A program made the translations under genes and the position numbers. A stretch of 61,477 nucleotides of DNA from Pseudonocardiales bacterium (GTDB taxonomy: Bacteria; Actinomycetota; Actinomycetes; Mycobacteriales; Pseudonocardiaceae). A model generated the notes under the pieces. The model was not told where the DNA came from, did no database searches, and worked only from the letters and a program-made list of their open reading frames with translations. Where the stretch lies: NCBI GenBank assembly GCA_019241525.1, contig JAFAWY010000087.1, positions 1 through 61,477 on the forward strand, in the 5' to 3' direction. This document shows positions 1-61,477 of this stretch, piece after piece; position 1 is the first letter of the stretch, and every line of letters begins with the position of its first letter.

Positions 1-1
1 C

Positions 2-2548
<2,547 letters not shown>

Positions 2549-2588
2549 TGAGTTACGGGGGCAAGCTATAGCTCGCCCCCGTAACTCA
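2549..2588. terminator. Bidirectional hairpin between convergent genes
   Basis: A perfect inverted repeat: a 14-bp arm (TGAGTTACGGGGGC) starts one base after the pepN stop and is mirrored at 2575-2588. The loop itself contains the 10-bp palindrome AGCTATAGCT. The right arm overlaps the stop codon of the opposing gene, so one structure can end both transcripts. There is no T-tract, as is common in actinobacteria. Confidence 0.8.
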
Positions 2589-3122
2589 CGACTCCGTGTG
2601 ATCTGCCAGCATTCGCAGGCCCGAACTCAGGCCGCCCGCGAGGTCCCCGCCCTTGAACGAGGAGATCATGCTTTCCACCGCCAGCTTGCAGCCACGATCG
2701 GGAAGGCGATTCGCGGCCTTGCAACCGGTGACCACCTCAACGACTCGTTGGCCAGGCGAGACGGCCACGAGCACGGCATCTTCTGCCCGCTCCCCCAGCG
2801 AATCGTGCAACTCCTCGGCCCGGGTCCGGGTGTCCGGACCTAGATCGCCGAGGTAAATCCCGAAGTGCAAACGTGCGCTGCGGCTGGCCCAGACCAGCAT
2901 GTCGTCCAGCGTGGCCAGCTGCGAGCGGGTGAAGGGCAGCATGCGCAACACTGGCCGGACTTGCCGGGCGGCAGAGATCCGTCCCGTGCCAACGACTGCC
3001 TCACCGGGCGCCAGCTCCGGCTGGTACCCGTTGTCCTGCTGATGCCCACGCCGCACCGGATCCGCATGGTGATCGTTACCAGTTACCACGGGCACCTCCA
3101 CGGGCTCCACCGGATCCGCCAC
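2586..3122 (-). CDS. DUF5130-family protein, probable CtaJ-like aa3 oxidase-associated subunit
   Basis: A soluble protein of about 178 residues of the actinobacterial family containing Rv2468c. Recognisable parts are the core L-H-F-G-I-Y-L-G-D-L-G and the C-terminal pattern R-V-V-E-V-V-T-G. From memory, the M. smegmatis pair MSMEG_4692/MSMEG_4693 at this place beside pepN encodes CtaJ and CtaI, accessory subunits of the cytochrome bc-aa3 supercomplex; I infer the same role here from position and size. The GTG start at 3122 overlaps the upstream small membrane gene by 47 nt; in-frame GTG codons a few residues later would shorten the overlap. The acidic/His-rich N-terminal 40 residues are poorly conserved. 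Confidence 0.7.
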   Translation of the reverse strand: MADPVEPVEVPVVTGNDHHADPVRRGHQQDNGYQPELAPGEAVVGTGRISAARQVRPVLRMLPFTRSQLATLDDMLVWASRSARLHFGIYLGDLGPDTRTRAEELHDSLGERAEDAVLVAVSPGQRVVEVVTGCKAANRLPDRGCKLAVESMISSFKGGDLAGGLSSGLRMLADHTES

Positions 3123-3318
3123 GGTGGTGCCGGCTGGCCATGCCGTTGCGCCAAGCCTCCGGATGCGCCGTCCACAACACCGGGGGATAACTCCACTTAT
3201 CGCCGGGACGGTAGCGGCGCGGTCGCGCGAACATTGTCCGCAGCGTCAGCAGCCCCAACACAACCATGATGGCCAGCGGCACACCCGCCAGGATCAGGAC
3301 GACTTCCACCGATGTCAC
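3076..3318 (-). CDS. Small single-TM protein, probable CtaI-like oxidase subunit
   Basis: About 80 residues. The chosen GTG at 3318 gives M-T-S-V-E-V-V-L-I-L-A-G-V-P-L and one N-terminal membrane helix (residues 5-27), followed by a basic stretch R-P-R-R-Y-R-P-G-D-K-W and a cytosolic tail. The longer frame to 3384 would run into the amidase gene and adds no conserved sequence. Length and topology fit CtaI, the small aa3 oxidase subunit encoded next to CtaJ in M. smegmatis (remembered as 79 residues). The gene overlaps the downstream DUF5130 gene, implying translational coupling. Function is inferred from context. Confidence 0.6.
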   Translation of the reverse strand: MTSVEVVLILAGVPLAIMVVLGLLTLRTMFARPRRYRPGDKWSYPPVLWTAHPEAWRNGMASRHHRGGSGGARGGARGNW

Positions 3319-3353
3319 GAGATCACGGTAGCTGACCGGCGCCAACCGGTGCC

Positions 3354-4778
3354 TCACCAGGTAGGCGGTCTGCGGTGCACCCACGGGCGAGCACGCTCAA
3401 GCTGCCCAGCCAGCGCAAGCAGCGCGGCTTCTCCGGCAGGCCGGCCTACCAGCTGCACACCTACCGGGAGTCCGTCGTCGGTCCAGTGCATCGGCAGGCA
3501 GATGGCGGGCTGGCCTGTCACGTTGTATAGGGCAGCGTAAGGGATGAAACGTTTTTGCCGTTCAAAATTTTCCGGCGGGGACACCGAAGTGAACCAGCCG
3601 ATTGGCCGGGGAAGCTGGGCCAAAATGGGCGTGACTACCGCATCGAATTCTGCGTGCGCTTTGATAGCGGCCCGGCCCGCGCTTTGGACTTGCCCCATTG
3701 CCTGCAGCAACTCCGGCCCGCTGACCACAGTTCCCTGCGCTCGTAACCACTGGGTGAAGGGCAGCAGCGCACCCTGTGCCCTTTCTGGCACCGGCATCAA
3801 CGTCGCGCCCACCGCCCATAATTTTTCAAATGACGGCAACAATATCTCCTGATTAAAAGGCGTTCTGGTGTCGACCACCTCATGACCCAAATCAGCGAGC
3901 AGGATAGCGGTATCTTCCCAGGCCCGACGGCACTCCGGGACCAGCTCAACACCGGGTAGTGGGGAGTCGGCGTAGCGGCCAATGCGTAGCCTTCCAGGCT
4001 CCACGCGGCAGCGCTCAAGAAAACTTTGTCCCGGCGGTAGCGGCGGTGCAATCACCGGTTCGGCAGGGCACGGTACCGCCATGGCATCAAGCAGCGCGGC
4101 GACGTCTTCGACAGTGCGGCCCAATGGACCTTGCACTGAGAGCAAAGTCACATCGCCTGCCACCGGTCCGCGGGATATGCGCCCACGACTCGGTTTGAGC
4201 CCGACCAAACCGCACGCCGCCGCGGGTCCGCGAATCGAGCCTCCACCGTCGCTAGCTTGCGCAAAAGGCACCAACCCGGCGGCTACCGCGGCGGCGGCCC
4301 CGCCGGAGGAGCCTCCGGCCGATCTGGTGGTGTCCCAGGGCGTTACCGCAGGCGGCAGCTGAGCCGGCTCGGTGTAGCAGGTCAGCCCGAACTCGGGGAT
4401 GCTGGTCTTACCCAGACTGATCATGCCCGCAGCGGCGAGGAAGCCCACGACATCGTCGTCGATACGGGGCACGTACTGGGCGTAGATGGTCGAACCGAAG
4501 GTGGTGCGCACACCGGCGGTCGCGGTGAGATCTTTGATCGCGGTGGGCACTCCCAGCAGCGGAGGTAGCGCGGCCGGATCTGACCGGGTTACCAGTGCAT
4601 CGGCGGCCCGCGCAGCATCAATCGCCCGATCAGCGGTGACCGTCACGAACGCACCCAACTGATCGCTTTTGTCCTGGATCCGCTGCAGATGATGTTCAAC
4701 GAGCTCGCTTGAGCTGACCTCGCGGCGGCGTACCGCTGCGGCCTGCTCCAGGGCGGTCAACTCGTGCAGGTCTGCCAC
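3354..4778 (-). CDS. Amidase signature family amidase
   Basis: A 474-residue amidase of the Ser-cisSer-Lys class, hydrolysing an unknown carboxamide. The catalytic Lys is in A-I-K-D-L, the cis-Ser in S-A-G-G-S-S-G-G, and the nucleophilic Ser in D-G-G-G-S-I-R. The open frame runs upstream to 5030, but those first 84 residues are the antisense-frame shadow of the HNH gene; the GTG at 4778 gives V-A-D-L-H-E-L-T-A-L-E-Q, a normal amidase start. This gene is not part of the mycobacterial order between ctaI and the HNH gene, so it looks inserted. Its 3' end lies 36 bp before the small membrane gene and probably shares its transcript. Confidence 0.92.
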   Translation of the reverse strand: MADLHELTALEQAAAVRRREVSSSELVEHHLQRIQDKSDQLGAFVTVTADRAIDAARAADALVTRSDPAALPPLLGVPTAIKDLTATAGVRTTFGSTIYAQYVPRIDDDVVGFLAAAGMISLGKTSIPEFGLTCYTEPAQLPPAVTPWDTTRSAGGSSGGAAAAVAAGLVPFAQASDGGGSIRGPAAACGLVGLKPSRGRISRGPVAGDVTLLSVQGPLGRTVEDVAALLDAMAVPCPAEPVIAPPLPPGQSFLERCRVEPGRLRIGRYADSPLPGVELVPECRRAWEDTAILLADLGHEVVDTRTPFNQEILLPSFEKLWAVGATLMPVPERAQGALLPFTQWLRAQGTVVSGPELLQAMGQVQSAGRAAIKAHAEFDAVVTPILAQLPRPIGWFTSVSPPENFERQKRFIPYAALYNVTGQPAICLPMHWTDDGLPVGVQLVGRPAGEAALLALAGQLERARPWVHRRPPTW

Positions 4779-4864
4779 GGAATCCAGCCTACGGACGCGA
4801 TCGGGGTCGGTAGCTGTGACAAGCAGCTCGAGCCTGGGTTGGCAGCTCTTGAAGAGCCCCCAAC

Positions 4865-5557
4865 TCAGGCCACCTCGCCGAGGTAGGGCAACCACAGCGG
4901 GTCGGCATCGGGCACCGTGGCCAGCAACCGCCAGTGCTGTCCACGCGGCGCGCGCGGCACCACCCGCAGTTTCCAGCCCAGTTCGCTGAGCAACCGATCG
5001 GCCTTCCGGTGGTTGCACAGGGAGCAGCACGCCACGCAGTTTTCCCAGCAGTGCTCGCCGCCGCGGCTGCGCGGCACTACGTGATCAATCGTCTCCGCGC
5101 GGGCTCCGCAATAACCACAGCGGTAACGATCCCGGTGCATCAACGCCGCTCGGGTCATGGGCACCCGCGCTCGGTAGGGCACCCGTACGAAGGTGACCAG
5201 TTTGATCACCGAGGGAGCCAGGACGCTGGCAGTCGCAGAGTGCAGCACCAGGCCCGCAGCGTCGTCGTGCACGACATCGGCCTTGCCGCACACGACCAGC
5301 ACGACGGCGCGGCGCAACGGCAATGCGGTCAGGGGCTCAAAACTGGCGTTGAGCAGCAATACCCGGCGACGTCCCCAAGCAGGCGGGCCGGTGGCCGGAG
5401 GTGTGGTGGTTTTCTCGAGAAGCCCGGTTGAGGTTCCGGAGCGCGAGGCGATCTGCTGGTCCGCCCCCGCTGGGTGACCCTCCGGGCTGGGTTGTCGGTC
5501 GTGCACGCGACCACCTCCGCCAGTTCGCGGGACTAGTCCACCATAGAAGGCCGTCAT
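4865..5557 (-). CDS. HNH endonuclease domain protein (Rv2469c-like)
   Basis: About 230 residues. The first 60 are proline- and charge-rich and probably disordered. The conserved part starts at R-R-V-L-L-L-N-A-S-F-E-P-L, typical of this actinobacterial HNH family, and carries C-G-Y-C-G and C-S-L-C-N zinc knuckles flanking I-D-H-V-V-P-R-S-R-G-G with a later N and H. These are the HNH metal and catalytic residues. The family is widely conserved and chromosomal rather than phage-linked; its substrate is not known. It is divergent from mscS, with about 120 bp between the starts. ATG 5557 is used; a GTG at V18 is an alternative. Confidence 0.9.
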   Translation of the reverse strand: MTAFYGGLVPRTGGGGRVHDRQPSPEGHPAGADQQIASRSGTSTGLLEKTTTPPATGPPAWGRRRVLLLNASFEPLTALPLRRAVVLVVCGKADVVHDDAAGLVLHSATASVLAPSVIKLVTFVRVPYRARVPMTRAALMHRDRYRCGYCGARAETIDHVVPRSRGGEHCWENCVACCSLCNHRKADRLLSELGWKLRVVPRAPRGQHWRLLATVPDADPLWLPYLGEVA

Positions 5558-5678
5558 GACGCACCTATGAGATAGCGCCGCGTGTCGGTGATAACAGCAT
5601 CGGCTGGGCGCTTTGCCGGCCGAGCCGGCAATCAGACCAGAGATACAGTCCGGGCAGATGACCGGAGGTACCTATCAG

Positions 5679-6677
5679 ATGATTGGCCAACTGGTGGCGC
5701 AGCCAGACTGCTCCCGCGATGAGGGCTCGTGGTGCGCGCGCATCTACCAGCTCACGCACAACGATCTGGTATCGCGCTACGCCGACACCGTGGTGGGCGC
5801 TGGACTGCACATCATGTTGATCATCTTGCTGGCCGCGCTGATCCGTTGGATGGCGCACCGGATGATCAACAGGTTGAGCGAGGTGACCGCGGAGGGACCG
5901 CCGCCCGGATTGCTGCGCCCGCTGCGTGAGCGGGCACCGGAGTCCTGGCGCAGTACAGGGCTGCTGTCCAAACGCCGATCGCAACGCGCCCGCACGATCG
6001 GCTCAGTGCTGCGCTCGGGTACGACCTTCGTGGTCTACGGCGTCGCATTCACGCTGGTGTTGGGCGAGCTGGGGATCAACCTCGGACCGATTATTGCCTC
6101 GGCCGGCATCTTGGGCATCGCCCTGGGCTTCGGCGCCCAGAATCTGGTCAAGGATTTCCTATCCGGGATGTTCATGCTGGTTGAGGATCAGTACGGGGTC
6201 GGCGACGTGGTCGATCTTGGCTCAGCCACTGGCAAGGTGGAAGCAGTCGGCCTGCGAGTGACCACTCTGCGGGATACCAAAGGCACCGTCTGGTATGTCC
6301 GCAATGGCGAGGTACAGCGGGTTGGTAACTCCAGCCAGGACTATTCCGTGGCCGTGGTCGACCTGCCTATCGGGCATGACGCGGACATCCCGGCATCCAC
6401 TGAACTCGCCAGCCGCATCGCCACGGAACTCACCGCCGATGGCAGCTCGCTAGCCGATGAGGTGCTGGAACCGCCGGAGGTGCTCGGCATTGAGTCGATC
6501 AGTTCAGACGGTGTGACGCTGCGGCTCACAGCCAAAGTGCAGGCTGGACGCCAGTGGGTGGTCCAGCGGGCCCTGCTAGCGGGTCTCAAAGAAGCTTTTG
6601 CCGATGCTGGGATCCCGCCGCCTTCGCCAACTGGTCACACGCCGTCGCCCGCTGGTCAGACTGTTCCGCCGTCGTGA
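5679..6677 (+). CDS. MscS-family mechanosensitive ion channel
   Basis: A 332-residue small-conductance mechanosensitive channel that releases solutes on hypo-osmotic shock. ATG 5679 is chosen because GGAGG at 5664-5668 lies 10 nt upstream; upstream TTG/ATG codons lack a ribosome site. There are three membrane helices (roughly residues 35-58, 118-140, 145-165); the pore-lining helix contains [15 protein letters not shown], followed by the beta domain motif [14 protein letters not shown]. The C-terminus is a Pro-rich tail with a tandem 7-residue repeat (P-S-P-T-G-H-T / P-S-P-A-G-Q-T, 6621-6662). The stop overlaps an ATG in the globin frame. Confidence 0.93.
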
Positions 6678-6718
6678 TGTCTGCTCCACAAGTGGGTTGC
6701 ACAAGGCAGGATGAAGAG

Positions 6719-7102
6719 GTGGCTGCACCAGAGACCTTTTACCAAGCCGTCGGCGGTGAGCCGACGTTTCGCCGGATCGTCGGGCGTTTCTACGAGTTGG
6801 TGGCGAAGGACGAGGTTTTACGCCCGCTCTACCCTGAGGAGGATTTAGGTCCTGCTGAGGAGCGGCTGCGGTTGTTCCTCATGCAGTACTGGGGCGGCCC
6901 GCACACTTATTCCGAGACGCGGGGGCACCCACGCCTGCGGATGCGGCACGCTCCGTTCCGGATTGGGCCTACCGAGCGCGATGCCTGGTTGCGATGCATG
7001 CGCACCGCAGTGGACGAAGCCGAGATCGATGAGGAGTACCGCGCGGTGCTCTGGAATTACCTGGAGATGGCCGCGAATAGCCTGCTGAACTCCCTGGTCT
7101 GA
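6719..7102 (+). CDS. glbO: Truncated hemoglobin, group II (trHbO)
   Basis: A 2/2 hemoglobin of 127 residues from GTG 6719, the family length, with AGGA at 6708-6711 as ribosome site. An ATG at 6677 overlapping the mscS stop would add 14 residues. Key heme-pocket residues of M. tuberculosis GlbO are present: TyrB10 in F-Y-E-L-V, TyrCD1 in L-Y-P-E-E-D-L, proximal His in R-M-R-H-A-P-F, and TrpG8 in E-R-D-A-W-L-R-C-M. The family binds O2 and NO and has been linked to respiration and nitrosative/oxidative stress. It sits between mscS and an aglA scar; in M. tuberculosis aglA follows glbO directly. Confidence 0.95.
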
Positions 7103-7221
7103 CCATCGACGACCGTCGCACTGTCCTGGAGAGCCCGGCTTCGGCACTGTCGCTGTACCGGCAGGCGTTGAAACTCCAAAAAAGTAAGTCTGATCAGGTA
7201 CTGGGCATGTGCTTAATCTGA
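7102..7221 (+). pseudogene. Scar of alpha-glucosidase gene (aglA-like 3' fragment)
   Basis: Overlapping the glbO stop, a frame of 39 codons reads [20 protein letters not shown] followed by Q-A-L-K-L-Q, then a stop at 7219-7221. The segment S-P-A-S-A-L-S-L-Y-R-Q-A-L-K-L resembles the late part of GH13 alpha-glucosidases, where a D-P-x-S-x-L-x-L-Y-R-x-A-L-x-L helix occurs. In M. tuberculosis aglA (Rv2471) lies exactly here. No start codon or ribosome site is seen. I read it as the residue of a deleted aglA; the match is short, so confidence is moderate. Confidence 0.42.
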
Positions 7222-7245
7222 GCCCGTTTGGCCTGAGTGAAGCGG

Positions 7246-7881
7246 TCAGACGAGCAGCGGCAACACGGTCCGCCGGCGTCGCAAGACGGCGCCGTAGCGG
7301 GCATCCAGCCGGAGCCAGGAGTCGGTGGCCCATACCCGGACGGTCTCCGCCGCAGTTTTGCCCACGAACCCCATACCGGACAAGGCGAACAGGCAGCGCA
7401 GAGGCACTCCGATGTCCAACCCGGCTCCGCTGACAGTGATCACTTTCTGGTCCAGCAGGTCTGCGGGCCGGCCGCCGTGTCGACCGGCGCTGGCCCTCAC
7501 CACCGCAGCGCCCTGGTCGGCGAGGTCGGCCAACACCTCGGCTGGCACCTGATCCACTGCACGCCATCCCCGTTCGGGCGGCAGCGCGCAACGCCACAGC
7601 GCATCTTGCACCTGGCCGGGATCGACCACCGGCTCATCGACCACGGCCATTGCGGCAAGGAGGTCTGAAGCCTTGATGGTGAGATCACTGGGATCTACTC
7701 CACCACACACTGAACGCGTCACCAGCGCATCGAACGGGGTGGCCACCCAAGCGTGCAGCCGGCTATCCGCGGTTCGTAACCGTACGAGTGCCTCGCTATC
7801 GAGCCGGACCGCACGGGCCACGAACACGCCGAGATCAGCCCGCTCGACGGGATCGGGAATGTACAGCTGCGCCATCGTCAC
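7246..7881 (-). CDS. Conserved actinobacterial protein (Rv2474c-like)
   Basis: A 211-residue soluble protein without a recognised catalytic motif. It resembles mycobacterial Rv2474c in length, composition and place. The C-terminal half contains L-F-A-L-S-G-M-G-F-V-G, a hydrophobic turn, and ends in a basic cluster R-R-R-R-T-V-L-P. Its start ATG overlaps the stop of the upstream thioesterase gene by 4 nt (ATGA at 7878-7881), so the two are translated as a coupled pair. Function is unknown; partnership with the hotdog thioesterase is the best clue. Confidence 0.85.
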   Translation of the reverse strand: MTMAQLYIPDPVERADLGVFVARAVRLDSEALVRLRTADSRLHAWVATPFDALVTRSVCGGVDPSDLTIKASDLLAAMAVVDEPVVDPGQVQDALWRCALPPERGWRAVDQVPAEVLADLADQGAAVVRASAGRHGGRPADLLDQKVITVSGAGLDIGVPLRCLFALSGMGFVGKTAAETVRVWATDSWLRLDARYGAVLRRRRTVLPLLV

Positions 7882-8288
7882 TCGCCGTCTTGAAAGTCGG
7901 CCAAAAATTCACGTTCGGCAGGCGACAGCCGGCGCGGTCGCGCCGCCGTAGTGTCGTAGGGGGCCAGTTGGGTGCGCGCGGTGACCGCATACCCATCGGA
8001 GCCCGCAACGGCATAGTCCAAGACAAACGAGGCAGCGCGCAGCTCGCTGACCCACAGCTGCACCCGCACTGGGCTGGCCGAATACACCAACGGCTGCCGG
8101 TAATGGACCGTGAGTTCCACAACGACCACCCCCGAAGCCAACGTATGCGCACCGCGTATTGCGCCTTCACCGAAGAGCAGAGCAGTGCGCGCTTCCTCTA
8201 AAAGCGTGACGACGCAGGCATTATTGACATGTCCGTAAACATCCATGTCCGACCAACGCACTGCCACGTCGGTGGTGAATACCGCCAA
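7878..8288 (-). CDS. Hotdog-fold acyl-CoA thioesterase (Rv2475c-like)
   Basis: 136 residues of the 4-hydroxybenzoyl-CoA thioesterase/YbgC type. The N-terminal signature R-W-S-D-M-D-V-Y-G-H-V-N-N is complete, including the catalytic Asp of the D-x-D-x-x-G-H-V-N-N motif. Later strands T-V-H-Y-R-Q-P and F-V-L-D-Y-A-V follow the hotdog pattern. It likely hydrolyses a short or aromatic acyl-CoA; the exact substrate cannot be read from sequence. It is translationally coupled to the downstream Rv2474c-like gene by ATGA and lies 58 bp downstream of the TPR gene. Confidence 0.9.
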   Translation of the reverse strand: MAVFTTDVAVRWSDMDVYGHVNNACVVTLLEEARTALLFGEGAIRGAHTLASGVVVVELTVHYRQPLVYSASPVRVQLWVSELRAASFVLDYAVAGSDGYAVTARTQLAPYDTTAARPRRLSPAEREFLADFQDGE

Positions 8289-8346
8289 CTAACTGCTCCC
8301 AGTCGGCCACCCGCGTATCAGTAGCCCAATCGGACCGCAGCCAGCA

Positions 8347-10707
8347 CTAATCGCCCGCGGCGGACCGATGACCCCTGTCCGGCGGAGCCCATCGGGGACC
8401 CCTCTCGGGGGGAGCCCATCGCGGTTCCGCAGTGAGATCTGGTAGTCGCAGTAACGGATTGGTGATCGCTTCGGAGGATTCTGTTTGGTTTCCTTGCGCA
8501 GGACTTGTGTCCGGCGCCAAGGCAAGACCGGTTGCCCAACGTGTGCTTCCTGCACCGTAGCTAGGCAAGTCTCGGCTGGTTTCCTCAGCTGCGCTGGCAC
8601 CGTCAGTAGGCCCAGTTCCGGTAGCACGGGTGTCAGCGTGGACTTCGCGGCTTTCCTGGTAGGCGGCGAGCGCCTCGGCGAGCAGATCACCTAGGCCCAT
8701 CTGCTGGGTTTCGCGCGGCTCGGCCGGCGCTTCTTCCACCGTCTCCCATTCCAGCGCTCGTGGTGTTGGGGCTGGTGGCGGTCCGAGCGCCGAGAATTCT
8801 CGGCGGGTCACCGGAAGGCTGTCAGTGTCCTCTGCGAAGGTGTCCTGTCCGGTGGACCGGCCAGTGGCATTTTCCTGAGGGGCCTCCGCCGAGTCCACCG
8901 CTGCCGAGTCCGCTGGCGGCGTCATCAGCACGGGGTAGGTCGGCGTTGGCGCTGATGACCCATCATCGCTGTTTGCGGCGTGGCGATAGGCCGCATTGTC
9001 CTGCTTGGAACCCGTGGCCGGTAGCTTAGACGCCTCGACAACGTCACATTGCTCTCCACGATCCTCAGCGGTTTCCTCGGCGCGCCGCCGACCCGAGCGC
9101 CCCGCGGACAAAGCTGATGGCGGAAGCAGGTCCCTTACCGACAACACGGTCCCGGCGGTACCTCGGCGGTGCCGCGCTCTGGATTGCCATGGATCAAGCC
9201 TGCCGGGCGACTCATCCGTCGCCGCAGTGGTCTTTTTGCTCCATAGCTCGGCTGCGGTCACGTCGGGAGCCACCAGGGAGATGTCCGCTGCGGTGGACAC
9301 CGGCAGCTCAGCGGCGTGCACGACAGCGTCTTGTTTCTTAGCCACGCTGTCGGCAACGTCCGCCCCAGCAACCTGCTCTGTGGGAACTGCTGTGTGCACG
9401 TCGTCCGGCTCGACGTCTGCCGGACCGAGCTGTGCTTGCCCGTCGTTGGCTTCGGCGACCTGGAGCGCCAGTGACTCGACGATGATGTCGACAGGTATCG
9501 GTCCGGTGTCCGCGTCGAGTCCGCCGCTGCCCGTTCCCGCATTGCCTAGCAGCTCGACGACCTCTCCGAGCAGGCGCGCTTCCTCGTGGCGGGCGGTTCC
9601 GAAATGGTCCCGCAGGATGGCGCACGCGTTGTTCACATCCTGCCGGTGACGAAGTTCAGCGGCACGAGCCGCACGCGTGCAATGTAGGGCGTCGGCGAAC
9701 TCATCGCGAGCTTCATGCACGTGAGACAGGCCCTCGAGGCATTCGGCGAGGACCGCGTCAAGTCCGTAGCGTTGCGCGCCTTCCACTGCGTCGGCAAGCA
9801 GCGTCAGTGCTGGTTCGTGGCGGCCCTCGGCCAGATGTACCTGGGTGGCAAGGGCTAGCCGCAGCCTGCCGACCGCGGCAGCGGCGGCGGCCCGCACCGT
9901 ACGGCGCAGCAGCGGTCGCACCTCCTGCAGCGCGGTCTCACCGGCGCCGCGAACAAGCAGGCTGAGCGTCAGCTCAAGCATCAGGCGGGCGCTCACCTCG
10001 CCGCTATCGTGATCAGGGTCGGCTAGTCCAGCCAGCAGCTCGCGCCCCTCCCGCGCCTTCGCCTCGGCGGCCGCAGGCTCGCCCTGGCGACGGTGATGAG
10101 CCGCGTGAGTCGCCCGGACCGCTGCCCGCAACAACAGCGCAGTGTCGTGGTCAAGACTCGGATCCTCGCGATACAGCTCGTCGGCTTCCTCAAGCGCCAA
10201 TGTCACGAGGTTGTCATCGCCGAGCGCGGCGGCTGCCTCAGCGACAGCCACGAGTGCCTCACCTCTGAGCACCGGAGCAACATCATCCCCAGCCGCTAGT
10301 ACCGCGTGCACCGCGCCGAGTGCGATAGCGGGCTCGCCCAGCGCAGCCGCGCAATGCGCGAGTTCAACTTGCAGTTCATGCCCTAGCCCTTGAGCGATGG
10401 CACTGTCCCGGATCGCCGGAAGGAGGCGATGCGCCGCTTCCCCATACCGTCCAAGCCGATTGAGTGCAAATACTGCGATGTGATCTCCGCGGAGCACAGC
10501 CATCGTGTCGTCCTGCGCAGCGGTCACCGCCCGATCTGCCAGCAAGAGCGCTAGCTCGGGCGCTCGCCAACGCAGCAGCAACGCCGATTCCACTAGCGAT
10601 GCGGCCTCACCCCCATTAGGGCCTCCAGTGGGCGCCATGCCAGCCCGAACCTCGTGCGCCGTGCTACTCACCTCCCACCCCCATCGCAGGTGCCGATCAT
10701 CGACCAT
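8347..10707 (-). CDS. Large TPR-rich protein with disordered C-terminal half
   Basis: 786 residues. The first 380 are Ala/Leu-rich helical pairs with TPR character (for example L-A-L-L-L-A-D-R-A and A-L-H-C-T-R-A-A-R-A-A-E-L). From about 390 the sequence becomes low complexity, acidic, Ser/Thr/Pro-rich and probably unstructured. A short predicted helix, M-G-L-G-D-L-L-A-E-A-L-A-A-Y, lies near 670. The extreme C-terminus has two copies of P-R-W-A-P-P-[ED]-R-G. No enzymatic motif or signal peptide is seen. Similar proteins occur beside the ABC-F gene in Pseudonocardiaceae (recollection); M. tuberculosis has gdh here instead. The start is uncertain: ATG 10707, GTG 10671 or ATG at residue 24. Confidence 0.8.
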   Translation of the reverse strand: MVDDRHLRWGWEVSSTAHEVRAGMAPTGGPNGGEAASLVESALLLRWRAPELALLLADRAVTAAQDDTMAVLRGDHIAVFALNRLGRYGEAAHRLLPAIRDSAIAQGLGHELQVELAHCAAALGEPAIALGAVHAVLAAGDDVAPVLRGEALVAVAEAAAALGDDNLVTLALEEADELYREDPSLDHDTALLLRAAVRATHAAHHRRQGEPAAAEAKAREGRELLAGLADPDHDSGEVSARLMLELTLSLLVRGAGETALQEVRPLLRRTVRAAAAAAVGRLRLALATQVHLAEGRHEPALTLLADAVEGAQRYGLDAVLAECLEGLSHVHEARDEFADALHCTRAARAAELRHRQDVNNACAILRDHFGTARHEEARLLGEVVELLGNAGTGSGGLDADTGPIPVDIIVESLALQVAEANDGQAQLGPADVEPDDVHTAVPTEQVAGADVADSVAKKQDAVVHAAELPVSTAADISLVAPDVTAAELWSKKTTAATDESPGRLDPWQSRARHRRGTAGTVLSVRDLLPPSALSAGRSGRRRAEETAEDRGEQCDVVEASKLPATGSKQDNAAYRHAANSDDGSSAPTPTYPVLMTPPADSAAVDSAEAPQENATGRSTGQDTFAEDTDSLPVTRREFSALGPPPAPTPRALEWETVEEAPAEPRETQQMGLGDLLAEALAAYQESREVHADTRATGTGPTDGASAAEETSRDLPSYGAGSTRWATGLALAPDTSPAQGNQTESSEAITNPLLRLPDLTAEPRWAPPERGPRWAPPDRGHRSAAGD
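8371..8424 (-). repeat. 27-nt tandem duplication at the 3' end of the TPR gene
   Basis: Two adjacent 27-nt units encode P-R-W-A-P-P-E-R-G and P-R-W-A-P-P-D-R-G, seven codons before the stop. The period is a multiple of three, so the frame is kept. Confidence 0.85.
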
Positions 10708-10717
10708 CCCATGCGGG

Positions 10718-12394
<1,677 letters not shown>

Positions 12395-12467
12395 GGGCGC
12401 GATCGTAGAGGGGGGCGCCGGGGCAGGGCAGCGCGGCCGACCGCCGCTCCGCCCTGGCGCTGACCGC

Positions 12468-12980
12468 TCAGGCGAGTACCGGAACCGGCGGACGAGCCGC
12501 GTCGGCCAGGTCGGCGAGGGCCACCTCGCCCGCCGGTACCGCATCGTCGACCAGCCCTGACATGATCTCCGCAGTAGCGGGGGCGGAGTTGTCCTCCCCA
12601 CCATGGGCCTGCTGCACCCGGCGCTGCTTATGGACCGTGGCCGCGCAGCGAGCCAGGTCGGGTCCGATCGCGGTGGCCTCCAATTCGACGACCGATCGAC
12701 GCTCACCTTGTTCGGTGGTCCACTCGCGAGTGCGCAGCTTCCCTCTGACGATCACCGGATCACCCTTGACCAGGGAGGCAGCATTCTCGGCGAGCCTGCG
12801 CCAGCAGCTCGCCGACAGGTACAGGCTCTCCCCGTCTACCCATGATTCGGAGGCGCTGTCAAACCGACGCTCATTGCAAGCGACCCTGAAATTGAGCACG
12901 AGCGTCCCATCTGGACCGACCCGCCGCGGTCGCATGTCGGTGACCAGCGTTCCAACCACGGTTATCGGTGTCTCTTTCAT
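12468..12980 (-). CDS. ssb: Single-stranded DNA-binding protein (OB fold)
   Basis: A 170-residue SSB-family protein. ATG 12980 is preceded by a strong AGGAGGG site; the longer frame to 13043 lacks one. The OB fold runs over residues 1-115 with the usual G-T-L-V-T-D start, F-R-V-A-C-N-E-R-R, and L-Y-L-S-A-S-C-W-R-R-L-A-E-N-A-A. The C-terminus lacks the acidic D-D-D-I-P-F tip of replicative SSB, so this is the secondary paralogue, matching M. tuberculosis Rv2478c, which also sits beside the ABC-F gene. The replicative ssb would be elsewhere. Confidence 0.9.
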   Translation of the reverse strand: MKETPITVVGTLVTDMRPRRVGPDGTLVLNFRVACNERRFDSASESWVDGESLYLSASCWRRLAENAASLVKGDPVIVRGKLRTREWTTEQGERRSVVELEATAIGPDLARCAATVHKQRRVQQAHGGEDNSAPATAEIMSGLVDDAVPAGEVALADLADAARPPVPVLA

Positions 12981-13237
12981 CTCATTGACCCTCCTGCGCA
13001 CTTTCCCCGCCGCAGGCGGGGAGCCGATCCCGTCGATCGACAAGATCTAGGCTGCTCCGCCAAGATTGGCGCCGGTAGCCAGCCATGATCGACATGTGGA
13101 CGGCTAGTGCGCCTGTGCACAACTAGGTCGGCGTGGGCCGGGCGAACTGCTGGAATGTCAGGAGGCAGTGCTATTCACCGCGCCCGGTTGGGGCAGCAAC
13201 GATCGACTGTGGAGAACCTCACCGTAGGCTTGCCAAT

Positions 13238-13879
13238 ATGGAGCGAGCCTTCGGCTTGGAGATTCCGCGCACCCTGGAAGAGGTCTGCGATCCTCGCCGT
13301 CTAGCGCTGATTGTCTACGACATGCAGATCGGCGTGCTGCGCCAGATCAAGGACGCGGATGCGGTGGTCAAGCGTGTCGGGGAGGTACTCGACGCAGCTC
13401 GCTCCGCCGGCGTCCGGGTGGTGTTTCTCCGGCACCTGTCGATGCCCATGGAGCTGATGGGAGTCTTCCAACTGCGCATGGCCATGACTTGGCAACGCGT
13501 CGACTCGGTAACAGAGGTCAACCCGTGGTTCCTGCGCGGCTCGCCTGGTTTCGACATCACTCCGGAACTGGCGCCTCGCGCCACCGAGGCAGTCTTCGAC
13601 AAGATCACGATGTCTGCTTTCGAGGGCACGCCTGTCGACATCGTGTTACGCGACTGCGGCGTCAACGCTTTTGTCATCGTGGGTGTCGCTACTGAGGTGG
13701 GTATCGACCCGACGGTGCGCCACGGCGCGGATCTCGGCTACATCCCCGTCGTGGTGACCGACGCCTGCGGCGCTGGGAACGAGGATGCGGCCCGTCGATC
13801 GATCGACAACCTGCGATTCACCGGTGATGCCCTGTTCACCGATTCGACCACCTTCTGCCGCCTGCTTCGCGGTCACTGA
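13238..13879 (+). CDS. Isochorismatase-fold hydrolase lacking the catalytic Cys
   Basis: A 213-residue alpha/beta hydrolase of the isochorismatase/cysteine hydrolase superfamily. The Asp (L-I-V-Y-D-M-Q) and Lys (V-F-D-K-I-T-M-S-A-F) of the triad are present. At the nucleophile position, G-V-A-T-E-V-G-I-D-P-T-V-R has Gly where amidohydrolases have Cys, as in true isochorismatases such as PhzD and EntB. It is therefore unlikely to be a nicotinamidase. The substrate is unknown; no isochorismate-using genes are near. ATG 13238 starts the conserved sequence, though the ribosome site is weak. It is divergent from ssb. Confidence 0.85.
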   Translation: MERAFGLEIPRTLEEVCDPRRLALIVYDMQIGVLRQIKDADAVVKRVGEVLDAARSAGVRVVFLRHLSMPMELMGVFQLRMAMTWQRVDSVTEVNPWFLRGSPGFDITPELAPRATEAVFDKITMSAFEGTPVDIVLRDCGVNAFVIVGVATEVGIDPTVRHGADLGYIPVVVTDACGAGNEDAARRSIDNLRFTGDALFTDSTTFCRLLRGH

Positions 13880-13995
13880 CGCGATGCGGGTTCGATACCA
13901 AGGTTGATCGACCAGCTTGTACCCAGCTAAGTGCGCTGGGTGCGATATGTCGGCCCGTGCTCGCTAGTCTGCTCAGGAGTGCCTACTGGCGTCAC

Positions 13996-14069
13996 GCCCC
14001 CGTAGCTCAGCCGGATAGAGCAAGCGACTTCTAATCGCTAGGCCGCAGGTTCGAATCCTGCCGGGGGCG
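13996..14069 (+). tRNA. tRNA-Arg (anticodon TCT)
   Basis: A complete cloverleaf. The acceptor stem GCCCCCG (13996-14002) pairs with CGGGGGC (14062-14068), discriminator G at 14069. The D-arm is GCTC...GAGC, the anticodon loop CTTCTAA closed by AGCGA/TCGCT, and the T-arm GCAGG-TTCGAAT-CCTGC. CCA is not encoded. It reads AGA codons, rare in this high-GC genome. Confidence 0.97.
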
Positions 14070-14586
14070 CTGCACCGGAGCTCGCGGAGTTGCAACGAGG
14101 ACGACACGAGATCAACCCCACGGTTTGATTCGGCCCGAGCCTGTCCGCCGCGACCGCAGCAGCAGCTCCCGTCGTCCGTCGAGACATGCAGATCTCCTGC
14201 GTCATGGAAATCCGTTCGTGACCCAGAAGTCGGCGATCTCCCGCGCCGAGCAGCAGTAACCGGCGGTGTGGGGTGAACAGTCCAGCTGACCCCGGTGGTG
14301 TGCTGAGCGGTTTGACGGTACCGTTCGGGTGACCGGCTACTTTTCGTGCGCGCGGCACCATAGCTCGCGCCGTTGCTGGTTTGACCATGACACGGCTGTC
14401 GTTGATGCCGGGATGGGAACACCGACATGACGTCGGTTCGGACCGTCAACGCACGTCAGCTCGGTGCGCTTGAGCTCGGCTGTCCGCGATGGTCCGGCAC
14501 GCTTGAGTCTGCGATCGACTAATTCTGCCGCGGCTGCTGTCCACGGCGGTGGGCAGTCGCAGTGAATCGAGGTCGAGGAGATCACG
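14070..14586. other. Gene-free interval between tRNA-Arg and the sigma factor
   Basis: 517 bp. Open frames on the minus strand here run through the tRNA antisense and show no conserved sequence. It presumably holds the sigma factor promoter, but I see no convincing consensus. No repeat or integration remnant is recognised. Confidence 0.5.
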
Positions 14587-15618
14587 GTGGACGGCGACGA
14601 TGCGCAGGAACCCCGTGGTCAGGATTCGGAGGATCTTCTCTGGCATGCGGAGGAGTCCCCGTCGCTGCGCCAAGCCCGCAGGGACGCCGAAACCAGCGTC
14701 TCGGCTGATTCGGTAGGCGTATATCTCAAGCAGATCGGCAAGGTCGCGCTGCTCAACGCGGAGGAGGAGGTGCAGCTGGCCAAGTGCATCGAGGCCGGGC
14801 TTTATGCCGCCGAGCGGGTACGCCGCGCCGCGGAGTTTGCCGAGGAGCTCTGCCCGCAGCTGCGCCGGGATCTGGCCTGGATCGCCCGTGACGGCGAGCG
14901 CGCCAAAAAGCGTCTACTGGAGGCCAACCTTCGCCTCGTTGTCTCACTGGCCAAGCGCTACACCGGGCGCGGCATGGCGTTTCTGGACCTGATCCAGGAA
15001 GGAAACGTGGGTCTAATCCGCGCGGTGGAGAAGTTCGACTACACCAAGGGTTACAAGTTCTCGACCTACGCCACCTGGTGGATCCGGCAGGCCATCACCC
15101 GGGCGATGGCTGATCAGGCTCGCACCATCCGGATCCCGGCACACCTGACCGAGATAATCAACCAGCTCGCGAGCGTTCAACGCGACCTGCGACAGAGCTG
15201 GGGCCGTGAGCCCACCCCCGAGGAACTGGCCAGGGAAATAGACCTCCCCCCACAGAAGGTGCTGGAGCTCCAGCAGTACGCTCGCGAACCCCTCTCGCTC
15301 GATCAGACCGTCGGCGAGCAGGGCGACTCTCGGCTCGGTGATTTCATCGAGGACTCCCAGGCCGTGGTCGCAATGGATGCTGTCTCGTTCGTCTTGCTGC
15401 GACAGGACCTGCAGTCCGTACTGGCCACGCTGTCTGAGCGGGAAGCCAGCATCGCCCGGCTGCGATTCGGGCTTATCGACGGTCGACCACGCACACTTGA
15501 TGAGATCGGCCAGGTTCATGGGGTCACCCGGGAACGCATCCGGCAGATTGAAACCAAGACGATGTCCAAGTTGCGTCATCCCTCCCGCTCCCGATTGCTG
15601 CGCGATTACTTGGATTGA
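14587..15618 (+). CDS. RNA polymerase sigma-70 factor, group 2 (SigB/HrdB-like)
   Basis: A 343-residue primary-like sigma factor. GTG 14587 has GAGGAG about 7 nt upstream. Region 1.2 starts near [11 protein letters not shown]; region 2 carries [26 protein letters not shown] and the -10 reading helix [12 protein letters not shown]; region 3 follows; region 4 has R-L-R-F-G-L-I-D-G and the -35 helix [11 protein letters not shown]. There is no long region 1.1, so it is a non-essential group 2 factor rather than the housekeeping one. It resembles mycobacterial SigB over its length but not in genomic context. Confidence 0.93.
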
Positions 15619-16838
15619 CCAGTTAGGACGCTGGTCACAGAACCACCAGAGTCAATGAAGTTGTTGACGGCACGGCGTTCGTCAATGGTTTACCGTACGG
15701 CGTCGCCATGGTGCCTGATGTGGGTCGCCGCCCCGGCCGCGCTGAGATGCAGTGCCCCGGTGACTCGTTTGGCAGATCTGGGGTTTCCTTTGGAAAGCAT
15801 GCGAAGCAGATGTTCATCACTGGCTAGCCAGCCGCCCTAGGTGCCGCCTATGCTCACGATCGACTTAGTCTCGCTATCAATGATTGCCACCGAAGGGAAC
15901 CTCAGCGACCACATCGTTGCGTCGTTGCACCGAAAAGGAAAATGTGACGCAAGCCAGCATCTTCCTCTGTGTCGCCCACTGCGGGCCGCTCCCCGACCCG
16001 CTCGATGTCCGCCCACAAGGCATTGACATAGTCAAAGAGTAACTGGCGGGCGTCTAGCTGGCTCCCCGATCGACTCGCTCATTCGGGCAAGGCGCGCCCG
16101 ATCGAAAGAGCCGAACGCATCGGCGAGGTCAGACGCAGTGTCCTGGTCCGCCACGGCCATGCCCTCACTTCTTTCTCGTTCGACGGCCGTACCTGTCTGC
16201 ACGAGGTGAACAACCGTCTGACCCGATGAGCGCTCATCGCCCGGGAGTCGCTGCTGGCGCAGCCGCGTTCTCGCGACCTTGGCATGTCCATCTACGCACC
16301 TGATACCGGGTCTTATCCTGTCGCCATCGCCATGCCGATATCCTTCCAATTGTAATCGGGACGAGTGCCTCCGATAGGCTCACGGCGTAGCGGCTAAAAG
16401 GGTCCCGCGCTGCGGCAGTGATCGAAGGCGGTTTTAATTCTTGATCAATTTATCTGTGGGCCACGCATGGCGGTGCCGCGCTCAAAGCCCCGATACAGCC
16501 GGGGAGTACGGGGCTACAAGCCCGCCACCTTGACCATTTCGACCACTTTACGGGATTTCATCTCCATGTCTCACTACTCAGCCGAATAATCAACAGCCAG
16601 GGTGTGGAGCGCCGCGGGAAGCCGGGCTGCGGTGAGCGAAAACTACGCGGCTCGCTGGGTGCGAAAGCTGCTGGGCATAGATCGCTTCGGCCTGAGCACT
16701 ATAGGTGCGAGCGTGAGCGATGCCACGATACAGCGGCCGGTCTTTCCCGTCACCGGAGCACCCGACGGAAAGGCGCCGCAGGAATGTCAGGGCACGGCGG
16801 ATGCTCGATGGTGAAACAGGAGTGAGGCACGCGAATCG
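15619..16838. other. Gene-poor 1.2 kb region with decayed-looking frames
   Basis: No convincing complete gene. Two stretches look as if they once coded: on the plus strand about 15640-15825, reading D-G-T-A-F-V-N-G-L-P-Y-G-V-A-M-V-P to a TAG; and on the minus strand about 15905-16349, where A-D-A-F-G-S-F-D-R-A-R-L-A-R-M continues, after a shift of one frame near 16070, as L-L-F-D-Y-V-N-A-L-W-A-D-I-E-R-V. I recognise neither. A minus-strand 17-codon frame near 16515-16567 reads M-E-M-K-S-R-K-V-V-E-M-V-K and is followed by a GC-rich hairpin. Confidence 0.4.
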
Positions 16839-17081
16839 TCAGTACACCTTGAGGTAAGTGAAGCTGACACTGTTGCTCCTGTCGCCACCGTCCGCGACGG
16901 TCACATCCACCGTGCCGGCGCCTTCCGGGACACTCGCCTCGATACTGCCGGTGCCGCTGACCTTGAATGGCACCGACCGGTCTCCGAAGTAAAGGGTCTC
17001 CGCCGCGTCCAAGCCTTCACCTTTGATGAGTACCGGAGTGTCGGGCAGCGCCGAGTCCGGAGTGACACTGTCGATCTTCAT
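16839..17081 (-). CDS. Single-domain IPT/TIG protein
   Basis: An 80-residue protein consisting almost entirely of one immunoglobulin-like IPT/TIG domain: I-D-S-V-T-P-D-S-A, then V-L-I-K-G-E-G-L and L-Y-F-G-D-R-S-V-P-F-K-V, ending T-V-D-V-T-V-A-D-G-G. ATG 17081 has GGGAGGA about 6 nt upstream, so it is surely translated. There is no signal peptide or anchor, which is unusual because IPT domains normally sit in large surface proteins. Stand-alone cytosolic copies in actinobacteria have been seen near contractile-injection or phage-tail-like loci, but no such genes are visible here. Function is unknown. Confidence 0.8.
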   Translation of the reverse strand: MKIDSVTPDSALPDTPVLIKGEGLDAAETLYFGDRSVPFKVSGTGSIEASVPEGAGTVDVTVADGGDRSNSVSFTYLKVY

Positions 17082-17272
17082 GAGGTTCCTCCCGAAGTCG
17101 AATGCTGAAGAAGTACCTATGGAGTACCCACTGATGGACGTGTTCGCACGTGCATCCAGCTTCCCAGCAGATTGCGTGCAACAAGGTCAACAATGCCGGG
17201 AAACGCGCAGCGTGCACCGACGGGCTGTTAGTCTCTGCACTTCTTATCTGGTGCACCGAGGAGCGCGAGAGG

Positions 17273-18532
17273 ATGACGCGCTGGACGCTACCGCCCGGGG
17301 ACATCCCGTCGGCGTGGTTCAACGTTGCCCCCCATCTGCCAAGCCCGCTACAGCCGCCATTGCATCCAGCGACCCGGGACCCGCTAGGCCCGGACGACCT
17401 GGCACCACTGTTCCCGGCTGCAGTCATCGAGCAAGAGATGACCCAGGCACCCTGGATCGACGTGCCGGGCGAGGTGCTCGACGTGCTGCGGCTGTGGCGG
17501 CCCACCCCGTTGGTGCGTGCAACTGGCCTGGAGCAGGCACTGGGCACCCGGGCCAGGATCTACTTCAAGGACGAATCAGGCTCCCCGGCGGGCAGCCACA
17601 AACCCAACACTGCTGTGGCTCAGGCTTTTTACAACGCCAGGGAAGGAATCCGCAGGCTCACTACGGAGACCGGCGCTGGTCAGTGGGGAGCCGCCTTGGC
17701 GTTTGCCTGCGCCCAGTTCGACCTGAAGTGCATGGTCTACATGGTTCGAGCCAGCTTCGAGCAGAAGCCCTACCGGAGGATCCTCATGGAGACCTGGGGA
17801 GGCTCGGTAGTGCCCTCTCCGGTCGATCAGCCTGACCATCCCGGTTCGCTGGGCACCGCGATCTCTGACGCGGTGCGCGACGCCGCCGGCCGCGACGATA
17901 CGCACTACGCACTTGGTTCGGTGCTCAACCACGTGTTGCTCCACCAGACGCTGATCGGGCTCGAAGCCCGGCAACAGCTCTCGCTGGCCGGGGAGACGCT
18001 GCCCGACGTGGTGATCGCACCCTGTGGTGGCGGTTCCAATCTCGGTGGCCTCTCATTGCCGTTCGTGCCCGACGCGGGAGTTCGGCTGGTCGCCGTGGAG
18101 CCGCTGTCGTGCCCCACCCTGACCCAGGGCCGGTTCGACTACGACTTCGGAGACACCGCCGGCTACACGCCACTGCTGCCGATGTACACCTTGGGCCATG
18201 ACTTCGTGCCGCCAAGCATCCACGCCGGTGGGCTGCGCTACCACGGTGATAGCCCGCTGATCTCGGCACTGGTTCGCGACGGCCGGATGGAAGCGGTGGC
18301 CTACCCGCAGGGAAAGGTTTTCGAGGCAGCCGTGCAGTTCGCCCGCATCGAGGGCAGGGTGGCAGCCCCAGAAGCTGCGCACGCGATCCGCGCCGTCATC
18401 GATGAGGCGCTCGCCGCTGAGGAGACCGGCGACGAGAAGGTCATTCTGTTCAACTACTGCGGTCACGGGCTGCTCGACCTGTCGGCCTACGACGCATACC
18501 TTCAGGGCCAGTTACCAGACGAACGAGGCTGA
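17273..18532 (+). CDS. TrpB-like PLP-dependent enzyme (TrpB2 family)
   Basis: 419 residues of the tryptophan synthase beta-like fold II PLP enzymes. PLP Lys is in G-S-H-K-P-N; the phosphate loop is C-G-G-G-S-N-L-G-G. The N-terminal extension (W-F-N-V-A-P-H-L-P) and the acidic stretch [14 protein letters not shown] are characteristic of TrpB2, which can condense indole and serine but works without a TrpA partner. No trpA lies nearby, fitting a salvage or alternative role. ATG 17273 with GAGAGG just upstream; the extension to 17150 is not conserved. Confidence 0.9.
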
Positions 18533-18549
18533 TACAGCTCATGGCGTCG

Positions 18550-19212
18550 TCACACGACGATGCGCATCAGCCGGTGGCGACGGTCAAGCTCGCCACCTAA
18601 TGTCTCGGCACACCCCGCCGCCCACCGCCGGGCAGACCATGCGGCGGCCAGCGCGTCGAGTGCATCATCGAGGGCAACCCGTGCGGGCGCCGTGGCAAGC
18701 GCCGCATCAATGTCGACCATTCACGATAGCGCGGTGATCCGCTGCCAGGCACCCGGCGCGCTTTTCTTGCCGACGAAAGCAACACTGGGCGCCATCGCCC
18801 GGAAGGAAAGCTCCGGGTGCACCTCGATGACGTGCGACGGAAGCGACAGTGCGTCCCACTGCCGGATCTTCGGCACGATGCCCCAGGTATAGATGGTCAT
18901 GCCCGCTTCGCCGCGCCGCCGCAGTGCCGCGCAAGCCTCCCGGTGGCTGGCTGCGTCGAGCACCGCACGGATTGGAGCGTGGAAGATCGAGGCTGCGGCA
19001 CGCCCCAGACGGCGCCGAGCCTCCAGATCGCAGCGTCGCGGCCCTTGTTCAGGCAAGCCGATCGGAACGTCCACTCCGACCGCGGCACAGCCGGCCACCA
19101 CCTCAAGCACCGCCGCGGCGTGCTGAGCTACCGCCCACGAGACCGCATCCCCGCGCAGCACGGCGATCACCCATCGGTCGCCCGCACCATCCACCCCAGC
19201 AATCATCGGCAT
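18550..19212 (-). pseudogene. DUF429 family gene interrupted by an in-frame TGA
   Basis: A predicted nuclease-like DUF429 protein. The first part (from ATG 19212, with AAGGGA upstream) contains I-A-G-V-D-G-A, V-G-V-D-V-P-I-G-L-P and H-P-E-L-S-F-R-A and stops at TGA 18721-18723. The same frame then continues without shift for 56 codons, including D-D-A-L-D-A-L-A-A-A-W-S-A-R-R-W-A and the typical end R-L-M-R-I-V-V, before TGA at 18550-18552. The family normally ends this way, so the C-terminal third is cut off by one nonsense codon. It could be a true mutation or a sequencing error. Confidence 0.8.
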
Positions 19213-19322
19213 CCGATCATCCCTTGATCTCAAATGATCTGCAGGTACATGCACCGGCGCCAGTTCAGCCTGGTGCGTCCACCCGGTGCGCGGCTAGTTC
19301 GGCCGCGGTTGGATAGGCGCGT

Positions 19323-19823
19323 ATGAGGCTTGTGCTCATGGCCGATACCCACGTTCCCCGTCGCGCGCGCGATCTACCCGGAAAGCTGTGGCGGGCCGTC
19401 GAGGCGGCAGAGGTCGTCGTGCACGCCGGTGACTGGGTGTGCGTTGAGCTGCTGGATGCCCTACTGGCTCGGTCACACCAGCTCATCGGGGTCGTGGGCA
19501 ACAATGACGGGCCGCCGTTGCGCGCCCGTTTGCCGGAGGTTGCGGTCGCCGAGCTAGACGGCGTCCGGCTGGCAGTCGTGCATGACACCGGTGCAGCGCG
19601 CGGGCGCGAGGAGCGCTGCGCCGCCCAGTTTCCCGACGCCGACGTGCTGGTCTTTGGACACAGCCATATCCCCTGGGACACGGTGGCGCCCACCGGGTTG
19701 CGGCTGTTGAACCCCGGATCACCAACCGACCGGCGGCGCCAACCGACCTGCAGCTGGATGACCGCGGAGATCAACGGTGGCCAGCTCGAGCAGGTGCAGC
19801 TGCACCGACCTCCCGTGACCTGA
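19323..19823 (+). CDS. YfcE-type metallophosphoesterase
   Basis: A 166-residue calcineurin-like phosphodiesterase. Metal-binding motifs appear in order: A-D-T-H near residue 8, H-A-G-D-W, V-V-G-N-N-D-G, V-V-H-D-T-G and F-G-H-S-H-I-P, then L-N-P-G-S-P at the end. These match the two-metal active site of the YfcE/MJ0936 group. The physiological substrate is not predictable. It is convergent with the DUF1015 gene, with only 11 bp between stops, and divergent from the broken DUF429 gene. Confidence 0.92.
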   Translation: MRLVLMADTHVPRRARDLPGKLWRAVEAAEVVVHAGDWVCVELLDALLARSHQLIGVVGNNDGPPLRARLPEVAVAELDGVRLAVVHDTGAARGREERCAAQFPDADVLVFGHSHIPWDTVAPTGLRLLNPGSPTDRRRQPTCSWMTAEINGGQLEQVQLHRPPVT

Positions 19824-19834
19824 AGCGCCGCCAG

Positions 19835-21013
19835 TTAGCTGGTGAGATCGGCCAACAGCAAGCCACTGCGTGGCTTGGGCGTGAAGTAGGTGCTCTTGCG
19901 CGGCATACGGCGGCCCTGGGCGTGGACGGCAAGTACGTCCGCAAATGGCACCGCAGCTACCTGCAGCACGACGTCGACGTCCGGGCCCACCGGGCGCCCC
20001 GCGGGGAGGGCATGCACCGCGGGACCCTCTGGGTCGATACCTAATGCGTCGGCGATGAGTAACCGCTCCACCAGCGCGTGATCGATCCTGGGCAGAGGTT
20101 CGCCAGGAACAGGATCGGGCAAGGTGACGAGCAGGTCGCCAGTGCCGGCCCGCGCCACTACCGTGCCCGGCTGCGCCGGTGGGCCGAGATCGTCGACTTC
20201 CTGCACCGCGAGCCCGACCCGACGCCACGCGGTAGCCAGCTCATCCTGGTGTAGACCGGTGCCGACCAGCGCTCGGTGGATCGAGCCGATGTGCAGGGCC
20301 GGTCCGGCGGTCACCAGGGCGAGCAGGGACTGACCACTGGTCGCCGCGGCGGCCAGCCGGTGATTGCCGTCAGCGACCAGCAAGGGGCTGCCCGCTACCG
20401 CCGTGTGTACCGCGTCCTGCTCGGTACCGGGTCCGAGCAACCACAACTGATGGGTGCGCCCTCCGGAGTCGGTGGTCGACACCGCTGCTGGTCCCAGTGC
20501 GTCGATACTGCGCAGCACGGCTGCGGTTAACCGTTCACCGGCGCTGACCGGGACCAGCATCGCCGCGCTGGTCGCGCAGCCGAGTCCGGCGAGGACTGCG
20601 GCACGGTCGGCGACTACCTGCGGGTAGATCTCCTCGCTGTGCCGGACGAAGGGGACCCCGCGGGATTCCACGGCTGCCGAATCGACCAGACACAGCACCC
20701 CGACTGCCGTCCCGTCCAGGCCATCCACCCGGTATGGCGCCATCACATCCACCACCGGGCGGTAGGCGCTGGCACGCAACCGGTCCAAAGCTCGGCGCGC
20801 CGCGGGCAGCGCATCGACCAACGACATTCCCTCAACCAGTGCCGCAGGCGTGCGATGTGGGTGCTGTACAGCGAGCAAGGTGTCACCGCCACACCCCGAT
20901 TGGGCCAGCGCCGCAATCACCTCCGCGGTATCGGCGAACTCATCGACGTCTGGTCCGGGCACCTGGTCCCTGATCACCCAGCCACGCCTGATCGGGTGTA
21001 CCCACGGTGTCAT
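19835..21013 (-). CDS. DUF1015 family protein
   Basis: 392 residues. ATG 21013 has AGGAG 6 nt upstream; the longer frame to 21181 is residue of a decayed neighbour. Hallmarks are V-M-A-P-Y-R-V-D, the H-S-E-E-I-Y-P segment, and V-A-D-G-N-H-R-L, a conserved loop shared by all DUF1015 proteins, with a C-terminal R-K-S-T-Y-F-T-P-K-P-R-S-G. The family is found next to serA and lipid genes in many bacteria. No biochemical function is established to my knowledge. Confidence 0.88.
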   Translation of the reverse strand: MTPWVHPIRRGWVIRDQVPGPDVDEFADTAEVIAALAQSGCGGDTLLAVQHPHRTPAALVEGMSLVDALPAARRALDRLRASAYRPVVDVMAPYRVDGLDGTAVGVLCLVDSAAVESRGVPFVRHSEEIYPQVVADRAAVLAGLGCATSAAMLVPVSAGERLTAAVLRSIDALGPAAVSTTDSGGRTHQLWLLGPGTEQDAVHTAVAGSPLLVADGNHRLAAAATSGQSLLALVTAGPALHIGSIHRALVGTGLHQDELATAWRRVGLAVQEVDDLGPPAQPGTVVARAGTGDLLVTLPDPVPGEPLPRIDHALVERLLIADALGIDPEGPAVHALPAGRPVGPDVDVVLQVAAVPFADVLAVHAQGRRMPRKSTYFTPKPRSGLLLADLTS

Positions 21014-21049
21014 TGCCGGCTCCTGCTCGCTGTGCTGTCGCTGGCTCTG

Positions 21050-21230
21050 GCCAGCGCCCATCGGCTCCACATCGAGAGCGTTGACCGCCCCGGTTGCAGA
21101 TTTCGAGCAGCACCGCAACGTGAACTGCCTCCATGATCTTCCCATCGTCCAGGCCAGCACGGCGAAGCGCCAGGACGTCACCTACGGCAACCTCCTCAGG
21201 TCCTTGGGACAGGCGGCGCAGGAATGGCAC
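21050..21230 (-). pseudogene. Fragment of an AhpD/CMD-like peroxidase-related gene
   Basis: The minus strand reads V-P-F-L-R-R-L-S-Q-G-P-E-E-V, then L-R-R-A-G-L-D-D-G-K-I-M-E-A-V-H-V-A and I-C-N-R, closely like the C-terminal half of uncharacterised peroxidase-related (carboxymuconolactone decarboxylase fold) proteins. After C-N-R the family continuation (V-N-A-L-D-V-E-P) is in another frame, so a frameshift is needed. The N-terminal half with the C-x-x-C site is missing. It lies immediately upstream of the DUF1015 start. Confidence 0.5.
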
Positions 21231-21341
21231 TCTCGCGGCCACCCTTGGCCCAGCGCAACCCGGCGCGCGGCCGTGCACCACCATCGAGCAAGCGCGTTTC
21301 CCACCCATCCACGCTGGGTAGCCCCGTCGCGACCGCTTGTC

Positions 21342-21400
21342 CGACATGGGGACATATCGCGTGCTAGACGAGCTGCGCTGGCCGATATGTCTCCATACCG
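21342..21400. repeat. 60-bp dispersed palindromic element, copy A
   Basis: Arms are about 17-20 nt with about 20 nt between: the left arm contains GACATGGGGACATATCG, the right arm (reverse complement) GTATGGAGACATATCGG. It is located 35 bp before the DUF2795 start. Two more copies occur at 25740-25798 and 52365-52425. Confidence 0.8.
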
Positions 21401-21434
21401 CGGGAAACAACGATGAAGGAAGGGGACTTCGCGA

Positions 21435-21647
21435 ATGGGGTTTCAAGTTACTGAGGTGCAGAAGGTGCTCAAGGGCTTCGACTATCCAGGGGCACCGGAG
21501 GATCTGGCCCGTCACGCCGAAGAACATGGCGCGAGCAAGGACCTGGTTGATGCGTTGCGGAACTTGCCCAAAGACTCTTTCGACGGCCCCAACGCGGTGA
21601 TGCACAGCCTGAGCGAGGTCAACGCTCTGGGCGGATCCACAAGGTAG
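21435..21647 (+). CDS. DUF2795 small protein
   Basis: 70 residues consisting of one DUF2795 helical domain: V-L-K-G-F-D-Y-P-G, L-A-R-H-A-E-E-H-G-A, V-D-A-L-R-N-L-P. A strong ribosome site (AAGGAAGGGG) precedes ATG 21435. In many actinobacteria this domain is fused behind an N-terminal H-A-E-E-W-x-D-P-E-P segment; here that segment is encoded separately at 24707. The function is unknown. The encapsulin gene follows in the same direction after 226 bp. Confidence 0.85.
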   Translation: MGFQVTEVQKVLKGFDYPGAPEDLARHAEEHGASKDLVDALRNLPKDSFDGPNAVMHSLSEVNALGGSTR

Positions 21648-21873
21648 ACGGGCTAGCTGAACGACGAGCCCTCGCCTACCGCAGCAGAAAACAAAGGCTC
21701 AGCGCATGGTATGACCCGGGGGCACCAATTCAGCAAGTTCACGAGTAACCATGCCGGTGCCCGGGCAAAGACCCTACGCAAGCATCTCAAGGCATACGTC
21801 AGCTCAGTTCGGGCAGAGATTCCGCGGGCATATCCTGCGTGCTGGGTACCGGCAGCGTGAAGGAGCATAGACG

Positions 21874-22695
21874 ATGACGGATCACCTACTACGTTCATAT
21901 GCGCCGATCCCGACCGCTGGATGGCAGCAAATCGATGACGAAGCGAAATCCCGCCTGACCTCCAGGCTTGCGGCGCGGCGCATCGTTGACTGGGCCGGGC
22001 CGCGCGGCTGGAAGCATTCCGCCACTAATCTCGGTCGGACTAACCCCTTGGAGACCACCCCACCGGGCACCAAGTCCGAAACAGCCATCGCCCGGCAGCG
22101 GCGAGTACTCCCGCTCAGCGAATTCCGGGTGAGCTTCACCGTGGATTGGTCCGCGTTGCAAGACGCCGAACGCGGCGCTACCGACGTTGACTACTCCGAT
22201 CTCGACCGCGCGACCTACGACGCCGCATTGATCGAAAATCGGGCTATATTCCATGGCTGGCCCGATGCAGGTATCACCGGGCTCACCGAGTGCAGCGCGC
22301 ACTCCTCGGTGACGCTGGCTCAGGATGTCAGCGCCTACCCGCATGTTGTCGCGAAAGCAATCGATGTGCTCCGCCAGGCAGGCGTTGAAGGCCCATATTC
22401 CCTGGCTATCGGTCCTGAGGGGTACACACGCATAGCGGAGACCACCGAGAGCGGAGGCTATCCCCTCCAGCAGCACTTGAGCAGCATCCTCGGTGGCGAC
22501 ATCGTCTGGGCTCCCGGACTGGACGGTGCGCTGGTCGTCAGCAAGCGTGGCGGTGACTTCGTCCTGGACGTAGGCCAAGACTTTTCGATCGGGTATAGCC
22601 GACATGATGCCGAGAGCGTGACGCTTTATCTGGAAGAAAGCTTCAGCTTCCACGTCAACGAGCGTGACGCGGTAGTCGTCCTCGCGGCGGCGTAG
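21874..22695 (+). CDS. Encapsulin nanocompartment shell protein (HK97 fold, CFP29-like)
   Basis: A 273-residue shell protein that self-assembles into an icosahedral protein cage loading cargo enzymes by a C-terminal targeting peptide. It aligns along its length with M. tuberculosis CFP29: N-terminal L-L-R-S-Y-A-P-I, A-A-R-R-I-V-D-W, F-R-V-S-F-T-V, I-F-H-G-W, A-G-V-E-G-P-Y-S-L-A-I-G, G-G-Y-P-L-Q-Q-H-L, G-D-I-V-W-A-P and the end S-I-G-Y-S-R-H-D-A-E-S-V-T-L-Y-L-E-E-S. GAAGGAG lies 8 nt before ATG 21874. No DyP peroxidase, ferritin-like or hemerythrin gene is adjacent and no neighbour ends in a G-S-L-x-I-G-S-L-like peptide, so the cargo is encoded elsewhere or is new. Confidence 0.93.
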   Translation: MTDHLLRSYAPIPTAGWQQIDDEAKSRLTSRLAARRIVDWAGPRGWKHSATNLGRTNPLETTPPGTKSETAIARQRRVLPLSEFRVSFTVDWSALQDAERGATDVDYSDLDRATYDAALIENRAIFHGWPDAGITGLTECSAHSSVTLAQDVSAYPHVVAKAIDVLRQAGVEGPYSLAIGPEGYTRIAETTESGGYPLQQHLSSILGGDIVWAPGLDGALVVSKRGGDFVLDVGQDFSIGYSRHDAESVTLYLEESFSFHVNERDAVVVLAAA

Positions 22696-22853
22696 CGAGT
22701 CAGGGCAGTATGCCAGCTACCGACCTGGTGATATTGGTAAGTTCGACTCGCAGACGTCCGGTAAACGCTCGATACTTGTTCCTGCGCAAACGAGCGGGCC
22801 GGCGGAAGGAACTCACCAAATCGTTCTCTCCAGGGCCTGGCGAGGAGAGTGCC

Positions 22854-23348
22854 ATGTCGACGACAACTAGTGGAGCATACGCCCCTGATGGGTCCGCCCT
22901 GGCAATGCAGCGTAGCCGTGGCGCGACCATCGGCTTCTTACTCGTACTGCTCGGTATTTGGGGTGCCATCATCCCCTTCATCGGGCCGTACTTCGGTTAC
23001 ACCTTTGGTGTGACGACTCCGTGGTTTTTCACCTACGATCGGTTGTGGCTTAGCGTCCTGCCCGGTATCGCTGTGTTCCTCGGTGGCCTCATTCTTGGTC
23101 CGAGCGCCAACCGCGCCAGCGGTGGCTTCGGCGCATGGCTGGCCCTGATTGGCGGGATCTGGTTCGTTGTCGGACCGGTGATCAGCCAACTGTGGCAGGC
23201 CGACGGCCTGGGAGCACCCATCGGCACGCCGGCAGGTAGCCGGGAACTGCAGGTGCTCGAGCAACTGGGGTACTTCTACGGGCTGGGAGCAGTGATCACG
23301 GCGCTGGCGGGCATCGCGCTGGGCCGCATGATGACCCGTTCGATCTAA
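22854..23348 (+). CDS. Four-TM integral membrane protein
   Basis: 164 residues. ATG 22854 has GAGGAGA upstream; the frame to 22710 lacks one. Four hydrophobic helices are visible: G-F-L-L-V-L-L-G-I-W-G (about residue 30), L-W-L-S-V-L-P-G-I-A-V-F-L (65), W-L-A-L-I-G-G-I-W-F-V-V-G (95), and a last one near 145 ending in R-M-M-T-R-S-I. It is not assigned to a family with known function. It lies 158 bp after the encapsulin gene, in the same direction, and is followed by a strong hairpin, so the DUF2795-encapsulin-membrane genes could share regulation. Confidence 0.75.
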   Translation: MSTTTSGAYAPDGSALAMQRSRGATIGFLLVLLGIWGAIIPFIGPYFGYTFGVTTPWFFTYDRLWLSVLPGIAVFLGGLILGPSANRASGGFGAWLALIGGIWFVVGPVISQLWQADGLGAPIGTPAGSRELQVLEQLGYFYGLGAVITALAGIALGRMMTRSI

Positions 23349-23370
23349 CCGGTCAGCACGGCATCGAACA

Positions 23371-23398
23371 CCGCACCGGCGGCCCTCCGCCGGTGCGG
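23371..23398 (+). terminator. Hairpin terminator after the membrane protein gene
   Basis: A perfect 12-bp GC stem CCGCACCGGCGG with a CCCT loop, 22 bp after the stop at 23348. There is no T-tract. Confidence 0.7.
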
Positions 23399-23503
23399 AC
23401 CTTCTCCAAGACCCGCTAGACGGGTGACACAGAGATCCCGCGTCGGTGGTTTCGCGTCCAGACAAGCCGGATAGGCCAGCCCGATCTCGGGTAACCCCCT
23501 ACC

Positions 23504-24682
23504 GTGATACCCGAGATTCCGCGTGACGTGGCTACCCACCACGGTTGGGTGGCTTCGGTCTACCTGGACGTCAGCCGCAATCGCGACGACGCACCGCATG
23601 AAGTCCGCCTGCGATGGGAAACCCTGGCCGAACAACTACGCCAGCAGGGAGCAGATGACAAGACCGTCGACGCGGTGGGGGAAGCTGTGATGCAGACCCA
23701 CGCCCACCCGGGGCCAGCGGGGCGTGCCGTCTTCGCCGGCGAAGGCGAGGTGCTCTATCAGGCCGATCTGCCTGGCCCACCGCGACACGAGCTGGCCCGC
23801 TGGGCGGCGTTGCCGCATCTGCTGCCTCTGCTGGCACAGATGCCTGAGTACGTGCCGCATGTGGTGGTTCGGGTGGGCCGCACGGCGGCGACCATCGCCG
23901 CCTTCGGTCGCACCGGTGAGCAAGTTCGCCGCGAAACCGCCGAAGGCGCCCACCATCCGGTGCACAAAACCGGTGCCGGTGGCGCTGCGCACTACCGCTT
24001 GCAGCACCACACCGAGGAGGTATGGGCCCGCAACGCTCGCGCCTTCGCCGCAGAGGTCGACCGTGCAGTCGAATCACTGAACGCCGAACTCATCGTGCTA
24101 ACCGGTGATGTCCGGGCTCGCAGCTTGGTCCGTGACGCGCTCGGGGAACGCAGCCGCAGCATCACCACGGATATCCCGGGTCCAACTCCAGACAACCACA
24201 CCACAGATCACCCCATCGACGAGGAGGTGCGCCGAATCGCAACCGAGGGTGCCGCCCAGCGAACCCGAAACGTCCTGACCCAGTTCGAGCAGGAACGCGG
24301 GCAGACGGCTGGCCTGGCCGCAGAAGGCCTAGGACCGGTGATCCACGCGCTGCAGCTCAATCAAGCCAGTGCGGTGCTACTGCGCGATGATCCGTCCTCC
24401 GAGCTGCAGATCTGGATCGGTCCCGAACCAGCGCAGCTCGCATTGACCGAGGAGGGCCTCCATGAGATCGGCGCACCCGTACTGGGGACAGACCGCGCCG
24501 ATGCCGCGCTGGTCCGCGCTGTCGCTGGCAGCGGGGCCGAGTTGGTGCTACTACCGGATCCCGCCTCGGATACCGAGCCGGACCGGACGGGCAGCGCGGC
24601 CGGTGGCGCACCACCGCTGGGCGGGCAGGCAGAACTTACCGACGGGATAGGCGCGCTGCTGCGGTTCAGCAGCCCGGCATAA
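23504..24682 (+). CDS. Rv2629-like protein (bacterial/archaeal eRF1-like domain family)
   Basis: 392 residues. N-terminal V-A-S-V-Y-L-D-V-S-R, central P-V-H-K, L-I-V-L-T-G-D-V-R-A-R and C-terminal D-G-I-G-A-L-L-R-F match the actinobacterial Rv2629 family, which has an eRF1-domain-1-like/Vms1-like fold. The family is induced by hypoxia or dormancy in mycobacteria and a ribosome-related role has been proposed from the fold; neither can be tested from this sequence. The start is uncertain (GTG 23504 or GTG eight codons later); no strong ribosome site is seen. Confidence 0.85.
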   Translation: MIPEIPRDVATHHGWVASVYLDVSRNRDDAPHEVRLRWETLAEQLRQQGADDKTVDAVGEAVMQTHAHPGPAGRAVFAGEGEVLYQADLPGPPRHELARWAALPHLLPLLAQMPEYVPHVVVRVGRTAATIAAFGRTGEQVRRETAEGAHHPVHKTGAGGAAHYRLQHHTEEVWARNARAFAAEVDRAVESLNAELIVLTGDVRARSLVRDALGERSRSITTDIPGPTPDNHTTDHPIDEEVRRIATEGAAQRTRNVLTQFEQERGQTAGLAAEGLGPVIHALQLNQASAVLLRDDPSSELQIWIGPEPAQLALTEEGLHEIGAPVLGTDRADAALVRAVAGSGAELVLLPDPASDTEPDRTGSAAGGAPPLGGQAELTDGIGALLRFSSPA

Positions 24683-24706
24683 CCCCAGACCGACAGGGAG
24701 CACCGA

Positions 24707-24895
24707 GTGCAACGAGGCAGCGACAAGCACAGCGCGCGTAAGGACGACGCGTTGGCGCGCGATGTCGAGGGCATGATCCGCGGGACTGGTCCAACCCATG
24801 CCGAAGAGTGGAAGGATCCCGAGCCCCCCGCCGATGACGATCCTGAGCTCAACACCCGTGCGCCTATCGTGGACCGTGGCGACAGTACGAAATGA
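24707..24895 (+). CDS. Small acidic protein, N-terminal half of a DUF2795-type protein
   Basis: 62 residues from GTG 24707 with GGGAG upstream. The sequence Q-R-G-S-D-K-H-S-A-R, then V-E-G-M-I-R-G-T-G-P-T-H-A-E-E-W-K-D-P-E-P is the conserved N-terminal segment that in many actinobacteria leads into a C-terminal DUF2795 domain (total about 130 residues). Here the frame stops after the linker, and a free DUF2795 domain is encoded at 21435. It is 24 bp after the Rv2629-like gene, probably cotranscribed. Confidence 0.75.
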   Translation: MQRGSDKHSARKDDALARDVEGMIRGTGPTHAEEWKDPEPPADDDPELNTRAPIVDRGDSTK

Positions 24896-25089
24896 CCACC
24901 CTTAAATTGGCCTGACACGGTTCTGGCAGGCAGCACACGCACGCCAAGTTGAGCAGGATTGAACGGGCCCGGTGCGGGGCATACGGGCGGCGTCTGGGCG
25001 CAACGCGCTGATGGCAATCAAGCCAGCGGGCATGCGGTACATGGTGATGCCCCGGTGGAGAGATCATGGGTACGTTATGCCTGCTCACG

Positions 25090-25465
25090 AAGGTCACCGA
25101 AGCTGGCGACGAGTTGGATCATCGCCCGCATCGCCTTGCTCCGGCTCCCCCACTGGCCTACTACCTGACCTACCGGATCTGCCTGGGCCTGCAACGCCCC
25201 CACCGGGAGGTACTCGATCACGGAATCGAAACGGCATCATCCGCCGGCTACCGCATGGCGAATTCATCGAAGTCCACCAATCCCTCGGTGCCGTCGACGA
25301 TCACGGCCACCCCCTTCCCGTGCCCTACCAGGCGCCCGAGTGTCCCAACGGATGAGCCAACTCGGCGCCGCGGGACACCCTGTCCCCGGCTCGCTCTACC
25401 GGCCCGATCCCCCAGCCGAAACCGCCGCGCTCCAAGCTGCCCGCGACGGCAACAGTGAGCGCTAA
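25090..25465 (+). pseudogene. Frameshifted 3' fragment of qcrB (cytochrome b of complex III)
   Basis: Three frames in succession read the C-terminus of actinobacterial Qcr[14 protein letters not shown]; then (after a shift near 25145) [15 protein letters not shown] with [10 protein letters not shown]; then (one base lost near 25234) [24 protein letters not shown]; then (shift near 25350) [20 protein letters not shown] to the TAA at 25463-25465. At least three frameshifts and no upstream gene body make it a dead duplicate. The functional qcrCAB must be elsewhere. Confidence 0.85.
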
Positions 25466-25680
25466 ATCCACCGCCGTGGAAGATCCAGTTGTGGGGGTGG
25501 TGGGGGTTCCAGGGGTGGCACCGGGAAGGGCTCCGGTTCCGGATGGATGGGATCTGGGGGCGGGGGCGGTACCGGTTCCGGGTCCGGTGTGGGCTCTGGA
25601 TCCGGGGGGACGGTGTTCACGGCGAGCCCCGGTCGCCACGTGCTGGCAATCACGCGGAGTACCTCCTGCTCAATCGTCAT
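25462..25680 (-). CDS. Hypothetical Pro/Glu-rich small protein
   Basis: A 72-residue frame starting M-T-I-E-Q-E-V-L-R-V-I-A-S-T-W-R-P-G, then a low-complexity tail of P-E-P, P-D-P and P-P-P-P units. The short helical head and disordered tail could be a real small protein, but there is no clear ribosome site and no recognised family. It is flanked by the qcrB fragment and by palindromic element B. Low confidence. Confidence 0.3.
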   Translation of the reverse strand: MTIEQEVLRVIASTWRPGLAVNTVPPDPEPTPDPEPVPPPPPDPIHPEPEPFPVPPLEPPPPPQLDLPRRWI

Positions 25681-25739
25681 CTCATGGGTACCCAGCACCC
25701 CTGCGGACGAAGCGCGGCGTCCTATCCCCTCCTCCATCT

Positions 25740-25798
25740 CCGATAGGGAGACATAATCGGGTTTTGACCCCCTAGAACGCCATATGTCTCCATGCCGG
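25740..25798. repeat. 60-bp dispersed palindromic element, copy B
   Basis: The left arm has CGATAGGGAGACATAATCGG, the right arm (reverse complement) GGCATGGAGACATATGGCG; the same core GGAGACATA as copies A and C. It lies 28 bp beyond the mrpD stop and could serve as its terminator. Confidence 0.8.
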
Positions 25799-25825
25799 AT
25801 CTAGGTATTGGGGGCTGGGGCGGCG

Positions 25826-27643
25826 TTAGGTGGCGGCAAGGCCGATCGCTAACAGCGTCACACCAACGAGGAGCCAGACGACGTAGTCTCCAAGGTGGCC
25901 TGAATGCGCAGTGCGCAGTGCCCGAAACGGCAGGGTAACGACGGTAGGGACCTGACTGAAGACCCGCCGGAGCCGGTCGCTGTACAAGCCCACGGCCGCT
26001 ACGGCCAAGGCCAGCAGCACCGACAGCCCGCCTAGCAAGAGGCCGGACAACGTCCAGCTCGCAGCTGGCGCAGGCGGTGGCACAGCACTGATTCCGTCCA
26101 GGGCAGCGGCGGCATAGCCGGTGTGGTCGAGCAGCTGGGAAGCGGCATCCTGAGCAAGCACGGGCAGCCCGGGCACCAAGCCCAGGATGAGCCCACCGGC
26201 GAGCAGGGCGACTATCGGGACGAGCATGGTGACGGGAATCCGGCCGAGGTGATGCGTGGTCTCTGGGTCTTCCCCGGATCCCCGGGTGCCATCCCGCGTA
26301 CCCGGCGGGGCGCCCGCACCCAGGAAAATCCGCAGTCCGGCCCGGAGCACGGCACCGCCGGTGACCGCTGAAACGCCCACTAATAGGTAATCAGTCCAGC
26401 CGAACCCGGCGTGGGACAAGCCGTCTTCAGCCAATGTCTTTCCCAGCCAGGTGCCGAATGGGGGAAGCGCCGCCAGCGCCAGGCCACCGAGGAGAAAACA
26501 GACTCGGGTGGCCGGCAAGTCGCGAGCGCGGCCATGCAGCTCGGCCTCGTCCACGCTGCCCCGAGCATTGAGCACAATCCCAGCGCACAGGAACAAGGCG
26601 CCCTTCACCGCAGCGTGCCCGACAACGTAGATCGCCAAACCCCCAATCGCGGCTGGTTCCAGCGCCCCGAGCGCGACGAGGAACATACCGACGTGGCCGA
26701 CCGTGGAGAAGGCGAGCAACCGTTTGAGGTGGTATTGAGCCAGGCACATCACTGCCCCAACCAGCGCGGTCACCACACCGGCCGCCATCAGCACCGGCCG
26801 CAACCGTTCGGCCGGCAGCACCGGCGAGAATGCGGCTGACCAGGTTCGGGCAACGCCATAGAGGCCCAGTTCGACCATCACCCCGGAGAACAGCACGCAC
26901 ACCGGCGAGGGGGCGACGGCGTGTGCGTCGGCCAACCAGAAATGAAGCGGTACCGCAGCGCCCTTAACCAGGAACCCGGTGAATACCAGCGCGGTACCCA
27001 CCAGCACCAGCCAGTCGGTGCTCTGCCCTGCCAAAGCTCGCTGGATCTGAGCAAAACCCAGTTCGCCGGTGCGCCCGTAGATTAACCCAATGCCCAGCAA
27101 CGAGCAGTAGGCTCCCAGCGAGTTGATCACTGCGAAGTTGAGGGCACCCTGCAACGGCTTGGCTTCCTCGATCTTGTAGCCGGTCAGTGCGTAGGCCACC
27201 GCGCCCATCAGCTCGAAGAACACGAACGCGTTGAACAGGTCGCCGGTCAGGGCGAAGCCAACCATGCCTGCTAAGAAGAGCAAGATCAGGACGTGAAAAT
27301 AGCTTTCCACCTCATCGAAGTAACGCCAGGTGTAAGTCAACACTGCGGTGACCAGCGCCGCGATCAAGGTAGCCAGCCCAGCACCGATCCGGTCAACGAC
27401 GAAGACCACTCCAACGCTGGACCCGTCGACCGGTGGGTAGGCGCCGAGCCAGCTGACCACGCGCCGGGAACCGGTGGCGTTGAGCAGCATCACCGAGCCG
27501 GCGAGCACCAGCAGGCAGCTGAGCATCGAGACTGTATCGATTACCAACCGGGGCAGCACCCGGCCGCTGGCGGCCAGCACCGTCGCCGCCAGCAACGGCA
27601 CCACCACCAGCAGCGGTGGCAGCGCCTGCACGGTCGGCGACAC
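25826..27643 (-). CDS. mrpD: Mrp antiporter subunit D (NuoN/M-like proton channel)
   Basis: A 605-residue polytopic membrane protein of the proton-translocating NADH-quinone oxidoreductase/MrpD family, with about 14 helices. The TM5 Glu lies in F-V-F-F-E-L-M-G-A-V-A-Y, the TM7 Lys in F-L-V-K-G-A-A-V-P-L-H-F-W-L-A-D-A-H, and the TM8 Lys region in A-Q-Y-H-L-K-R-L-L-A-F-S-T-V-G-H. These are the conserved residues of ion-conducting antiporter modules. It is the last gene of the minus-strand operon. A Gly/Arg-rich loop G-T-R-D-G-T-R-G-S-G-E-D-P-E near residue 455 is unusual. It is the only large antiporter-like subunit in the operon. Confidence 0.93.
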   Translation of the reverse strand: MSPTVQALPPLLVVVPLLAATVLAASGRVLPRLVIDTVSMLSCLLVLAGSVMLLNATGSRRVVSWLGAYPPVDGSSVGVVFVVDRIGAGLATLIAALVTAVLTYTWRYFDEVESYFHVLILLFLAGMVGFALTGDLFNAFVFFELMGAVAYALTGYKIEEAKPLQGALNFAVINSLGAYCSLLGIGLIYGRTGELGFAQIQRALAGQSTDWLVLVGTALVFTGFLVKGAAVPLHFWLADAHAVAPSPVCVLFSGVMVELGLYGVARTWSAAFSPVLPAERLRPVLMAAGVVTALVGAVMCLAQYHLKRLLAFSTVGHVGMFLVALGALEPAAIGGLAIYVVGHAAVKGALFLCAGIVLNARGSVDEAELHGRARDLPATRVCFLLGGLALAALPPFGTWLGKTLAEDGLSHAGFGWTDYLLVGVSAVTGGAVLRAGLRIFLGAGAPPGTRDGTRGSGEDPETTHHLGRIPVTMLVPIVALLAGGLILGLVPGLPVLAQDAASQLLDHTGYAAAALDGISAVPPPAPAASWTLSGLLLGGLSVLLALAVAAVGLYSDRLRRVFSQVPTVVTLPFRALRTAHSGHLGDYVVWLLVGVTLLAIGLAAT

Positions 27644-27646
27644 CCG

Positions 27647-27991
27647 TCAGTCCTGTAGCGCGCGCAGCTCGTCGGGGTTTACAGTCCCGTGCCTCTTGTA
27701 GATCTGGACAGTCAGCGCGAGCAGGACCGCAGTGACTGTTGCGGAGACCACGATGTCGGTCAGGCTTAACGCCTGCACCACCGGATCGACCACCCGGGTG
27801 CCGACCGGAACGTCAGCGAACACCGGTGCCGTAGCACCAGCCCGGAAGCCAACGGCGAGCAACAACACGTAGGTGGCCGACTGCGCGACAGTCAAGCAGG
27901 CCACTGTGTGCACGAGGTTGCGGCTGGTCACCAGTCCGTAGCAACCCACCAGAAACAACCAGCCGGCGACCAGGTAAGGCAGTGTGATCAT
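27647..27991 (-). CDS. mrpC: Mrp antiporter subunit C (NuoK-like)
   Basis: 114 residues with three membrane helices, homologous to NuoK/MrpC. The helix T-V-A-C-L-T-V-A-Q-S-A-T-Y-V-L-L-L-A-V-G-F and the conserved D-P-V-V-Q-A-L-S-L-T-D-I-V-V are diagnostic. The start ATG overlaps the mrpB stop by 4 nt; the stop is 3 bp from the mrpD start. It forms part of the ion-translocating membrane module. Confidence 0.92.
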   Translation of the reverse strand: MITLPYLVAGWLFLVGCYGLVTSRNLVHTVACLTVAQSATYVLLLAVGFRAGATAPVFADVPVGTRVVDPVVQALSLTDIVVSATVTAVLLALTVQIYKRHGTVNPDELRALQD

Positions 27992-28806
27992 CGTTGCTCC
28001 GCATCGTCGGCAACCATGCTCGAACCCGCAAGCGGTTCTTCGGTAGAGATGCTCGAACCCGCAAGCGGTTCTTCGGTCTGCCTCAGCACGACCTCCTGTT
28101 CGAGAAATCCGGATAGTAAGAGCACAATCGCGGCCGCCACCGCCACGCCGACAGCCCCGTTGAGCAACGGCACGGTGCCGCCGGAAAGCAGATCGTTGAG
28201 GCGTCCCGTGGGCAAGAAATTGACCAGAAATGCACCCCCGATAACCAAACCCGCCAGACCGATCGCAGCGTAAGCGGCCGCACCGACCGATTCGGCGATT
28301 TCCAGCACTGTTGGAGATGCAGCACGCCGCAGCGCTGTATAGCGCCCGGCGACGTAGAGCAGATGCCAGCCGGTGGCCAGCACCACCCCACCTTGGAATC
28401 CACCACCAGGGCTGAGCTGACCGTGGGCGATCACATAAAGCCCCACCAGAACGCTGACCGGCAACAGCAAGTACCCGGCCAACCGGGTGGTCGGCAACAC
28501 CCGGCCAGCCGACCGCAGGCCGGTCTCCCGCTCCTCCGGCGCCGGGCGCAGCAGCACGATCGTGCCGATCACCGAACCGAACAGAATGAATTCTTCTCCC
28601 AGCGTGTCGATTGCGCGTTGGTCGAAATTCACCGACGAGACCACGTTGGCTGTCGCGCGCTGCCCGGTGGCCATCTCTACGGCGCGGTCGCCGTAGGGAT
28701 GGAACTCGGAGCCGAAACTCGGCAGGCCCTGGGCCGCGAGGAAGAATAACGCCGCAAAGACCGGCGCCACGATGACGAACAACACCAGACGCGACCGACG
28801 AGTCAC
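27988..28806 (-). CDS. mrpB: MbhE-MrpB fusion subunit of the Mrp/Mbh antiporter
   Basis: 272 residues. The N-terminal part (G-L-P-S-F-G-S-E-F-H-P, F-D-Q-R-A-I-D-T-L-G-E-E-F) corresponds to the MbhE-like C-terminal segment of MrpA; the following helices, Y-V-I-A-H-G-Q-L-S-P-G-G-G-F-Q-G-G, are the MrpB/MbhF hallmark. So two archaeal Mbh subunits are fused in one chain. The C-terminus ends in two copies of T-E-E-P-L-A-G-S-S-[IM], encoded by a 33-nt tandem repeat also found in gatA. ATGA overlaps join it to both neighbours. Confidence 0.9.
   Translation of the reverse strand: MTRRSRLVLFVIVAPVFAALFFLAAQGLPSFGSEFHPYGDRAVEMATGQRATANVVSSVNFDQRAIDTLGEEFILFGSVIGTIVLLRPAPEERETGLRSAGRVLPTTRLAGYLLLPVSVLVGLYVIAHGQLSPGGGFQGGVVLATGWHLLYVAGRYTALRRAASPTVLEIAESVGAAAYAAIGLAGLVIGGAFLVNFLPTGRLNDLLSGGTVPLLNGAVGVAVAAAIVLLLSGFLEQEVVLRQTEEPLAGSSISTEEPLAGSSMVADDAEQR
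28019..28077 (-). repeat. 33-nt tandem repeat in mrpB 3' end
   Basis: Unit 1 at 28019-28051 and unit 2 at 28052-28077 (26 nt conserved) are identical over their shared length. Each encodes T-E-E-P-L-A-G-S-S. It resembles the gatA repeat at 43465-43523 with the same period and orientation relative to the gene. Confidence 0.85.
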
Positions 28807-29039
28807 TGCGGGCCGCCGACTTTCTGAATCGTGAGCATGATCATTAAAGGCACCACGGCGGTACCGATCGCCAGCTGGGACAGCGCCACATCGGGTGCCT
28901 GTACGGTCATGAACAAGATCGCCAGTGTCAGCCCGAATACGGACAACATCACTGCCTGCCGAGCCGGCTGCTGAGTCAACGCGACCATCGTGCCGGTCAC
29001 CGCAACCAATCCCAATGCCAGGAAGATAAGAAGCATCAT
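28803..29039 (-). CDS. DUF4040/MbhD-like subunit
   Basis: 78 residues, two to three membrane helices: L-I-F-L-A-L-G-L-V-A-V-T-G-T-M-V-A-L and F-M-T-V-Q-A-P-D-V-A-L-S-Q-L-A-I-G-T. The latter, with D-V-A-L-x-Q-x-x-x-G, is the signature of MbhD (part of the MrpA C-terminus). It is separate here, as in Mbh-type hydrogenases and split Mrp systems. Overlaps the mrpB start by 4 nt. Confidence 0.9.
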   Translation of the reverse strand: MMLLIFLALGLVAVTGTMVALTQQPARQAVMLSVFGLTLAILFMTVQAPDVALSQLAIGTAVVPLMIMLTIQKVGGPQ

Positions 29040-29356
29040 GCCGGGGGGTCCATGTCGATCAGCCCTTGGCGCTGCGCGGCAGCCCGGCCGAGGGCGGCCA
29101 CCGTGACCGCGCCGCTACCGATCAGCAGCACGCCGATCAGGACTAGCTTGACTGCCGAGAAGCTCAATCCTTCATGCACGACCAGCGCGGCGATAATCAG
29201 TGGTGCGCCAAGCGACGACGCCGGGCCGAGATAATGCAAGCGCAGGTAGGTGTCGCGGGCCATCAGCAGGCCGACGCAGCCCACCGCCACCCCAGCGATG
29301 CCTGCAACGAGCAGCACGATCTCCACGGCAGCGATCAGATCAGCCGGCGTGATCAC
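29036..29356 (-). CDS. mrpG: Mrp antiporter subunit G
   Basis: 106 residues, three helices, MrpG/PhaG family. G-C-V-G-L-L-M-A-R-D-T-Y-L-R-L-H and the following G-P-A-S-S-L-G-A-P-L are the conserved R-x-x-D-x-x-x-R-x-H segment and small-residue helix. Overlaps both neighbours by 4 nt. It stabilises the small-subunit core of the complex. Confidence 0.92.
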   Translation of the reverse strand: MITPADLIAAVEIVLLVAGIAGVAVGCVGLLMARDTYLRLHYLGPASSLGAPLIIAALVVHEGLSFSAVKLVLIGVLLIGSGAVTVAALGRAAAQRQGLIDMDPPA

Positions 29357-29604
29357 TGCCGCACCACCAAGCGGGCAAACACCAGCGATCCAGTCAATGA
29401 CAACGCGGCCAGGACCAGACCAGCGTCCACGTAGGAGCTGCGTTGATAGCCCTCGGACAGCAGCAGCATCTCCAGCGTGGCGACCACACCAGCCATCCCC
29501 AATCCGGCCAAGCGGTCGAGGAGGTCACCACGGCCGGCGACCACCACCGCCGGCAGCATTCCCACTACCAGCAAGGCCGCCGCAGCGACCAGCCACGTGT
29601 TCAC
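29353..29604 (-). CDS. mrpF: Mrp antiporter subunit F
   Basis: 83 residues, three helices, MrpF/PhaF family. It includes the conserved R-G-D-L-L-D-R-L-A-G-L-G segment (P-x-x-x-D-R-x-x-x-x-D in the family) between helices 1 and 2. Coupled by 4-nt overlaps to mrpG and mrpE. Confidence 0.9.
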   Translation of the reverse strand: MNTWLVAAAALLVVGMLPAVVVAGRGDLLDRLAGLGMAGVVATLEMLLLSEGYQRSSYVDAGLVLAALSLTGSLVFARLVVRQ

Positions 29605-30149
29605 CGCTGCAACGACCTTTCCAGCAAACCTGGGCTGGCGCGGATGCTATGCACCACCAGTTCGGGAGGATGAGCACTGCTGTCTACCACGAAACTTCCC
29701 GGGCTCAGGCTCAATAGCAGGCCGGCCACCGCCTGCCAGCTGAAGTTGTGGCGCTCATCGGGTTGATCTGCCAACTCCAGAGTCTGCAGCCGGCCGACCT
29801 GCGCTGCCCGCGGGGTGGATCCGGGCCAGACCAGGCGGATCAGCAACCAGGTATCGACCAACACTGCCGCCGGGAGCCGGATGAGTACCAATACCCAACC
29901 CTGCGGTACTGCGAACGACGAGCCGCTCGCCCGACGTGCCAGTACGGCTGCGCTGCCCGCAACGGCACTGAGCGACGCGCCCAAGATGTACTCGGCAGCG
30001 GAGCGCTCGGACACCAACACCAGGTAACCGGCGAAGAGCAATATCCACCACGCTGCCGCCTCGGTGATGAAAAGTAGCCCGCGCCTCCCCACGTCACGAT
30101 CAAACCACGCCGAGGAGCTACCGGCCGCCAGTTGCGGCCATACCGTCAA
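29601..30149 (-). CDS. mrpE: Mrp antiporter subunit E
   Basis: 182 residues, the first gene of the seven-gene operon. N-terminal helices (A-A-W-W-I-L-L-F-A-G-Y-L-V-L-V) are followed by a cytosolic domain with L-L-S-L-S-P-G-S-F-V-V-D, the MrpE signature. GTG/ATG starts near 30149 have only weak ribosome sites; the start may be several codons later. The operon order E-F-G-MbhD-B-C-D is that of Mbh-like gene clusters rather than the classical A-B-C-D-E-F-G. Confidence 0.88.
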   Translation of the reverse strand: MTVWPQLAAGSSSAWFDRDVGRRGLLFITEAAAWWILLFAGYLVLVSERSAAEYILGASLSAVAGSAAVLARRASGSSFAVPQGWVLVLIRLPAAVLVDTWLLIRLVWPGSTPRAAQVGRLQTLELADQPDERHNFSWQAVAGLLLSLSPGSFVVDSSAHPPELVVHSIRASPGLLERSLQR

Positions 30150-30151
30150 TT

Positions 30152-30346
30152 TCAGAGCACGGACGGCGCCCGCGCACAGACCAACACCTTGTCGGTACCC
30201 GTCAGCATGGTCGGTAGATCGACCACCTGCTGGACCTCGGGCGCCGCGCCGAGCCGGGCGTATATAGCGCGGACCAGCCGCCGGTCAGCCTGCTGCCCGA
30301 TGAGCAGCCGCATGTTCGTGCGGCCAAGCAGTGCTTTCCTGCCCAC
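30152..30346 (-). pseudogene. Fragment of a cation diffusion facilitator (CDF) transporter
   Basis: The frame reads M-R-L-L-I-G-Q-Q-A-D-R-R-L-V-R-A-I-Y-A-R and then A-P-E-V-Q-Q-V-V-D-L-P-T-M-L-T-G-T-D, the cytosolic C-terminal region of CDF-type metal transporters. The six-helix membrane domain is absent upstream, where 30350-30560 has no recognisable gene. It ends 3 bp before mrpE. Probably a decayed gene; the 230 bp up to cimA hold nothing I recognise. Confidence 0.5.
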
Positions 30347-30577
30347 CGGCGCGGCGCTGCGCGGCCTCCACGGGGTGGAGTTCGCGTGAGTCTGGAAACG
30401 GTGGCGTTCCCGTTGTGGCGCCTTTATCGCAGCAGCGACATAGGCCAGCTCGGAGACTTTCCGTGACGCCAGCCATGCGGTGGGCGGCGACCGCGATCAA
30501 CGCGACGCTGTGCCTGCGCCCGGCAGCCGTCTGGTGCATCACAGGTTCCCGCAGCTAGGCCGCCGTAAACTTGACAC

Positions 30578-32203
30578 TCAAGCGGTGCGGGCGACGCCGC
30601 GGTGGCGTAGCGCCGCGTAGGTCAATGCGTCCTGCAGGGCTAGCCAGGAGGCTTCCACCACGTTGCCGTGCACTCCCACGGTTGTCCAGGAGCCGGTCCC
30701 GTCGCTGGTTTCCACCAGCACTCGCGTCACCGCATCGGTACCGGATGTACCGGGGAGGATGCGGACCTTGTAGTCGGATAGCTCCACGGTGTCCAGCCAC
30801 GGCAGGTGAGCCCCCAGCGCCTGGCGCAGCGCGCCATCCAGTGCGTTGACCGGGCCATTGCCTTCCGCGGTGGCGAGCACCCGCTCACCAGCGACATGCA
30901 CGGTCACCGTCGCCTGCGCGACCACCGTGGCGTTGGGGGTGTGATCGATGATCACCCGGTAGGACTCCAACGCGAATGGGGGCGCGGGAGGCACCTCGTC
31001 GATCTCGTGGCGTAGTAGGAGCTCGAAAGACGCGTCGGCAGCTTCGAACGACCAGCCTCGCGACTCGAGTTCCTTGACCCGTGCTGTGATCACGCCGAGT
31101 TCAGCCGAGCGGCCGGTCAGATCCAGACCGAGCTCGCCTGCTTTGAGCTCGATACTGGCCCGACCGGCCATCTCGGTCACCAGCACGCGCTGCGAGTTGC
31201 CAACCACTGCGGGGTCCAGATGGTTGTACAACTCTGGATCTACCTTGATCGCGCTTGCATGCAGCCCCGCCTTGTGAGCGAAAGCTGACCTCCCGACGTA
31301 GGCCTGGTGGGTGTCGGGCGCGAGGTTGGCGATCTCGGCCAGCGCGTGCGAGGCGCGGGTCAGCTCGGCCATCCCGTGGGGGGGAAGGACGGGCATCCCC
31401 AGCTTGGTGGCCAGGTTGCCGATGACGGCGAACAGGTCCGCATTGCCCGCCCGCTCGCCATACCCGTTCGCGGTGCATTGCACATGGGTTGCTCCGGCTT
31501 GCACCGCTGCCACCGAGTTGGCCACCGCGCAGCCGGTGTCGTCCTGGCAGTGGATTCCTACCCGGAAGCCGGTGCGGGCGACCACCTCGGCGACGGTCTC
31601 GGCGAGCTGGAGCGGTAGTTGGCCACCGTTGGTGTCGCAGAGCACCACGATGTCAGCGCCGGCGGTCACCCCGGCTTCGAGAACCCGTAGTGCACAGTCG
31701 GCATCAAAGGCGTAGCCGTCGAAGAAGTGCTCGGCATCGAGGAACACTCGCCTGCCTTCGTTGACCAGTAAAGCCACGGTGTCGGCGACCATCGCGCACG
31801 CCTGCGCAACCTCCACCCGTAACGCGCGCTCCACGTGCCTGCGGTCAGACTTGGCCACCAGCGTGATCACCGGAGCGCCGGACGCCAGCAACGCCTGCAC
31901 CTGCGGGTCCTGGTCAGCTCTCAGTGCCGCGCGGCGAGTTGAGCCGAAGGCCACCAGTACGGCGTGCTGCAAAACCAGTTCCCCGGCGCCAGCCCGGGCG
32001 AAGAACTCGGTGTCTTTGGGCAGCGCACCCGGCCAGCCACCTTCGATGAATCCCACACCCAGCGTGTCCAGCAGCCGAGCAACGGCGAGCTTGTCAGCCA
32101 CCGAGTACGAGATCCCCTCCCGCTGGGCGCCATCACGCAGCGTGGTGTCGTAGAGATGGAACTCGTCACCGAGAGGCGTGCCGGCGGGGCTGATGCGGTA
32201 CAT
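30578..32203 (-). CDS. cimA: (R)-citramalate synthase, CimA type
   Basis: 541 residues. It condenses pyruvate with acetyl-CoA to citramalate, giving 2-oxobutyrate for isoleucine by a threonine-independent route. HMGL-like domain with D-T-T-L-R-D-G-A-Q, metal ligands in H-C-Q-D-D-T-G-C-A-V-A-N-S and C-T-A-N-G-Y-G-E-R-A-G-N; the C-terminal LeuA dimer/regulatory domain (about 410-530) suggests feedback by isoleucine. ATG 32203 begins M-Y-R-I-S-P; the frame continues upstream only because it crosses the attenuator. It is preceded by a leader peptide gene and terminator, so expression is attenuated. Confidence 0.92.
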   Translation of the reverse strand: MYRISPAGTPLGDEFHLYDTTLRDGAQREGISYSVADKLAVARLLDTLGVGFIEGGWPGALPKDTEFFARAGAGELVLQHAVLVAFGSTRRAALRADQDPQVQALLASGAPVITLVAKSDRRHVERALRVEVAQACAMVADTVALLVNEGRRVFLDAEHFFDGYAFDADCALRVLEAGVTAGADIVVLCDTNGGQLPLQLAETVAEVVARTGFRVGIHCQDDTGCAVANSVAAVQAGATHVQCTANGYGERAGNADLFAVIGNLATKLGMPVLPPHGMAELTRASHALAEIANLAPDTHQAYVGRSAFAHKAGLHASAIKVDPELYNHLDPAVVGNSQRVLVTEMAGRASIELKAGELGLDLTGRSAELGVITARVKELESRGWSFEAADASFELLLRHEIDEVPPAPPFALESYRVIIDHTPNATVVAQATVTVHVAGERVLATAEGNGPVNALDGALRQALGAHLPWLDTVELSDYKVRILPGTSGTDAVTRVLVETSDGTGSWTTVGVHGNVVEASWLALQDALTYAALRHRGVARTA

Positions 32204-32243
32204 CGTCAAGGCTCCAAGGGTGTACGGATGTGCTGGTTGTCCA

Positions 32244-32277
32244 ACAAAAAAGACCCCTCGCGGGATGCGAGAGGTCT
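32244..32277 (-). terminator. cimA attenuator terminator
   Basis: A stem GACCTCTCGC/GCGAGGGGTC (ten pairs, one G-T) with an ATCCC loop and a run of six T at its 3' side, placed 40 bp before cimA. True intrinsic terminators with T-tracts are rare in this window; the only other one precedes ilvB. Confidence 0.85.
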
Positions 32278-32300
32278 GCGCGCCGGGTGGTGGTGCCTGG

Positions 32301-32348
32301 TTACCCGACGCGCTCAACGATAATGACGCTACCAAGGTGGTGTGCCAC
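32301..32348 (-). CDS. Leader peptide of cimA attenuator
   Basis: A 15-codon frame from GTG 32348 encodes M-A-H-H-L-G-S-V-I-I-V-E-R-V-G. Five of the last nine residues are Val or Ile, so ribosome stalling would sense branched-chain aminoacyl-tRNA. It ends 24 nt before the terminator stem, the usual arrangement. Function is inferred from composition and position. Confidence 0.72.
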   Translation of the reverse strand: MAHHLGSVIIVERVG

Positions 32349-32425
32349 GAGCGCAGTGTGGCACACCCGGCGGCAGAACTCCAACCACCACCGCGTTACC
32401 GCGGGTGCATAAGCTCGATACCCGG

Positions 32426-32626
32426 TCATCCGAGCCACTGCCCCAGGGTGTCGAAAACCGCGGTGGCAGCGACGTAATCGAGCCTGAGCACGCAACTGTT
32501 GTCGACATGTGGGTCGAGCACAATGGTTCCGTCGCTCTCCTTGGTCATCAGCAGGTTGCAAAAGTTCCTGCCACCACCATGCGTCGTGCAGGTAACCGGG
32601 ATCGTCCGGCGGCTGCTGTTTTTCAC
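32426..32626 (-). CDS. Small conserved actinobacterial protein
   Basis: 66 residues from GTG 32626, preceded by GGGGGAGG. The C-terminal part E-S-D-G-T-I-V-L-D-P-H, then C-V-L-R-L-D-Y-V-A-A and V-F-D-T-L-G-Q-W-L-G, resembles a small actinobacterial family whose members end in A-L-Y-D-A-L-G-E-W-L. No function is known. It lies upstream of the cimA leader in the same direction. Confidence 0.65.
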   Translation of the reverse strand: MKNSSRRTIPVTCTTHGGGRNFCNLLMTKESDGTIVLDPHVDNSCVLRLDYVAATAVFDTLGQWLG

Positions 32627-32964
32627 CAACGCCTCCCCCATGCGGCGTCTTGGAATTGAGGCATGCCCCAGCGCTAACACCGGAGGCTATTGCCAGACAT
32701 GATCAAGAGTACCAGGCAAATCGGTCGTATCACCCCGGGGTCGGCTTTGTCTCCCGCAGGGCCGGCCGGTAGCCGAGTGTTCATTGCGTCCCAGCGGTAG
32801 CGGGCGCGGTGAGCTGCGGCCGATCAATGCAATTCCCGGTACCGCCGGAGATCCACGCCATGCCCAGCGCCGCTGATGCGCTGGCTACGTTGATTCGCTG
32901 ATTACGGGTAAAAACGCCCGTGCACTGCGGGTGGTCCCGGCAGCGGGTCGCTACCGTGATCGGC

Positions 32965-33213
32965 ATGAGTGACATCGTCGACGACAAGAAGCACATTCGC
33001 GGCACGATCGACCTGTCCAACGCGGTGTGGCAGCGCGCTGCCGGCTCCGAGGAACTGGAAGGGCCCCATCTGGAGATTGCGTTCGTGCAGGACGGGTACG
33101 TGGCGATGCGTAGCTCGGCCAACCCAGTGGACTCCGAAACACTGATCTTCACCCCGGCTGAGTGGGAGGCGTTCGTGCTCGGCGCCAAGGACGGCGAGTT
33201 CGACGTGCTGTGA
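32965..33213 (+). CDS. DUF397 family small protein
   Basis: 82 residues from ATG 32965. D-L-S-N-A-V-W-Q-R-A, V-A-M-R-S-S-A-N-P and the ending L-I-F-T-P-A-E-W-E-A-F-V-L-G-A-K-D-G-E-F-D are the DUF397 pattern. In Streptomyces and relatives DUF397 proteins pair with an XRE regulator (toxin-antitoxin-like); no partner regulator lies next to this one. The upstream 330 bp (32636-32964) show no gene. Confidence 0.85.
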   Translation: MSDIVDDKKHIRGTIDLSNAVWQRAAGSEELEGPHLEIAFVQDGYVAMRSSANPVDSETLIFTPAEWEAFVLGAKDGEFDVL

Positions 33214-33244
33214 CCCCGCGCCCGACATGGGGAGGGGAAGCCGG

Positions 33245-34294
33245 TTAGAGGCCGGCGCGCTCGACGCGTTGGCTGGATGACACCAGGGCGGCGAGGCGAT
33301 CACCGATGGCGTGGGTACCGCCCGGGTGGGTGTGATCACGAGTCGCGAGGTCGAAGGCTACCGCAGCTTCCACCCGGCGGGCCGGCTCGTCCATGCCCAG
33401 ATGAGCCAGCATGAGCCCGATCGACAGCACCGCCGCCGTGGGGTCAGCAACGCCCTGCCCGGCGATGTCCGGAGCGGAACCGTGTACCGGCTCGAACATG
33501 CTGGGATTACGCCGGGTGACATCGAGGTTGCCGCTGGCCGCCAAGCCGATCCCGCCGGTAACGGCGGCGGCAAGGTCGGTGAGGATGTCGCCGAACAGGT
33601 TGTCGGTGACGATCACGTCGAACCGTCCGGGATCAGTGACCAGATGGATGGTGGCCGCATCGACGTGCTGGTAAGCCACCGTCACCTCAGGATGCTGTAA
33701 CGACACCTCCTCAACGATGCGCGACCACAGCGACCCGGCGTAGCTGAGCACGTTGGTCTTGTGCACCAAGGTCAGATGCCTGCGCGGGCGGGCCGAGGCC
33801 CGGGCGAAGGCGTCGCGCACCACCCGTTCGACGCCGAAGGCGGTGTTGACACTGACCTCAGTGGCGATCTCCTGCGGAGTGTCCTTGCGCAGCAACCCTC
33901 CTGTGCCCGCATAGGGACCTTCGGTGCCCTCCCGGACCACGATCATGTCGATGCTTCCCGGTTCCGCGACAGGACTGCGCACTCCCGGGTATAACCGCGC
34001 CGGGCGCAAATTCACATGGTGATCCAGTTCGAAACGCAACCGCAGCAGCAACCCACGCTCGAGGATGCCGCTGGGTACCGAGGGGTCCCCGACAGCGCCG
34101 AGCAGGATGGCGTCGTGCTGACGCAGCTCAGCCAGCACCGACTCAGGAAGTAACTCCCCGGTGGCGTGCCAGCGCGCGGCACCAAGGTCGTAGGGCGTGG
34201 TCTCTGCTTCGGGGGCGACCTCGTGCAAGACCTTGAGCGCCTCGCTGATCACCTCCGGACCAATCCCGTCACCAGGGATCACCGCGAGCCGCAT
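33245..34294 (-). CDS. leuB: 3-isopropylmalate dehydrogenase
   Basis: 349 residues; oxidative decarboxylation in leucine synthesis, NAD-dependent. It starts [15 protein letters not shown] at ATG 34294 with GGAGGTGG upstream. Catalytic Lys and Asp regions are present ([19 protein letters not shown]), and the NAD site is H-G-S-A-P-D-I-A-G. It is 220 bp downstream of serA and may be on the same transcript. It corresponds to M. tuberculosis Rv2995c. Confidence 0.96.
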
Positions 34295-34514
34295 AAGCCA
34301 CCTCCAGTGCCCGAGCCCCCCGCCATGGGAACCCTCCGCAGCGGGCAGGCTACCCGGAGCTACAGAAGCGCCATACGGCGGATACTCCAAACGGGGGCAC
34401 CCGAACGGGTATGCCTGCCAACATCATGGACCGCCAGAGCGAAACCGCGCTACCAGCACCGCCATCCCCCGGCCTACTGACAGGAGGACTGTGTCTATAA
34501 CGCTGTTACGGCCT

Positions 34515-36119
34515 CTACCCGAAAGTAATCGGGCGAGCAGTGCGAGCACCCACCGATAGTTCGACCGCCGAAAGCACGTTGGCCGGAACACGCTGGTCTA
34601 CTCGCAAAATCATGATCGCATCGGTGCCCGCGGTGGTTTGGCTGATCTGGGCAGCCTCGATGTTGATTCCTGCCTCGCCCAGCAGAGTGCCGACAACGCC
34701 CATCACGCCGGGACGGTCCGGGTACTCCAGAAAGACCGCCTCGCCTTGGGCCCGCAAGTCGAAGTTGCGGCCGTTGACCTCGACCAGCTTCGGTACCTGT
34801 GCAGGTCCGGCCAGCGTGCCGGAAACCGAGTAGCCAGTGCCGTCGGCGAAGGCTCCGCGCACGGTCACCACGCTGCGATGGGTCGGGCTTTCCGGCGCAG
34901 TGCGCACAGCGGTGGCGACGCCCCGCTCTTCGGCCAGCCTCGGCGCGTTGACGAAGGTGACCTGTTCGTCTACAACACCGGTGAAGATGCCGCGCAGCGC
35001 CGCAAGCCGCAGGACCGAGACGTCCTCGGCGGCCAGCTCCCCGCGAACGTCGACGGTCATCGAGTCGGGAGTGCGTGCGGTCAGGGTCGCCAGCACGGTA
35101 CCCAACTTCTGGGTCAGCGGCAGCCAGGGCCGGACCTCCTCGCCTACCACCCCACCGCTGATCACGTTGACGGCGTCGGGGACGAACTCACCACGTAACG
35201 CCAGCGCCACGCTGCGCGCCACGTCGGTACCGGCCCGATCCTGCGCCTCGGCGGTGGATGCGCCCAGGTGCGGCGTGACGACAACTTGGGGCAGTTCGAA
35301 CAGCGGGCTGGCAGTGCACGGCTCGGTGCTGAACACGTCGATCCCGGCCCCGCCCACCTGGCCGCTGCGCACGGCTTCGGCCAGCGCCTCCTCGTCGACC
35401 AGACCACCGCGGGCAGCGTTGATGATCAGCACTCCGGGCTTGGTCTTGGCGAGCTGGTCGGCACCGATCAGCCCGAGTGTCTCGGCAGTTTTGGGAAGGT
35501 GGATGGAGATGGCGTCCGCGCGGGACAGCAGCTCATCCAGATCGACCAGTTCGATACCAAGCTGGGTGGCTCGCGCGGGAGACACATACGGGTCGTAAGC
35601 GATGAGAGCGGTGCCGAAGGCTGCCAGCCGCTGCGCGACCAGCTGGCCGATCTTGCCAAGGCCGACGATACCGACGGTCTTGCCAGACACCTCCACACCG
35701 CTAAATGAGCTGCGCCGCCATTGCCCGCTGCGCAAGCTGGCGTCGGCGGCCGGGATGCGGCGAGCGACTGCCAGCAGCAGCGCGACGGCGTGTTCGGACG
35801 CCGAGACGATGTTGGAAATAGGCGCGTTGACCACCATCACGCCGCGCTCGGTGGCCGCCGGTACGTCGATGTTGTCCAGGCCCACCCCTGCCCTGGCGAC
35901 GACCTTCAGCTGGGGAGCGTGACCGAGCGCCTCGGCGTCCACTTGGGTAGCCGAGCGCACCAGCAGCGCATCCGCCCCCGACAGCGCCGCAAACAGGGCT
36001 TCCCGGTCAGTGCCGTCGACGTGGTGGACGTCGAACTCGTCACCGAAGACTTCCAGCACCGACGGTGCGAGTTTCTCGGCGATCAGGACTACAGGTCGAG
36101 TCGATGTGGTCACGACCAC
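34515..36119 (-). CDS. serA: D-3-phosphoglycerate dehydrogenase (long form)
   Basis: 534 residues; first step of serine synthesis. Domains in order: substrate/NAD-binding (V-G-L-G-K-I-G-Q-L-V-A-Q Rossmann motif; catalytic H in T-P-H-L-G-A-S-T), an ASB (allosteric substrate-binding) domain about 320-450, and a C-terminal ACT domain (I-N-I-E-A-A-Q-I-S-Q) that binds serine. This four-domain type is the mycobacterial form inhibited by serine. One deviation: the loop before P-Q-V-V-V-T-P-H reads S-T-E-P-C-T-A-S-P-L-F, with an unusual Cys. Confidence 0.96.
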   Translation of the reverse strand: MVVTTSTRPVVLIAEKLAPSVLEVFGDEFDVHHVDGTDREALFAALSGADALLVRSATQVDAEALGHAPQLKVVARAGVGLDNIDVPAATERGVMVVNAPISNIVSASEHAVALLLAVARRIPAADASLRSGQWRRSSFSGVEVSGKTVGIVGLGKIGQLVAQRLAAFGTALIAYDPYVSPARATQLGIELVDLDELLSRADAISIHLPKTAETLGLIGADQLAKTKPGVLIINAARGGLVDEEALAEAVRSGQVGGAGIDVFSTEPCTASPLFELPQVVVTPHLGASTAEAQDRAGTDVARSVALALRGEFVPDAVNVISGGVVGEEVRPWLPLTQKLGTVLATLTARTPDSMTVDVRGELAAEDVSVLRLAALRGIFTGVVDEQVTFVNAPRLAEERGVATAVRTAPESPTHRSVVTVRGAFADGTGYSVSGTLAGPAQVPKLVEVNGRNFDLRAQGEAVFLEYPDRPGVMGVVGTLLGEAGINIEAAQISQTTAGTDAIMILRVDQRVPANVLSAVELSVGARTARPITFG

Positions 36120-36222
36120 CGAGTCTACTGAGGCGCCTCACGGGCGGTACGGCGCAGGCATTCGCGGTTTACGCAGTCGCGTTAGCCGCGTTGGCTCCGG
36201 CTGGTTGTCACAACCTGACAGC

Positions 36223-37251
<1,029 letters not shown>

Positions 37252-37264
37252 CTAGCTTGGCGCA

Positions 37265-37319
37265 TTCTGGATGCAGAACGCGGTTTTTAGGGCCACAAAA
37301 CAGCGTTCTGCATCCAGAA
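37265..37319. repeat. Paired palindromes between ilvN and ilvC
   Basis: A perfect 17-bp inverted repeat, TTCTGGATGCAGAACGC at 37265-37281 and its complement at 37303-37319. Each arm is itself dyad-symmetric (GTTCTG-nnnn-CAGAAC), so two copies of a TTCTG-nnnn-CAGAA operator-like site lie 38 bp apart. It may be a regulatory site, terminator or dispersed repeat. Confidence 0.7.
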
Positions 37320-37353
37320 CGCGGTCTTGGCGGGTGGTGGATGCGGGTGGGCG

Positions 37354-37860
37354 TTAGCGGAGGGAACCGGCGGTGATGGCGCGGGAACCGCGGCCCAGGG
37401 CGACCATGCCGGATTGGGCGATTTCCCGGATGCCGCAAGGTTCGAGCATCCGCAGCAGGGCATCGAGTTTGTCAGCGGTGCCGGTGGCCTCAATGGTCAA
37501 CGCCTCCGGACAGACATCGACAACCTTGGCCCGAAACAGCGCGACTGTCTCGAGCACCTGCGACCGCACCGTGGTGTCGGCCCGGACCTTGACCAGCAAC
37601 AGCTCGCGCTGGACCGCCGCCGCAGGATCGAGTTCCACGATCTTGATGACGTTGACCAGCTTGTTGAGTTGCTTGGTGACCTGCTCCAGGGGCAGTTCAT
37701 CGACGGCCACCACGATGGTCATCCGGGAGATGTCGGGGTTCTCGGTGGGTCCAACCGCCAGCGAGTGAATGTTGAACCCGCGGCGGCTGAACAACCCAGC
37801 CACCCGGGCCAGCACGCCCGGTTTGTTCTCCACCAGCACCGACATGGTGTGCGTGGTCAT
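37354..37860 (-). CDS. ilvN: Acetolactate synthase regulatory subunit
   Basis: 168 residues. An N-terminal ACT domain ([17 protein letters not shown]) binds valine; the C-terminal domain carries the V-A-L-G-R-G-S-R end. The ATG overlaps the ilvB stop by 4 nt, giving equimolar synthesis with the catalytic subunit. Corresponds to Rv3002c. Confidence 0.97.
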
Positions 37861-39683
37861 GACCCGTCCTCGTCGAACAGCGGGCGAATGTCGCGTGCCG
37901 CCATGATGTCATTGTTGCCAGTACCGGCCGCGACCATCGGCCACACCTGAGCGTCCTTGCCGACCACGAAATCGATCACGACCGGGCGGTCGTCGATCTC
38001 TATCGCCTGCTTGATCACCTTGTCCACATCCGGCTCCGCCTCGCAGCGCAGGCCCACACAACCCAATGCCTCGGCGAGCTTGACGAAATCCGGGATGCGG
38101 GAGTGGGTTCCCAGGTCGGTCTGTGAGTAGCGCTCGGAGTAGAACAGGTTCTGCCATTGCCGGACCATGCCCAAGCTACCGTTGTTGATCACTGCAACCT
38201 TGATCGGGATGTGCTCGATCGCGCAGGTGGCCAGTTCCTGGTTGGTCATCTGGAAGCTGCCATCGCCGTCGATAGCCCACACCGCGACATCGGGTCTGCC
38301 CAGCTTGGCGCCCATCGCAGCCGGAACCGCGAAACCCATCGTGCCCAGGCCGCCGGAGTTGATCCAGCTGCCCGGCTTTTCGTACTTGATGAACTGCGCC
38401 GCCCACATCTGGTGCTGGCCGACTCCCGCGGTGTAGATCGCTTCCGGGCCGACCAGAGCGCCGATCCGTTCGATCGCGTACTGCGGAGCCAGCATCCCGT
38501 CGGTCGGGCGGTCATAACCCAACGGAAACGTCTGCTGCCAATTGCGCAGCTGCTGCCACCAGGCATCCAAGTCCGGGCTGGTGGCCTGGAACTCGGCGCG
38601 CACCGCGTCGATCAGCTCGCTGATCACCTCGGCACAGTCACCGACGATGGGCACGTCCGCCCGGCGATTCTTCGAGATCTCAGCAGGGTCGATGTCGGCA
38701 TGCACCACTGCGGCGCCCGGCGCGAATGACGACAGCTGCCCGGTGACCCGGTCGTCGAATCGGGCGCCCAGCGCCACCAGCAGGTCGGCGCGCTGCATCG
38801 AAGCAACCGCGGCCACCGTGCCGTGCATGCCCGGCATCCCCAGATGCTGCGAATGCGAATCCGGGAAGGCGCCGCGCGCCATCAGCGTGGTGACCACCGG
38901 TGCCCCGGTCAGCTCAGCCAACTCCCGCAACGCGGCCGTGGCACGTGCTTTGATCACGCCACCGCCGACGTAGAGCACCGGGCGGCGGGCGTGTGCGATG
39001 AGCCGGGCGGCCTCCCGGATCTGCTTACCATGAGGCCGGGTGGTTGGCCGGTAGCCGGGAAGGCGCAGTTCGGGCGGCCATAGGAACGACGTCTGCTCCT
39101 GCAGCACGTCCTTGGGAATGTCCACCAGCACGGGGCCCGGGCGTCCGGTAGCAGCCAGGTGAAAAGCTTCCGCGATCGCTCTGGGGATGTCTGCCGGGTC
39201 CTTGACCAGCATGTTGTGTTTGGTGATCGGCATGGTGATCCCGGTGATGTCCGCCTCCTGGAAGGCGTCCGTCCCGATCAGCGCTCGGGTCTGCTGCCCG
39301 GTGATGGCCACCACCGGCACCGAGTCCATATGTGCATCGGCCAGCGGGGTCACCAGGTTCGTCGCACCGGGACCCGACGTCGCCATGCACACCCCGACGC
39401 GGCCGGTGGCCTGCGCATAGCCGGTGGCAGCATGGCCAGCGCCCTGCTCATGGCGGACCAGTACGTGGCGCACCCTGGTGGAGTCGAGCAGCGGGTCATA
39501 GGCAGGCAGGATCGTGCCGCCCGGGATACCGAACACGGCCTCGCACCCGAGCGCCTCCAGCGAGCGCACCAGACTCTGCGCGCCGGTAACGCGCACCGGT
39601 GCGCCTACCGGCGGCGCTGGTCTGGGCAGTTGCCTTGGGCTCGGCATCTCATTGGACAGGTCTCGAGAAGTCACGGATGTCAT
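37857..39683 (-). CDS. ilvB: Acetolactate synthase catalytic subunit
   Basis: 608 residues, ThDP- and FAD-dependent; first common step of branched-chain synthesis. The catalytic Glu is in [10 protein letters not shown], the FAD region in [10 protein letters not shown], and the ThDP motif starts G-D-G-S-F-Q-M-T-N and ends near V-I-N-N. The first 30 residues (Pro-rich) are not conserved. ATG 39683 starts 42 bp after the attenuator T-tract. Operon ilvB-ilvN-(palindromes)-ilvC. Confidence 0.97.
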
Positions 39684-39724
39684 AGTTCTGCCTTATTTTC
39701 ATCGCTTGCGCGGCCCCAAGCATC

Positions 39725-39762
39725 AAAAAACCCTCGCCGCCCGATGGGCTCAAGCGAGGGTT
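39725..39762 (-). terminator. ilvB attenuator terminator
   Basis: Stem AACCCTCGC/GCGAGGGTT with a GC-rich inner loop (TTGAGCCCATCGGGCG, itself able to pair GCCC/GGGC) and a run of six T. It lies between the leader peptide stop (39786) and ilvB. Confidence 0.88.
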
Positions 39763-39785
39763 GGCGCGTCGACGTCTGGGGTTCT

Positions 39786-39830
39786 TCAGACGACGCGCCT
39801 CTGACGTACGAGGACGGTGAGGATCAGCAC
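39786..39830 (-). CDS. Leader peptide of the ilvB operon
   Basis: GTG 39830 starts the 14-residue peptide M-L-I-L-T-V-L-V-R-Q-R-R-V-V. Nine residues after the start are Leu, Ile or Val, the classic composition of ilv attenuator leaders in actinobacteria. Stalling at Leu/Ile/Val codons would favour an antiterminator and so ilvBN(C) expression. Confidence 0.85.
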   Translation of the reverse strand: MLILTVLVRQRRVV

Positions 39831-40040
39831 GTCGCTGACGGTAATGGCCGCACAGGGGCAGCGTCAACCTGATAACCCCTGCTCCCGCATGCTGAGAGGG
39901 AGGGCACCACAAGGCGGGGCGGTAGGCTCACCGTCGGTGGCCGTCCGCATGCCTTTCAGGCCGGTAGGAGCGAAACCCGTCCGTGTTGGCAGATCAGCGA
40001 AAGCGTACGACTATTTCCTCCCGCACCATAGCCAATCACC

Positions 40041-40457
40041 ATGAGTACCATGACTGACTCCGCCAGGGTGACCATCCGGCTCCCGTTGACCGCGCTGCTC
40101 GGCGTATTCGGGTTGGTGGTGTGCATGACCCCGGTGGCGTTTGGCGCACCGGGATTGCAGGTGCTGTACCTGGTGCCGTTGAGCCTCGGGTTCTGGGTGG
40201 TACGGAACCGGACGGTGGTCGGCCCAGACGCGGTGGTAGTGCACCGAGTATGGGGCTCGCAGCGGATGCCCTGGTCTGAGCTCTCCGGCCTCCGCGTAGA
40301 CGATCAGTCCCGGATATGGGCGGTGTTGCAAGGTGGCGATGAGGTCGGATTGCCAGCGGTGCGCGCTCGTCACCTTCCCGTTCTGGCGGCGGTTAGTGGC
40401 GGCCGGCTGCCGGCCACCTTCAGCGACGCCGGTGAGCAACCGACAACGCGAGGTTGA
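40041..40457 (+). CDS. Membrane protein with PH-like domain (Cfp6/Rv3004-like)
   Basis: 138 residues. Two N-terminal membrane helices (L-T-A-L-L-G-V-F-G-L-V-V-C and V-L-Y-L-V-P-L-S-L-G-F-W-V-V) are followed by a bacterial PH-like domain with V-H-R-V-W-G-S-Q-R-M-P-W-S-E-L-S-G-L. The W-S-E-L-S/A-G motif is common in such domains. It is divergent from the ilvB leader and occupies the position of M. tuberculosis cfp6 (Rv3004), followed as there by lppZ. ATG 40050 is an alternative start. Confidence 0.82.
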   Translation: MSTMTDSARVTIRLPLTALLGVFGLVVCMTPVAFGAPGLQVLYLVPLSLGFWVVRNRTVVGPDAVVVHRVWGSQRMPWSELSGLRVDDQSRIWAVLQGGDEVGLPAVRARHLPVLAAVSGGRLPATFSDAGEQPTTRG

Positions 40458-40551
40458 CCCCAAGCTTTTTCGGCTGTGCTCTACCAGGCAACTACGGCGG
40501 TTCGTCACCGCTCACCAGCGGCATACAGATGAGCATTTACCCTGGCCGATC

Positions 40552-41739
40552 GTGCGCACCTCTGTGCCGGGTCCAGCCCGCGCTCGCCGCAGCGCGATCG
40601 GCGTGTTGATCGCGTCGATGACGCTGCTGTGCGCATGCTCGGTGACGCCGACCTTCCCGGATCGGTCAGCTGGACCGTTCCACTCCAAACTGGAGACTGG
40701 CACGGAAGCTGGACCGCAGCCGCAGATCCCCGGGCCGTTGCGGACCGAGAGCCCTGGCGCACCCGGGCAAGGTGGACCGCCAGGACCCCCGCAAGGCTGC
40801 GCCGACCCCGACCCGGCCGTGATCGCAACATGCCTGGAGCCGATCTCGGCACTGGTGGTCTTGCCCGGCTCAGGGCCGGTGGGCCTGGCTGCGGAGCGCA
40901 CGACCGGCCGGATCCTGCAGGTGCAGCGGCAACGACCGAACCAGGAGGTCGCTGCGCTGGCGGTAGACCCCGCAGGTGACGGGGGCCTTACCGGGCTCGC
41001 GCTGTCGCCGAGCTATGCCGAGGACGAACTGATCTACGCCTATGTCACCACCCCGGTCGACAACCGGGTGATCCGGATAGCCCCCGGCGACATGCCCAAG
41101 CCTGTCTTGGTGGGTATCCCCCGGGGACCCACCGGCAATGCCGGCGCGCTGGCTGTTGATTCGCACGGCATGCTGCTGGTCGCCACCGGCGACGCGGGAA
41201 ACCCGGCATCGGCTGCAGACCCGCAGTCACTGGCCGGCAAGGTGTTGAGAATCGACGCCTTCGGCCACCGGGCGCCGGATAATCCCGGCGGCTCCATGGT
41301 GTTAGTCAGCGGCTTGCATTCCCCCGGTGGGATGTGCGTCGACCCGGCAAGCAGCGAGTTGTGGATTACGGACCGGGCGCCCGATCACGACCTGTTAGAT
41401 CGGGTTGCGCCCGGACAGCCGTTGGGTCGGGCCTCCTGGACTTGGCCCGCAGGCAGCGGTGCTGCTGGCTGCGTGGTCATGATGGGCCGCATCCAGGTCG
41501 CGTTCAGCAGTGGTGCACCGATGTTCGTGCTGGGGATCGGACCGGATGGCACCTTCGTCGGGCCACCCCTGCAGATACCGCTGGAACGCTACGGCCGGGT
41601 TTCGGCCGCGGCACTGAGCCCAGATGGGCGAGCCCTGTGGCTGGGCACGGTGAACAAAACCGGTGCCAAGCGCATCTCCAGCGACGACCGGGTCTTCATC
41701 CTTCCCGACCTCGTAGGTCCCGGAGCCGGCCACGACTAG
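40552..41739 (+). CDS. lppZ: Lipoprotein with sorbosone-dehydrogenase-like beta-propeller
   Basis: 395 residues from GTG 40552. A basic N-region and hydrophobic helix end in the lipobox L-C-A-C, so the mature chain is a lipoprotein from Cys29. A Pro/Gly-rich linker precedes the six-bladed propeller of the glucose/sorbosone dehydrogenase family: G-L-T-G-L-A-L-S-P-S-Y, G-N-A-G-A-L-A-V-D-S-H-G, L-A-G-K-V-L-R-I-D and V-S-G-L-H-S-P-G-G-M. Orthologue of Rv3006. The substrate is unknown. It is followed directly by a 22-nt tandem repeat array. Confidence 0.9.
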   Translation: MRTSVPGPARARRSAIGVLIASMTLLCACSVTPTFPDRSAGPFHSKLETGTEAGPQPQIPGPLRTESPGAPGQGGPPGPPQGCADPDPAVIATCLEPISALVVLPGSGPVGLAAERTTGRILQVQRQRPNQEVAALAVDPAGDGGLTGLALSPSYAEDELIYAYVTTPVDNRVIRIAPGDMPKPVLVGIPRGPTGNAGALAVDSHGMLLVATGDAGNPASAADPQSLAGKVLRIDAFGHRAPDNPGGSMVLVSGLHSPGGMCVDPASSELWITDRAPDHDLLDRVAPGQPLGRASWTWPAGSGAAGCVVMMGRIQVAFSSGAPMFVLGIGPDGTFVGPPLQIPLERYGRVSAAALSPDGRALWLGTVNKTGAKRISSDDRVFILPDLVGPGAGHD

Positions 41740-41746
41740 CCGCCGC

Positions 41747-41833
41747 GTGTCGCGCCCTCGTGCCCGGCGTGTCGTGCCCTCGTGCCCTGCACGTCGTGCT
41801 CGCACGCCGGGCGTGTCGCAGCCCTATGCCCGG
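41747..41833. repeat. 22-nt tandem repeat array (four units) after lppZ
   Basis: Units at 41747-41768, 41769-41790, 41791-41812 and 41813-41833; units 1 and 2 differ at two positions, unit 3 is more diverged. Consensus GTGTCGTGCCCTCGTGCCCGGC. It starts 8 bp after the lppZ stop, in the convergent gap with gatB. Confidence 0.85.
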
Positions 41834-41931
41834 TTCAACCTCTGTGCGGCTGGTGGCGGCACTGTGCCGCTCCCCGGCGAAGACGTGTCGCCACCCGCGA
41901 TGGGCTCGTCGACCCGAGCCGCAAGCGGTGA

Positions 41932-43443
41932 TCACCGAGCGCAGTGCGCCAACACCAGCTCGCGTACCCGTTGCGCGTTGGCCTTGCCACCGGTGGCTTT
42001 CATCACGGCGCCAACGATTGCACCCGCGGCGGCAACCTTGCCGCCGCGGATCTTGGCTGCGATGTCAGGCTGGGCGGCGAGGGCCTGCTCGACAGCGGCG
42101 GTCAGGGCGGAGTCATCGGACACCACGGCCAGACCGCGGGTGACGATGATGTCGTCGGGTTCCCCCTCACCAGCCAGTATCCCGTCGACGACCTGGCGGG
42201 CCAGGTTGTTGGTCAGCGTGCCTGCCCTGACCAGCGAGATCACCCGGGCTACCTGCTGCGGGGTGATGCCCAACTCGGCGAGTTCCATGCCGCGGGAGTT
42301 GGCCTGCTGGGTGAGGTAGGCGACCCACCACGACCTGGCCTCAGCGGGAGCCGCACCCGCGTCGACTGTAGCCGCAATCAGATCCAGCGCGCCGGCATTG
42401 ACCAGATCGCGCAACTCCAGGTCGGACAGATCCCACTCGGCCTGCACCCTGGCCTGGCGCTGCCAGGGCAGTTCGGGAAGCGTCGCACGCAGCTTTTCCA
42501 CCCACTCGTCGCTGGGGGTGATAGGCACCAGGTCGGGCTCCGGGAAATACCGGTAGTCCTCTGAGGTCTCCTTGCGCCGGCCCGCTGAGGTGGTGCCGCT
42601 GGCTTCATCGAAGTGCCGTGTCTCTTGCACGATCTCGCCGCCGGAGGCCAGCACCGCGGCTTGTCGGCACATCTCGTAACGCACCGCACGTTCCACCGAG
42701 CGCAGCGAGTTGACATTCTTCGTCTCGGTCCGGGTGCCGAAGACCGACGACCCCCGAGGCATCAGCGAGACGTTGGCGTCACAGCGCAGCGACCCCTGAT
42801 CCATCCGCACGTCGGACACACCCAACGCGCGCAGCAGGTCCCGCAACGCGGTGACGTAGGCCCGGGCGACCTCAGGAGCGCGGGCACCGGCACCGACGAT
42901 CGGCTTGGTGACGATCTCAATGAGGGGGACGCCGGCCCGGTTGTAGTCGAGTAGGGAATAGCTGGCACCGTGGATCCGGCCGGTCGCGCCCCCCACATGC
43001 AGCGACTTGCCGGTGTCTTCTTCCATGTGCGCGCGCTCGATGCCGACACTGAGCGTCGAGCCATCAGCCAGCTGCAACTCTAGCGAGCCGTGTAGCGCTA
43101 TTGGCTCGTCGTATTGCGAGATCTGAAAATTCTTCGGCATGTCCGGGTAGAAGTAGTTCTTGCGCGCGAAGCGGCACCACGGCGCGATCGAGCAATCCAA
43201 CGCCAGACCGATCCTGATCACCGACTCCACCGCGGCCCGGTTGAGCACCGGGAGCGATCCCGGCAAACCCAAGCAGGTAGGGCACACGTGGGTGTTGGGC
43301 GGCGCGCCGAACACATTGGGGCAGCTGCAGAACATCTTTGTCGCCGTGGACAGCTCGACGTGCACCTCAAGCCCGAGCACCGGGTCGAAGCGCGCCACCA
43401 CCTCGTCGTAATCCATCAACCCAGTTGTCATCCCAGCAGTCAT
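41932..43443 (-). CDS. gatB: Asp-tRNA(Asn)/Glu-tRNA(Gln) amidotransferase subunit B
   Basis: 503 residues. It phosphorylates the misacylated tRNA and binds it. Diagnostic are [31 protein letters not shown] and [14 protein letters not shown], then the C-terminal YqeY-like tail. It overlaps the gatA stop by 4 nt. It is last in the minus-strand gatC-gatA-gatB operon. A CCGCAAGCGG mini-hairpin lies just after its stop. Confidence 0.97.
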
Positions 43444-45026
43444 CGACCGACAACCCCCGCAATCCTCGGACCTGACAAGCGGTCCTCGGTATCAATACTC
43501 GGACCCGACAAGCGGTCCTCGGTCAAATCAGGCACCCGGGACCACAGCGGGTCACCGTCGGTGGCGTCACGAGCCGCCTCGTAGGCCGCGGCTACCCGGT
43601 AGGCGCGGTCATCGGCCAGCACAGGCGCCATTACCTGCAGGCCCACGGGTAAACCGTCATCATCGGCCAGCCCAGCGGGAACGGACAGCGCGGCGTTGCC
43701 GGCCAGGTTTGACGGGATGGTGCACAGGTCTGACAGGTACATCGACAATGGGTCGTCCACCCGTTCGCCGAGCCGGAACGCGGTGGTCGGGGTGGTTGGC
43801 GAGACCAGCACGTCTACTTTCTCGAATGCCGCGGCGAAGTCGCGGATGATCAGAGTGCGGACCTTTTGCGCCTGGCCGTAGTAGGCGTCGTAGTACCCCG
43901 CGGACAGCGCGTAGGTACCCAACATGATGCGGCGCTTCACCTCGGCGCCGAAGCCGGCCTCCCGGGTCAGCGACATGACTTCCTCGGCAGTTCGGGTGCC
44001 GTCGTCGCCACAGCGCAAGCCGTAGCGCATGCCGTCGAAGCGAGCCAGATTCGAGGAACATTCGCTGGGCGCGATGAGGTAGTAGGCAGGTAGCGCATAG
44101 TCAAAAGCCGGGCAGGACACCTCGACGATCACTGCGCCCAGGTCGCGCAGCCGGCTCACCGCGGTCTCGAAAGCGTGCAGTACTCCCGGCTGATAACCCT
44201 CGCCACGGAACTGGCTGACCACGCCGATCCGGACACCGGTCAACTCGCCGGTGGCGCCGGCGCGGGCCGCGGCCACTACCGGCGGCACCGGGGCGTCGAT
44301 AGAGGTGGAATCCAGCGGGTCGTGCCCGCCGATCACCTCGTGCAGCAACGCGGCGTCGAGCACTGTGCGGGCTACCGGACCGCCCTGGTCCAGGCTGGAG
44401 GAAAACGCCACCAGGCCGTACCGGGAGACGCCGCCGTACGTCGGTTTGACCCCCACGGTGCCCGTCACAGCGCTGGGCTGGCGGATCGATCCACCGGTAT
44501 CGGTCCCGATCGCGAGTGGTGCCTCGAACGCGGCCACCGCCGTCGCCGAGCCGCCACCGGACCCACCCGGTACCCGGTCGAGGTCCCACGGGTTGCGGGT
44601 GGGCCCGTAAGCCGAGTTCTCCGTGGAGGAGCCCATGGCGAACTCGTCCATGTTGGTCTTACCGAGGAGGACCACCCCCGCTTCCCGGAGCTTGCGGGTG
44701 ACCGTGGAGTCATACGGTGGGCGCCAGCCCTCCAGAATCCGCGAGCCGCACGTCGTGGGCATGTCTGCGGTAGTGAACACATCCTTGAGCGCCAGCGGCA
44801 CGCCGGCCAGCGGGGAGGTCGCAGCGTCCCCGCGCTGGAGGCCCTCATCCACGGCGGCGGCGGCGGCCAGCGCACCGTCACCGTCCAGGTGCAGGAATGC
44901 GCGCACCACGGGATCCACGGAACCGATCCGGTCCAGGTGCGCCTGGGTCACCTCGACCGCCGAGGTCTCCCGGCGGGAAATCCGATCGGCCAGTTCGGCA
45001 GCCGAAAGCCGAGTCAACTCGCTCAT
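43440..45026 (-). CDS. gatA: Asp-tRNA(Asn)/Glu-tRNA(Gln) amidotransferase subunit A
   Basis: 528 residues; the glutaminase subunit. Ser-cisSer-Lys triad: Lys in P-L-A-L-K-D-V, cis-Ser in V-P-G-G-S-G-G-G-S, Ser nucleophile in D-T-G-G-S-I-R-Q-P. The body ends about 30 residues before the stop; the tail carries [11 protein letters not shown] / T-E-D-R-L-S-G-P-R, encoded by a 33-nt tandem repeat and absent from typical GatA. Coupled to gatC and gatB by 4-nt overlaps. Confidence 0.97.
43465..43523 (-). repeat. 33-nt tandem repeat in gatA 3' end
   Basis: Unit 1 at 43465-43497, unit 2 at 43498-43523 (the conserved 26 nt), with one difference. Core in plus orientation: CTCGGACCCGACAAGCGGTC. The mrpB repeat at 28019 has the same core apart from a few substitutions and one compensated indel. 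Confidence 0.85.
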
Positions 45027-45319
45027 GACTCATCCAGGATGCGCGGCACCTGGAATCGACCGTCCTCGGTGGCGTAGGCACCAGAGAGTGCCTGCTGCTG
45101 GGTTAAGCAAGGGCCAGGCACGTCGTCGCGGAACACATCTTCCAGCCCGATCGCGTGCGAGGTGGGAGGGATGTCCTCGGTCGCCACCTCGCGAACCCGG
45201 GCGACCGAATTCAAGATCACGTCAAGCTGGCCGGCGAACAGGTCGAGCTCCTCCTCGGTGACGGCGAGCCGGACGAGCCGGGCGAGATGCGCAACCTCGC
45301 CACGGGAGATGGTGGGCAC
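45023..45319 (-). CDS. gatC: Asp-tRNA(Asn)/Glu-tRNA(Gln) amidotransferase subunit C
   Basis: 98 residues. GTG 45319 with AGGAG 5 nt upstream begins [15 protein letters not shown], the usual GatC N-terminus; the longer frame to 45841 is antisense to the ACT gene. The C-terminal R-D-D-V-P-G-P and F-Q-V-P-R-I-L typify the subunit, which clamps GatA to GatB. First gene of the operon; divergent from the ACT protein gene with a 213-bp gap. Confidence 0.96.
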
Positions 45320-45532
45320 GCGAACTCCTGAATGCTTGTGGGATTGCTGACCCGGCGAGTCTAGCCTCGGATCTTTTTGCAGTTGGGTACCCGGTTGCGT
45401 GCTAGGGGACGCCACGTGCAGCTCGCTCTGCCACAATCGCGGCCGGCGAGCGCTCGGACTATCGAAGTCGGCGTCTCTTAATGGAGGATTCTTCATGGAG
45501 TTGACTCGGCGCGCGAACAGGCACGGCGGCGG

Positions 45533-46186
45533 ATGTCCTTTCTGATCCGAGTTCAGCTGCCCGATCGCCCTGGCGCGCTCGGTGCGGTGGCAACCGCGCT
45601 GGGCAAAGTAGGAGTCGACATCCTCAGCTTGGACGTTGTCGAGCGTAGATCGGGCGTCGCCATCGATGACCTCGTGGTGGAGCTGCCCACCGGCCAGCTG
45701 CCGGATGTGTTGATCACTGCTGCGGAGTCGGTGCCGGATGTTGAGGTCGATGCCGTCCGCCCGTGGGCAGGAGTTCTGGACACTCACCGCGAGCTGGAGC
45801 TGGTGGAGCAGATCGCCGCCGACTCTGAACACGGACTGCAAACCTTCACCGACGGGGTTCCTAAGATCATTCGTGCGGGTTGGGCGGTGGTATTCACTGC
45901 CAGCGAGGGCGAGCCCCGCCGGCTCACCGCCTCGTTCGCGGCACCTGAGACGGTCGCCGGGGAGCTGCCGTGGTGGCCTTTGCGCCGGGCCACGATCTTG
46001 GACGGTGAGGAGTCCTGGGTCCCGCTGCCCTGGCGGGAACTGGGCACAGAACTAGCGGCCACCCCGGTCGGCGGCCCCGATCGGGTGCTGCTGATCGGCC
46101 GCCCGGGCGGCCCGATGTTCCGGGCCGCTGAAGTGGCCCGTCTAGAGCACCTGGCCGGCATCGTCGCAGTCGTACTGCGTAAGTGA
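45533..46186 (+). CDS. ACT-domain protein (Rv3013-like)
   Basis: 217 residues. An N-terminal ACT domain (V-Q-L-P-D-R-P-G-A-L-G-A-V-A-T-A-L-G, V-D-I-L-S-L-D-V-V-E-R) is followed by a C-terminal half with P-W-W-P-L-R-R-A and a GNAT/GAF-like end L-E-H-L-A-G-I-V-A-V-V-L. Orthologous in place and domain layout to Rv3013, always divergent from gatC in relatives. It probably senses an amino acid; the ligand is unknown. The ribosome site before ATG 45533 is weak. Confidence 0.85.
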   Translation: MSFLIRVQLPDRPGALGAVATALGKVGVDILSLDVVERRSGVAIDDLVVELPTGQLPDVLITAAESVPDVEVDAVRPWAGVLDTHRELELVEQIAADSEHGLQTFTDGVPKIIRAGWAVVFTASEGEPRRLTASFAAPETVAGELPWWPLRRATILDGEESWVPLPWRELGTELAATPVGGPDRVLLIGRPGGPMFRAAEVARLEHLAGIVAVVLRK

Positions 46187-46242
46187 TTCCCGAGCGCCAA
46201 CCTCGCGAATGCGGATCACGTGGGGTCGGACATGTCGTGGAC

Positions 46243-46289
46243 TCGACAAAACCGACGTTTTTGGCCCGCGCGAATGTGGGTTTCATCGA
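46243..46289. repeat. Imperfect 47-bp dyad between convergent genes
   Basis: TCGACAAAACCGAC at 46243-46256 mirrors GTGGGTTTCATCGA at 46276-46289 (11 of 14 positions). It lies between the convergent ACT and substrate-binding protein genes and may act as a terminator or be a dispersed repeat. Confidence 0.45.
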
Positions 46290-46363
46290 GCTCACAGCAC
46301 ACCCCGCAGATGGGAGTGGCAGCATCAAACATGCTGCCCAGTACTGCCGCCCGTCGGCAGGTA

Positions 46364-48160
46364 TTAGCTCACATTCCATTCATTGGCATTCCACGTGACG
46401 CCGTCGGGAGCTTGACGGTAGACGGTGTCAATGTTGTTCGCATAAGCCCACATGATGGGGACCTGAAAAAGTGGAAGCGACACTAGATCGTCGGCGAGGA
46501 GCCGATCGGCCTGGGCCAAGGCATCAAGCTGAGTGGGTTCGGCGTACTCCGTCTCTGCGATACCGAGCGCAGTGTCGACGGCCGGGTTGCTGTAATGCTG
46601 GTAATTGAGCGTGCCTTTGGAGTCGTAGTGGTCAGCCGCGGACCATGCCCGGGGTATGCGTGAACTCGCCGTCAAGACCACATCGAACCGGCCCTGGGAT
46701 ACGGCCTCGTCCAGGTCGTTGGGGTTAGCGGTGTTGGCGATCTCCATTCCGGCTTGCCGGCATTGTTCCCTGATCAGGTCGACTTCTTGGGAATGCGCCG
46801 ACGAACCGTCATGGCTGATCGCAAAGGAAAGTCGCTGTCCGGCCCGGGAATAGACACCATCAGAACCCAGCACCCACCCCCCGCGCTCTAGCGTCACTTG
46901 TGCTTTTCGCGGGTCGGCAACCATCTTGCCCGAGTACAGATCCTCGTACTTCGCATCCCCGGGAAGGAATACCAGGCTACCCAATGGCTGAGCCTCCGGG
47001 CGCACACCACGAACCAGTTCATCGACTAGCTTGTTGCGATCGATGCACTGGGCAAAGGCTGCGCGGACCACGGGATCTTTGAACAAGGGGCCGGCCAGAT
47101 TGAGATCAAGGTGTTCGACGGTGGGGCCGTCGCTTGTTTCGAATGTCACACCGCGCGCCGACAGTTCCCGCAATCGATCGGCCAGCAGCGGATCAGCCGG
47201 GAGTTGCACAACACCGAACTGCCGGTTCGTCAGTCCTGCGGCCGCGGCAGCACCATCCGTCACGACGGTGAACACGAGCATCGCTGGGCCTCCCGGATTG
47301 CCCACCCAGGCGCTGTTGCGGATCAGCACTGTCCGAGTGCTCGACGTTGAGCTGTCGAATTGATAGGGGCCCGACGCTGGCATCGTCTTCAGGTCGAAGT
47401 CGTTCCATTTGCCGTTCCAGAAGTCACCGGCCTTTTTGAGTTCTTCGGGCGGCGACGTCGGCCGCAGTGCCGTGACGTTGGAGATTCCGGTTTCCTGTTC
47501 GAGAATATGGGCGGGCAGGATGGCGTGCTGGAGGTAATTGCGGCGCCAATCGGCGTAAGGAGAACGGTAGGTCTCGACGAACGTGTTGTTGTCCCGACAC
47601 TCCGCGGTGACGCGATCCAATCCGCGGGTACTCGCCGGCTTGAAGTACGGGGTGGATCCACTACCCGCCAACCAGGCCAGGTAGAAGTCGCGGCAATCCC
47701 AGGGCTGCCCGTCCGACCATCGGACATTGGGCTTTATTTTGTAGGTGACAACCTGTGGATCTTTCGACGTCAGCTCGGCGGAGAGCAGCACGTCGGAGTT
47801 CAGTAACAGTTTTCCGTTCCCGTCGAGGATGAACGGGTCGGCCAGCACTTGATTGAGGACCAGATCATTGTCTGGATTGTGCTTGGCTTGCGCCGTCGCG
47901 TTGTTGTACGCAGAAAACGGCGCGCCGTGGGCGATGACGACAGCGTGCCCCGGCGGCACCTTCGGGGCCCGATATGTCCCGTCTCCGCTGTCACCACGTG
48001 CTTGGGTACTCGCGGCACCGCCGCCATCCGGACGGTCGGTTTCCCGGGCCGACGAACAACTGGTCGTGGCAAGGAGCAGGCAGATGATCCCCGCCAGAAG
48101 CCGGATCAGCAGCCGGATGCACCTTGACGTGCGCAATAACGGGATCCCTTCTGGAGTCAC
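46364..48160 (-). CDS. Peptide-type ABC substrate-binding lipoprotein
   Basis: 598 residues from GTG 48160, which overlaps the preceding gene's stop (GTGA). A basic start, hydrophobic helix and T-T-S-C give a probable lipoprotein. Solute-binding family 5 (OppA/DppA) features: Y-K-I-K-P-N-V-R-W-S-D-G-Q-P-W-D-C-R-D-F, F-V-E-T-Y-R-S-P-Y-A-D-W, and R-A-A-F-A-Q-C-I-D-R-N-K-L-V. No permease or ATPase genes adjoin. It looks like a duplicated partner of the LpqW-like gene just upstream. Confidence 0.87.
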   Translation of the reverse strand: MTPEGIPLLRTSRCIRLLIRLLAGIICLLLATTSCSSARETDRPDGGGAASTQARGDSGDGTYRAPKVPPGHAVVIAHGAPFSAYNNATAQAKHNPDNDLVLNQVLADPFILDGNGKLLLNSDVLLSAELTSKDPQVVTYKIKPNVRWSDGQPWDCRDFYLAWLAGSGSTPYFKPASTRGLDRVTAECRDNNTFVETYRSPYADWRRNYLQHAILPAHILEQETGISNVTALRPTSPPEELKKAGDFWNGKWNDFDLKTMPASGPYQFDSSTSSTRTVLIRNSAWVGNPGGPAMLVFTVVTDGAAAAAGLTNRQFGVVQLPADPLLADRLRELSARGVTFETSDGPTVEHLDLNLAGPLFKDPVVRAAFAQCIDRNKLVDELVRGVRPEAQPLGSLVFLPGDAKYEDLYSGKMVADPRKAQVTLERGGWVLGSDGVYSRAGQRLSFAISHDGSSAHSQEVDLIREQCRQAGMEIANTANPNDLDEAVSQGRFDVVLTASSRIPRAWSAADHYDSKGTLNYQHYSNPAVDTALGIAETEYAEPTQLDALAQADRLLADDLVSLPLFQVPIMWAYANNIDTVYRQAPDGVTWNANEWNVS

Positions 48161-49905
48161 GGGCGCAACTGCCAGCGGGCAGCGCCGTCGAGCGGACCTT
48201 CCAACGGCGTGCCAGGGACCACGTCGGGCAGCTGGCTCGTGCTGATAAACAACGACACCGGCTGGTATAGCGGGATCGTCACGGCGTGCTGCCACAGTGC
48301 AGCATCCAGCGCAGCGGGCACCGTGCCCGCCGGATCCTCCTCGGTCAGCGCCCGCTCGATCATTGGTTGCAGGGTCAGGTCGCAGAACTGGGCGGGATTG
48401 GGCGGGGCAGGAGCCAGCCTGGCCGGGACGACCAGCGGGCAGCCGTACCAGGACTCCAGCTGGGTGGCGGGGTGGCCGGCGGCCGGCTGAGGCACCACCG
48501 CGATATCGACGTCCGGCGTAGTGGCCGACGTGGGCAGCTCGGCGGTGCCGCCACGAGGCGCCCCGGGGGCGATCGGACCGAGCAAGGTGCCGAAAAGCTC
48601 GTCAGCATCTACTTCGCGCAGTGCGGCATCGATCCCAGCGGTCCGCAACTGGTCCACCACTCGAGCGGCGAGGGTACCGTAGGGCTCTCGATTTGCCGGC
48701 GCAGCCACCACCAGCCGCAGCGGCTGCCCGGCACGCTCCCAGCCGGTTGGGCCACGGGTGTACCCGGCGTCGGTGAGCAGCCGGCGAGCGAGATCTGGAT
48801 CCGGCGCTACCGGTACTCCCGCGGTCGGTGCGGTGGGGCGGTAATCCGGCGCAGACGGGGCGAGGATTTCCGAATCGGCGCGCAGCGCTGCGGAGGGCCC
48901 GCTGCCGACCCCGGTGGCGATCAACGAAGCTCGGTCCAGCAATGCGGCTACCGCGGTGCGCGTCCGCTCATCGCTCAATACCCGGCTGGCCGGTCGCAGC
49001 AGCAGCGATACCAGCACCGGCTGGGGTACGACGGTCGGGCTCACACCCAGCTGGGCTTCCCGCAGGAGCAACTCGGTGATGGCATTGGGACGCCCGAACA
49101 GGGCGCTTTGCATGCCCCCGGTACGCAGTGCATCGATCACCGCTGCCTCGCTGCCTTGCCGCAACCGGATCCGCCCTATTTGCGTCGGGGTGTCCCAGTA
49201 CCGGTCATTGCGTTCCAGCACGATCTCGCCGCGCGACCGGTCTACCGAGGTCATTGCGAACGGTCCACCGGAGACCGGCACCCCGGCATCGAGCGCCTTA
49301 CTCCAGCCTCCGGGTGCATCCTTAAGCAGGTGAGCGGGTAGCAGGTAGCGAAACAGGGTGCGCCACCCTGCGTAGGGCCGGGTGAAGACCACTTCGGCGG
49401 TCTTGCCACCGTCCCGGGAGATCACCTGGTCGATCAGCTGGTAGCCGGCCGAATCCACGACCCCGGGCTGGCTGCGCATCTGCGCAGCGAGATACCCGAA
49501 GTCCTCTGCGGCGATGGGGGTGATATCCGACCACTGCGCGTTGCGCCGGATCCGGTAAGTGACGGTGAACGGCGCCGTGTTGGTCACCTCGGCGGAGGTC
49601 AGCAACGTGCGGTCAAGGACCCACTGACCGTCCGATTCCTGGTGAAAAGCTGACGGCAGCAGCAGCCCTGCCAGCGCCGCCGAAAGCGGGGCCAGATCGG
49701 CGAGGGTGTGCGGGTTGAAACCACCGATCAACCCATCCACGCCGAGTACTACTTCCCGTACCAGCGGCGGCGAAATCGGCAGGCTGGTGGCCGGGCGCCG
49801 GATCGCGTTCAGCGGCGGCTGGGGGGCGCACGCGACGATCGCAGCGACTGTGGCGCTGGAGACCAGCGCGGTCACCACCCTGCGCGCGCCGCTGGGCATC
49901 CTCAC
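48157..49905 (-). CDS. lpqW: LpqW-like substrate-binding-fold lipoprotein
   Basis: 582 residues, lipobox I-V-A-C after a hydrophobic signal. It closely follows mycobacterial LpqW: G-F-N-P-H-T-L-A-D-L-A-P-L, L-L-L-P-S-A-F, T-N-T-A-P-F-T-V-T-Y-R-I-R and Q-P-G-V-V-D-S-A-G-Y. LpqW in mycobacteria controls flux of polar PIMs and lipoarabinomannan at the mannosyltransferase PimE rather than importing peptides. As in M. tuberculosis (Rv1166) it adjoins typA. ATG/GTG near 49905; the downstream lipoprotein gene is coupled by GTGA. Confidence 0.85.
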   Translation of the reverse strand: MRMPSGARRVVTALVSSATVAAIVACAPQPPLNAIRRPATSLPISPPLVREVVLGVDGLIGGFNPHTLADLAPLSAALAGLLLPSAFHQESDGQWVLDRTLLTSAEVTNTAPFTVTYRIRRNAQWSDITPIAAEDFGYLAAQMRSQPGVVDSAGYQLIDQVISRDGGKTAEVVFTRPYAGWRTLFRYLLPAHLLKDAPGGWSKALDAGVPVSGGPFAMTSVDRSRGEIVLERNDRYWDTPTQIGRIRLRQGSEAAVIDALRTGGMQSALFGRPNAITELLLREAQLGVSPTVVPQPVLVSLLLRPASRVLSDERTRTAVAALLDRASLIATGVGSGPSAALRADSEILAPSAPDYRPTAPTAGVPVAPDPDLARRLLTDAGYTRGPTGWERAGQPLRLVVAAPANREPYGTLAARVVDQLRTAGIDAALREVDADELFGTLLGPIAPGAPRGGTAELPTSATTPDVDIAVVPQPAAGHPATQLESWYGCPLVVPARLAPAPPNPAQFCDLTLQPMIERALTEEDPAGTVPAALDAALWQHAVTIPLYQPVSLFISTSQLPDVVPGTPLEGPLDGAARWQLRP

Positions 49906-49979
49906 GAGGCGACATGCTGCCGCAGGGCGATCTCGCCGGCGATGACCGGGGTGTGGGGCAGGCTTGGGCCAGGCCGGTG

Positions 49980-51878
49980 CTATGCCCTAGCCGCCCGGTC
50001 CCGGGCGCGCTGGCGGGCGCGCTGGGTCGGGTCGAGCATCACCTTGCGCACGCGAACCACTTCCGGCGCTACCTCGACGCACTCATCAGCGGCGCAGAAT
50101 TCCAAAGCCTCCTCCAACCCGAGGATCCGCGGGCGGGCTAGCCGCTCGAGTTCCTCACCGGTGGACGAGCGCATATTGGTCAGCTTGCGTTCCCGGCACA
50201 CATTGACGTCCAGATCCTCAGCTCGGGGGTTCTCGCCGACCACCATCCCGGCGTAGACAGCCGCGCCGGGTTCAACAAAGAATGTTCCCCGGTCAGCCAG
50301 CTGGGACAGCGCGTAGCCGGTGACCGCTCCGGACCGGTCGGCGACCAGCGATCCGGAGCGCCGGGTGCGCAGCTCACCAGCCCACCGGCGGTAGCCGTCG
50401 AAGACGTGGTGAGCGATGCCGGTGCCCCGGGTCATGGTGAGGAACTCGGTGCGAAAACCGATCAGCCCGCGGGACGGCACGGTGAACTCCAGCCGCACCC
50501 AACCATCCCCGGATACCGCACCCAGCTGCTCCAGCCGGCCCTTGCGGGCGGCCAGTAGCTCGGTCACCGCACCGATGTGCTCCTCGGGAACGTCGATGGT
50601 GAGCAACTCGTACGGTTCGTGCTGGACGCCGTCCACGATGCGGGTGACAACTTGCGGCTTGCCGACGGTGAGCTCGAAGCCCTCCCGACGCATGGTTTCC
50701 ACCAGGACAGCCAGCGCCAGCTCGCCGCGGCCCTGCACTTCCCAGGTGTCCGGGGAGTCCGTGGGCGACACCCGGATGCTCACATTGCCGACCAGCTCGG
50801 CCTCCAACCGGTTACGCACCAAGCGGGCGGTGAGCTTGCGGCCACCACCCCGGCCGGCCAGCGGGCTGGTGTTGACTCCGATGGTCATCGCGATCACCGG
50901 CTCGTCCACGGTGATCCGCGGGAGCGGGCGTGGATCGTCGACGTCGGCCAGGGTGTCCCCGATGGTGATCTCTGCGATGCCGGCAATGGCGATGAGATCG
51001 CCGGCTTTGGCGCTGGTGGCCGGGACCCGCTCGAGTCCCTCGGTACGCAGCAGCTCAGTGATCCGCACCGGGCGGATCGACCCATCCTCGCGGCACCAGG
51101 CCACCGTCTGGCCCTTGTGCAGCCGTCCGGCGCGGATCCGGCACAGCGCGATCCGGCCCAGGAAGCTTGATGCATCCAGGTTGGTGACATGCGCTTGCAA
51201 CGGCGCTTGTGCATTGCCGTCAGGCGGCGGCACGTGGGTGAGGATGGCCTCGAACAGCGGGGCGAGGTTTTGGGCGTCCGGCATCTCGCCGTCGCGCGGC
51301 CTGGTGCGACTGGCCCGACCAGCCCGGGCACTGGCGTAGAGCACCGGCATGTCCAGCACCTGCTCTGCCGCATCTTCTTCCAGATCGCCGGCGAGATCGA
51401 GCAGCAGGTCGTGGGTTTCCTCGACCACCGCGTCGATCCGGGCATCTGGACGGTCCACCTTGTTGACGACGAGCACGACCGGTAGGTGTGCGGCCAGTGC
51501 CTTGCGCAGCACGAACCGGGTCTGCGGCAACGGGCCCTCGCTGGCGTCGACCAGAAGCAGTACGCCATCCACCATGGACAGGCCACGCTCGACCTCGCCG
51601 CCGAAATCGGCGTGCCCGGGGGTGTCGACCACATTGATCGTGACGGGACCGTCTGGTGTGGGCCAGGTAACTGCGGTGTTCTTAGCCAGGATGGTGATGC
51701 CCTTCTCCCGTTCGAGGTCACCAGAGTCCATCACCCGATCCAGCTCGGTTCGCCCGGCCACCGCGCCGGATTGCCGCAGCATGGCATCCACCAGCGTGGT
51801 CTTACCGTGATCGACGTGCGCGACGATGGCCACATTGCGCAGGTCGGTGCGCATGCGAGCAGGGGCGGCGGTGGGCAC
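49980..51878 (-). CDS. typA: Ribosome-associated GTPase TypA/BipA
   Basis: 632 residues, translational GTPase involved in stress adaptation and ribosome assembly. GTG 51878 is preceded by GAGGAG. G motifs: A-H-V-D-H-G-K-T-T (G1), D-T-P-G-H-A-D-F (G3), V-N-K-V-D (G4); then domains II, III, V and the TypA-specific C-terminal part with T-N-M-R-S-S-T-G-E. The basic tail ([11 protein letters not shown]) is typical of actinobacterial members. Confidence 0.97.
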
Positions 51879-51932
51879 GCGGGAACTCCTCAACAAGCAT
51901 GTGGGTGATGCCGGGGCCCTTTCAGGTTACCC

Positions 51933-52343
51933 TCAGCCACCGGCGCGTCTGTCCTCGTGGGCCGCCAGGAGCGCGTGAAGGTGCGGCAGCACCACTCGGT
52001 CGGGATCCAACCAGTCGAGCTCAGCTAGCTCCCTGCGACTTACCCACCGCAGCGCGGCATGCTCCACCGGGCTCGGTGTCGCCTCTGGCCAGGCCAGGCG
52101 CGCGACGTGCACGCGGAGTGTGGCGCCCCCGGGCAACGGTATGTCTGGCCCGAGTTGGTCGCCGGGTACCACGTCAACGGCGAGTTCCTCGCGGCACTCC
52201 CGGATCACCGCGTCCGCGGCGCTCTCCCCCGGCTCGACCCGGCCGCCGGGCAGCTCCCAACGGCCCGCGGCTTCTGGCGGAAAGGCCCGTTGCTGGGCAA
52301 GTACCCGGCCATCACGCATTACCGCCGCCGCAACCACGAGCAC
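51933..52343 (-). CDS. NUDIX hydrolase (MutT-like)
   Basis: 136 residues from GTG 52343, 6 nt after GAGAGGGAGG. The Nudix box G-G-R-V-E-P-G-E-S-A-A-D-A-V-I-R-E-C-R-E-E-L is complete. The W-E-L-P-G-G start and W-L-x-P-D end resemble 8-oxo-dGTP/CTP pyrophosphatases (MutT2 type), which cleanse the nucleotide pool; in M. tuberculosis mutT2 (Rv1160) lies near typA. The frame to 52748 is antisense to the next gene. Confidence 0.93.
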   Translation of the reverse strand: MLVVAAAVMRDGRVLAQQRAFPPEAAGRWELPGGRVEPGESAADAVIRECREELAVDVVPGDQLGPDIPLPGGATLRVHVARLAWPEATPSPVEHAALRWVSRRELAELDWLDPDRVVLPHLHALLAAHEDRRAGG

Positions 52344-52364
52344 GCTCGCCTCCCTCTCCTTTAG

Positions 52365-52425
52365 CAGACATGAGACATATCCGGGTTTCCCACCGACTCG
52401 CCGCCCCATTACGTCTCCATGTCGG
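52365..52425. repeat. 60-bp dispersed palindromic element, copy C
   Basis: The left arm is CAGACATGAGACATATCCGG, the right arm (reverse complement) CCGACATGGAGACGTAATGG. It fills most of the 97-bp gap between divergent starts of the NUDIX (52343) and SEC-C (52441) genes. Confidence 0.8.
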
Positions 52426-52440
52426 CGGTAGGGTGCGGGA

Positions 52441-54147
52441 GTGGTTGCTGACGACGAGGCGCTGATCGACGTCGAGACTGTGCTGACGATGATCACCGAT
52501 GCGCCAGCGCTGGAGGGGGATAACCTCCGGTTCGTTCTTGATGCGCTGGCTTCGGCGACCGATAGCGCGCTGGATTTTCTCTCCGGCCGGATTGAGTGCC
52601 ACACCGCGCAGGGCGGCGTGCTCGAGGCGCAGCTGGCAGCACTGCGCGCGCAGGCTCGTAATCGCGAGGAGAAAGCGGCGGTTGCCCTCGTCGCGGCCCG
52701 CGCCGCCGAGGGCTCCGGGGATTCGGCCACCGCACGCGACCTGATCAACGAAGCGTTGACGGTACGTCCCGGACTGGAGCCGGCATTGCATGACGGCGCC
52801 CAGTACGCCGCGGCCCGCGGCGACTACGCCACCGCTGACCGGTACCTACGGCGCGCCGAGCAACCCAGCCCACTGCGGCCGGGGTTGAGTGAGGCCATCG
52901 CCGCTACCGACCACGCCAGCGACTTGGGCCGCAACAGTCCCTGCCCGTGCGGGTCGGGCCGCAAATTCAAGGCCTGCTGCTTACGCGATGCGCTGCCCCC
53001 GCTGCACGCGCGAGCCCAGCTCATCTACGCGCTGCTGGGCACCTATGCCGAACGCGCGCCCGGTCTTGAGGTGATCATGCCGCTCATCGAGCGCACCGGC
53101 AACCCCGCTCAGTATGCGATGTTCCTACTGGATTTGGCCTTGTTCCCGGGCGGCCTTGTGGACAAGTTCCTGGCCGCGCGGGGTCATTGGCTGCATCCGG
53201 ACGAACGCGAGCTCATCGAGGACTGGCGCCGGGTTCCGGTGACGCTCTACGAGGCTGTCGAGGTCCAGCGTGACGCCGGCGTCACGCTCCGGGCGCTCCC
53301 GGACGGGGAGCCCATCCAGGTGGCCGACACGCTGTTCTCGCAGTCCGTGCAGCGGCTGGACCTGCTGTGCGGGCGAGTACTGCATGACAGGTCGGCGCCC
53401 CGCATGCTGGCAGCCACCGTCCCGATCCCCCGCCAGCGCCGTCGCGAGCTCGCCGACCTGCTGGCATCCGATCCACCACCCGAGAAGATCGCCGATTTTC
53501 TCGCTCCAGAACCTCCCGTCCAGTTGCGCAACAGCGACGGCGATGATGTGTATGACTGCCGCGTCGTCTACCGGGTTCCGGACCCGCAGCACGGCTTTGA
53601 CCAGCTCACCGACCGGTTGACCCGAGCCGGCGAGGACGTACTCGCCTGGCACCGGCACCAGCTTGATGGGCGGGTACTGAACCTCGGGGTGATTGAGCGC
53701 GCCGGTGCGCAGTTCACCGTCATCGCGAACTCACCTGCCCGGCTCGCCCACCTCGAAGCGCTGCTGCTCGAGGTCGCCCCCGACGCACTCGAACAGCAGC
53801 GGCACGCCGAGCGCCTTAGCCCGGACCCCGGCGACCGGGAAGCCCGAACCCTGATCTTGGACAGCTACTTCCTGGACGGCACTGCTGCCGAGCAAGGCGA
53901 GGCCGCCGATCAACTCAGCCGCGATGCGGAAGCTAGCTGGCTTGACACCGAGGGCATCATCGGTGACCTGAGCCCGCGGCAAGCCGCCGCCTCCAGCAAT
54001 ACCGCGGTCCGCGCAGAGCTGCGTAGCACCATCGATGACATCGAATCGATCCTGCTGCAGACACAGCGGGCGGGCCAGCCCACAGCCGGCCTGATGAGTC
54101 CTCACCAGCTTCGCGAAACCCTAGGGCTGGAAAAGCACACCCGGTGA
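52441..54147 (+). CDS. SEC-C zinc motif protein with TPR-like N-terminus
   Basis: 568 residues. The N-terminal 140 are TPR-like helices (A-A-A-R-G-D-Y-A-T-A-D-R-Y-L-R-R-A-E). A SEC-C zinc motif follows, G-R-N-S-P-C-P-C-G-S-G-R-K-F-K-A-C-C, around residue 160-178. The remaining 390 residues have no family I recognise; one segment near 360-440 resembles a beta/alpha domain. SEC-C motifs bind zinc and SecB/ribosome partners in SecA; here it is a stand-alone module. The GTG start is close to repeat C. It overlaps the ABC ATPase gene by 4 nt, so an operon of three. Confidence 0.85.
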   Translation: MVADDEALIDVETVLTMITDAPALEGDNLRFVLDALASATDSALDFLSGRIECHTAQGGVLEAQLAALRAQARNREEKAAVALVAARAAEGSGDSATARDLINEALTVRPGLEPALHDGAQYAAARGDYATADRYLRRAEQPSPLRPGLSEAIAATDHASDLGRNSPCPCGSGRKFKACCLRDALPPLHARAQLIYALLGTYAERAPGLEVIMPLIERTGNPAQYAMFLLDLALFPGGLVDKFLAARGHWLHPDERELIEDWRRVPVTLYEAVEVQRDAGVTLRALPDGEPIQVADTLFSQSVQRLDLLCGRVLHDRSAPRMLAATVPIPRQRRRELADLLASDPPPEKIADFLAPEPPVQLRNSDGDDVYDCRVVYRVPDPQHGFDQLTDRLTRAGEDVLAWHRHQLDGRVLNLGVIERAGAQFTVIANSPARLAHLEALLLEVAPDALEQQRHAERLSPDPGDREARTLILDSYFLDGTAAEQGEAADQLSRDAEASWLDTEGIIGDLSPRQAAASSNTAVRAELRSTIDDIESILLQTQRAGQPTAGLMSPHQLRETLGLEKHTR

Positions 54148-55064
54148 CCGAGCTGGCGATCCGGGTCCGGGACCTGCGCAAGGTATTCGGTGCCACCGTC
54201 GCCGTCCGCGGTGTGGACCTCGACGTCCCGGCAGGCGCGGTGATGGGGTTGCTGGGTCCCAACGGCTCGGGCAAAACCACGTTGATCCGCCTGCTGTTGG
54301 CGCTGTCCCGGCCTACCGCGGGCACTGTGGAACTGCTCGGTGCGCCGGTGCCCGCCGCCGCGGGAAAGGTGCTGCCGCACGTTGGTGCGCTGGTGGAGGG
54401 GCCGGCCTTTCACCCGTTCTTGTCCGGCCGGGACAATCTGCGGCGGTGCGCTGCGGCGGAGCCGCTGCTGGCTTCCCGGGCTATCCCGGAAGCGGTGGAC
54501 CGGGCCCTGATCCGGGTTGGCTTAGCGGATGCTGCGGAGCGGCGTTACCGCGCGTACTCACTGGGCATGAAACAGCGCTTGGGACTGGCCGCGGTGCTGC
54601 TGACACGCCGGCGGCTGGTGGTCCTCGACGAGCCGACCAATGGTTTGGACCCGGCAGGCACCCAGGAGGTCCGCCGGATTATCGCCGAGTTGCATGCCGA
54701 CGGTGCCACCGTGCTGGTGTCATCCCACCTCCTTGCCGAGGTGGAGTCCACGTGCACGCATGTGGCGGTGCTCGATCGAGGGTCGTTGATCGCCGCAGGA
54801 TCGCTGGCTGTGCTGCTCGATGGCGAGGCGCCCGCGCTCGACGTGCGCACGCCGGATTCCGTCACCGCGGTGGACGCCCTGCGCGTCGCGGGGCTCAGTG
54901 CTGCTGCGACCTCCGACGGGGTACGTGTCGAACTGGCCGGCACCGAGGCACCGGCGGTGGTCTCGATGCTGGTCGGTGCCGGCGTGGCGGTGCATGAGGT
55001 TCGGCGCCGGCGGACCGGACTTGACGAACTGTTCGCCCAGCTGACCGAAGGAGACGGGCGGTGA
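54144..55064 (+). CDS. ABC-2 type exporter ATPase
   Basis: 306 residues. Walker A G-P-N-G-S-G-K-T-T, Q-loop region E-G-P-A-F-H-P-F-L-S-G-R-D-N-L, signature Y-S-L-G-M-K-Q-R-L-G, Walker B L-V-V-L-D-E-P-T-N-G-L-D-P and H-loop S-S-H-L-L-A-E-V-E. The C-terminal 80 residues form the usual DrrA/CcmA-like accessory domain. Drives an unknown export or membrane-repair function with the following permease. Coupled by 4-nt overlaps on both sides. Confidence 0.95.
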   Translation: MTELAIRVRDLRKVFGATVAVRGVDLDVPAGAVMGLLGPNGSGKTTLIRLLLALSRPTAGTVELLGAPVPAAAGKVLPHVGALVEGPAFHPFLSGRDNLRRCAAAEPLLASRAIPEAVDRALIRVGLADAAERRYRAYSLGMKQRLGLAAVLLTRRRLVVLDEPTNGLDPAGTQEVRRIIAELHADGATVLVSSHLLAEVESTCTHVAVLDRGSLIAAGSLAVLLDGEAPALDVRTPDSVTAVDALRVAGLSAAATSDGVRVELAGTEAPAVVSMLVGAGVAVHEVRRRRTGLDELFAQLTEGDGR

Positions 55065-55903
55065 TCCTCCCGATATCCGGTCCGGTGCGCGCCCCGCTGG
55101 TGCGGCTGCTGCGCAGCGAGCTGCGCTGGGTGTTGCGCCGGCCACGGACCCAGATCACTCTGGTTCTGCTCGCCCTGGTTCCGGTGCTGACCGGGATTGG
55201 CGTGGCGGCCGCGGGCTCACCAGTTGGTGCCGGGTTGCTTACCGAGGTCGCCGGTAACGGGTTGGTACTGCCGGTAGGAGCCCTGTCGATCTGCCTGACC
55301 CTGCTGCTCCCCCTCGCCGTGGCGATGGCCGCAGCCGACGCCCTGGCTGGCGAATCCGCACACGGGACGCTGCGCGGGCTGCTGCTGGCGCCAGTCAGCC
55401 GTAGCCGGCTGGTCCTGATCAAGGCGATCGGCGTGCTGGCTGTCGCAGTCACCACAGTCGCTGCAGTGACCGTGCTCGGCATCATCACCGGGCTGATCCT
55501 GGTCGGGCCATCCGGCAGCGCCCATGGCCTGTTGACCCTGTCCGGCACCGAGATTGGGCCGGGATCGGCCCTGATGCGAGTGGCACTGGCGGCGATCTGG
55601 ACGGTGGTGCAGCTGGCCGCGGTCGGTGCGGTGGCGCTGGCGGTGTCTTCCGCAACCGATCACCCGCTGGTGGTGCTCGCGACGGTACTGGGCGGTCTGA
55701 TCGGTTTCGGGGTGATCTCCGCAATTCCCGCGCTGGACTGGCTGCATCCCCTGCTGCTGACCACCGGCTGGTTTGCCATCACCGACGTGCTCCGTGATCC
55801 GATGCCGCTGACGGGCTTAGCTTCCAGCAGTGCCCGCGCGGGGTGCTACGTGATTCTCGGTGTGACGCTGGCGCTGGCTCGGACGGCCACCCGGGAAGCC
55901 TGA
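55061..55903 (+). CDS. ABC-2 type exporter permease
   Basis: 280 residues with six predicted helices. The first helix follows an arginine-rich cytosolic segment (L-L-R-S-E-L-R-W-V-L-R-R-P-R); E-S-A-H-G-T-L-R-G-L-L-L-A-P-V-S-R-S-R-L is the conserved cytosolic coupling-helix motif of this class (E-x-x-x-G-T-L-x-x-x-L-x-x-P-x-x-R). The substrate is unknown. Confidence 0.93.
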   Translation: MILPISGPVRAPLVRLLRSELRWVLRRPRTQITLVLLALVPVLTGIGVAAAGSPVGAGLLTEVAGNGLVLPVGALSICLTLLLPLAVAMAAADALAGESAHGTLRGLLLAPVSRSRLVLIKAIGVLAVAVTTVAAVTVLGIITGLILVGPSGSAHGLLTLSGTEIGPGSALMRVALAAIWTVVQLAAVGAVALAVSSATDHPLVVLATVLGGLIGFGVISAIPALDWLHPLLLTTGWFAITDVLRDPMPLTGLASSSARAGCYVILGVTLALARTATREA

Positions 55904-56004
55904 CTCCGAACTCGCATCAGCGGGCGGCAACGTGCGTAACGTCCATGAGACCCTTCGATGTCCATGAGGTGCACCAGCGCCCTTGAGACCGTGAGGAGAG
56001 TGGT

Positions 56005-56301
56005 ATGGCGACCCTGTTGGACGACGAGCAGGTCAAGGTTGCTCTGGACGAGCTCACCGAGTGGCACCGCGATGGTGACGCGATCGTCCGCACCGCGGAC
56101 CTACCCACCTTCCCCGCGGCAATCGAGACGGTCCGCGAGGTAGCTGAGATTGCTGAAGCGCGCAATCACCACCCGGACATCGACATCCGCTGGCGCACGG
56201 TGACGTTCCGTTGCAGCACCCATTCCGAGGGCGGTATCACCGACCTCGACATTGAACTTGCCAAGCAGATCGATCGCGTGCTGGCCAGCGCACCGCGCTG
56301 A
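56005..56301 (+). CDS. Pterin-4a-carbinolamine dehydratase
   Basis: 98 residues. The active-site motif E-A-R-N-H-H-P-D-I-D-I-R-W contains the conserved E-x-x-x-H-H-P-x-x-x-x-x-W. T-H-S-E-G-G-I-T-D-L-D later matches the family's H-x-x-x-G-x-T-x-x-D. The enzyme recycles pterin cofactor, but no aromatic hydroxylase is nearby and small PCD-like proteins in actinobacteria may do other things. Matches Rv1159A in place. ATG 56005 has GAGGAGAG upstream. Confidence 0.93.
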   Translation: MATLLDDEQVKVALDELTEWHRDGDAIVRTADLPTFPAAIETVREVAEIAEARNHHPDIDIRWRTVTFRCSTHSEGGITDLDIELAKQIDRVLASAPR

Positions 56302-56317
56302 CGGTAATGGTCGTCGA

Positions 56318-56808
56318 TCACACCACGAGAGGGAAAGGATGCCGACCCGGGTCCGCCTGCGGCAGGGTGTTCGCGACCTCAGCGAGGATCTCGGCCGCGT
56401 GCTGCAAGATCTCGGTTGAGTGGGTGAAGGGCAGCCGCAACCGGTCAGCGAAGGCGTAGCCCGTGCCGAACGCGGTCCTGCTGCCAATCGCAGCCCACGC
56501 CGCTCAGCTGCATCGACGACAGCGTTGGATACTGGCGCTCCCAAGTCACACCACAGCACCAGCCCGCCGGGTGGCACGGGCACCCGCCAACATGGCACGG
56601 CGGTCGCGACTGCGGTGGCCAGGGCGTCGCGTTGGATTCGTAGCCGCCGACGATGTGTGGGGCAAGACATCATCGGCGATCTCAAGCAGGTGGCGTGCAG
56701 CAAGCTGTTCGAACACCGGTCCGGACAGGTGAGCACGCATCGCCGCCGTGGTGAGCTGCTGCATCAGCGAGGTTTCAGCACGCAGCCAGCCGATCCGCAG
56801 ACCAACGC
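56318..56808 (-). pseudogene. 3' remnant of a MocR-type PLP/GntR regulator (yczR-like)
   Basis: The minus strand, read through two frameshifts, spells the C-terminal third of a MocR regulator: G-L-R-I-G-W-L-R-A-E-T-S-L-M-Q-Q, G-P-V-F-E-Q-L-A-A-R-H-L-L; then R-D-A-L-A-T-A-V, W-R-V-P-V-P-P-G-G-L-V-L-W-C-D-L and R-G-L-R-L-A-A-G; then (another frame) T-A-F-G-T-G-Y-A-F-A-D-R-L-R-L-P-F-T, ending at TGA 56318-56320. The PLP-lysine loop and everything N-terminal (HTH and most of the aminotransferase domain) are missing; sequence identity ends within about 15 bp of the yczE remnant. Confidence 0.8.
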
Positions 56809-56810
56809 CG

Positions 56811-57085
56811 TAGCGACGGCCGCATACATCGGCGCCCGGTTGGGTCCGGGCCCGCGCGACGGCCTCATGACCGGTCTGGTCCGCCGGACCGGTGGGTCGG
56901 TGCGATTGGTGCGCACCACGATCGAGATTGCGGTGGTTATCACCGGTTGGGCACTCGGCGGCACGCTGGGGATCGCCACCGTGCTCTATGCGCTGACGAT
57001 CGGTCCGCTGGTCCAGCTCTTTCTTCCCCACCTCACCGTGCGCCGGGCCGGTAGCTCACTACAGACCACCGGCCGGCGCCCGTAG
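56811..57085 (+). pseudogene. 3' remnant of a YczE/YitT-type membrane protein gene
   Basis: From about 56811 the plus strand reads A-A-Y-I-G-A-R-L-G-P-G-P-R-D-G-L-M-T-G-L, then R-T-T-I-E-I-A-V-V-I-T-G-W and G-I-A-T-V-L-Y-A-L-T-I-G-P-L-V-Q-L-F, the C-terminal two thirds of YczE. The first helix and start codon are gone; the frame upstream is antisense to the mocR remnant. yczE and its MocR regulator are normally divergent neighbours, so one deletion removed both 5' ends. Confidence 0.8.
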
Positions 57086-57126
57086 CGACATATTGCCACT
57101 GCCGCCCTTATCCGGATAAGCCGCCG

Positions 57127-57300
57127 TCAAACAGCGACATGGAGGTTCACATTAAGAAGCACGAGAGGCCAGAGCAAGATGGCCAGGACAAAAGATAGTA
57201 GATCGCCGATACTATGGATGGCATATCCATTGGTGACCGCTACTACCACGCCGATCAGCAAGTACAGAATGCCGAATAACGAAGCACCGTATTGATGCAT
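57127..57300 (-). CDS. 57-residue two-helix membrane protein
   Basis: A short gene with an excellent ribosome site (AAGGAG, 6 nt before ATG 57300). The peptide begins M-H-Q-Y-G-A-S-L-F-G-I-L-Y-L-L-I-G-V-V-V, has a polar turn (T-N-G-Y-A-I-H-S-I-G-D) and a second helix L-L-W-P-L-V-L-L-N-V-N-L-H. The W-P-L-V-L-L-x-x-x-L-H ending is shared by small actinobacterial membrane peptides. Two membrane helices, function unknown. Confidence 0.75.
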   Translation of the reverse strand: MHQYGASLFGILYLLIGVVVAVTNGYAIHSIGDLLSFVLAILLWPLVLLNVNLHVAV

Positions 57301-57613
57301 GGTTTCTCCTTAATATTTTGGAGCAGTCGTGAGCCGGCGAGAAACAATACGTCCGCTAAGCGTCAAGCGTGCACGATTCTCCTCCAGCACGACCCCTCCC
57401 CCGCATCGAGTACTGAGTGTATCCGCGGATGCCCGGGCCGGGAAAGGCCTACTTGCGACACCCGCGGATTCGGCTGAGACCGCTGACCACACATCTATTC
57501 GAATCCATCGCTGCGGCCGCAAACCACGGCAAAGCCATGGTGCCGCTGGGACCGGAGACCGCGCGAAGCGGGGACTACACGTTGAACCGGAAATCCACCA
57601 CGTCAGGTGATAG
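57301..57613. other. Interval without recognisable gene
   Basis: 313 bp between the small membrane gene and the recombinase remnant. This is where the recombinase catalytic domain should be, but I find no trace of its Y-x-R-x-S start in any frame. Confidence 0.5.
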
Positions 57614-58795
57614 GCGGAGCAGGATGGCCTACGACTGATTACAGCAAATGGTGAGGCCGACTTGGCCACCGACGGCGGCCGCATGTACGCCCGCATTAAG
57701 GCAGCCGTCGCCCGAGCCGAGGTTGAGCGCAAGGGTGCCCGCCAGTCGGCGGCACAAAAGCAGAGAGCCGCCATGGGACGTCCGCCGCGTGGCGTTCGTG
57801 CAACCGGCTATACGTTGGACGGAGAACTGATCCCGGCCAAGGCCGATGCGGTGCGGGCAATATTTGAGGCATTCGCAGCAGGGTCGTCGCTGAGGGCAAT
57901 CGCGGCGGCGCTCGACGGCGCATGGCAAGCCGTTCTCATCGAGTGCAAGCGGCCAATGATCCAGAGGTTACCAACCGGGATAACTCCAATGCCCACTCGG
58001 AGCGGGCGCCCGTGGAACCCGAGCACTGTGACGACGATTCTGCGAAACCCGCGCTATGCGGGGTGGTCCATGCTCGATGGAACGATCGTGCGAGACGGCG
58101 GCGGGCGCCCAGTTGCCGGGCAGTGGCGTCCGATCGTGTCAGACACGCTGTGGTTGGAGGTTCAGCGGCGCCTCGACGATCCGGCGCGCAAGTCCAACCG
58201 CAATGGGACGGACCGCAGACACCTAGGTTCAGGGCTATACCGCTGCGGTGTCTGCGGACAGCGGGTGAAGGCGCACAACACCCGCTACCGCTGTGCCGGA
58301 CACGTGATGCGGTCACGGTCGCGGGTGGACCGCTACGTCCTCGACGTTGTGCACGAACGCCTATCTCGCCCGGATCTGGCCAACCTTCTGCCCACTACGG
58401 ACGAGAGCGAGGCCACCCAGATGCAGCAGGAGATCGAGCGGCAGCGCGGTCGCATTCTCCGTGCCCGGGCGGACTACTCGGCGGAATTGATCGACGGTCT
58501 GATGTCCAAGGAGATCAAGCTAGAGGCCGAGGCGAAGATCGACCGACTCGAGGCCGAGCGGCTCTCCCTGAGCGGGAGTTCGACAGCCTTTCCAGTGTTC
58601 GCCGCCGACGACCCGGTGCACGCTTTCAGCAGCGCTGACCTGGCAACGGTGCAGGCGGTGATCGACACTCTCTGCACGGTCCACCTTCACCTAGCTTCTC
58701 GCGGACGCAAGGTGTTCGATCCGGAGTCAGTTGAGATACAGCCACGGGTGGCCTCGGCAGCTCATAGAACGATTGACCGGGCCACCAGCGTATGA
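57614..58795 (+). pseudogene. Large serine recombinase lacking the catalytic domain
   Basis: The frame after TAG 57611-57613 reads G-L-R-L-I-T-A-N-G-E-A-D-L-A-T-D-G-G-R and A-A-V-A-R-A-E-V-E-R-K, the last part of the resolvase catalytic domain and its long helix. The recombinase domain follows (A-I-F-E-A-F-A-A-G-S-S-L-R-A-I, W-N-P-S-T-V-T-T-I-L-R-N-P-R-Y-A-G), then a zinc ribbon (Y-R-C-G-V-C-G-Q-R-V ... Y-R-C-A-G-H) and the coiled-coil region (E-I-E-R-Q-R-G-R-I). The catalytic Ser and about 100 residues are missing, so it cannot cut DNA. Likely residue of an integrated phage or ICE whose other genes are gone. Confidence 0.88.
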
Positions 58796-59099
58796 CGTCC
58801 TTCACAGGCTTGAGTGGCGTCTCGACTCAAGCCAAGTGGCCTGGATCAGCGGCAGTGTCAACGGTCCGGGCTTATTGATCCGGTTCCAACCCTTTGACCT
58901 CGGGATTACGGACGTGGCTGCGAGGTCCCGCTTACGAACCACTAGACATGGTTAGGAAAGTAGCCATGCACGATCAGCGCATATGCAGTACATGCGCAGT
59001 CGTCACTTGACACGAGGTCGCGTATGGCGAGTGAACTCGCAGGTTAGAGGCCAGTTATGCCGGGTGCGTAGTTCTCGATCAGTGTTCACCCCGTTGCGA
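58796..59099. other. Interval without recognisable gene
   Basis: 304 bp between the recombinase and the TMEM175-type gene. Short open frames show no conserved sequence. No clear attachment-site repeat is visible. Confidence 0.45.
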
Positions 59100-59777
59100 T
59101 TACGCTTGACTGCCACGGTCGTGCCGACGCTTCACCCGGGCGATCTCGCCCGGGATCGGCAGCCAGTAGAAGGGAATGAACGCGGCGATCACCGCCACGC
59201 CGAGAGCGGGAAACAGGGCGCCCAGCAGGGTTCCGGTCGCGATCCAGGCAAGGGCGAGACGGAAGCGCCGGCCGATGGCTCTCACACCGGCGGAATCGAT
59301 GGTGGTGACGAGCAGCCGGCGATCATGACGCGCGTACCACCAGATGACGTTGAACAAAATGGCCGCCAATTCAAACGCGATGCCGTGCAAGACGACGGCA
59401 ATGCGCTGCCCGTGTCCGTCGTGGAACGCCTTGGCCAAAACGGAGGCGGCGAACGGCAGAAACGCGATATCCATCAGCAGCACGGTGTTCAAGAACAGCA
59501 CCATCCGGTCGGCACTACGGATGTGGTCGAACATGACGTGATGATTAGCCCACACCTGCCCGATCAACATGAAGGTGAGGCCGTAAGCCATATAAGACGG
59601 CCACAGCGCGGCCAGACCCTGCACCAGGCGCCCAGCGTCCTGCGGTGGGCGGATCTCCAGGACGAGCAGAGTGACGGCGATAGCGATGACTGCATCGCTA
59701 AAGGCGACGATCCGCACCGGGTCGCGCTCCGCGCCGAATGGCGTTGACCTTCCTGGTCCACCAACACCTTCTGTCAC
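59100..59777 (-). CDS. TMEM175-type potassium channel family protein (DUF1211)
   Basis: 225 residues from GTG 59777. The TM1 signature R-I-V-A-F-S-D-A-V-I-A-I-A-V-T-L-L is the R-x-x-A-F-S-D-x-x-x-A-I-x-x-T motif lining the pore; five further helices follow (Y-G-L-T-F-M-L-I-G-Q, D-I-A-F-L-P-F-A-A-S-V-L). V-W-A-N-H-H-V-M-F is also conserved. Bacterial members form K+-selective channels. Intact among decayed neighbours. Confidence 0.88.
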   Translation of the reverse strand: MTEGVGGPGRSTPFGAERDPVRIVAFSDAVIAIAVTLLVLEIRPPQDAGRLVQGLAALWPSYMAYGLTFMLIGQVWANHHVMFDHIRSADRMVLFLNTVLLMDIAFLPFAASVLAKAFHDGHGQRIAVVLHGIAFELAAILFNVIWWYARHDRRLLVTTIDSAGVRAIGRRFRLALAWIATGTLLGALFPALGVAVIAAFIPFYWLPIPGEIARVKRRHDRGSQA

Positions 59778-59969
59778 CGTCCCAGCGTGAGACACCAAAC
59801 GCCGCTGCACGCGGAGCCGGGCCGCGTGTCGTCCAACGAGGGGCCCTCGCCCACGCAGGATGGCGCGCGACGAGCAGACGAAAGACGGGCACATCTGTCG
59901 CCTCGAACCTCTACCGACCCTGCGGCACGATCACCACGGGGCAGGCCACCGCCTGTCCCGACCCCATGC

Positions 59970-60170
59970 GCCGCCCGAGCTCGCGTTCGCCCAGCGGCTA
60001 GGCACGCTCGTCGTGATCGCTCACCGGATCAGCTCGGCGATGCCGCAAAACGGATTCTGGTCATGGGCGGCGGCAACGCGCGGTATCGGGTAGCGACCAA
60101 GAACTTCTGCCAAGCAACACCCGTTACGCCGACCTCGTCGGTCACTGGCACCACACCTCGCGGCTATAAA
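59970..60170 (+). pseudogene. C-terminal remnant of an ABC exporter ATPase
   Basis: Successive frames give R-L-G-T-L-V-V-I-A-H-R-I-S-S-A-M (H-loop region), then R-I-L-V-M-G-G-G-N-A-R, then G-S-D-Q-E-L-L-P-S-N-T-R-Y-A-D-L-V-G-H-W. This is the normal end of MsbA/LmrA-type exporters, broken by two frameshifts and a lost N-terminus. Confidence 0.65.
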
Positions 60171-60176
60171 ATCATC

Positions 60177-60548
60177 TCAGCTATTCAATTTGTCCGCGAT
60201 CCCCATCCGGACACCAACCCGCCCCTCCGACCCGCCTCCACCGAAATAGCCGCCACCAGCTCCGCCGCCCCACCAGCGCCGGTGCCGCTGCCTTGGCCAC
60301 CGGCGCCACTCAGACCGGCAAACCACTGATCCCGTTATTGCCCGGACTGCCGGCATGGGTGTTGATGCCGCCCGCGTCGGGCGCCGAGGCGGTGCCGCCG
60401 GCGCCTGCCGAGCCGGGATTGCCCCGCCCCCGTTGCCACCGTTGAACCCGGTGGGGCATCCGCCGCTACCGCCGCTGCCCCCTGCGGCGACGCCGAAGCC
60501 GCCGGTGCGCGGGAATCGACATGATCTTTTCGAAGTCGTCTCAGGCAC
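60177..60548 (-). pseudogene. Glycine-rich protein remnant
   Basis: Gly-rich stretches appear in different minus-strand frames: G-G-F-G-V-A-A-G-G-S-G-G-S-G-G, G-N-P-G-S-A-G-A-G-G-T-A-S-A-P-D-A-G-G, and G-G-G-A-G-G-G-Y-F-G-G-G-G-S-E-G. The G-G-G-Y-F-G-G-G-G pattern occurs in bacterial Gly-rich surface proteins. Switching frames indicates decay, although biased composition makes any frame look repetitive. No start or ribosome site is seen. Confidence 0.35.
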
Positions 60549-60606
60549 CGGTCAAGGTCCTCCCATCTGACCCGGTTCCGAATTTTGCTCGGTCGGGAAG
60601 ATGATC

Positions 60607-60644
60607 GTGGCCCCGACGCAGGCAGGGTGCTGCGTCGGGGCCAC
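60607..60644 (-). terminator. Strong hairpin after the Ig-like gene
   Basis: A perfect 15-bp stem GTGGCCCCGACGCAG with an 8-nt loop, 12 bp beyond the stop of the Ig-like protein gene. No T-tract. Confidence 0.8.
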
Positions 60645-60655
60645 GGGGGAGCTGC

Positions 60656-61477
60656 TTAGAAGGTGACGGTCACGGTGTTGGAGGTTGAGGGCTGGAATTT
60701 CGTCGGGTTAGTGGGGGTGAACACCGCGCTGAGCGAGTGTGAGCCCGGCCTGAGCGTGCTGACAGGCCCGATGGCGATGCCCGCGAACACCGGCACCGGG
60801 GCACCGAGGTTGGCTGATCCGTCTTTGAATTGGACGGTTCCGGTGGCATTAGCCGGTGCGACTTGCGCGATGGGGATCACGATCCCACCCAACCCTAGTG
60901 GCAGGGGAATCCGGATCACGGTCAGCGTGGTGGTGGTGACCGTTGCTCCGGGTACGGGCGTCGGCGTCGGCGTGACCACCGGAGTCGGCGTCGGCGTCGG
61001 CGTGACCACCGGAGTCGGCGTCGGCGTCGGCGTGACCACCGGAGTCGGCGTGGGGGTGGTCATTGAGGTGGGTTGGGCGCACAGGGCAAAGCCGTGCAGT
61101 TGGACGGGTCCGTTGGCCGACGCGCCGCCGGATTGCACGAATGCGGTCCAGGCGCTGGGGTTGGTGGTGTTGTTGGTGGCCTCGGCAGGTGGGGTGCCTG
61201 ATCCAGTGGAGGGGTAACTGCCGCGCATGTGGTAGCCCTGCTGGGGTTGCAGGCCTGAGGTTCCGTTGACGGTCTCGTCGACGCTAAAACCTCCGCCGAT
61301 CAGCTGGGTTGTGGGCGGGCAGACCGGGGTGACGGTCAGCGTGCCGCTGGTAAACGACGCGTCTTGGCGGGCTACCTGGACCGGCCCGATCGCATCGGAG
61401 GTGCACAACGCCAGGGAGGTCACCGTGTCCGTAGAGGCGGCGAGCCCGGCCGAGCCGTAGGCGCTCCAGGAGGTCGC
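60656..61477 (-). CDS. Ig-like repeat surface protein with Thr-Pro linker, N-terminus outside window
   Basis: At least 273 residues; the frame is open to the window end (reading A-T-S-W-S-A-Y-G-S-A-G-L before the GTG at 61423), so the true start lies outside. The first domain has cysteines (A-L-C-T-S, V-C-P-P, A-L-C-A-Q-P) and S-A-W-T-A-F-V-Q. A rigid linker of T-P-T-P-V-V repeats follows, then a bacterial Ig-like domain (A-N-A-T-G-T-V-Q-F-K-D-G, L-R-P-G-S-H-S-L-S-A-V-F, T-V-T-V-T-F at the C-terminus). Probably exported; no anchor is visible at the C-terminus. Confidence 0.82.
   Translation of the reverse strand, partial: ATSWSAYGSAGLAASTDTVTSLALCTSDAIGPVQVARQDASFTSGTLTVTPVCPPTTQLIGGGFSVDETVNGTSGLQPQQGYHMRGSYPSTGSGTPPAEATNNTTNPSAWTAFVQSGGASANGPVQLHGFALCAQPTSMTTPTPTPVVTPTPTPTPVVTPTPTPTPVVTPTPTPVPGATVTTTTLTVIRIPLPLGLGGIVIPIAQVAPANATGTVQFKDGSANLGAPVPVFAGIAIGPVSTLRPGSHSLSAVFTPTNPTKFQPSTSNTVTVTF
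60957..61055 (-). repeat. 30-nt tandem repeat encoding Thr-Pro linker
   Basis: About three 30-nt units (core GGAGTCGGCGTCGGCGTCGG in plus orientation) encode V-V-T-P-T-P-T-P-T-P. Likely copy-number variable between strains. Confidence 0.85.

Follow-up and report, generated by a model that had tools for sequence, protein, structure and literature searches.

The 61,477-nt stretch of Pseudonocardiales DNA analyzed here (the window) carries three copies of a short palindromic element in gaps between genes, which raises the question of what this element is and how its copies came to be dispersed. An earlier sequence-only reading had described the three copies and offered a mobile miniature element, a structured RNA element or a binding site for a dimeric protein as possible explanations. 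We weighed these readings in the window, in the genome to which it belongs (G000) and across its genus, with 11 draft genomes of that genus compared.

Window copies and anatomy of the element

All three copies of the element, here called family A, were found in the gene contexts claimed for them, none being assigned to a strand. Copy 1 (21341-21401; arms 21341-21360 and 21382-21401, centre 21 nt) lies between divergent DUF1015 (-) and DUF2795 (+) genes. Copy 2 (25740-25798; arms 25740-25759 and 25779-25798, centre 19 nt) lies downstream of a Proton_antipo_M (mrpD-like) gene (25826-27643, minus strand), 28 bp from its stop, and copy 3 (52365-52425; right arm 52406-52425, centre 22 nt) between divergent NUDIX (-) and SEC-C (+) genes, with gene starts and stops taken from a simple in-house gene caller and no annotation used. 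Copy 3 is the most degenerate of the three and, folded as single-strand DNA, performs no better than shuffled sequence (z -0.35). The family A model recovers copies 1-3 on the plus strand with E-values of 1.7e-12 to 1.8e-11, all three belonging to its own training set. Across the whole window, the 16-nt outer arm matched five sites with ≤3 mismatches against 0.37 expected, five or more being reached in 0 of 100 shuffles. The half-like matches reported near 16562 and 57135 are not among these sites and we do not retain them; no sequence within 60 nt of the two places fits an arm with fewer than 9 and 8 mismatches of 20, respectively. An Rfam search of the window at gathering score returned one tRNA only and no known RNA family at the elements.

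The unit is 62 bp long in most copies, with two inverted 20-bp arms flanking a centre of mostly 22 nt; inverted conserved ends and a near-fixed spacer are seen in the aligned copies (31 of the 42 listed for G000, and 38 of G006 and G007). The shared arms and variable centre first described are in accord with this anatomy, with the arm lengthened from 14 to about 20 bp and the supposed 20-nt centre replaced by the lengths given above. Each arm is itself quasi-palindromic (8-4-8) and the arm centres are 42 bp apart; the unit can fold into one long hairpin or into two small hairpins. Within arms, 90.3% of cells pair in the 38 copies of G006 and G007 and 81.2% in the 31 copies of G000, and neither set shows covariation within single arms. 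Paralogue identity of arms and centre, respectively, is 0.88-0.90 and 0.48-0.52 among 41 standard-length copies of G004, G006, G007, and G008, and 0.76-0.79 and 0.39 among 19 of G000. Single arms occur alongside complete elements, and in each of G000, G006, and G007 the C/G pair directly flanking the arms is the only common one over 16 positions.

Distribution in the genus and position relative to genes

A strict two-arm pattern, a genome search of the kind proposed with the sequence-only reading, gave 21 matches at 11 distinct sites in the whole G000 genome and none for the reversed control. A BLAST query placed the number at ~40 sites (40 of 57 candidates scored) and the covariance model at about 42 (84 strand-matches). 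Copies of the two-arm pattern far exceed the reversed control, and the arms are kept in relatives, contrary to both of the refuting outcomes named with the sequence-only reading. The covariance model matches once or more in 9 of the 10 other genus members and in 2 of 50 genomes outside; across this screen, family A is nearly confined to a single genus. Copy number is uneven between species, some being rich and G002, G003, and G010 nearly or wholly without such elements. At 19 of the 42 listed G000 copies the corresponding place in G009 holds an element or part of one, the remaining 23 being uninformative since the G009 stretches compared were mostly chosen for carrying elements; this indicates that many copies are old and inherited. 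At the loci of window copies 1, 2, and 3, G009 has a degenerate copy, one single arm, and three arms, respectively. The exact two-arm pattern of family A or of family F, a second palindrome family discussed below, occurred in no stretch of the viral contigs, and one copy of each family queried against plasmids (blastn, E 0.01) gave no match.

Family A is mostly extragenic with a few intragenic copies, and 67-100% of its extragenic copies, depending on species, lie ≤40 bp from a stop codon as placed by the in-house gene caller, compared with 26-38% of random placements. Such a position would suit an RNA hairpin with a function at the 3' ends of mRNAs, a terminator or 3' stabilizer conserved in sequence, with species exchanging hairpins at the same gene end. 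Consistent with such exchange, the gap that holds the element is occupied in relatives by another palindrome or by a hairpin that is T-rich and terminator-like at L110, L111, L113, L129, and L144, and likewise at the family F locus L202. The structured RNA reading also gains from the arm covariation seen in two relatives (see below), but a terminator scan of 20500-26500 matches neither copy 1 nor copy 2, some copies sit between divergent gene starts, and four species retain, at a matching position, a copy within a Mg-chelatase-like gene. Moreover, G-U is not favored over A-C on the transcribed strand in counts that are small and based on ungapped pairing from the ends (10 vs 16 in G004, G006, G007, and G008; 23 vs 28 in G000), and the recurrence of the same arms at unrelated loci is left unexplained. 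We regard a 3' RNA hairpin as a possible but rather unlikely identity for the element.

Covariation and divergence of the arms

Arm-to-arm covariation, which the sequence-only reading had suggested examining, is strong in G006 and G007 but absent from the window's genome. The 38 copies of G006 and G007 contain 49 double-change cells against 23.3 ± 3.4, and their covariation score of 0.160 against 0.090 ± 0.008 is reached by 0 of 500 shuffles. In G004, G006, G007, and G008 the two arms differ together, GGAG/CTCC versus GGGG/CCCC, at several of the orthologous loci.

Divergence at orthologous places was measured by local alignment of cleaned pairs, using alignable flanks only, in G001 and G004-G008, which are a set of species rather than a proven clade. 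Over 27 pairs the arms are 8.6 and 8.2% different, the centre 16.9%, and the flanks 14.3%; the changes counted were 16 paired doubles, 2 doubles of other kinds, and 67 single changes. Restricting the comparison to a single pair per locus (12 loci) gives 7.6 and 8.4% for the arms, 15.4% for the centre, and 11.8% for the flanks, with 6 paired doubles, 1 other double, and 31 singles. In these species the arms thus change somewhat slower than centre and flanks. Between G000 and G009 the arms drift at the pace of the flanks (15 of 19 pairs, window copies 2 and 3, L063, and L072 being left out). Given this drift and the lack of covariation, the copies of the window's genome look to be decaying, and those in the window are probably inactive remains.

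Slower change in arms than in centre would also be in keeping with a paired operator recognized by a DNA-binding dimer or tetramer, as would 8-4-8 arms at mostly fixed spacing, the existence of single arms, and arm centres about four helical turns apart. The quasi-palindromes paired at 42 bp fit the dimeric-protein site proposed earlier, but independent operators predict no covariation from arm to arm. The copies, furthermore, lie 3' of genes and not upstream, several families of differing arms have one design, and the G000 and G009 arms are no better conserved than their flanks. A paired operator therefore seems to us distinctly improbable.

Pairing of the arms might instead be a mutational footprint, replication template switching having matched the arms and turned flanks into inverted repeats with no need for a hairpin function; events of this type are described by Monttinen and Loytynoja (PMC8794818). 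Flank-arm-flank inverted repeats of 8-13 bp with ≤1 mismatch surround single arms at L066, L050, L129, L139, L144, L135, and L060, and the flanks of the L129/L139 locus differ between two species yet are complementary in each. The stem also extends outward in G006 (139 paired positions vs 104.7 ± 7.9, 0/1000), and the lack of a G-U excess points the same way. No outer extension was found, however, in G000 (150 vs 145.0 ± 8.6) or G007 (60 vs 60.8 ± 5.2), and template switching accounts for pairing but neither for dispersal nor for the slower change of the arms, making it an improbable explanation in our estimation. The genus would allow selection and template switching to be compared as origins of hairpin covariation.

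Possible mobility and likeness to known palindromic repeats

Among the explanations first offered, a mobile miniature element is best supported: the copies are dispersed, several families share one design, species differ in copy number, and the anatomy resembles that of REPINs. Searches for a mobilizer, for a target duplication, and for a clean empty site, however, gave nothing. Y1 transposases (PF01797, E 0.001) were detected in 0 of the 11 genus genomes, which as drafts offer no proof of absence, with control matches in 5 of 14. No target-site duplication was enriched around G000, G006, and G007 copies at lengths of 3, 4, 5, 6, 8, and 9 bp and offsets of -4 to +5. For family A, 60 stretches could be aligned on both sides at 38 locus/genome pairs, covering 15 of 24 G006 loci, and showed no clean filled/empty pair; for family F, no clean empty site was seen at 8 places and one further locus. 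Species without the element differ across the entire 3' gap, so that the insertion boundary is unreadable. Two genes lying between copies were considered as candidate mobilizers and rejected, that at L046 encoding an alpha/beta hydrolase and that at L131 a REase_MTES_1575-like protein below the cut-off of that family. A short, dispersed, non-coding inverted-repeat element could in principle be a MITE of a DDE transposase with 20-bp terminal inverted repeats, but the lack of a duplication at the six lengths and the internally palindromic arms make this very improbable.

On balance, a miniature element of REPIN-like type is to us the somewhat probable identity of family A, its copies presumably having been spread by a mobilizer. 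REPINs, as described in PMC3116915, have inverted conserved ends and a less well conserved spacer, the length of which matters together with its ability to form a hairpin; compensatory changes are common among them, and singlets are remnants. Family A shares the two inverted, hairpin-forming conserved ends, the less conserved spacer of near-fixed length, dispersed extragenic copies, singlets, and several families per genome; compensatory changes are present in G006, G007, and at orthologous places and lacking in the window's genome. It differs in that no RAYT/Y1 transposase was found in the 11 drafts, that its arm consensus has no conserved GTAG or CGTC tag, and that its host is actinobacterial; the likeness of centres between families with unlike arms may be a further difference. 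Integron attC sites likewise have paired inverted boxes and a variable middle, with pairing kept as a folded single strand; unlike them, the window shows no tandem cassette array. Rickettsia palindromic elements, Correia, ERIC, and RUP are also small palindromic repeats, some of them intragenic, but their size and sequence are unlike family A, and several have TA target duplications, none of which were seen here. The CGTC-tagged REPs of PMC3733652 are palindromic repeats forming inverted doublets, mostly downstream of coding regions and some intragenic. Family A resembles them in doublet structure and position but is without the tag, and the main text of that paper never mentions Actinobacteria. 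A literature search found no report on intergenic palindromic repeats in Pseudonocardia or repetitive extragenic palindromic sequences in Pseudonocardiaceae.

As a REPIN-like element, family A would have spread by copy-and-paste, probably via a folded single strand acted on by some enzyme, and 3' gaps may be preferred because hairpins there are tolerated or useful. Resident copies in G004-G008 may be maintained in part, whether by serving as hairpins at 3' ends or as binding sites, or through template-switch repair matching the arms. The slower change of arms in G001 and G004-G008 argues somewhat against purely selfish residents, for which decay would be expected everywhere. REPINs are tied to RAYT transposases, and here several REPIN-shaped families occur in a genus where no Y1 gene was found; PMC3733652 treats as open the means by which certain palindromic repeats disperse when they have no enzyme dedicated to them. 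The division into element-rich and element-poor species (G002, G003, G010) means that the mobilizer could be sought by gene presence.

Further palindrome families exist in the same genus, and the centres of three (A, B, and F) are alike although their arms differ. We tentatively raise the possibility that uncultured actinobacteria harbor mini-elements of a modular kind, with a common ~22-bp palindromic core (consensus GGCTATCGGGCGCCCGATAGCC) inside at least three unrelated arm pairs (A, B, F). Families might arise by swapping both arms at once, the mover would be a non-Y1 enzyme, and the arms might change together with a recognizing factor in part of the genus.

The window itself contains a family F element at 37260-37324 (no strand assigned), which was not part of the earlier finding. 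It has the design of family A with different arms (GCRKTCTG-GATG-CAGAMYGC units), folds as DNA with z -9.2, and its locus is also occupied in G009 and G007. Paralogue identity among 14 standard-length family F copies of G000 and G009 is 0.92-0.94 in the arms and 0.64 in the centre.

Anatomy, copy number and distribution of family A

The dispersed element of family A has the unit CCGACATGGAGACATATCGG - centre - CCGATATGTCTCCATGTCGG, each arm being a quasi-palindrome (8+4+8), and 22 nt separate the arms in most copies. This unit was drawn from 31 of the 42 copies listed in G000, the genome holding the window, nine single-arm or very degenerate copies having been excluded and two found later. Across the 18 rows with a 22-nt centre (including L044, doubtful by its mismatches), information content is 1-2 bits at most arm positions and 0.1-0.6 bits in the mid-centre. 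Only a single arm occurs at six fetched loci (L053, L054, L057, L058, L063 and L065), and the second arm is barely recognisable at two more.

The three palindromic copies reported by the sequence-only reading are present at 21341-21401 (copy 1), 25740-25798 (copy 2) and 52365-52425 (copy 3). The 16-nt outer arm, with up to three mismatches, matches the window at five places against 0.37 expected, a number reached in 0 of 100 shuffles; this arm matching gave no support to the further half-like matches claimed near 16562 and 57135. The two-arm genome search which that reading proposed bore it out, with far more copies than the reversed control: the strict pattern found 21 matches (11 distinct sites) in all of G000 (4.72 Mb, 148 contigs) against 0. 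BLAST with a composite query found about 40 sites (40 of 57 candidates scored), and the covariance model R1 84 strand-matches, or about 42 sites.

At least one R1 match at E 0.01 was found in nine of the ten other genus members (G001-G010), together with weak matches in two of 50 genomes outside the genus (G013 and G047). A second sample of 120 genomes from the family, screened at E 1e-6, contained six with matches, of which five belong to the genus and one, G103, to a different genus. Strand-matches, counted across the genus with stricter filters, vary widely, from 84 in G000, 58 in G006, 33 in G007, 31 in G004 and 22 in G008 to 10 each in G001 and G005, four in G010 and one in G002, the same search giving none in G003; G009 has 88 in the joint R1 search and 118 in a dedicated one. 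Among named genomes, the exact inner-arm pattern occurs in 16 stretches, from MAGs labelled Pseudonocardiales, Pseudonocardiaceae or Actinobacteria and one Rikenellaceae-labelled contig. At L103 1378-1413 (CAMWRR010000157.1, Rikenellaceae label) a longer palindrome contains the inner arm sequence, possibly through chance, mis-binning or artefact. In G013, which belongs to a different genus of this family, double palindromes 61-62 bp long with the core ATGGRGCCAT (L083 and L089, 1501 onward) lie 4-5 bp behind called genes.

Placement and likeness to REPINs

A stop codon lies no more than 40 bp from 70% of the copies in G000 (n=33), 74% in G006 (23), 67% in G007 (12) and 100% in both G004 (7) and G008 (7), compared with 26-38% of random intergenic placements at the same loci; these proportions omit intragenic copies and copies below 46 bp. 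The same placement test gave no enrichment near gene starts. Two of the three window copies depart from the 3' preference and sit between divergent genes. One copy falls within a gene call and is retained at that place in G004, G006, G007 and G008, the G006 product having Mg-chelatase-type AAA and VWA domains. An encapsulin-like (Linocin_M18) gene lies at 21874-22695, downstream of DUF2795.

The anatomical design closely matches that of REPINs (PMC3116915), and the bias towards 3' gene ends, together with the copies inside genes, resembles REPs generally (PMC3733652). Since the defining Y1/RAYT gene was found in none of the 11 genus genomes and the likewise defining GTAG/CGTC tag is absent from the arm consensus, we prefer to say that family A appears to work like a REPIN, chiefly on anatomy and dispersal, and do not claim that it is one. 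Its dispersal, the existence of families and the uneven copy number suggest mobility; the compared loci caught no insertion event.

Possible maintenance of the arms and the form of the hairpin

Arm-arm covariation is absent in G000 (79.9% paired cells, 79.7 +/- 0.6 when shuffled). It is strong in 38 G006 and G007 copies among the matches listed, with 49 double-change cells against 23.3 +/- 3.4 and a score of 0.160 against 0.090 +/- 0.008, reached in 0 of 500 shuffles; these copies show none inside an arm. Because such shuffles ignore relatedness, we compared orthologous places. Different species share the element at 12 groups of loci, and in several the centre is plainly the same one and the arm changes are paired (for example L133/L299, with GGAG..CTCC versus GGGG..CCCC, and L143/L303).

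Over 27 orthologous pairs from G001 and G004-G008, divergence is 8.6 and 8.2% in the arms, 16.9% in the centre and 14.3% in alignable flanks, with 16 paired doubles, two other doubles and 67 singles. Taking one pair per locus (12 loci) gives 7.6 and 8.4, 15.4 and 11.8%, with six, one and 31. For 15 G000-G009 pairs aligned in the same way the values are 15.9 and 12.5, 19.1 and 14.6%, with two, five and 79. From this contrast of arms, centre and flanks, the first species set shows a moderate sign of maintenance, and the G000-G009 pair, which holds the window, none. As single-stranded DNA, window copy 1 still folds (z -3.12), copy 2 does so weakly (z -1.86) and copy 3 no better than shuffles (z -0.35); a G006 copy reaches z -8.53.

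A hairpin acting as RNA would be expected to have more G-U than A-C among its half-changed pairs, read on the transcribed strand. The counts, small and from ungapped end-read pairs, were 10 versus 16 in G004, G006, G007 and G008 and 23 versus 28 in G000, and lend RNA action no support. A terminator scan gave no match at window copies 1 or 2. The stem continues into the flanks in G006 (139 paired positions against 104.7 +/- 7.9; 0/1000); the same test did not show this in G000 or G007. Inverted repeats of 8-13 bp, mismatched at one position at most, bracket several of the single arms, and at the L129/L139 locus the flanks differ between two species but in both are complementary about that same arm. 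Template switching can yield such flanks (PMC8794818), and selection for a stem can also give them.

Family F and other palindromes

Scanning the fetched loci for long palindromes gave further families, sorted by eye, with arms that by eye are unrelated. Family F (GCAGTCTG-GATG-CAGACTGC units) forms a strong 65-nt hairpin at window 37260-37324, and is also present at that locus in G009 and G007. Strand-matches number at least 80 in G000 (40 of 83 candidates scored), at least 80 in G009 (40 of 92), 44 in G001, 23 in G007, 17 in G005, 12 in G008, three in G004 and one in G006; the search found none in G010, G003 or G002. The L202 locus holds family F in G009 and G000, a family C palindrome in its stead in G007 (L331), and a short gap in G001.

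Scored on a motif made from the centres of 41 family A copies in G004, G006, G007 and G008, 11 F centres (G001, G004, G005, G007 and G008) average 13.6, against 15.6 for family A itself (the training set) and -10.6 for shuffled centres; the z values of this comparison are too high, related copies being treated as independent. Scores are low for F of G000 (1.3), F of G009 (3.3) and A of G000 (2.1). Family B (CCGCATTCAGCGGGCTCAGCGGGG..) is represented here by two copies, L138 680-745 (G007) and L263 634-699 (G008), whose centres score 19.8; that in L138 is two bases off the centre of L134, a copy of family A also from G007.

Family C, with outer arms like GYCGTGAACTCGAC, occurs at L297 895-958, L142 1955-2021, L140 776-854, L135 4562-4626, L137 2390-2453, L244 667-731 and L248 929-990, and family D, with paired units like CGCCATTCGG-AG-CCGAATGGCG, at L141 5423-5509, L112 2413-2475 and in L245. 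Family E comprises GTGAGTG..CACTCAC hairpins, mostly short-looped and terminator-like by eye (L133 5052-5107, L119 5650-5701, L134 4588-4629, L138 3909-3956 and L114 567-612). A 41-nt repeat also occurs in the window, in three copies with a spacing of 30 nt (60957-61057).
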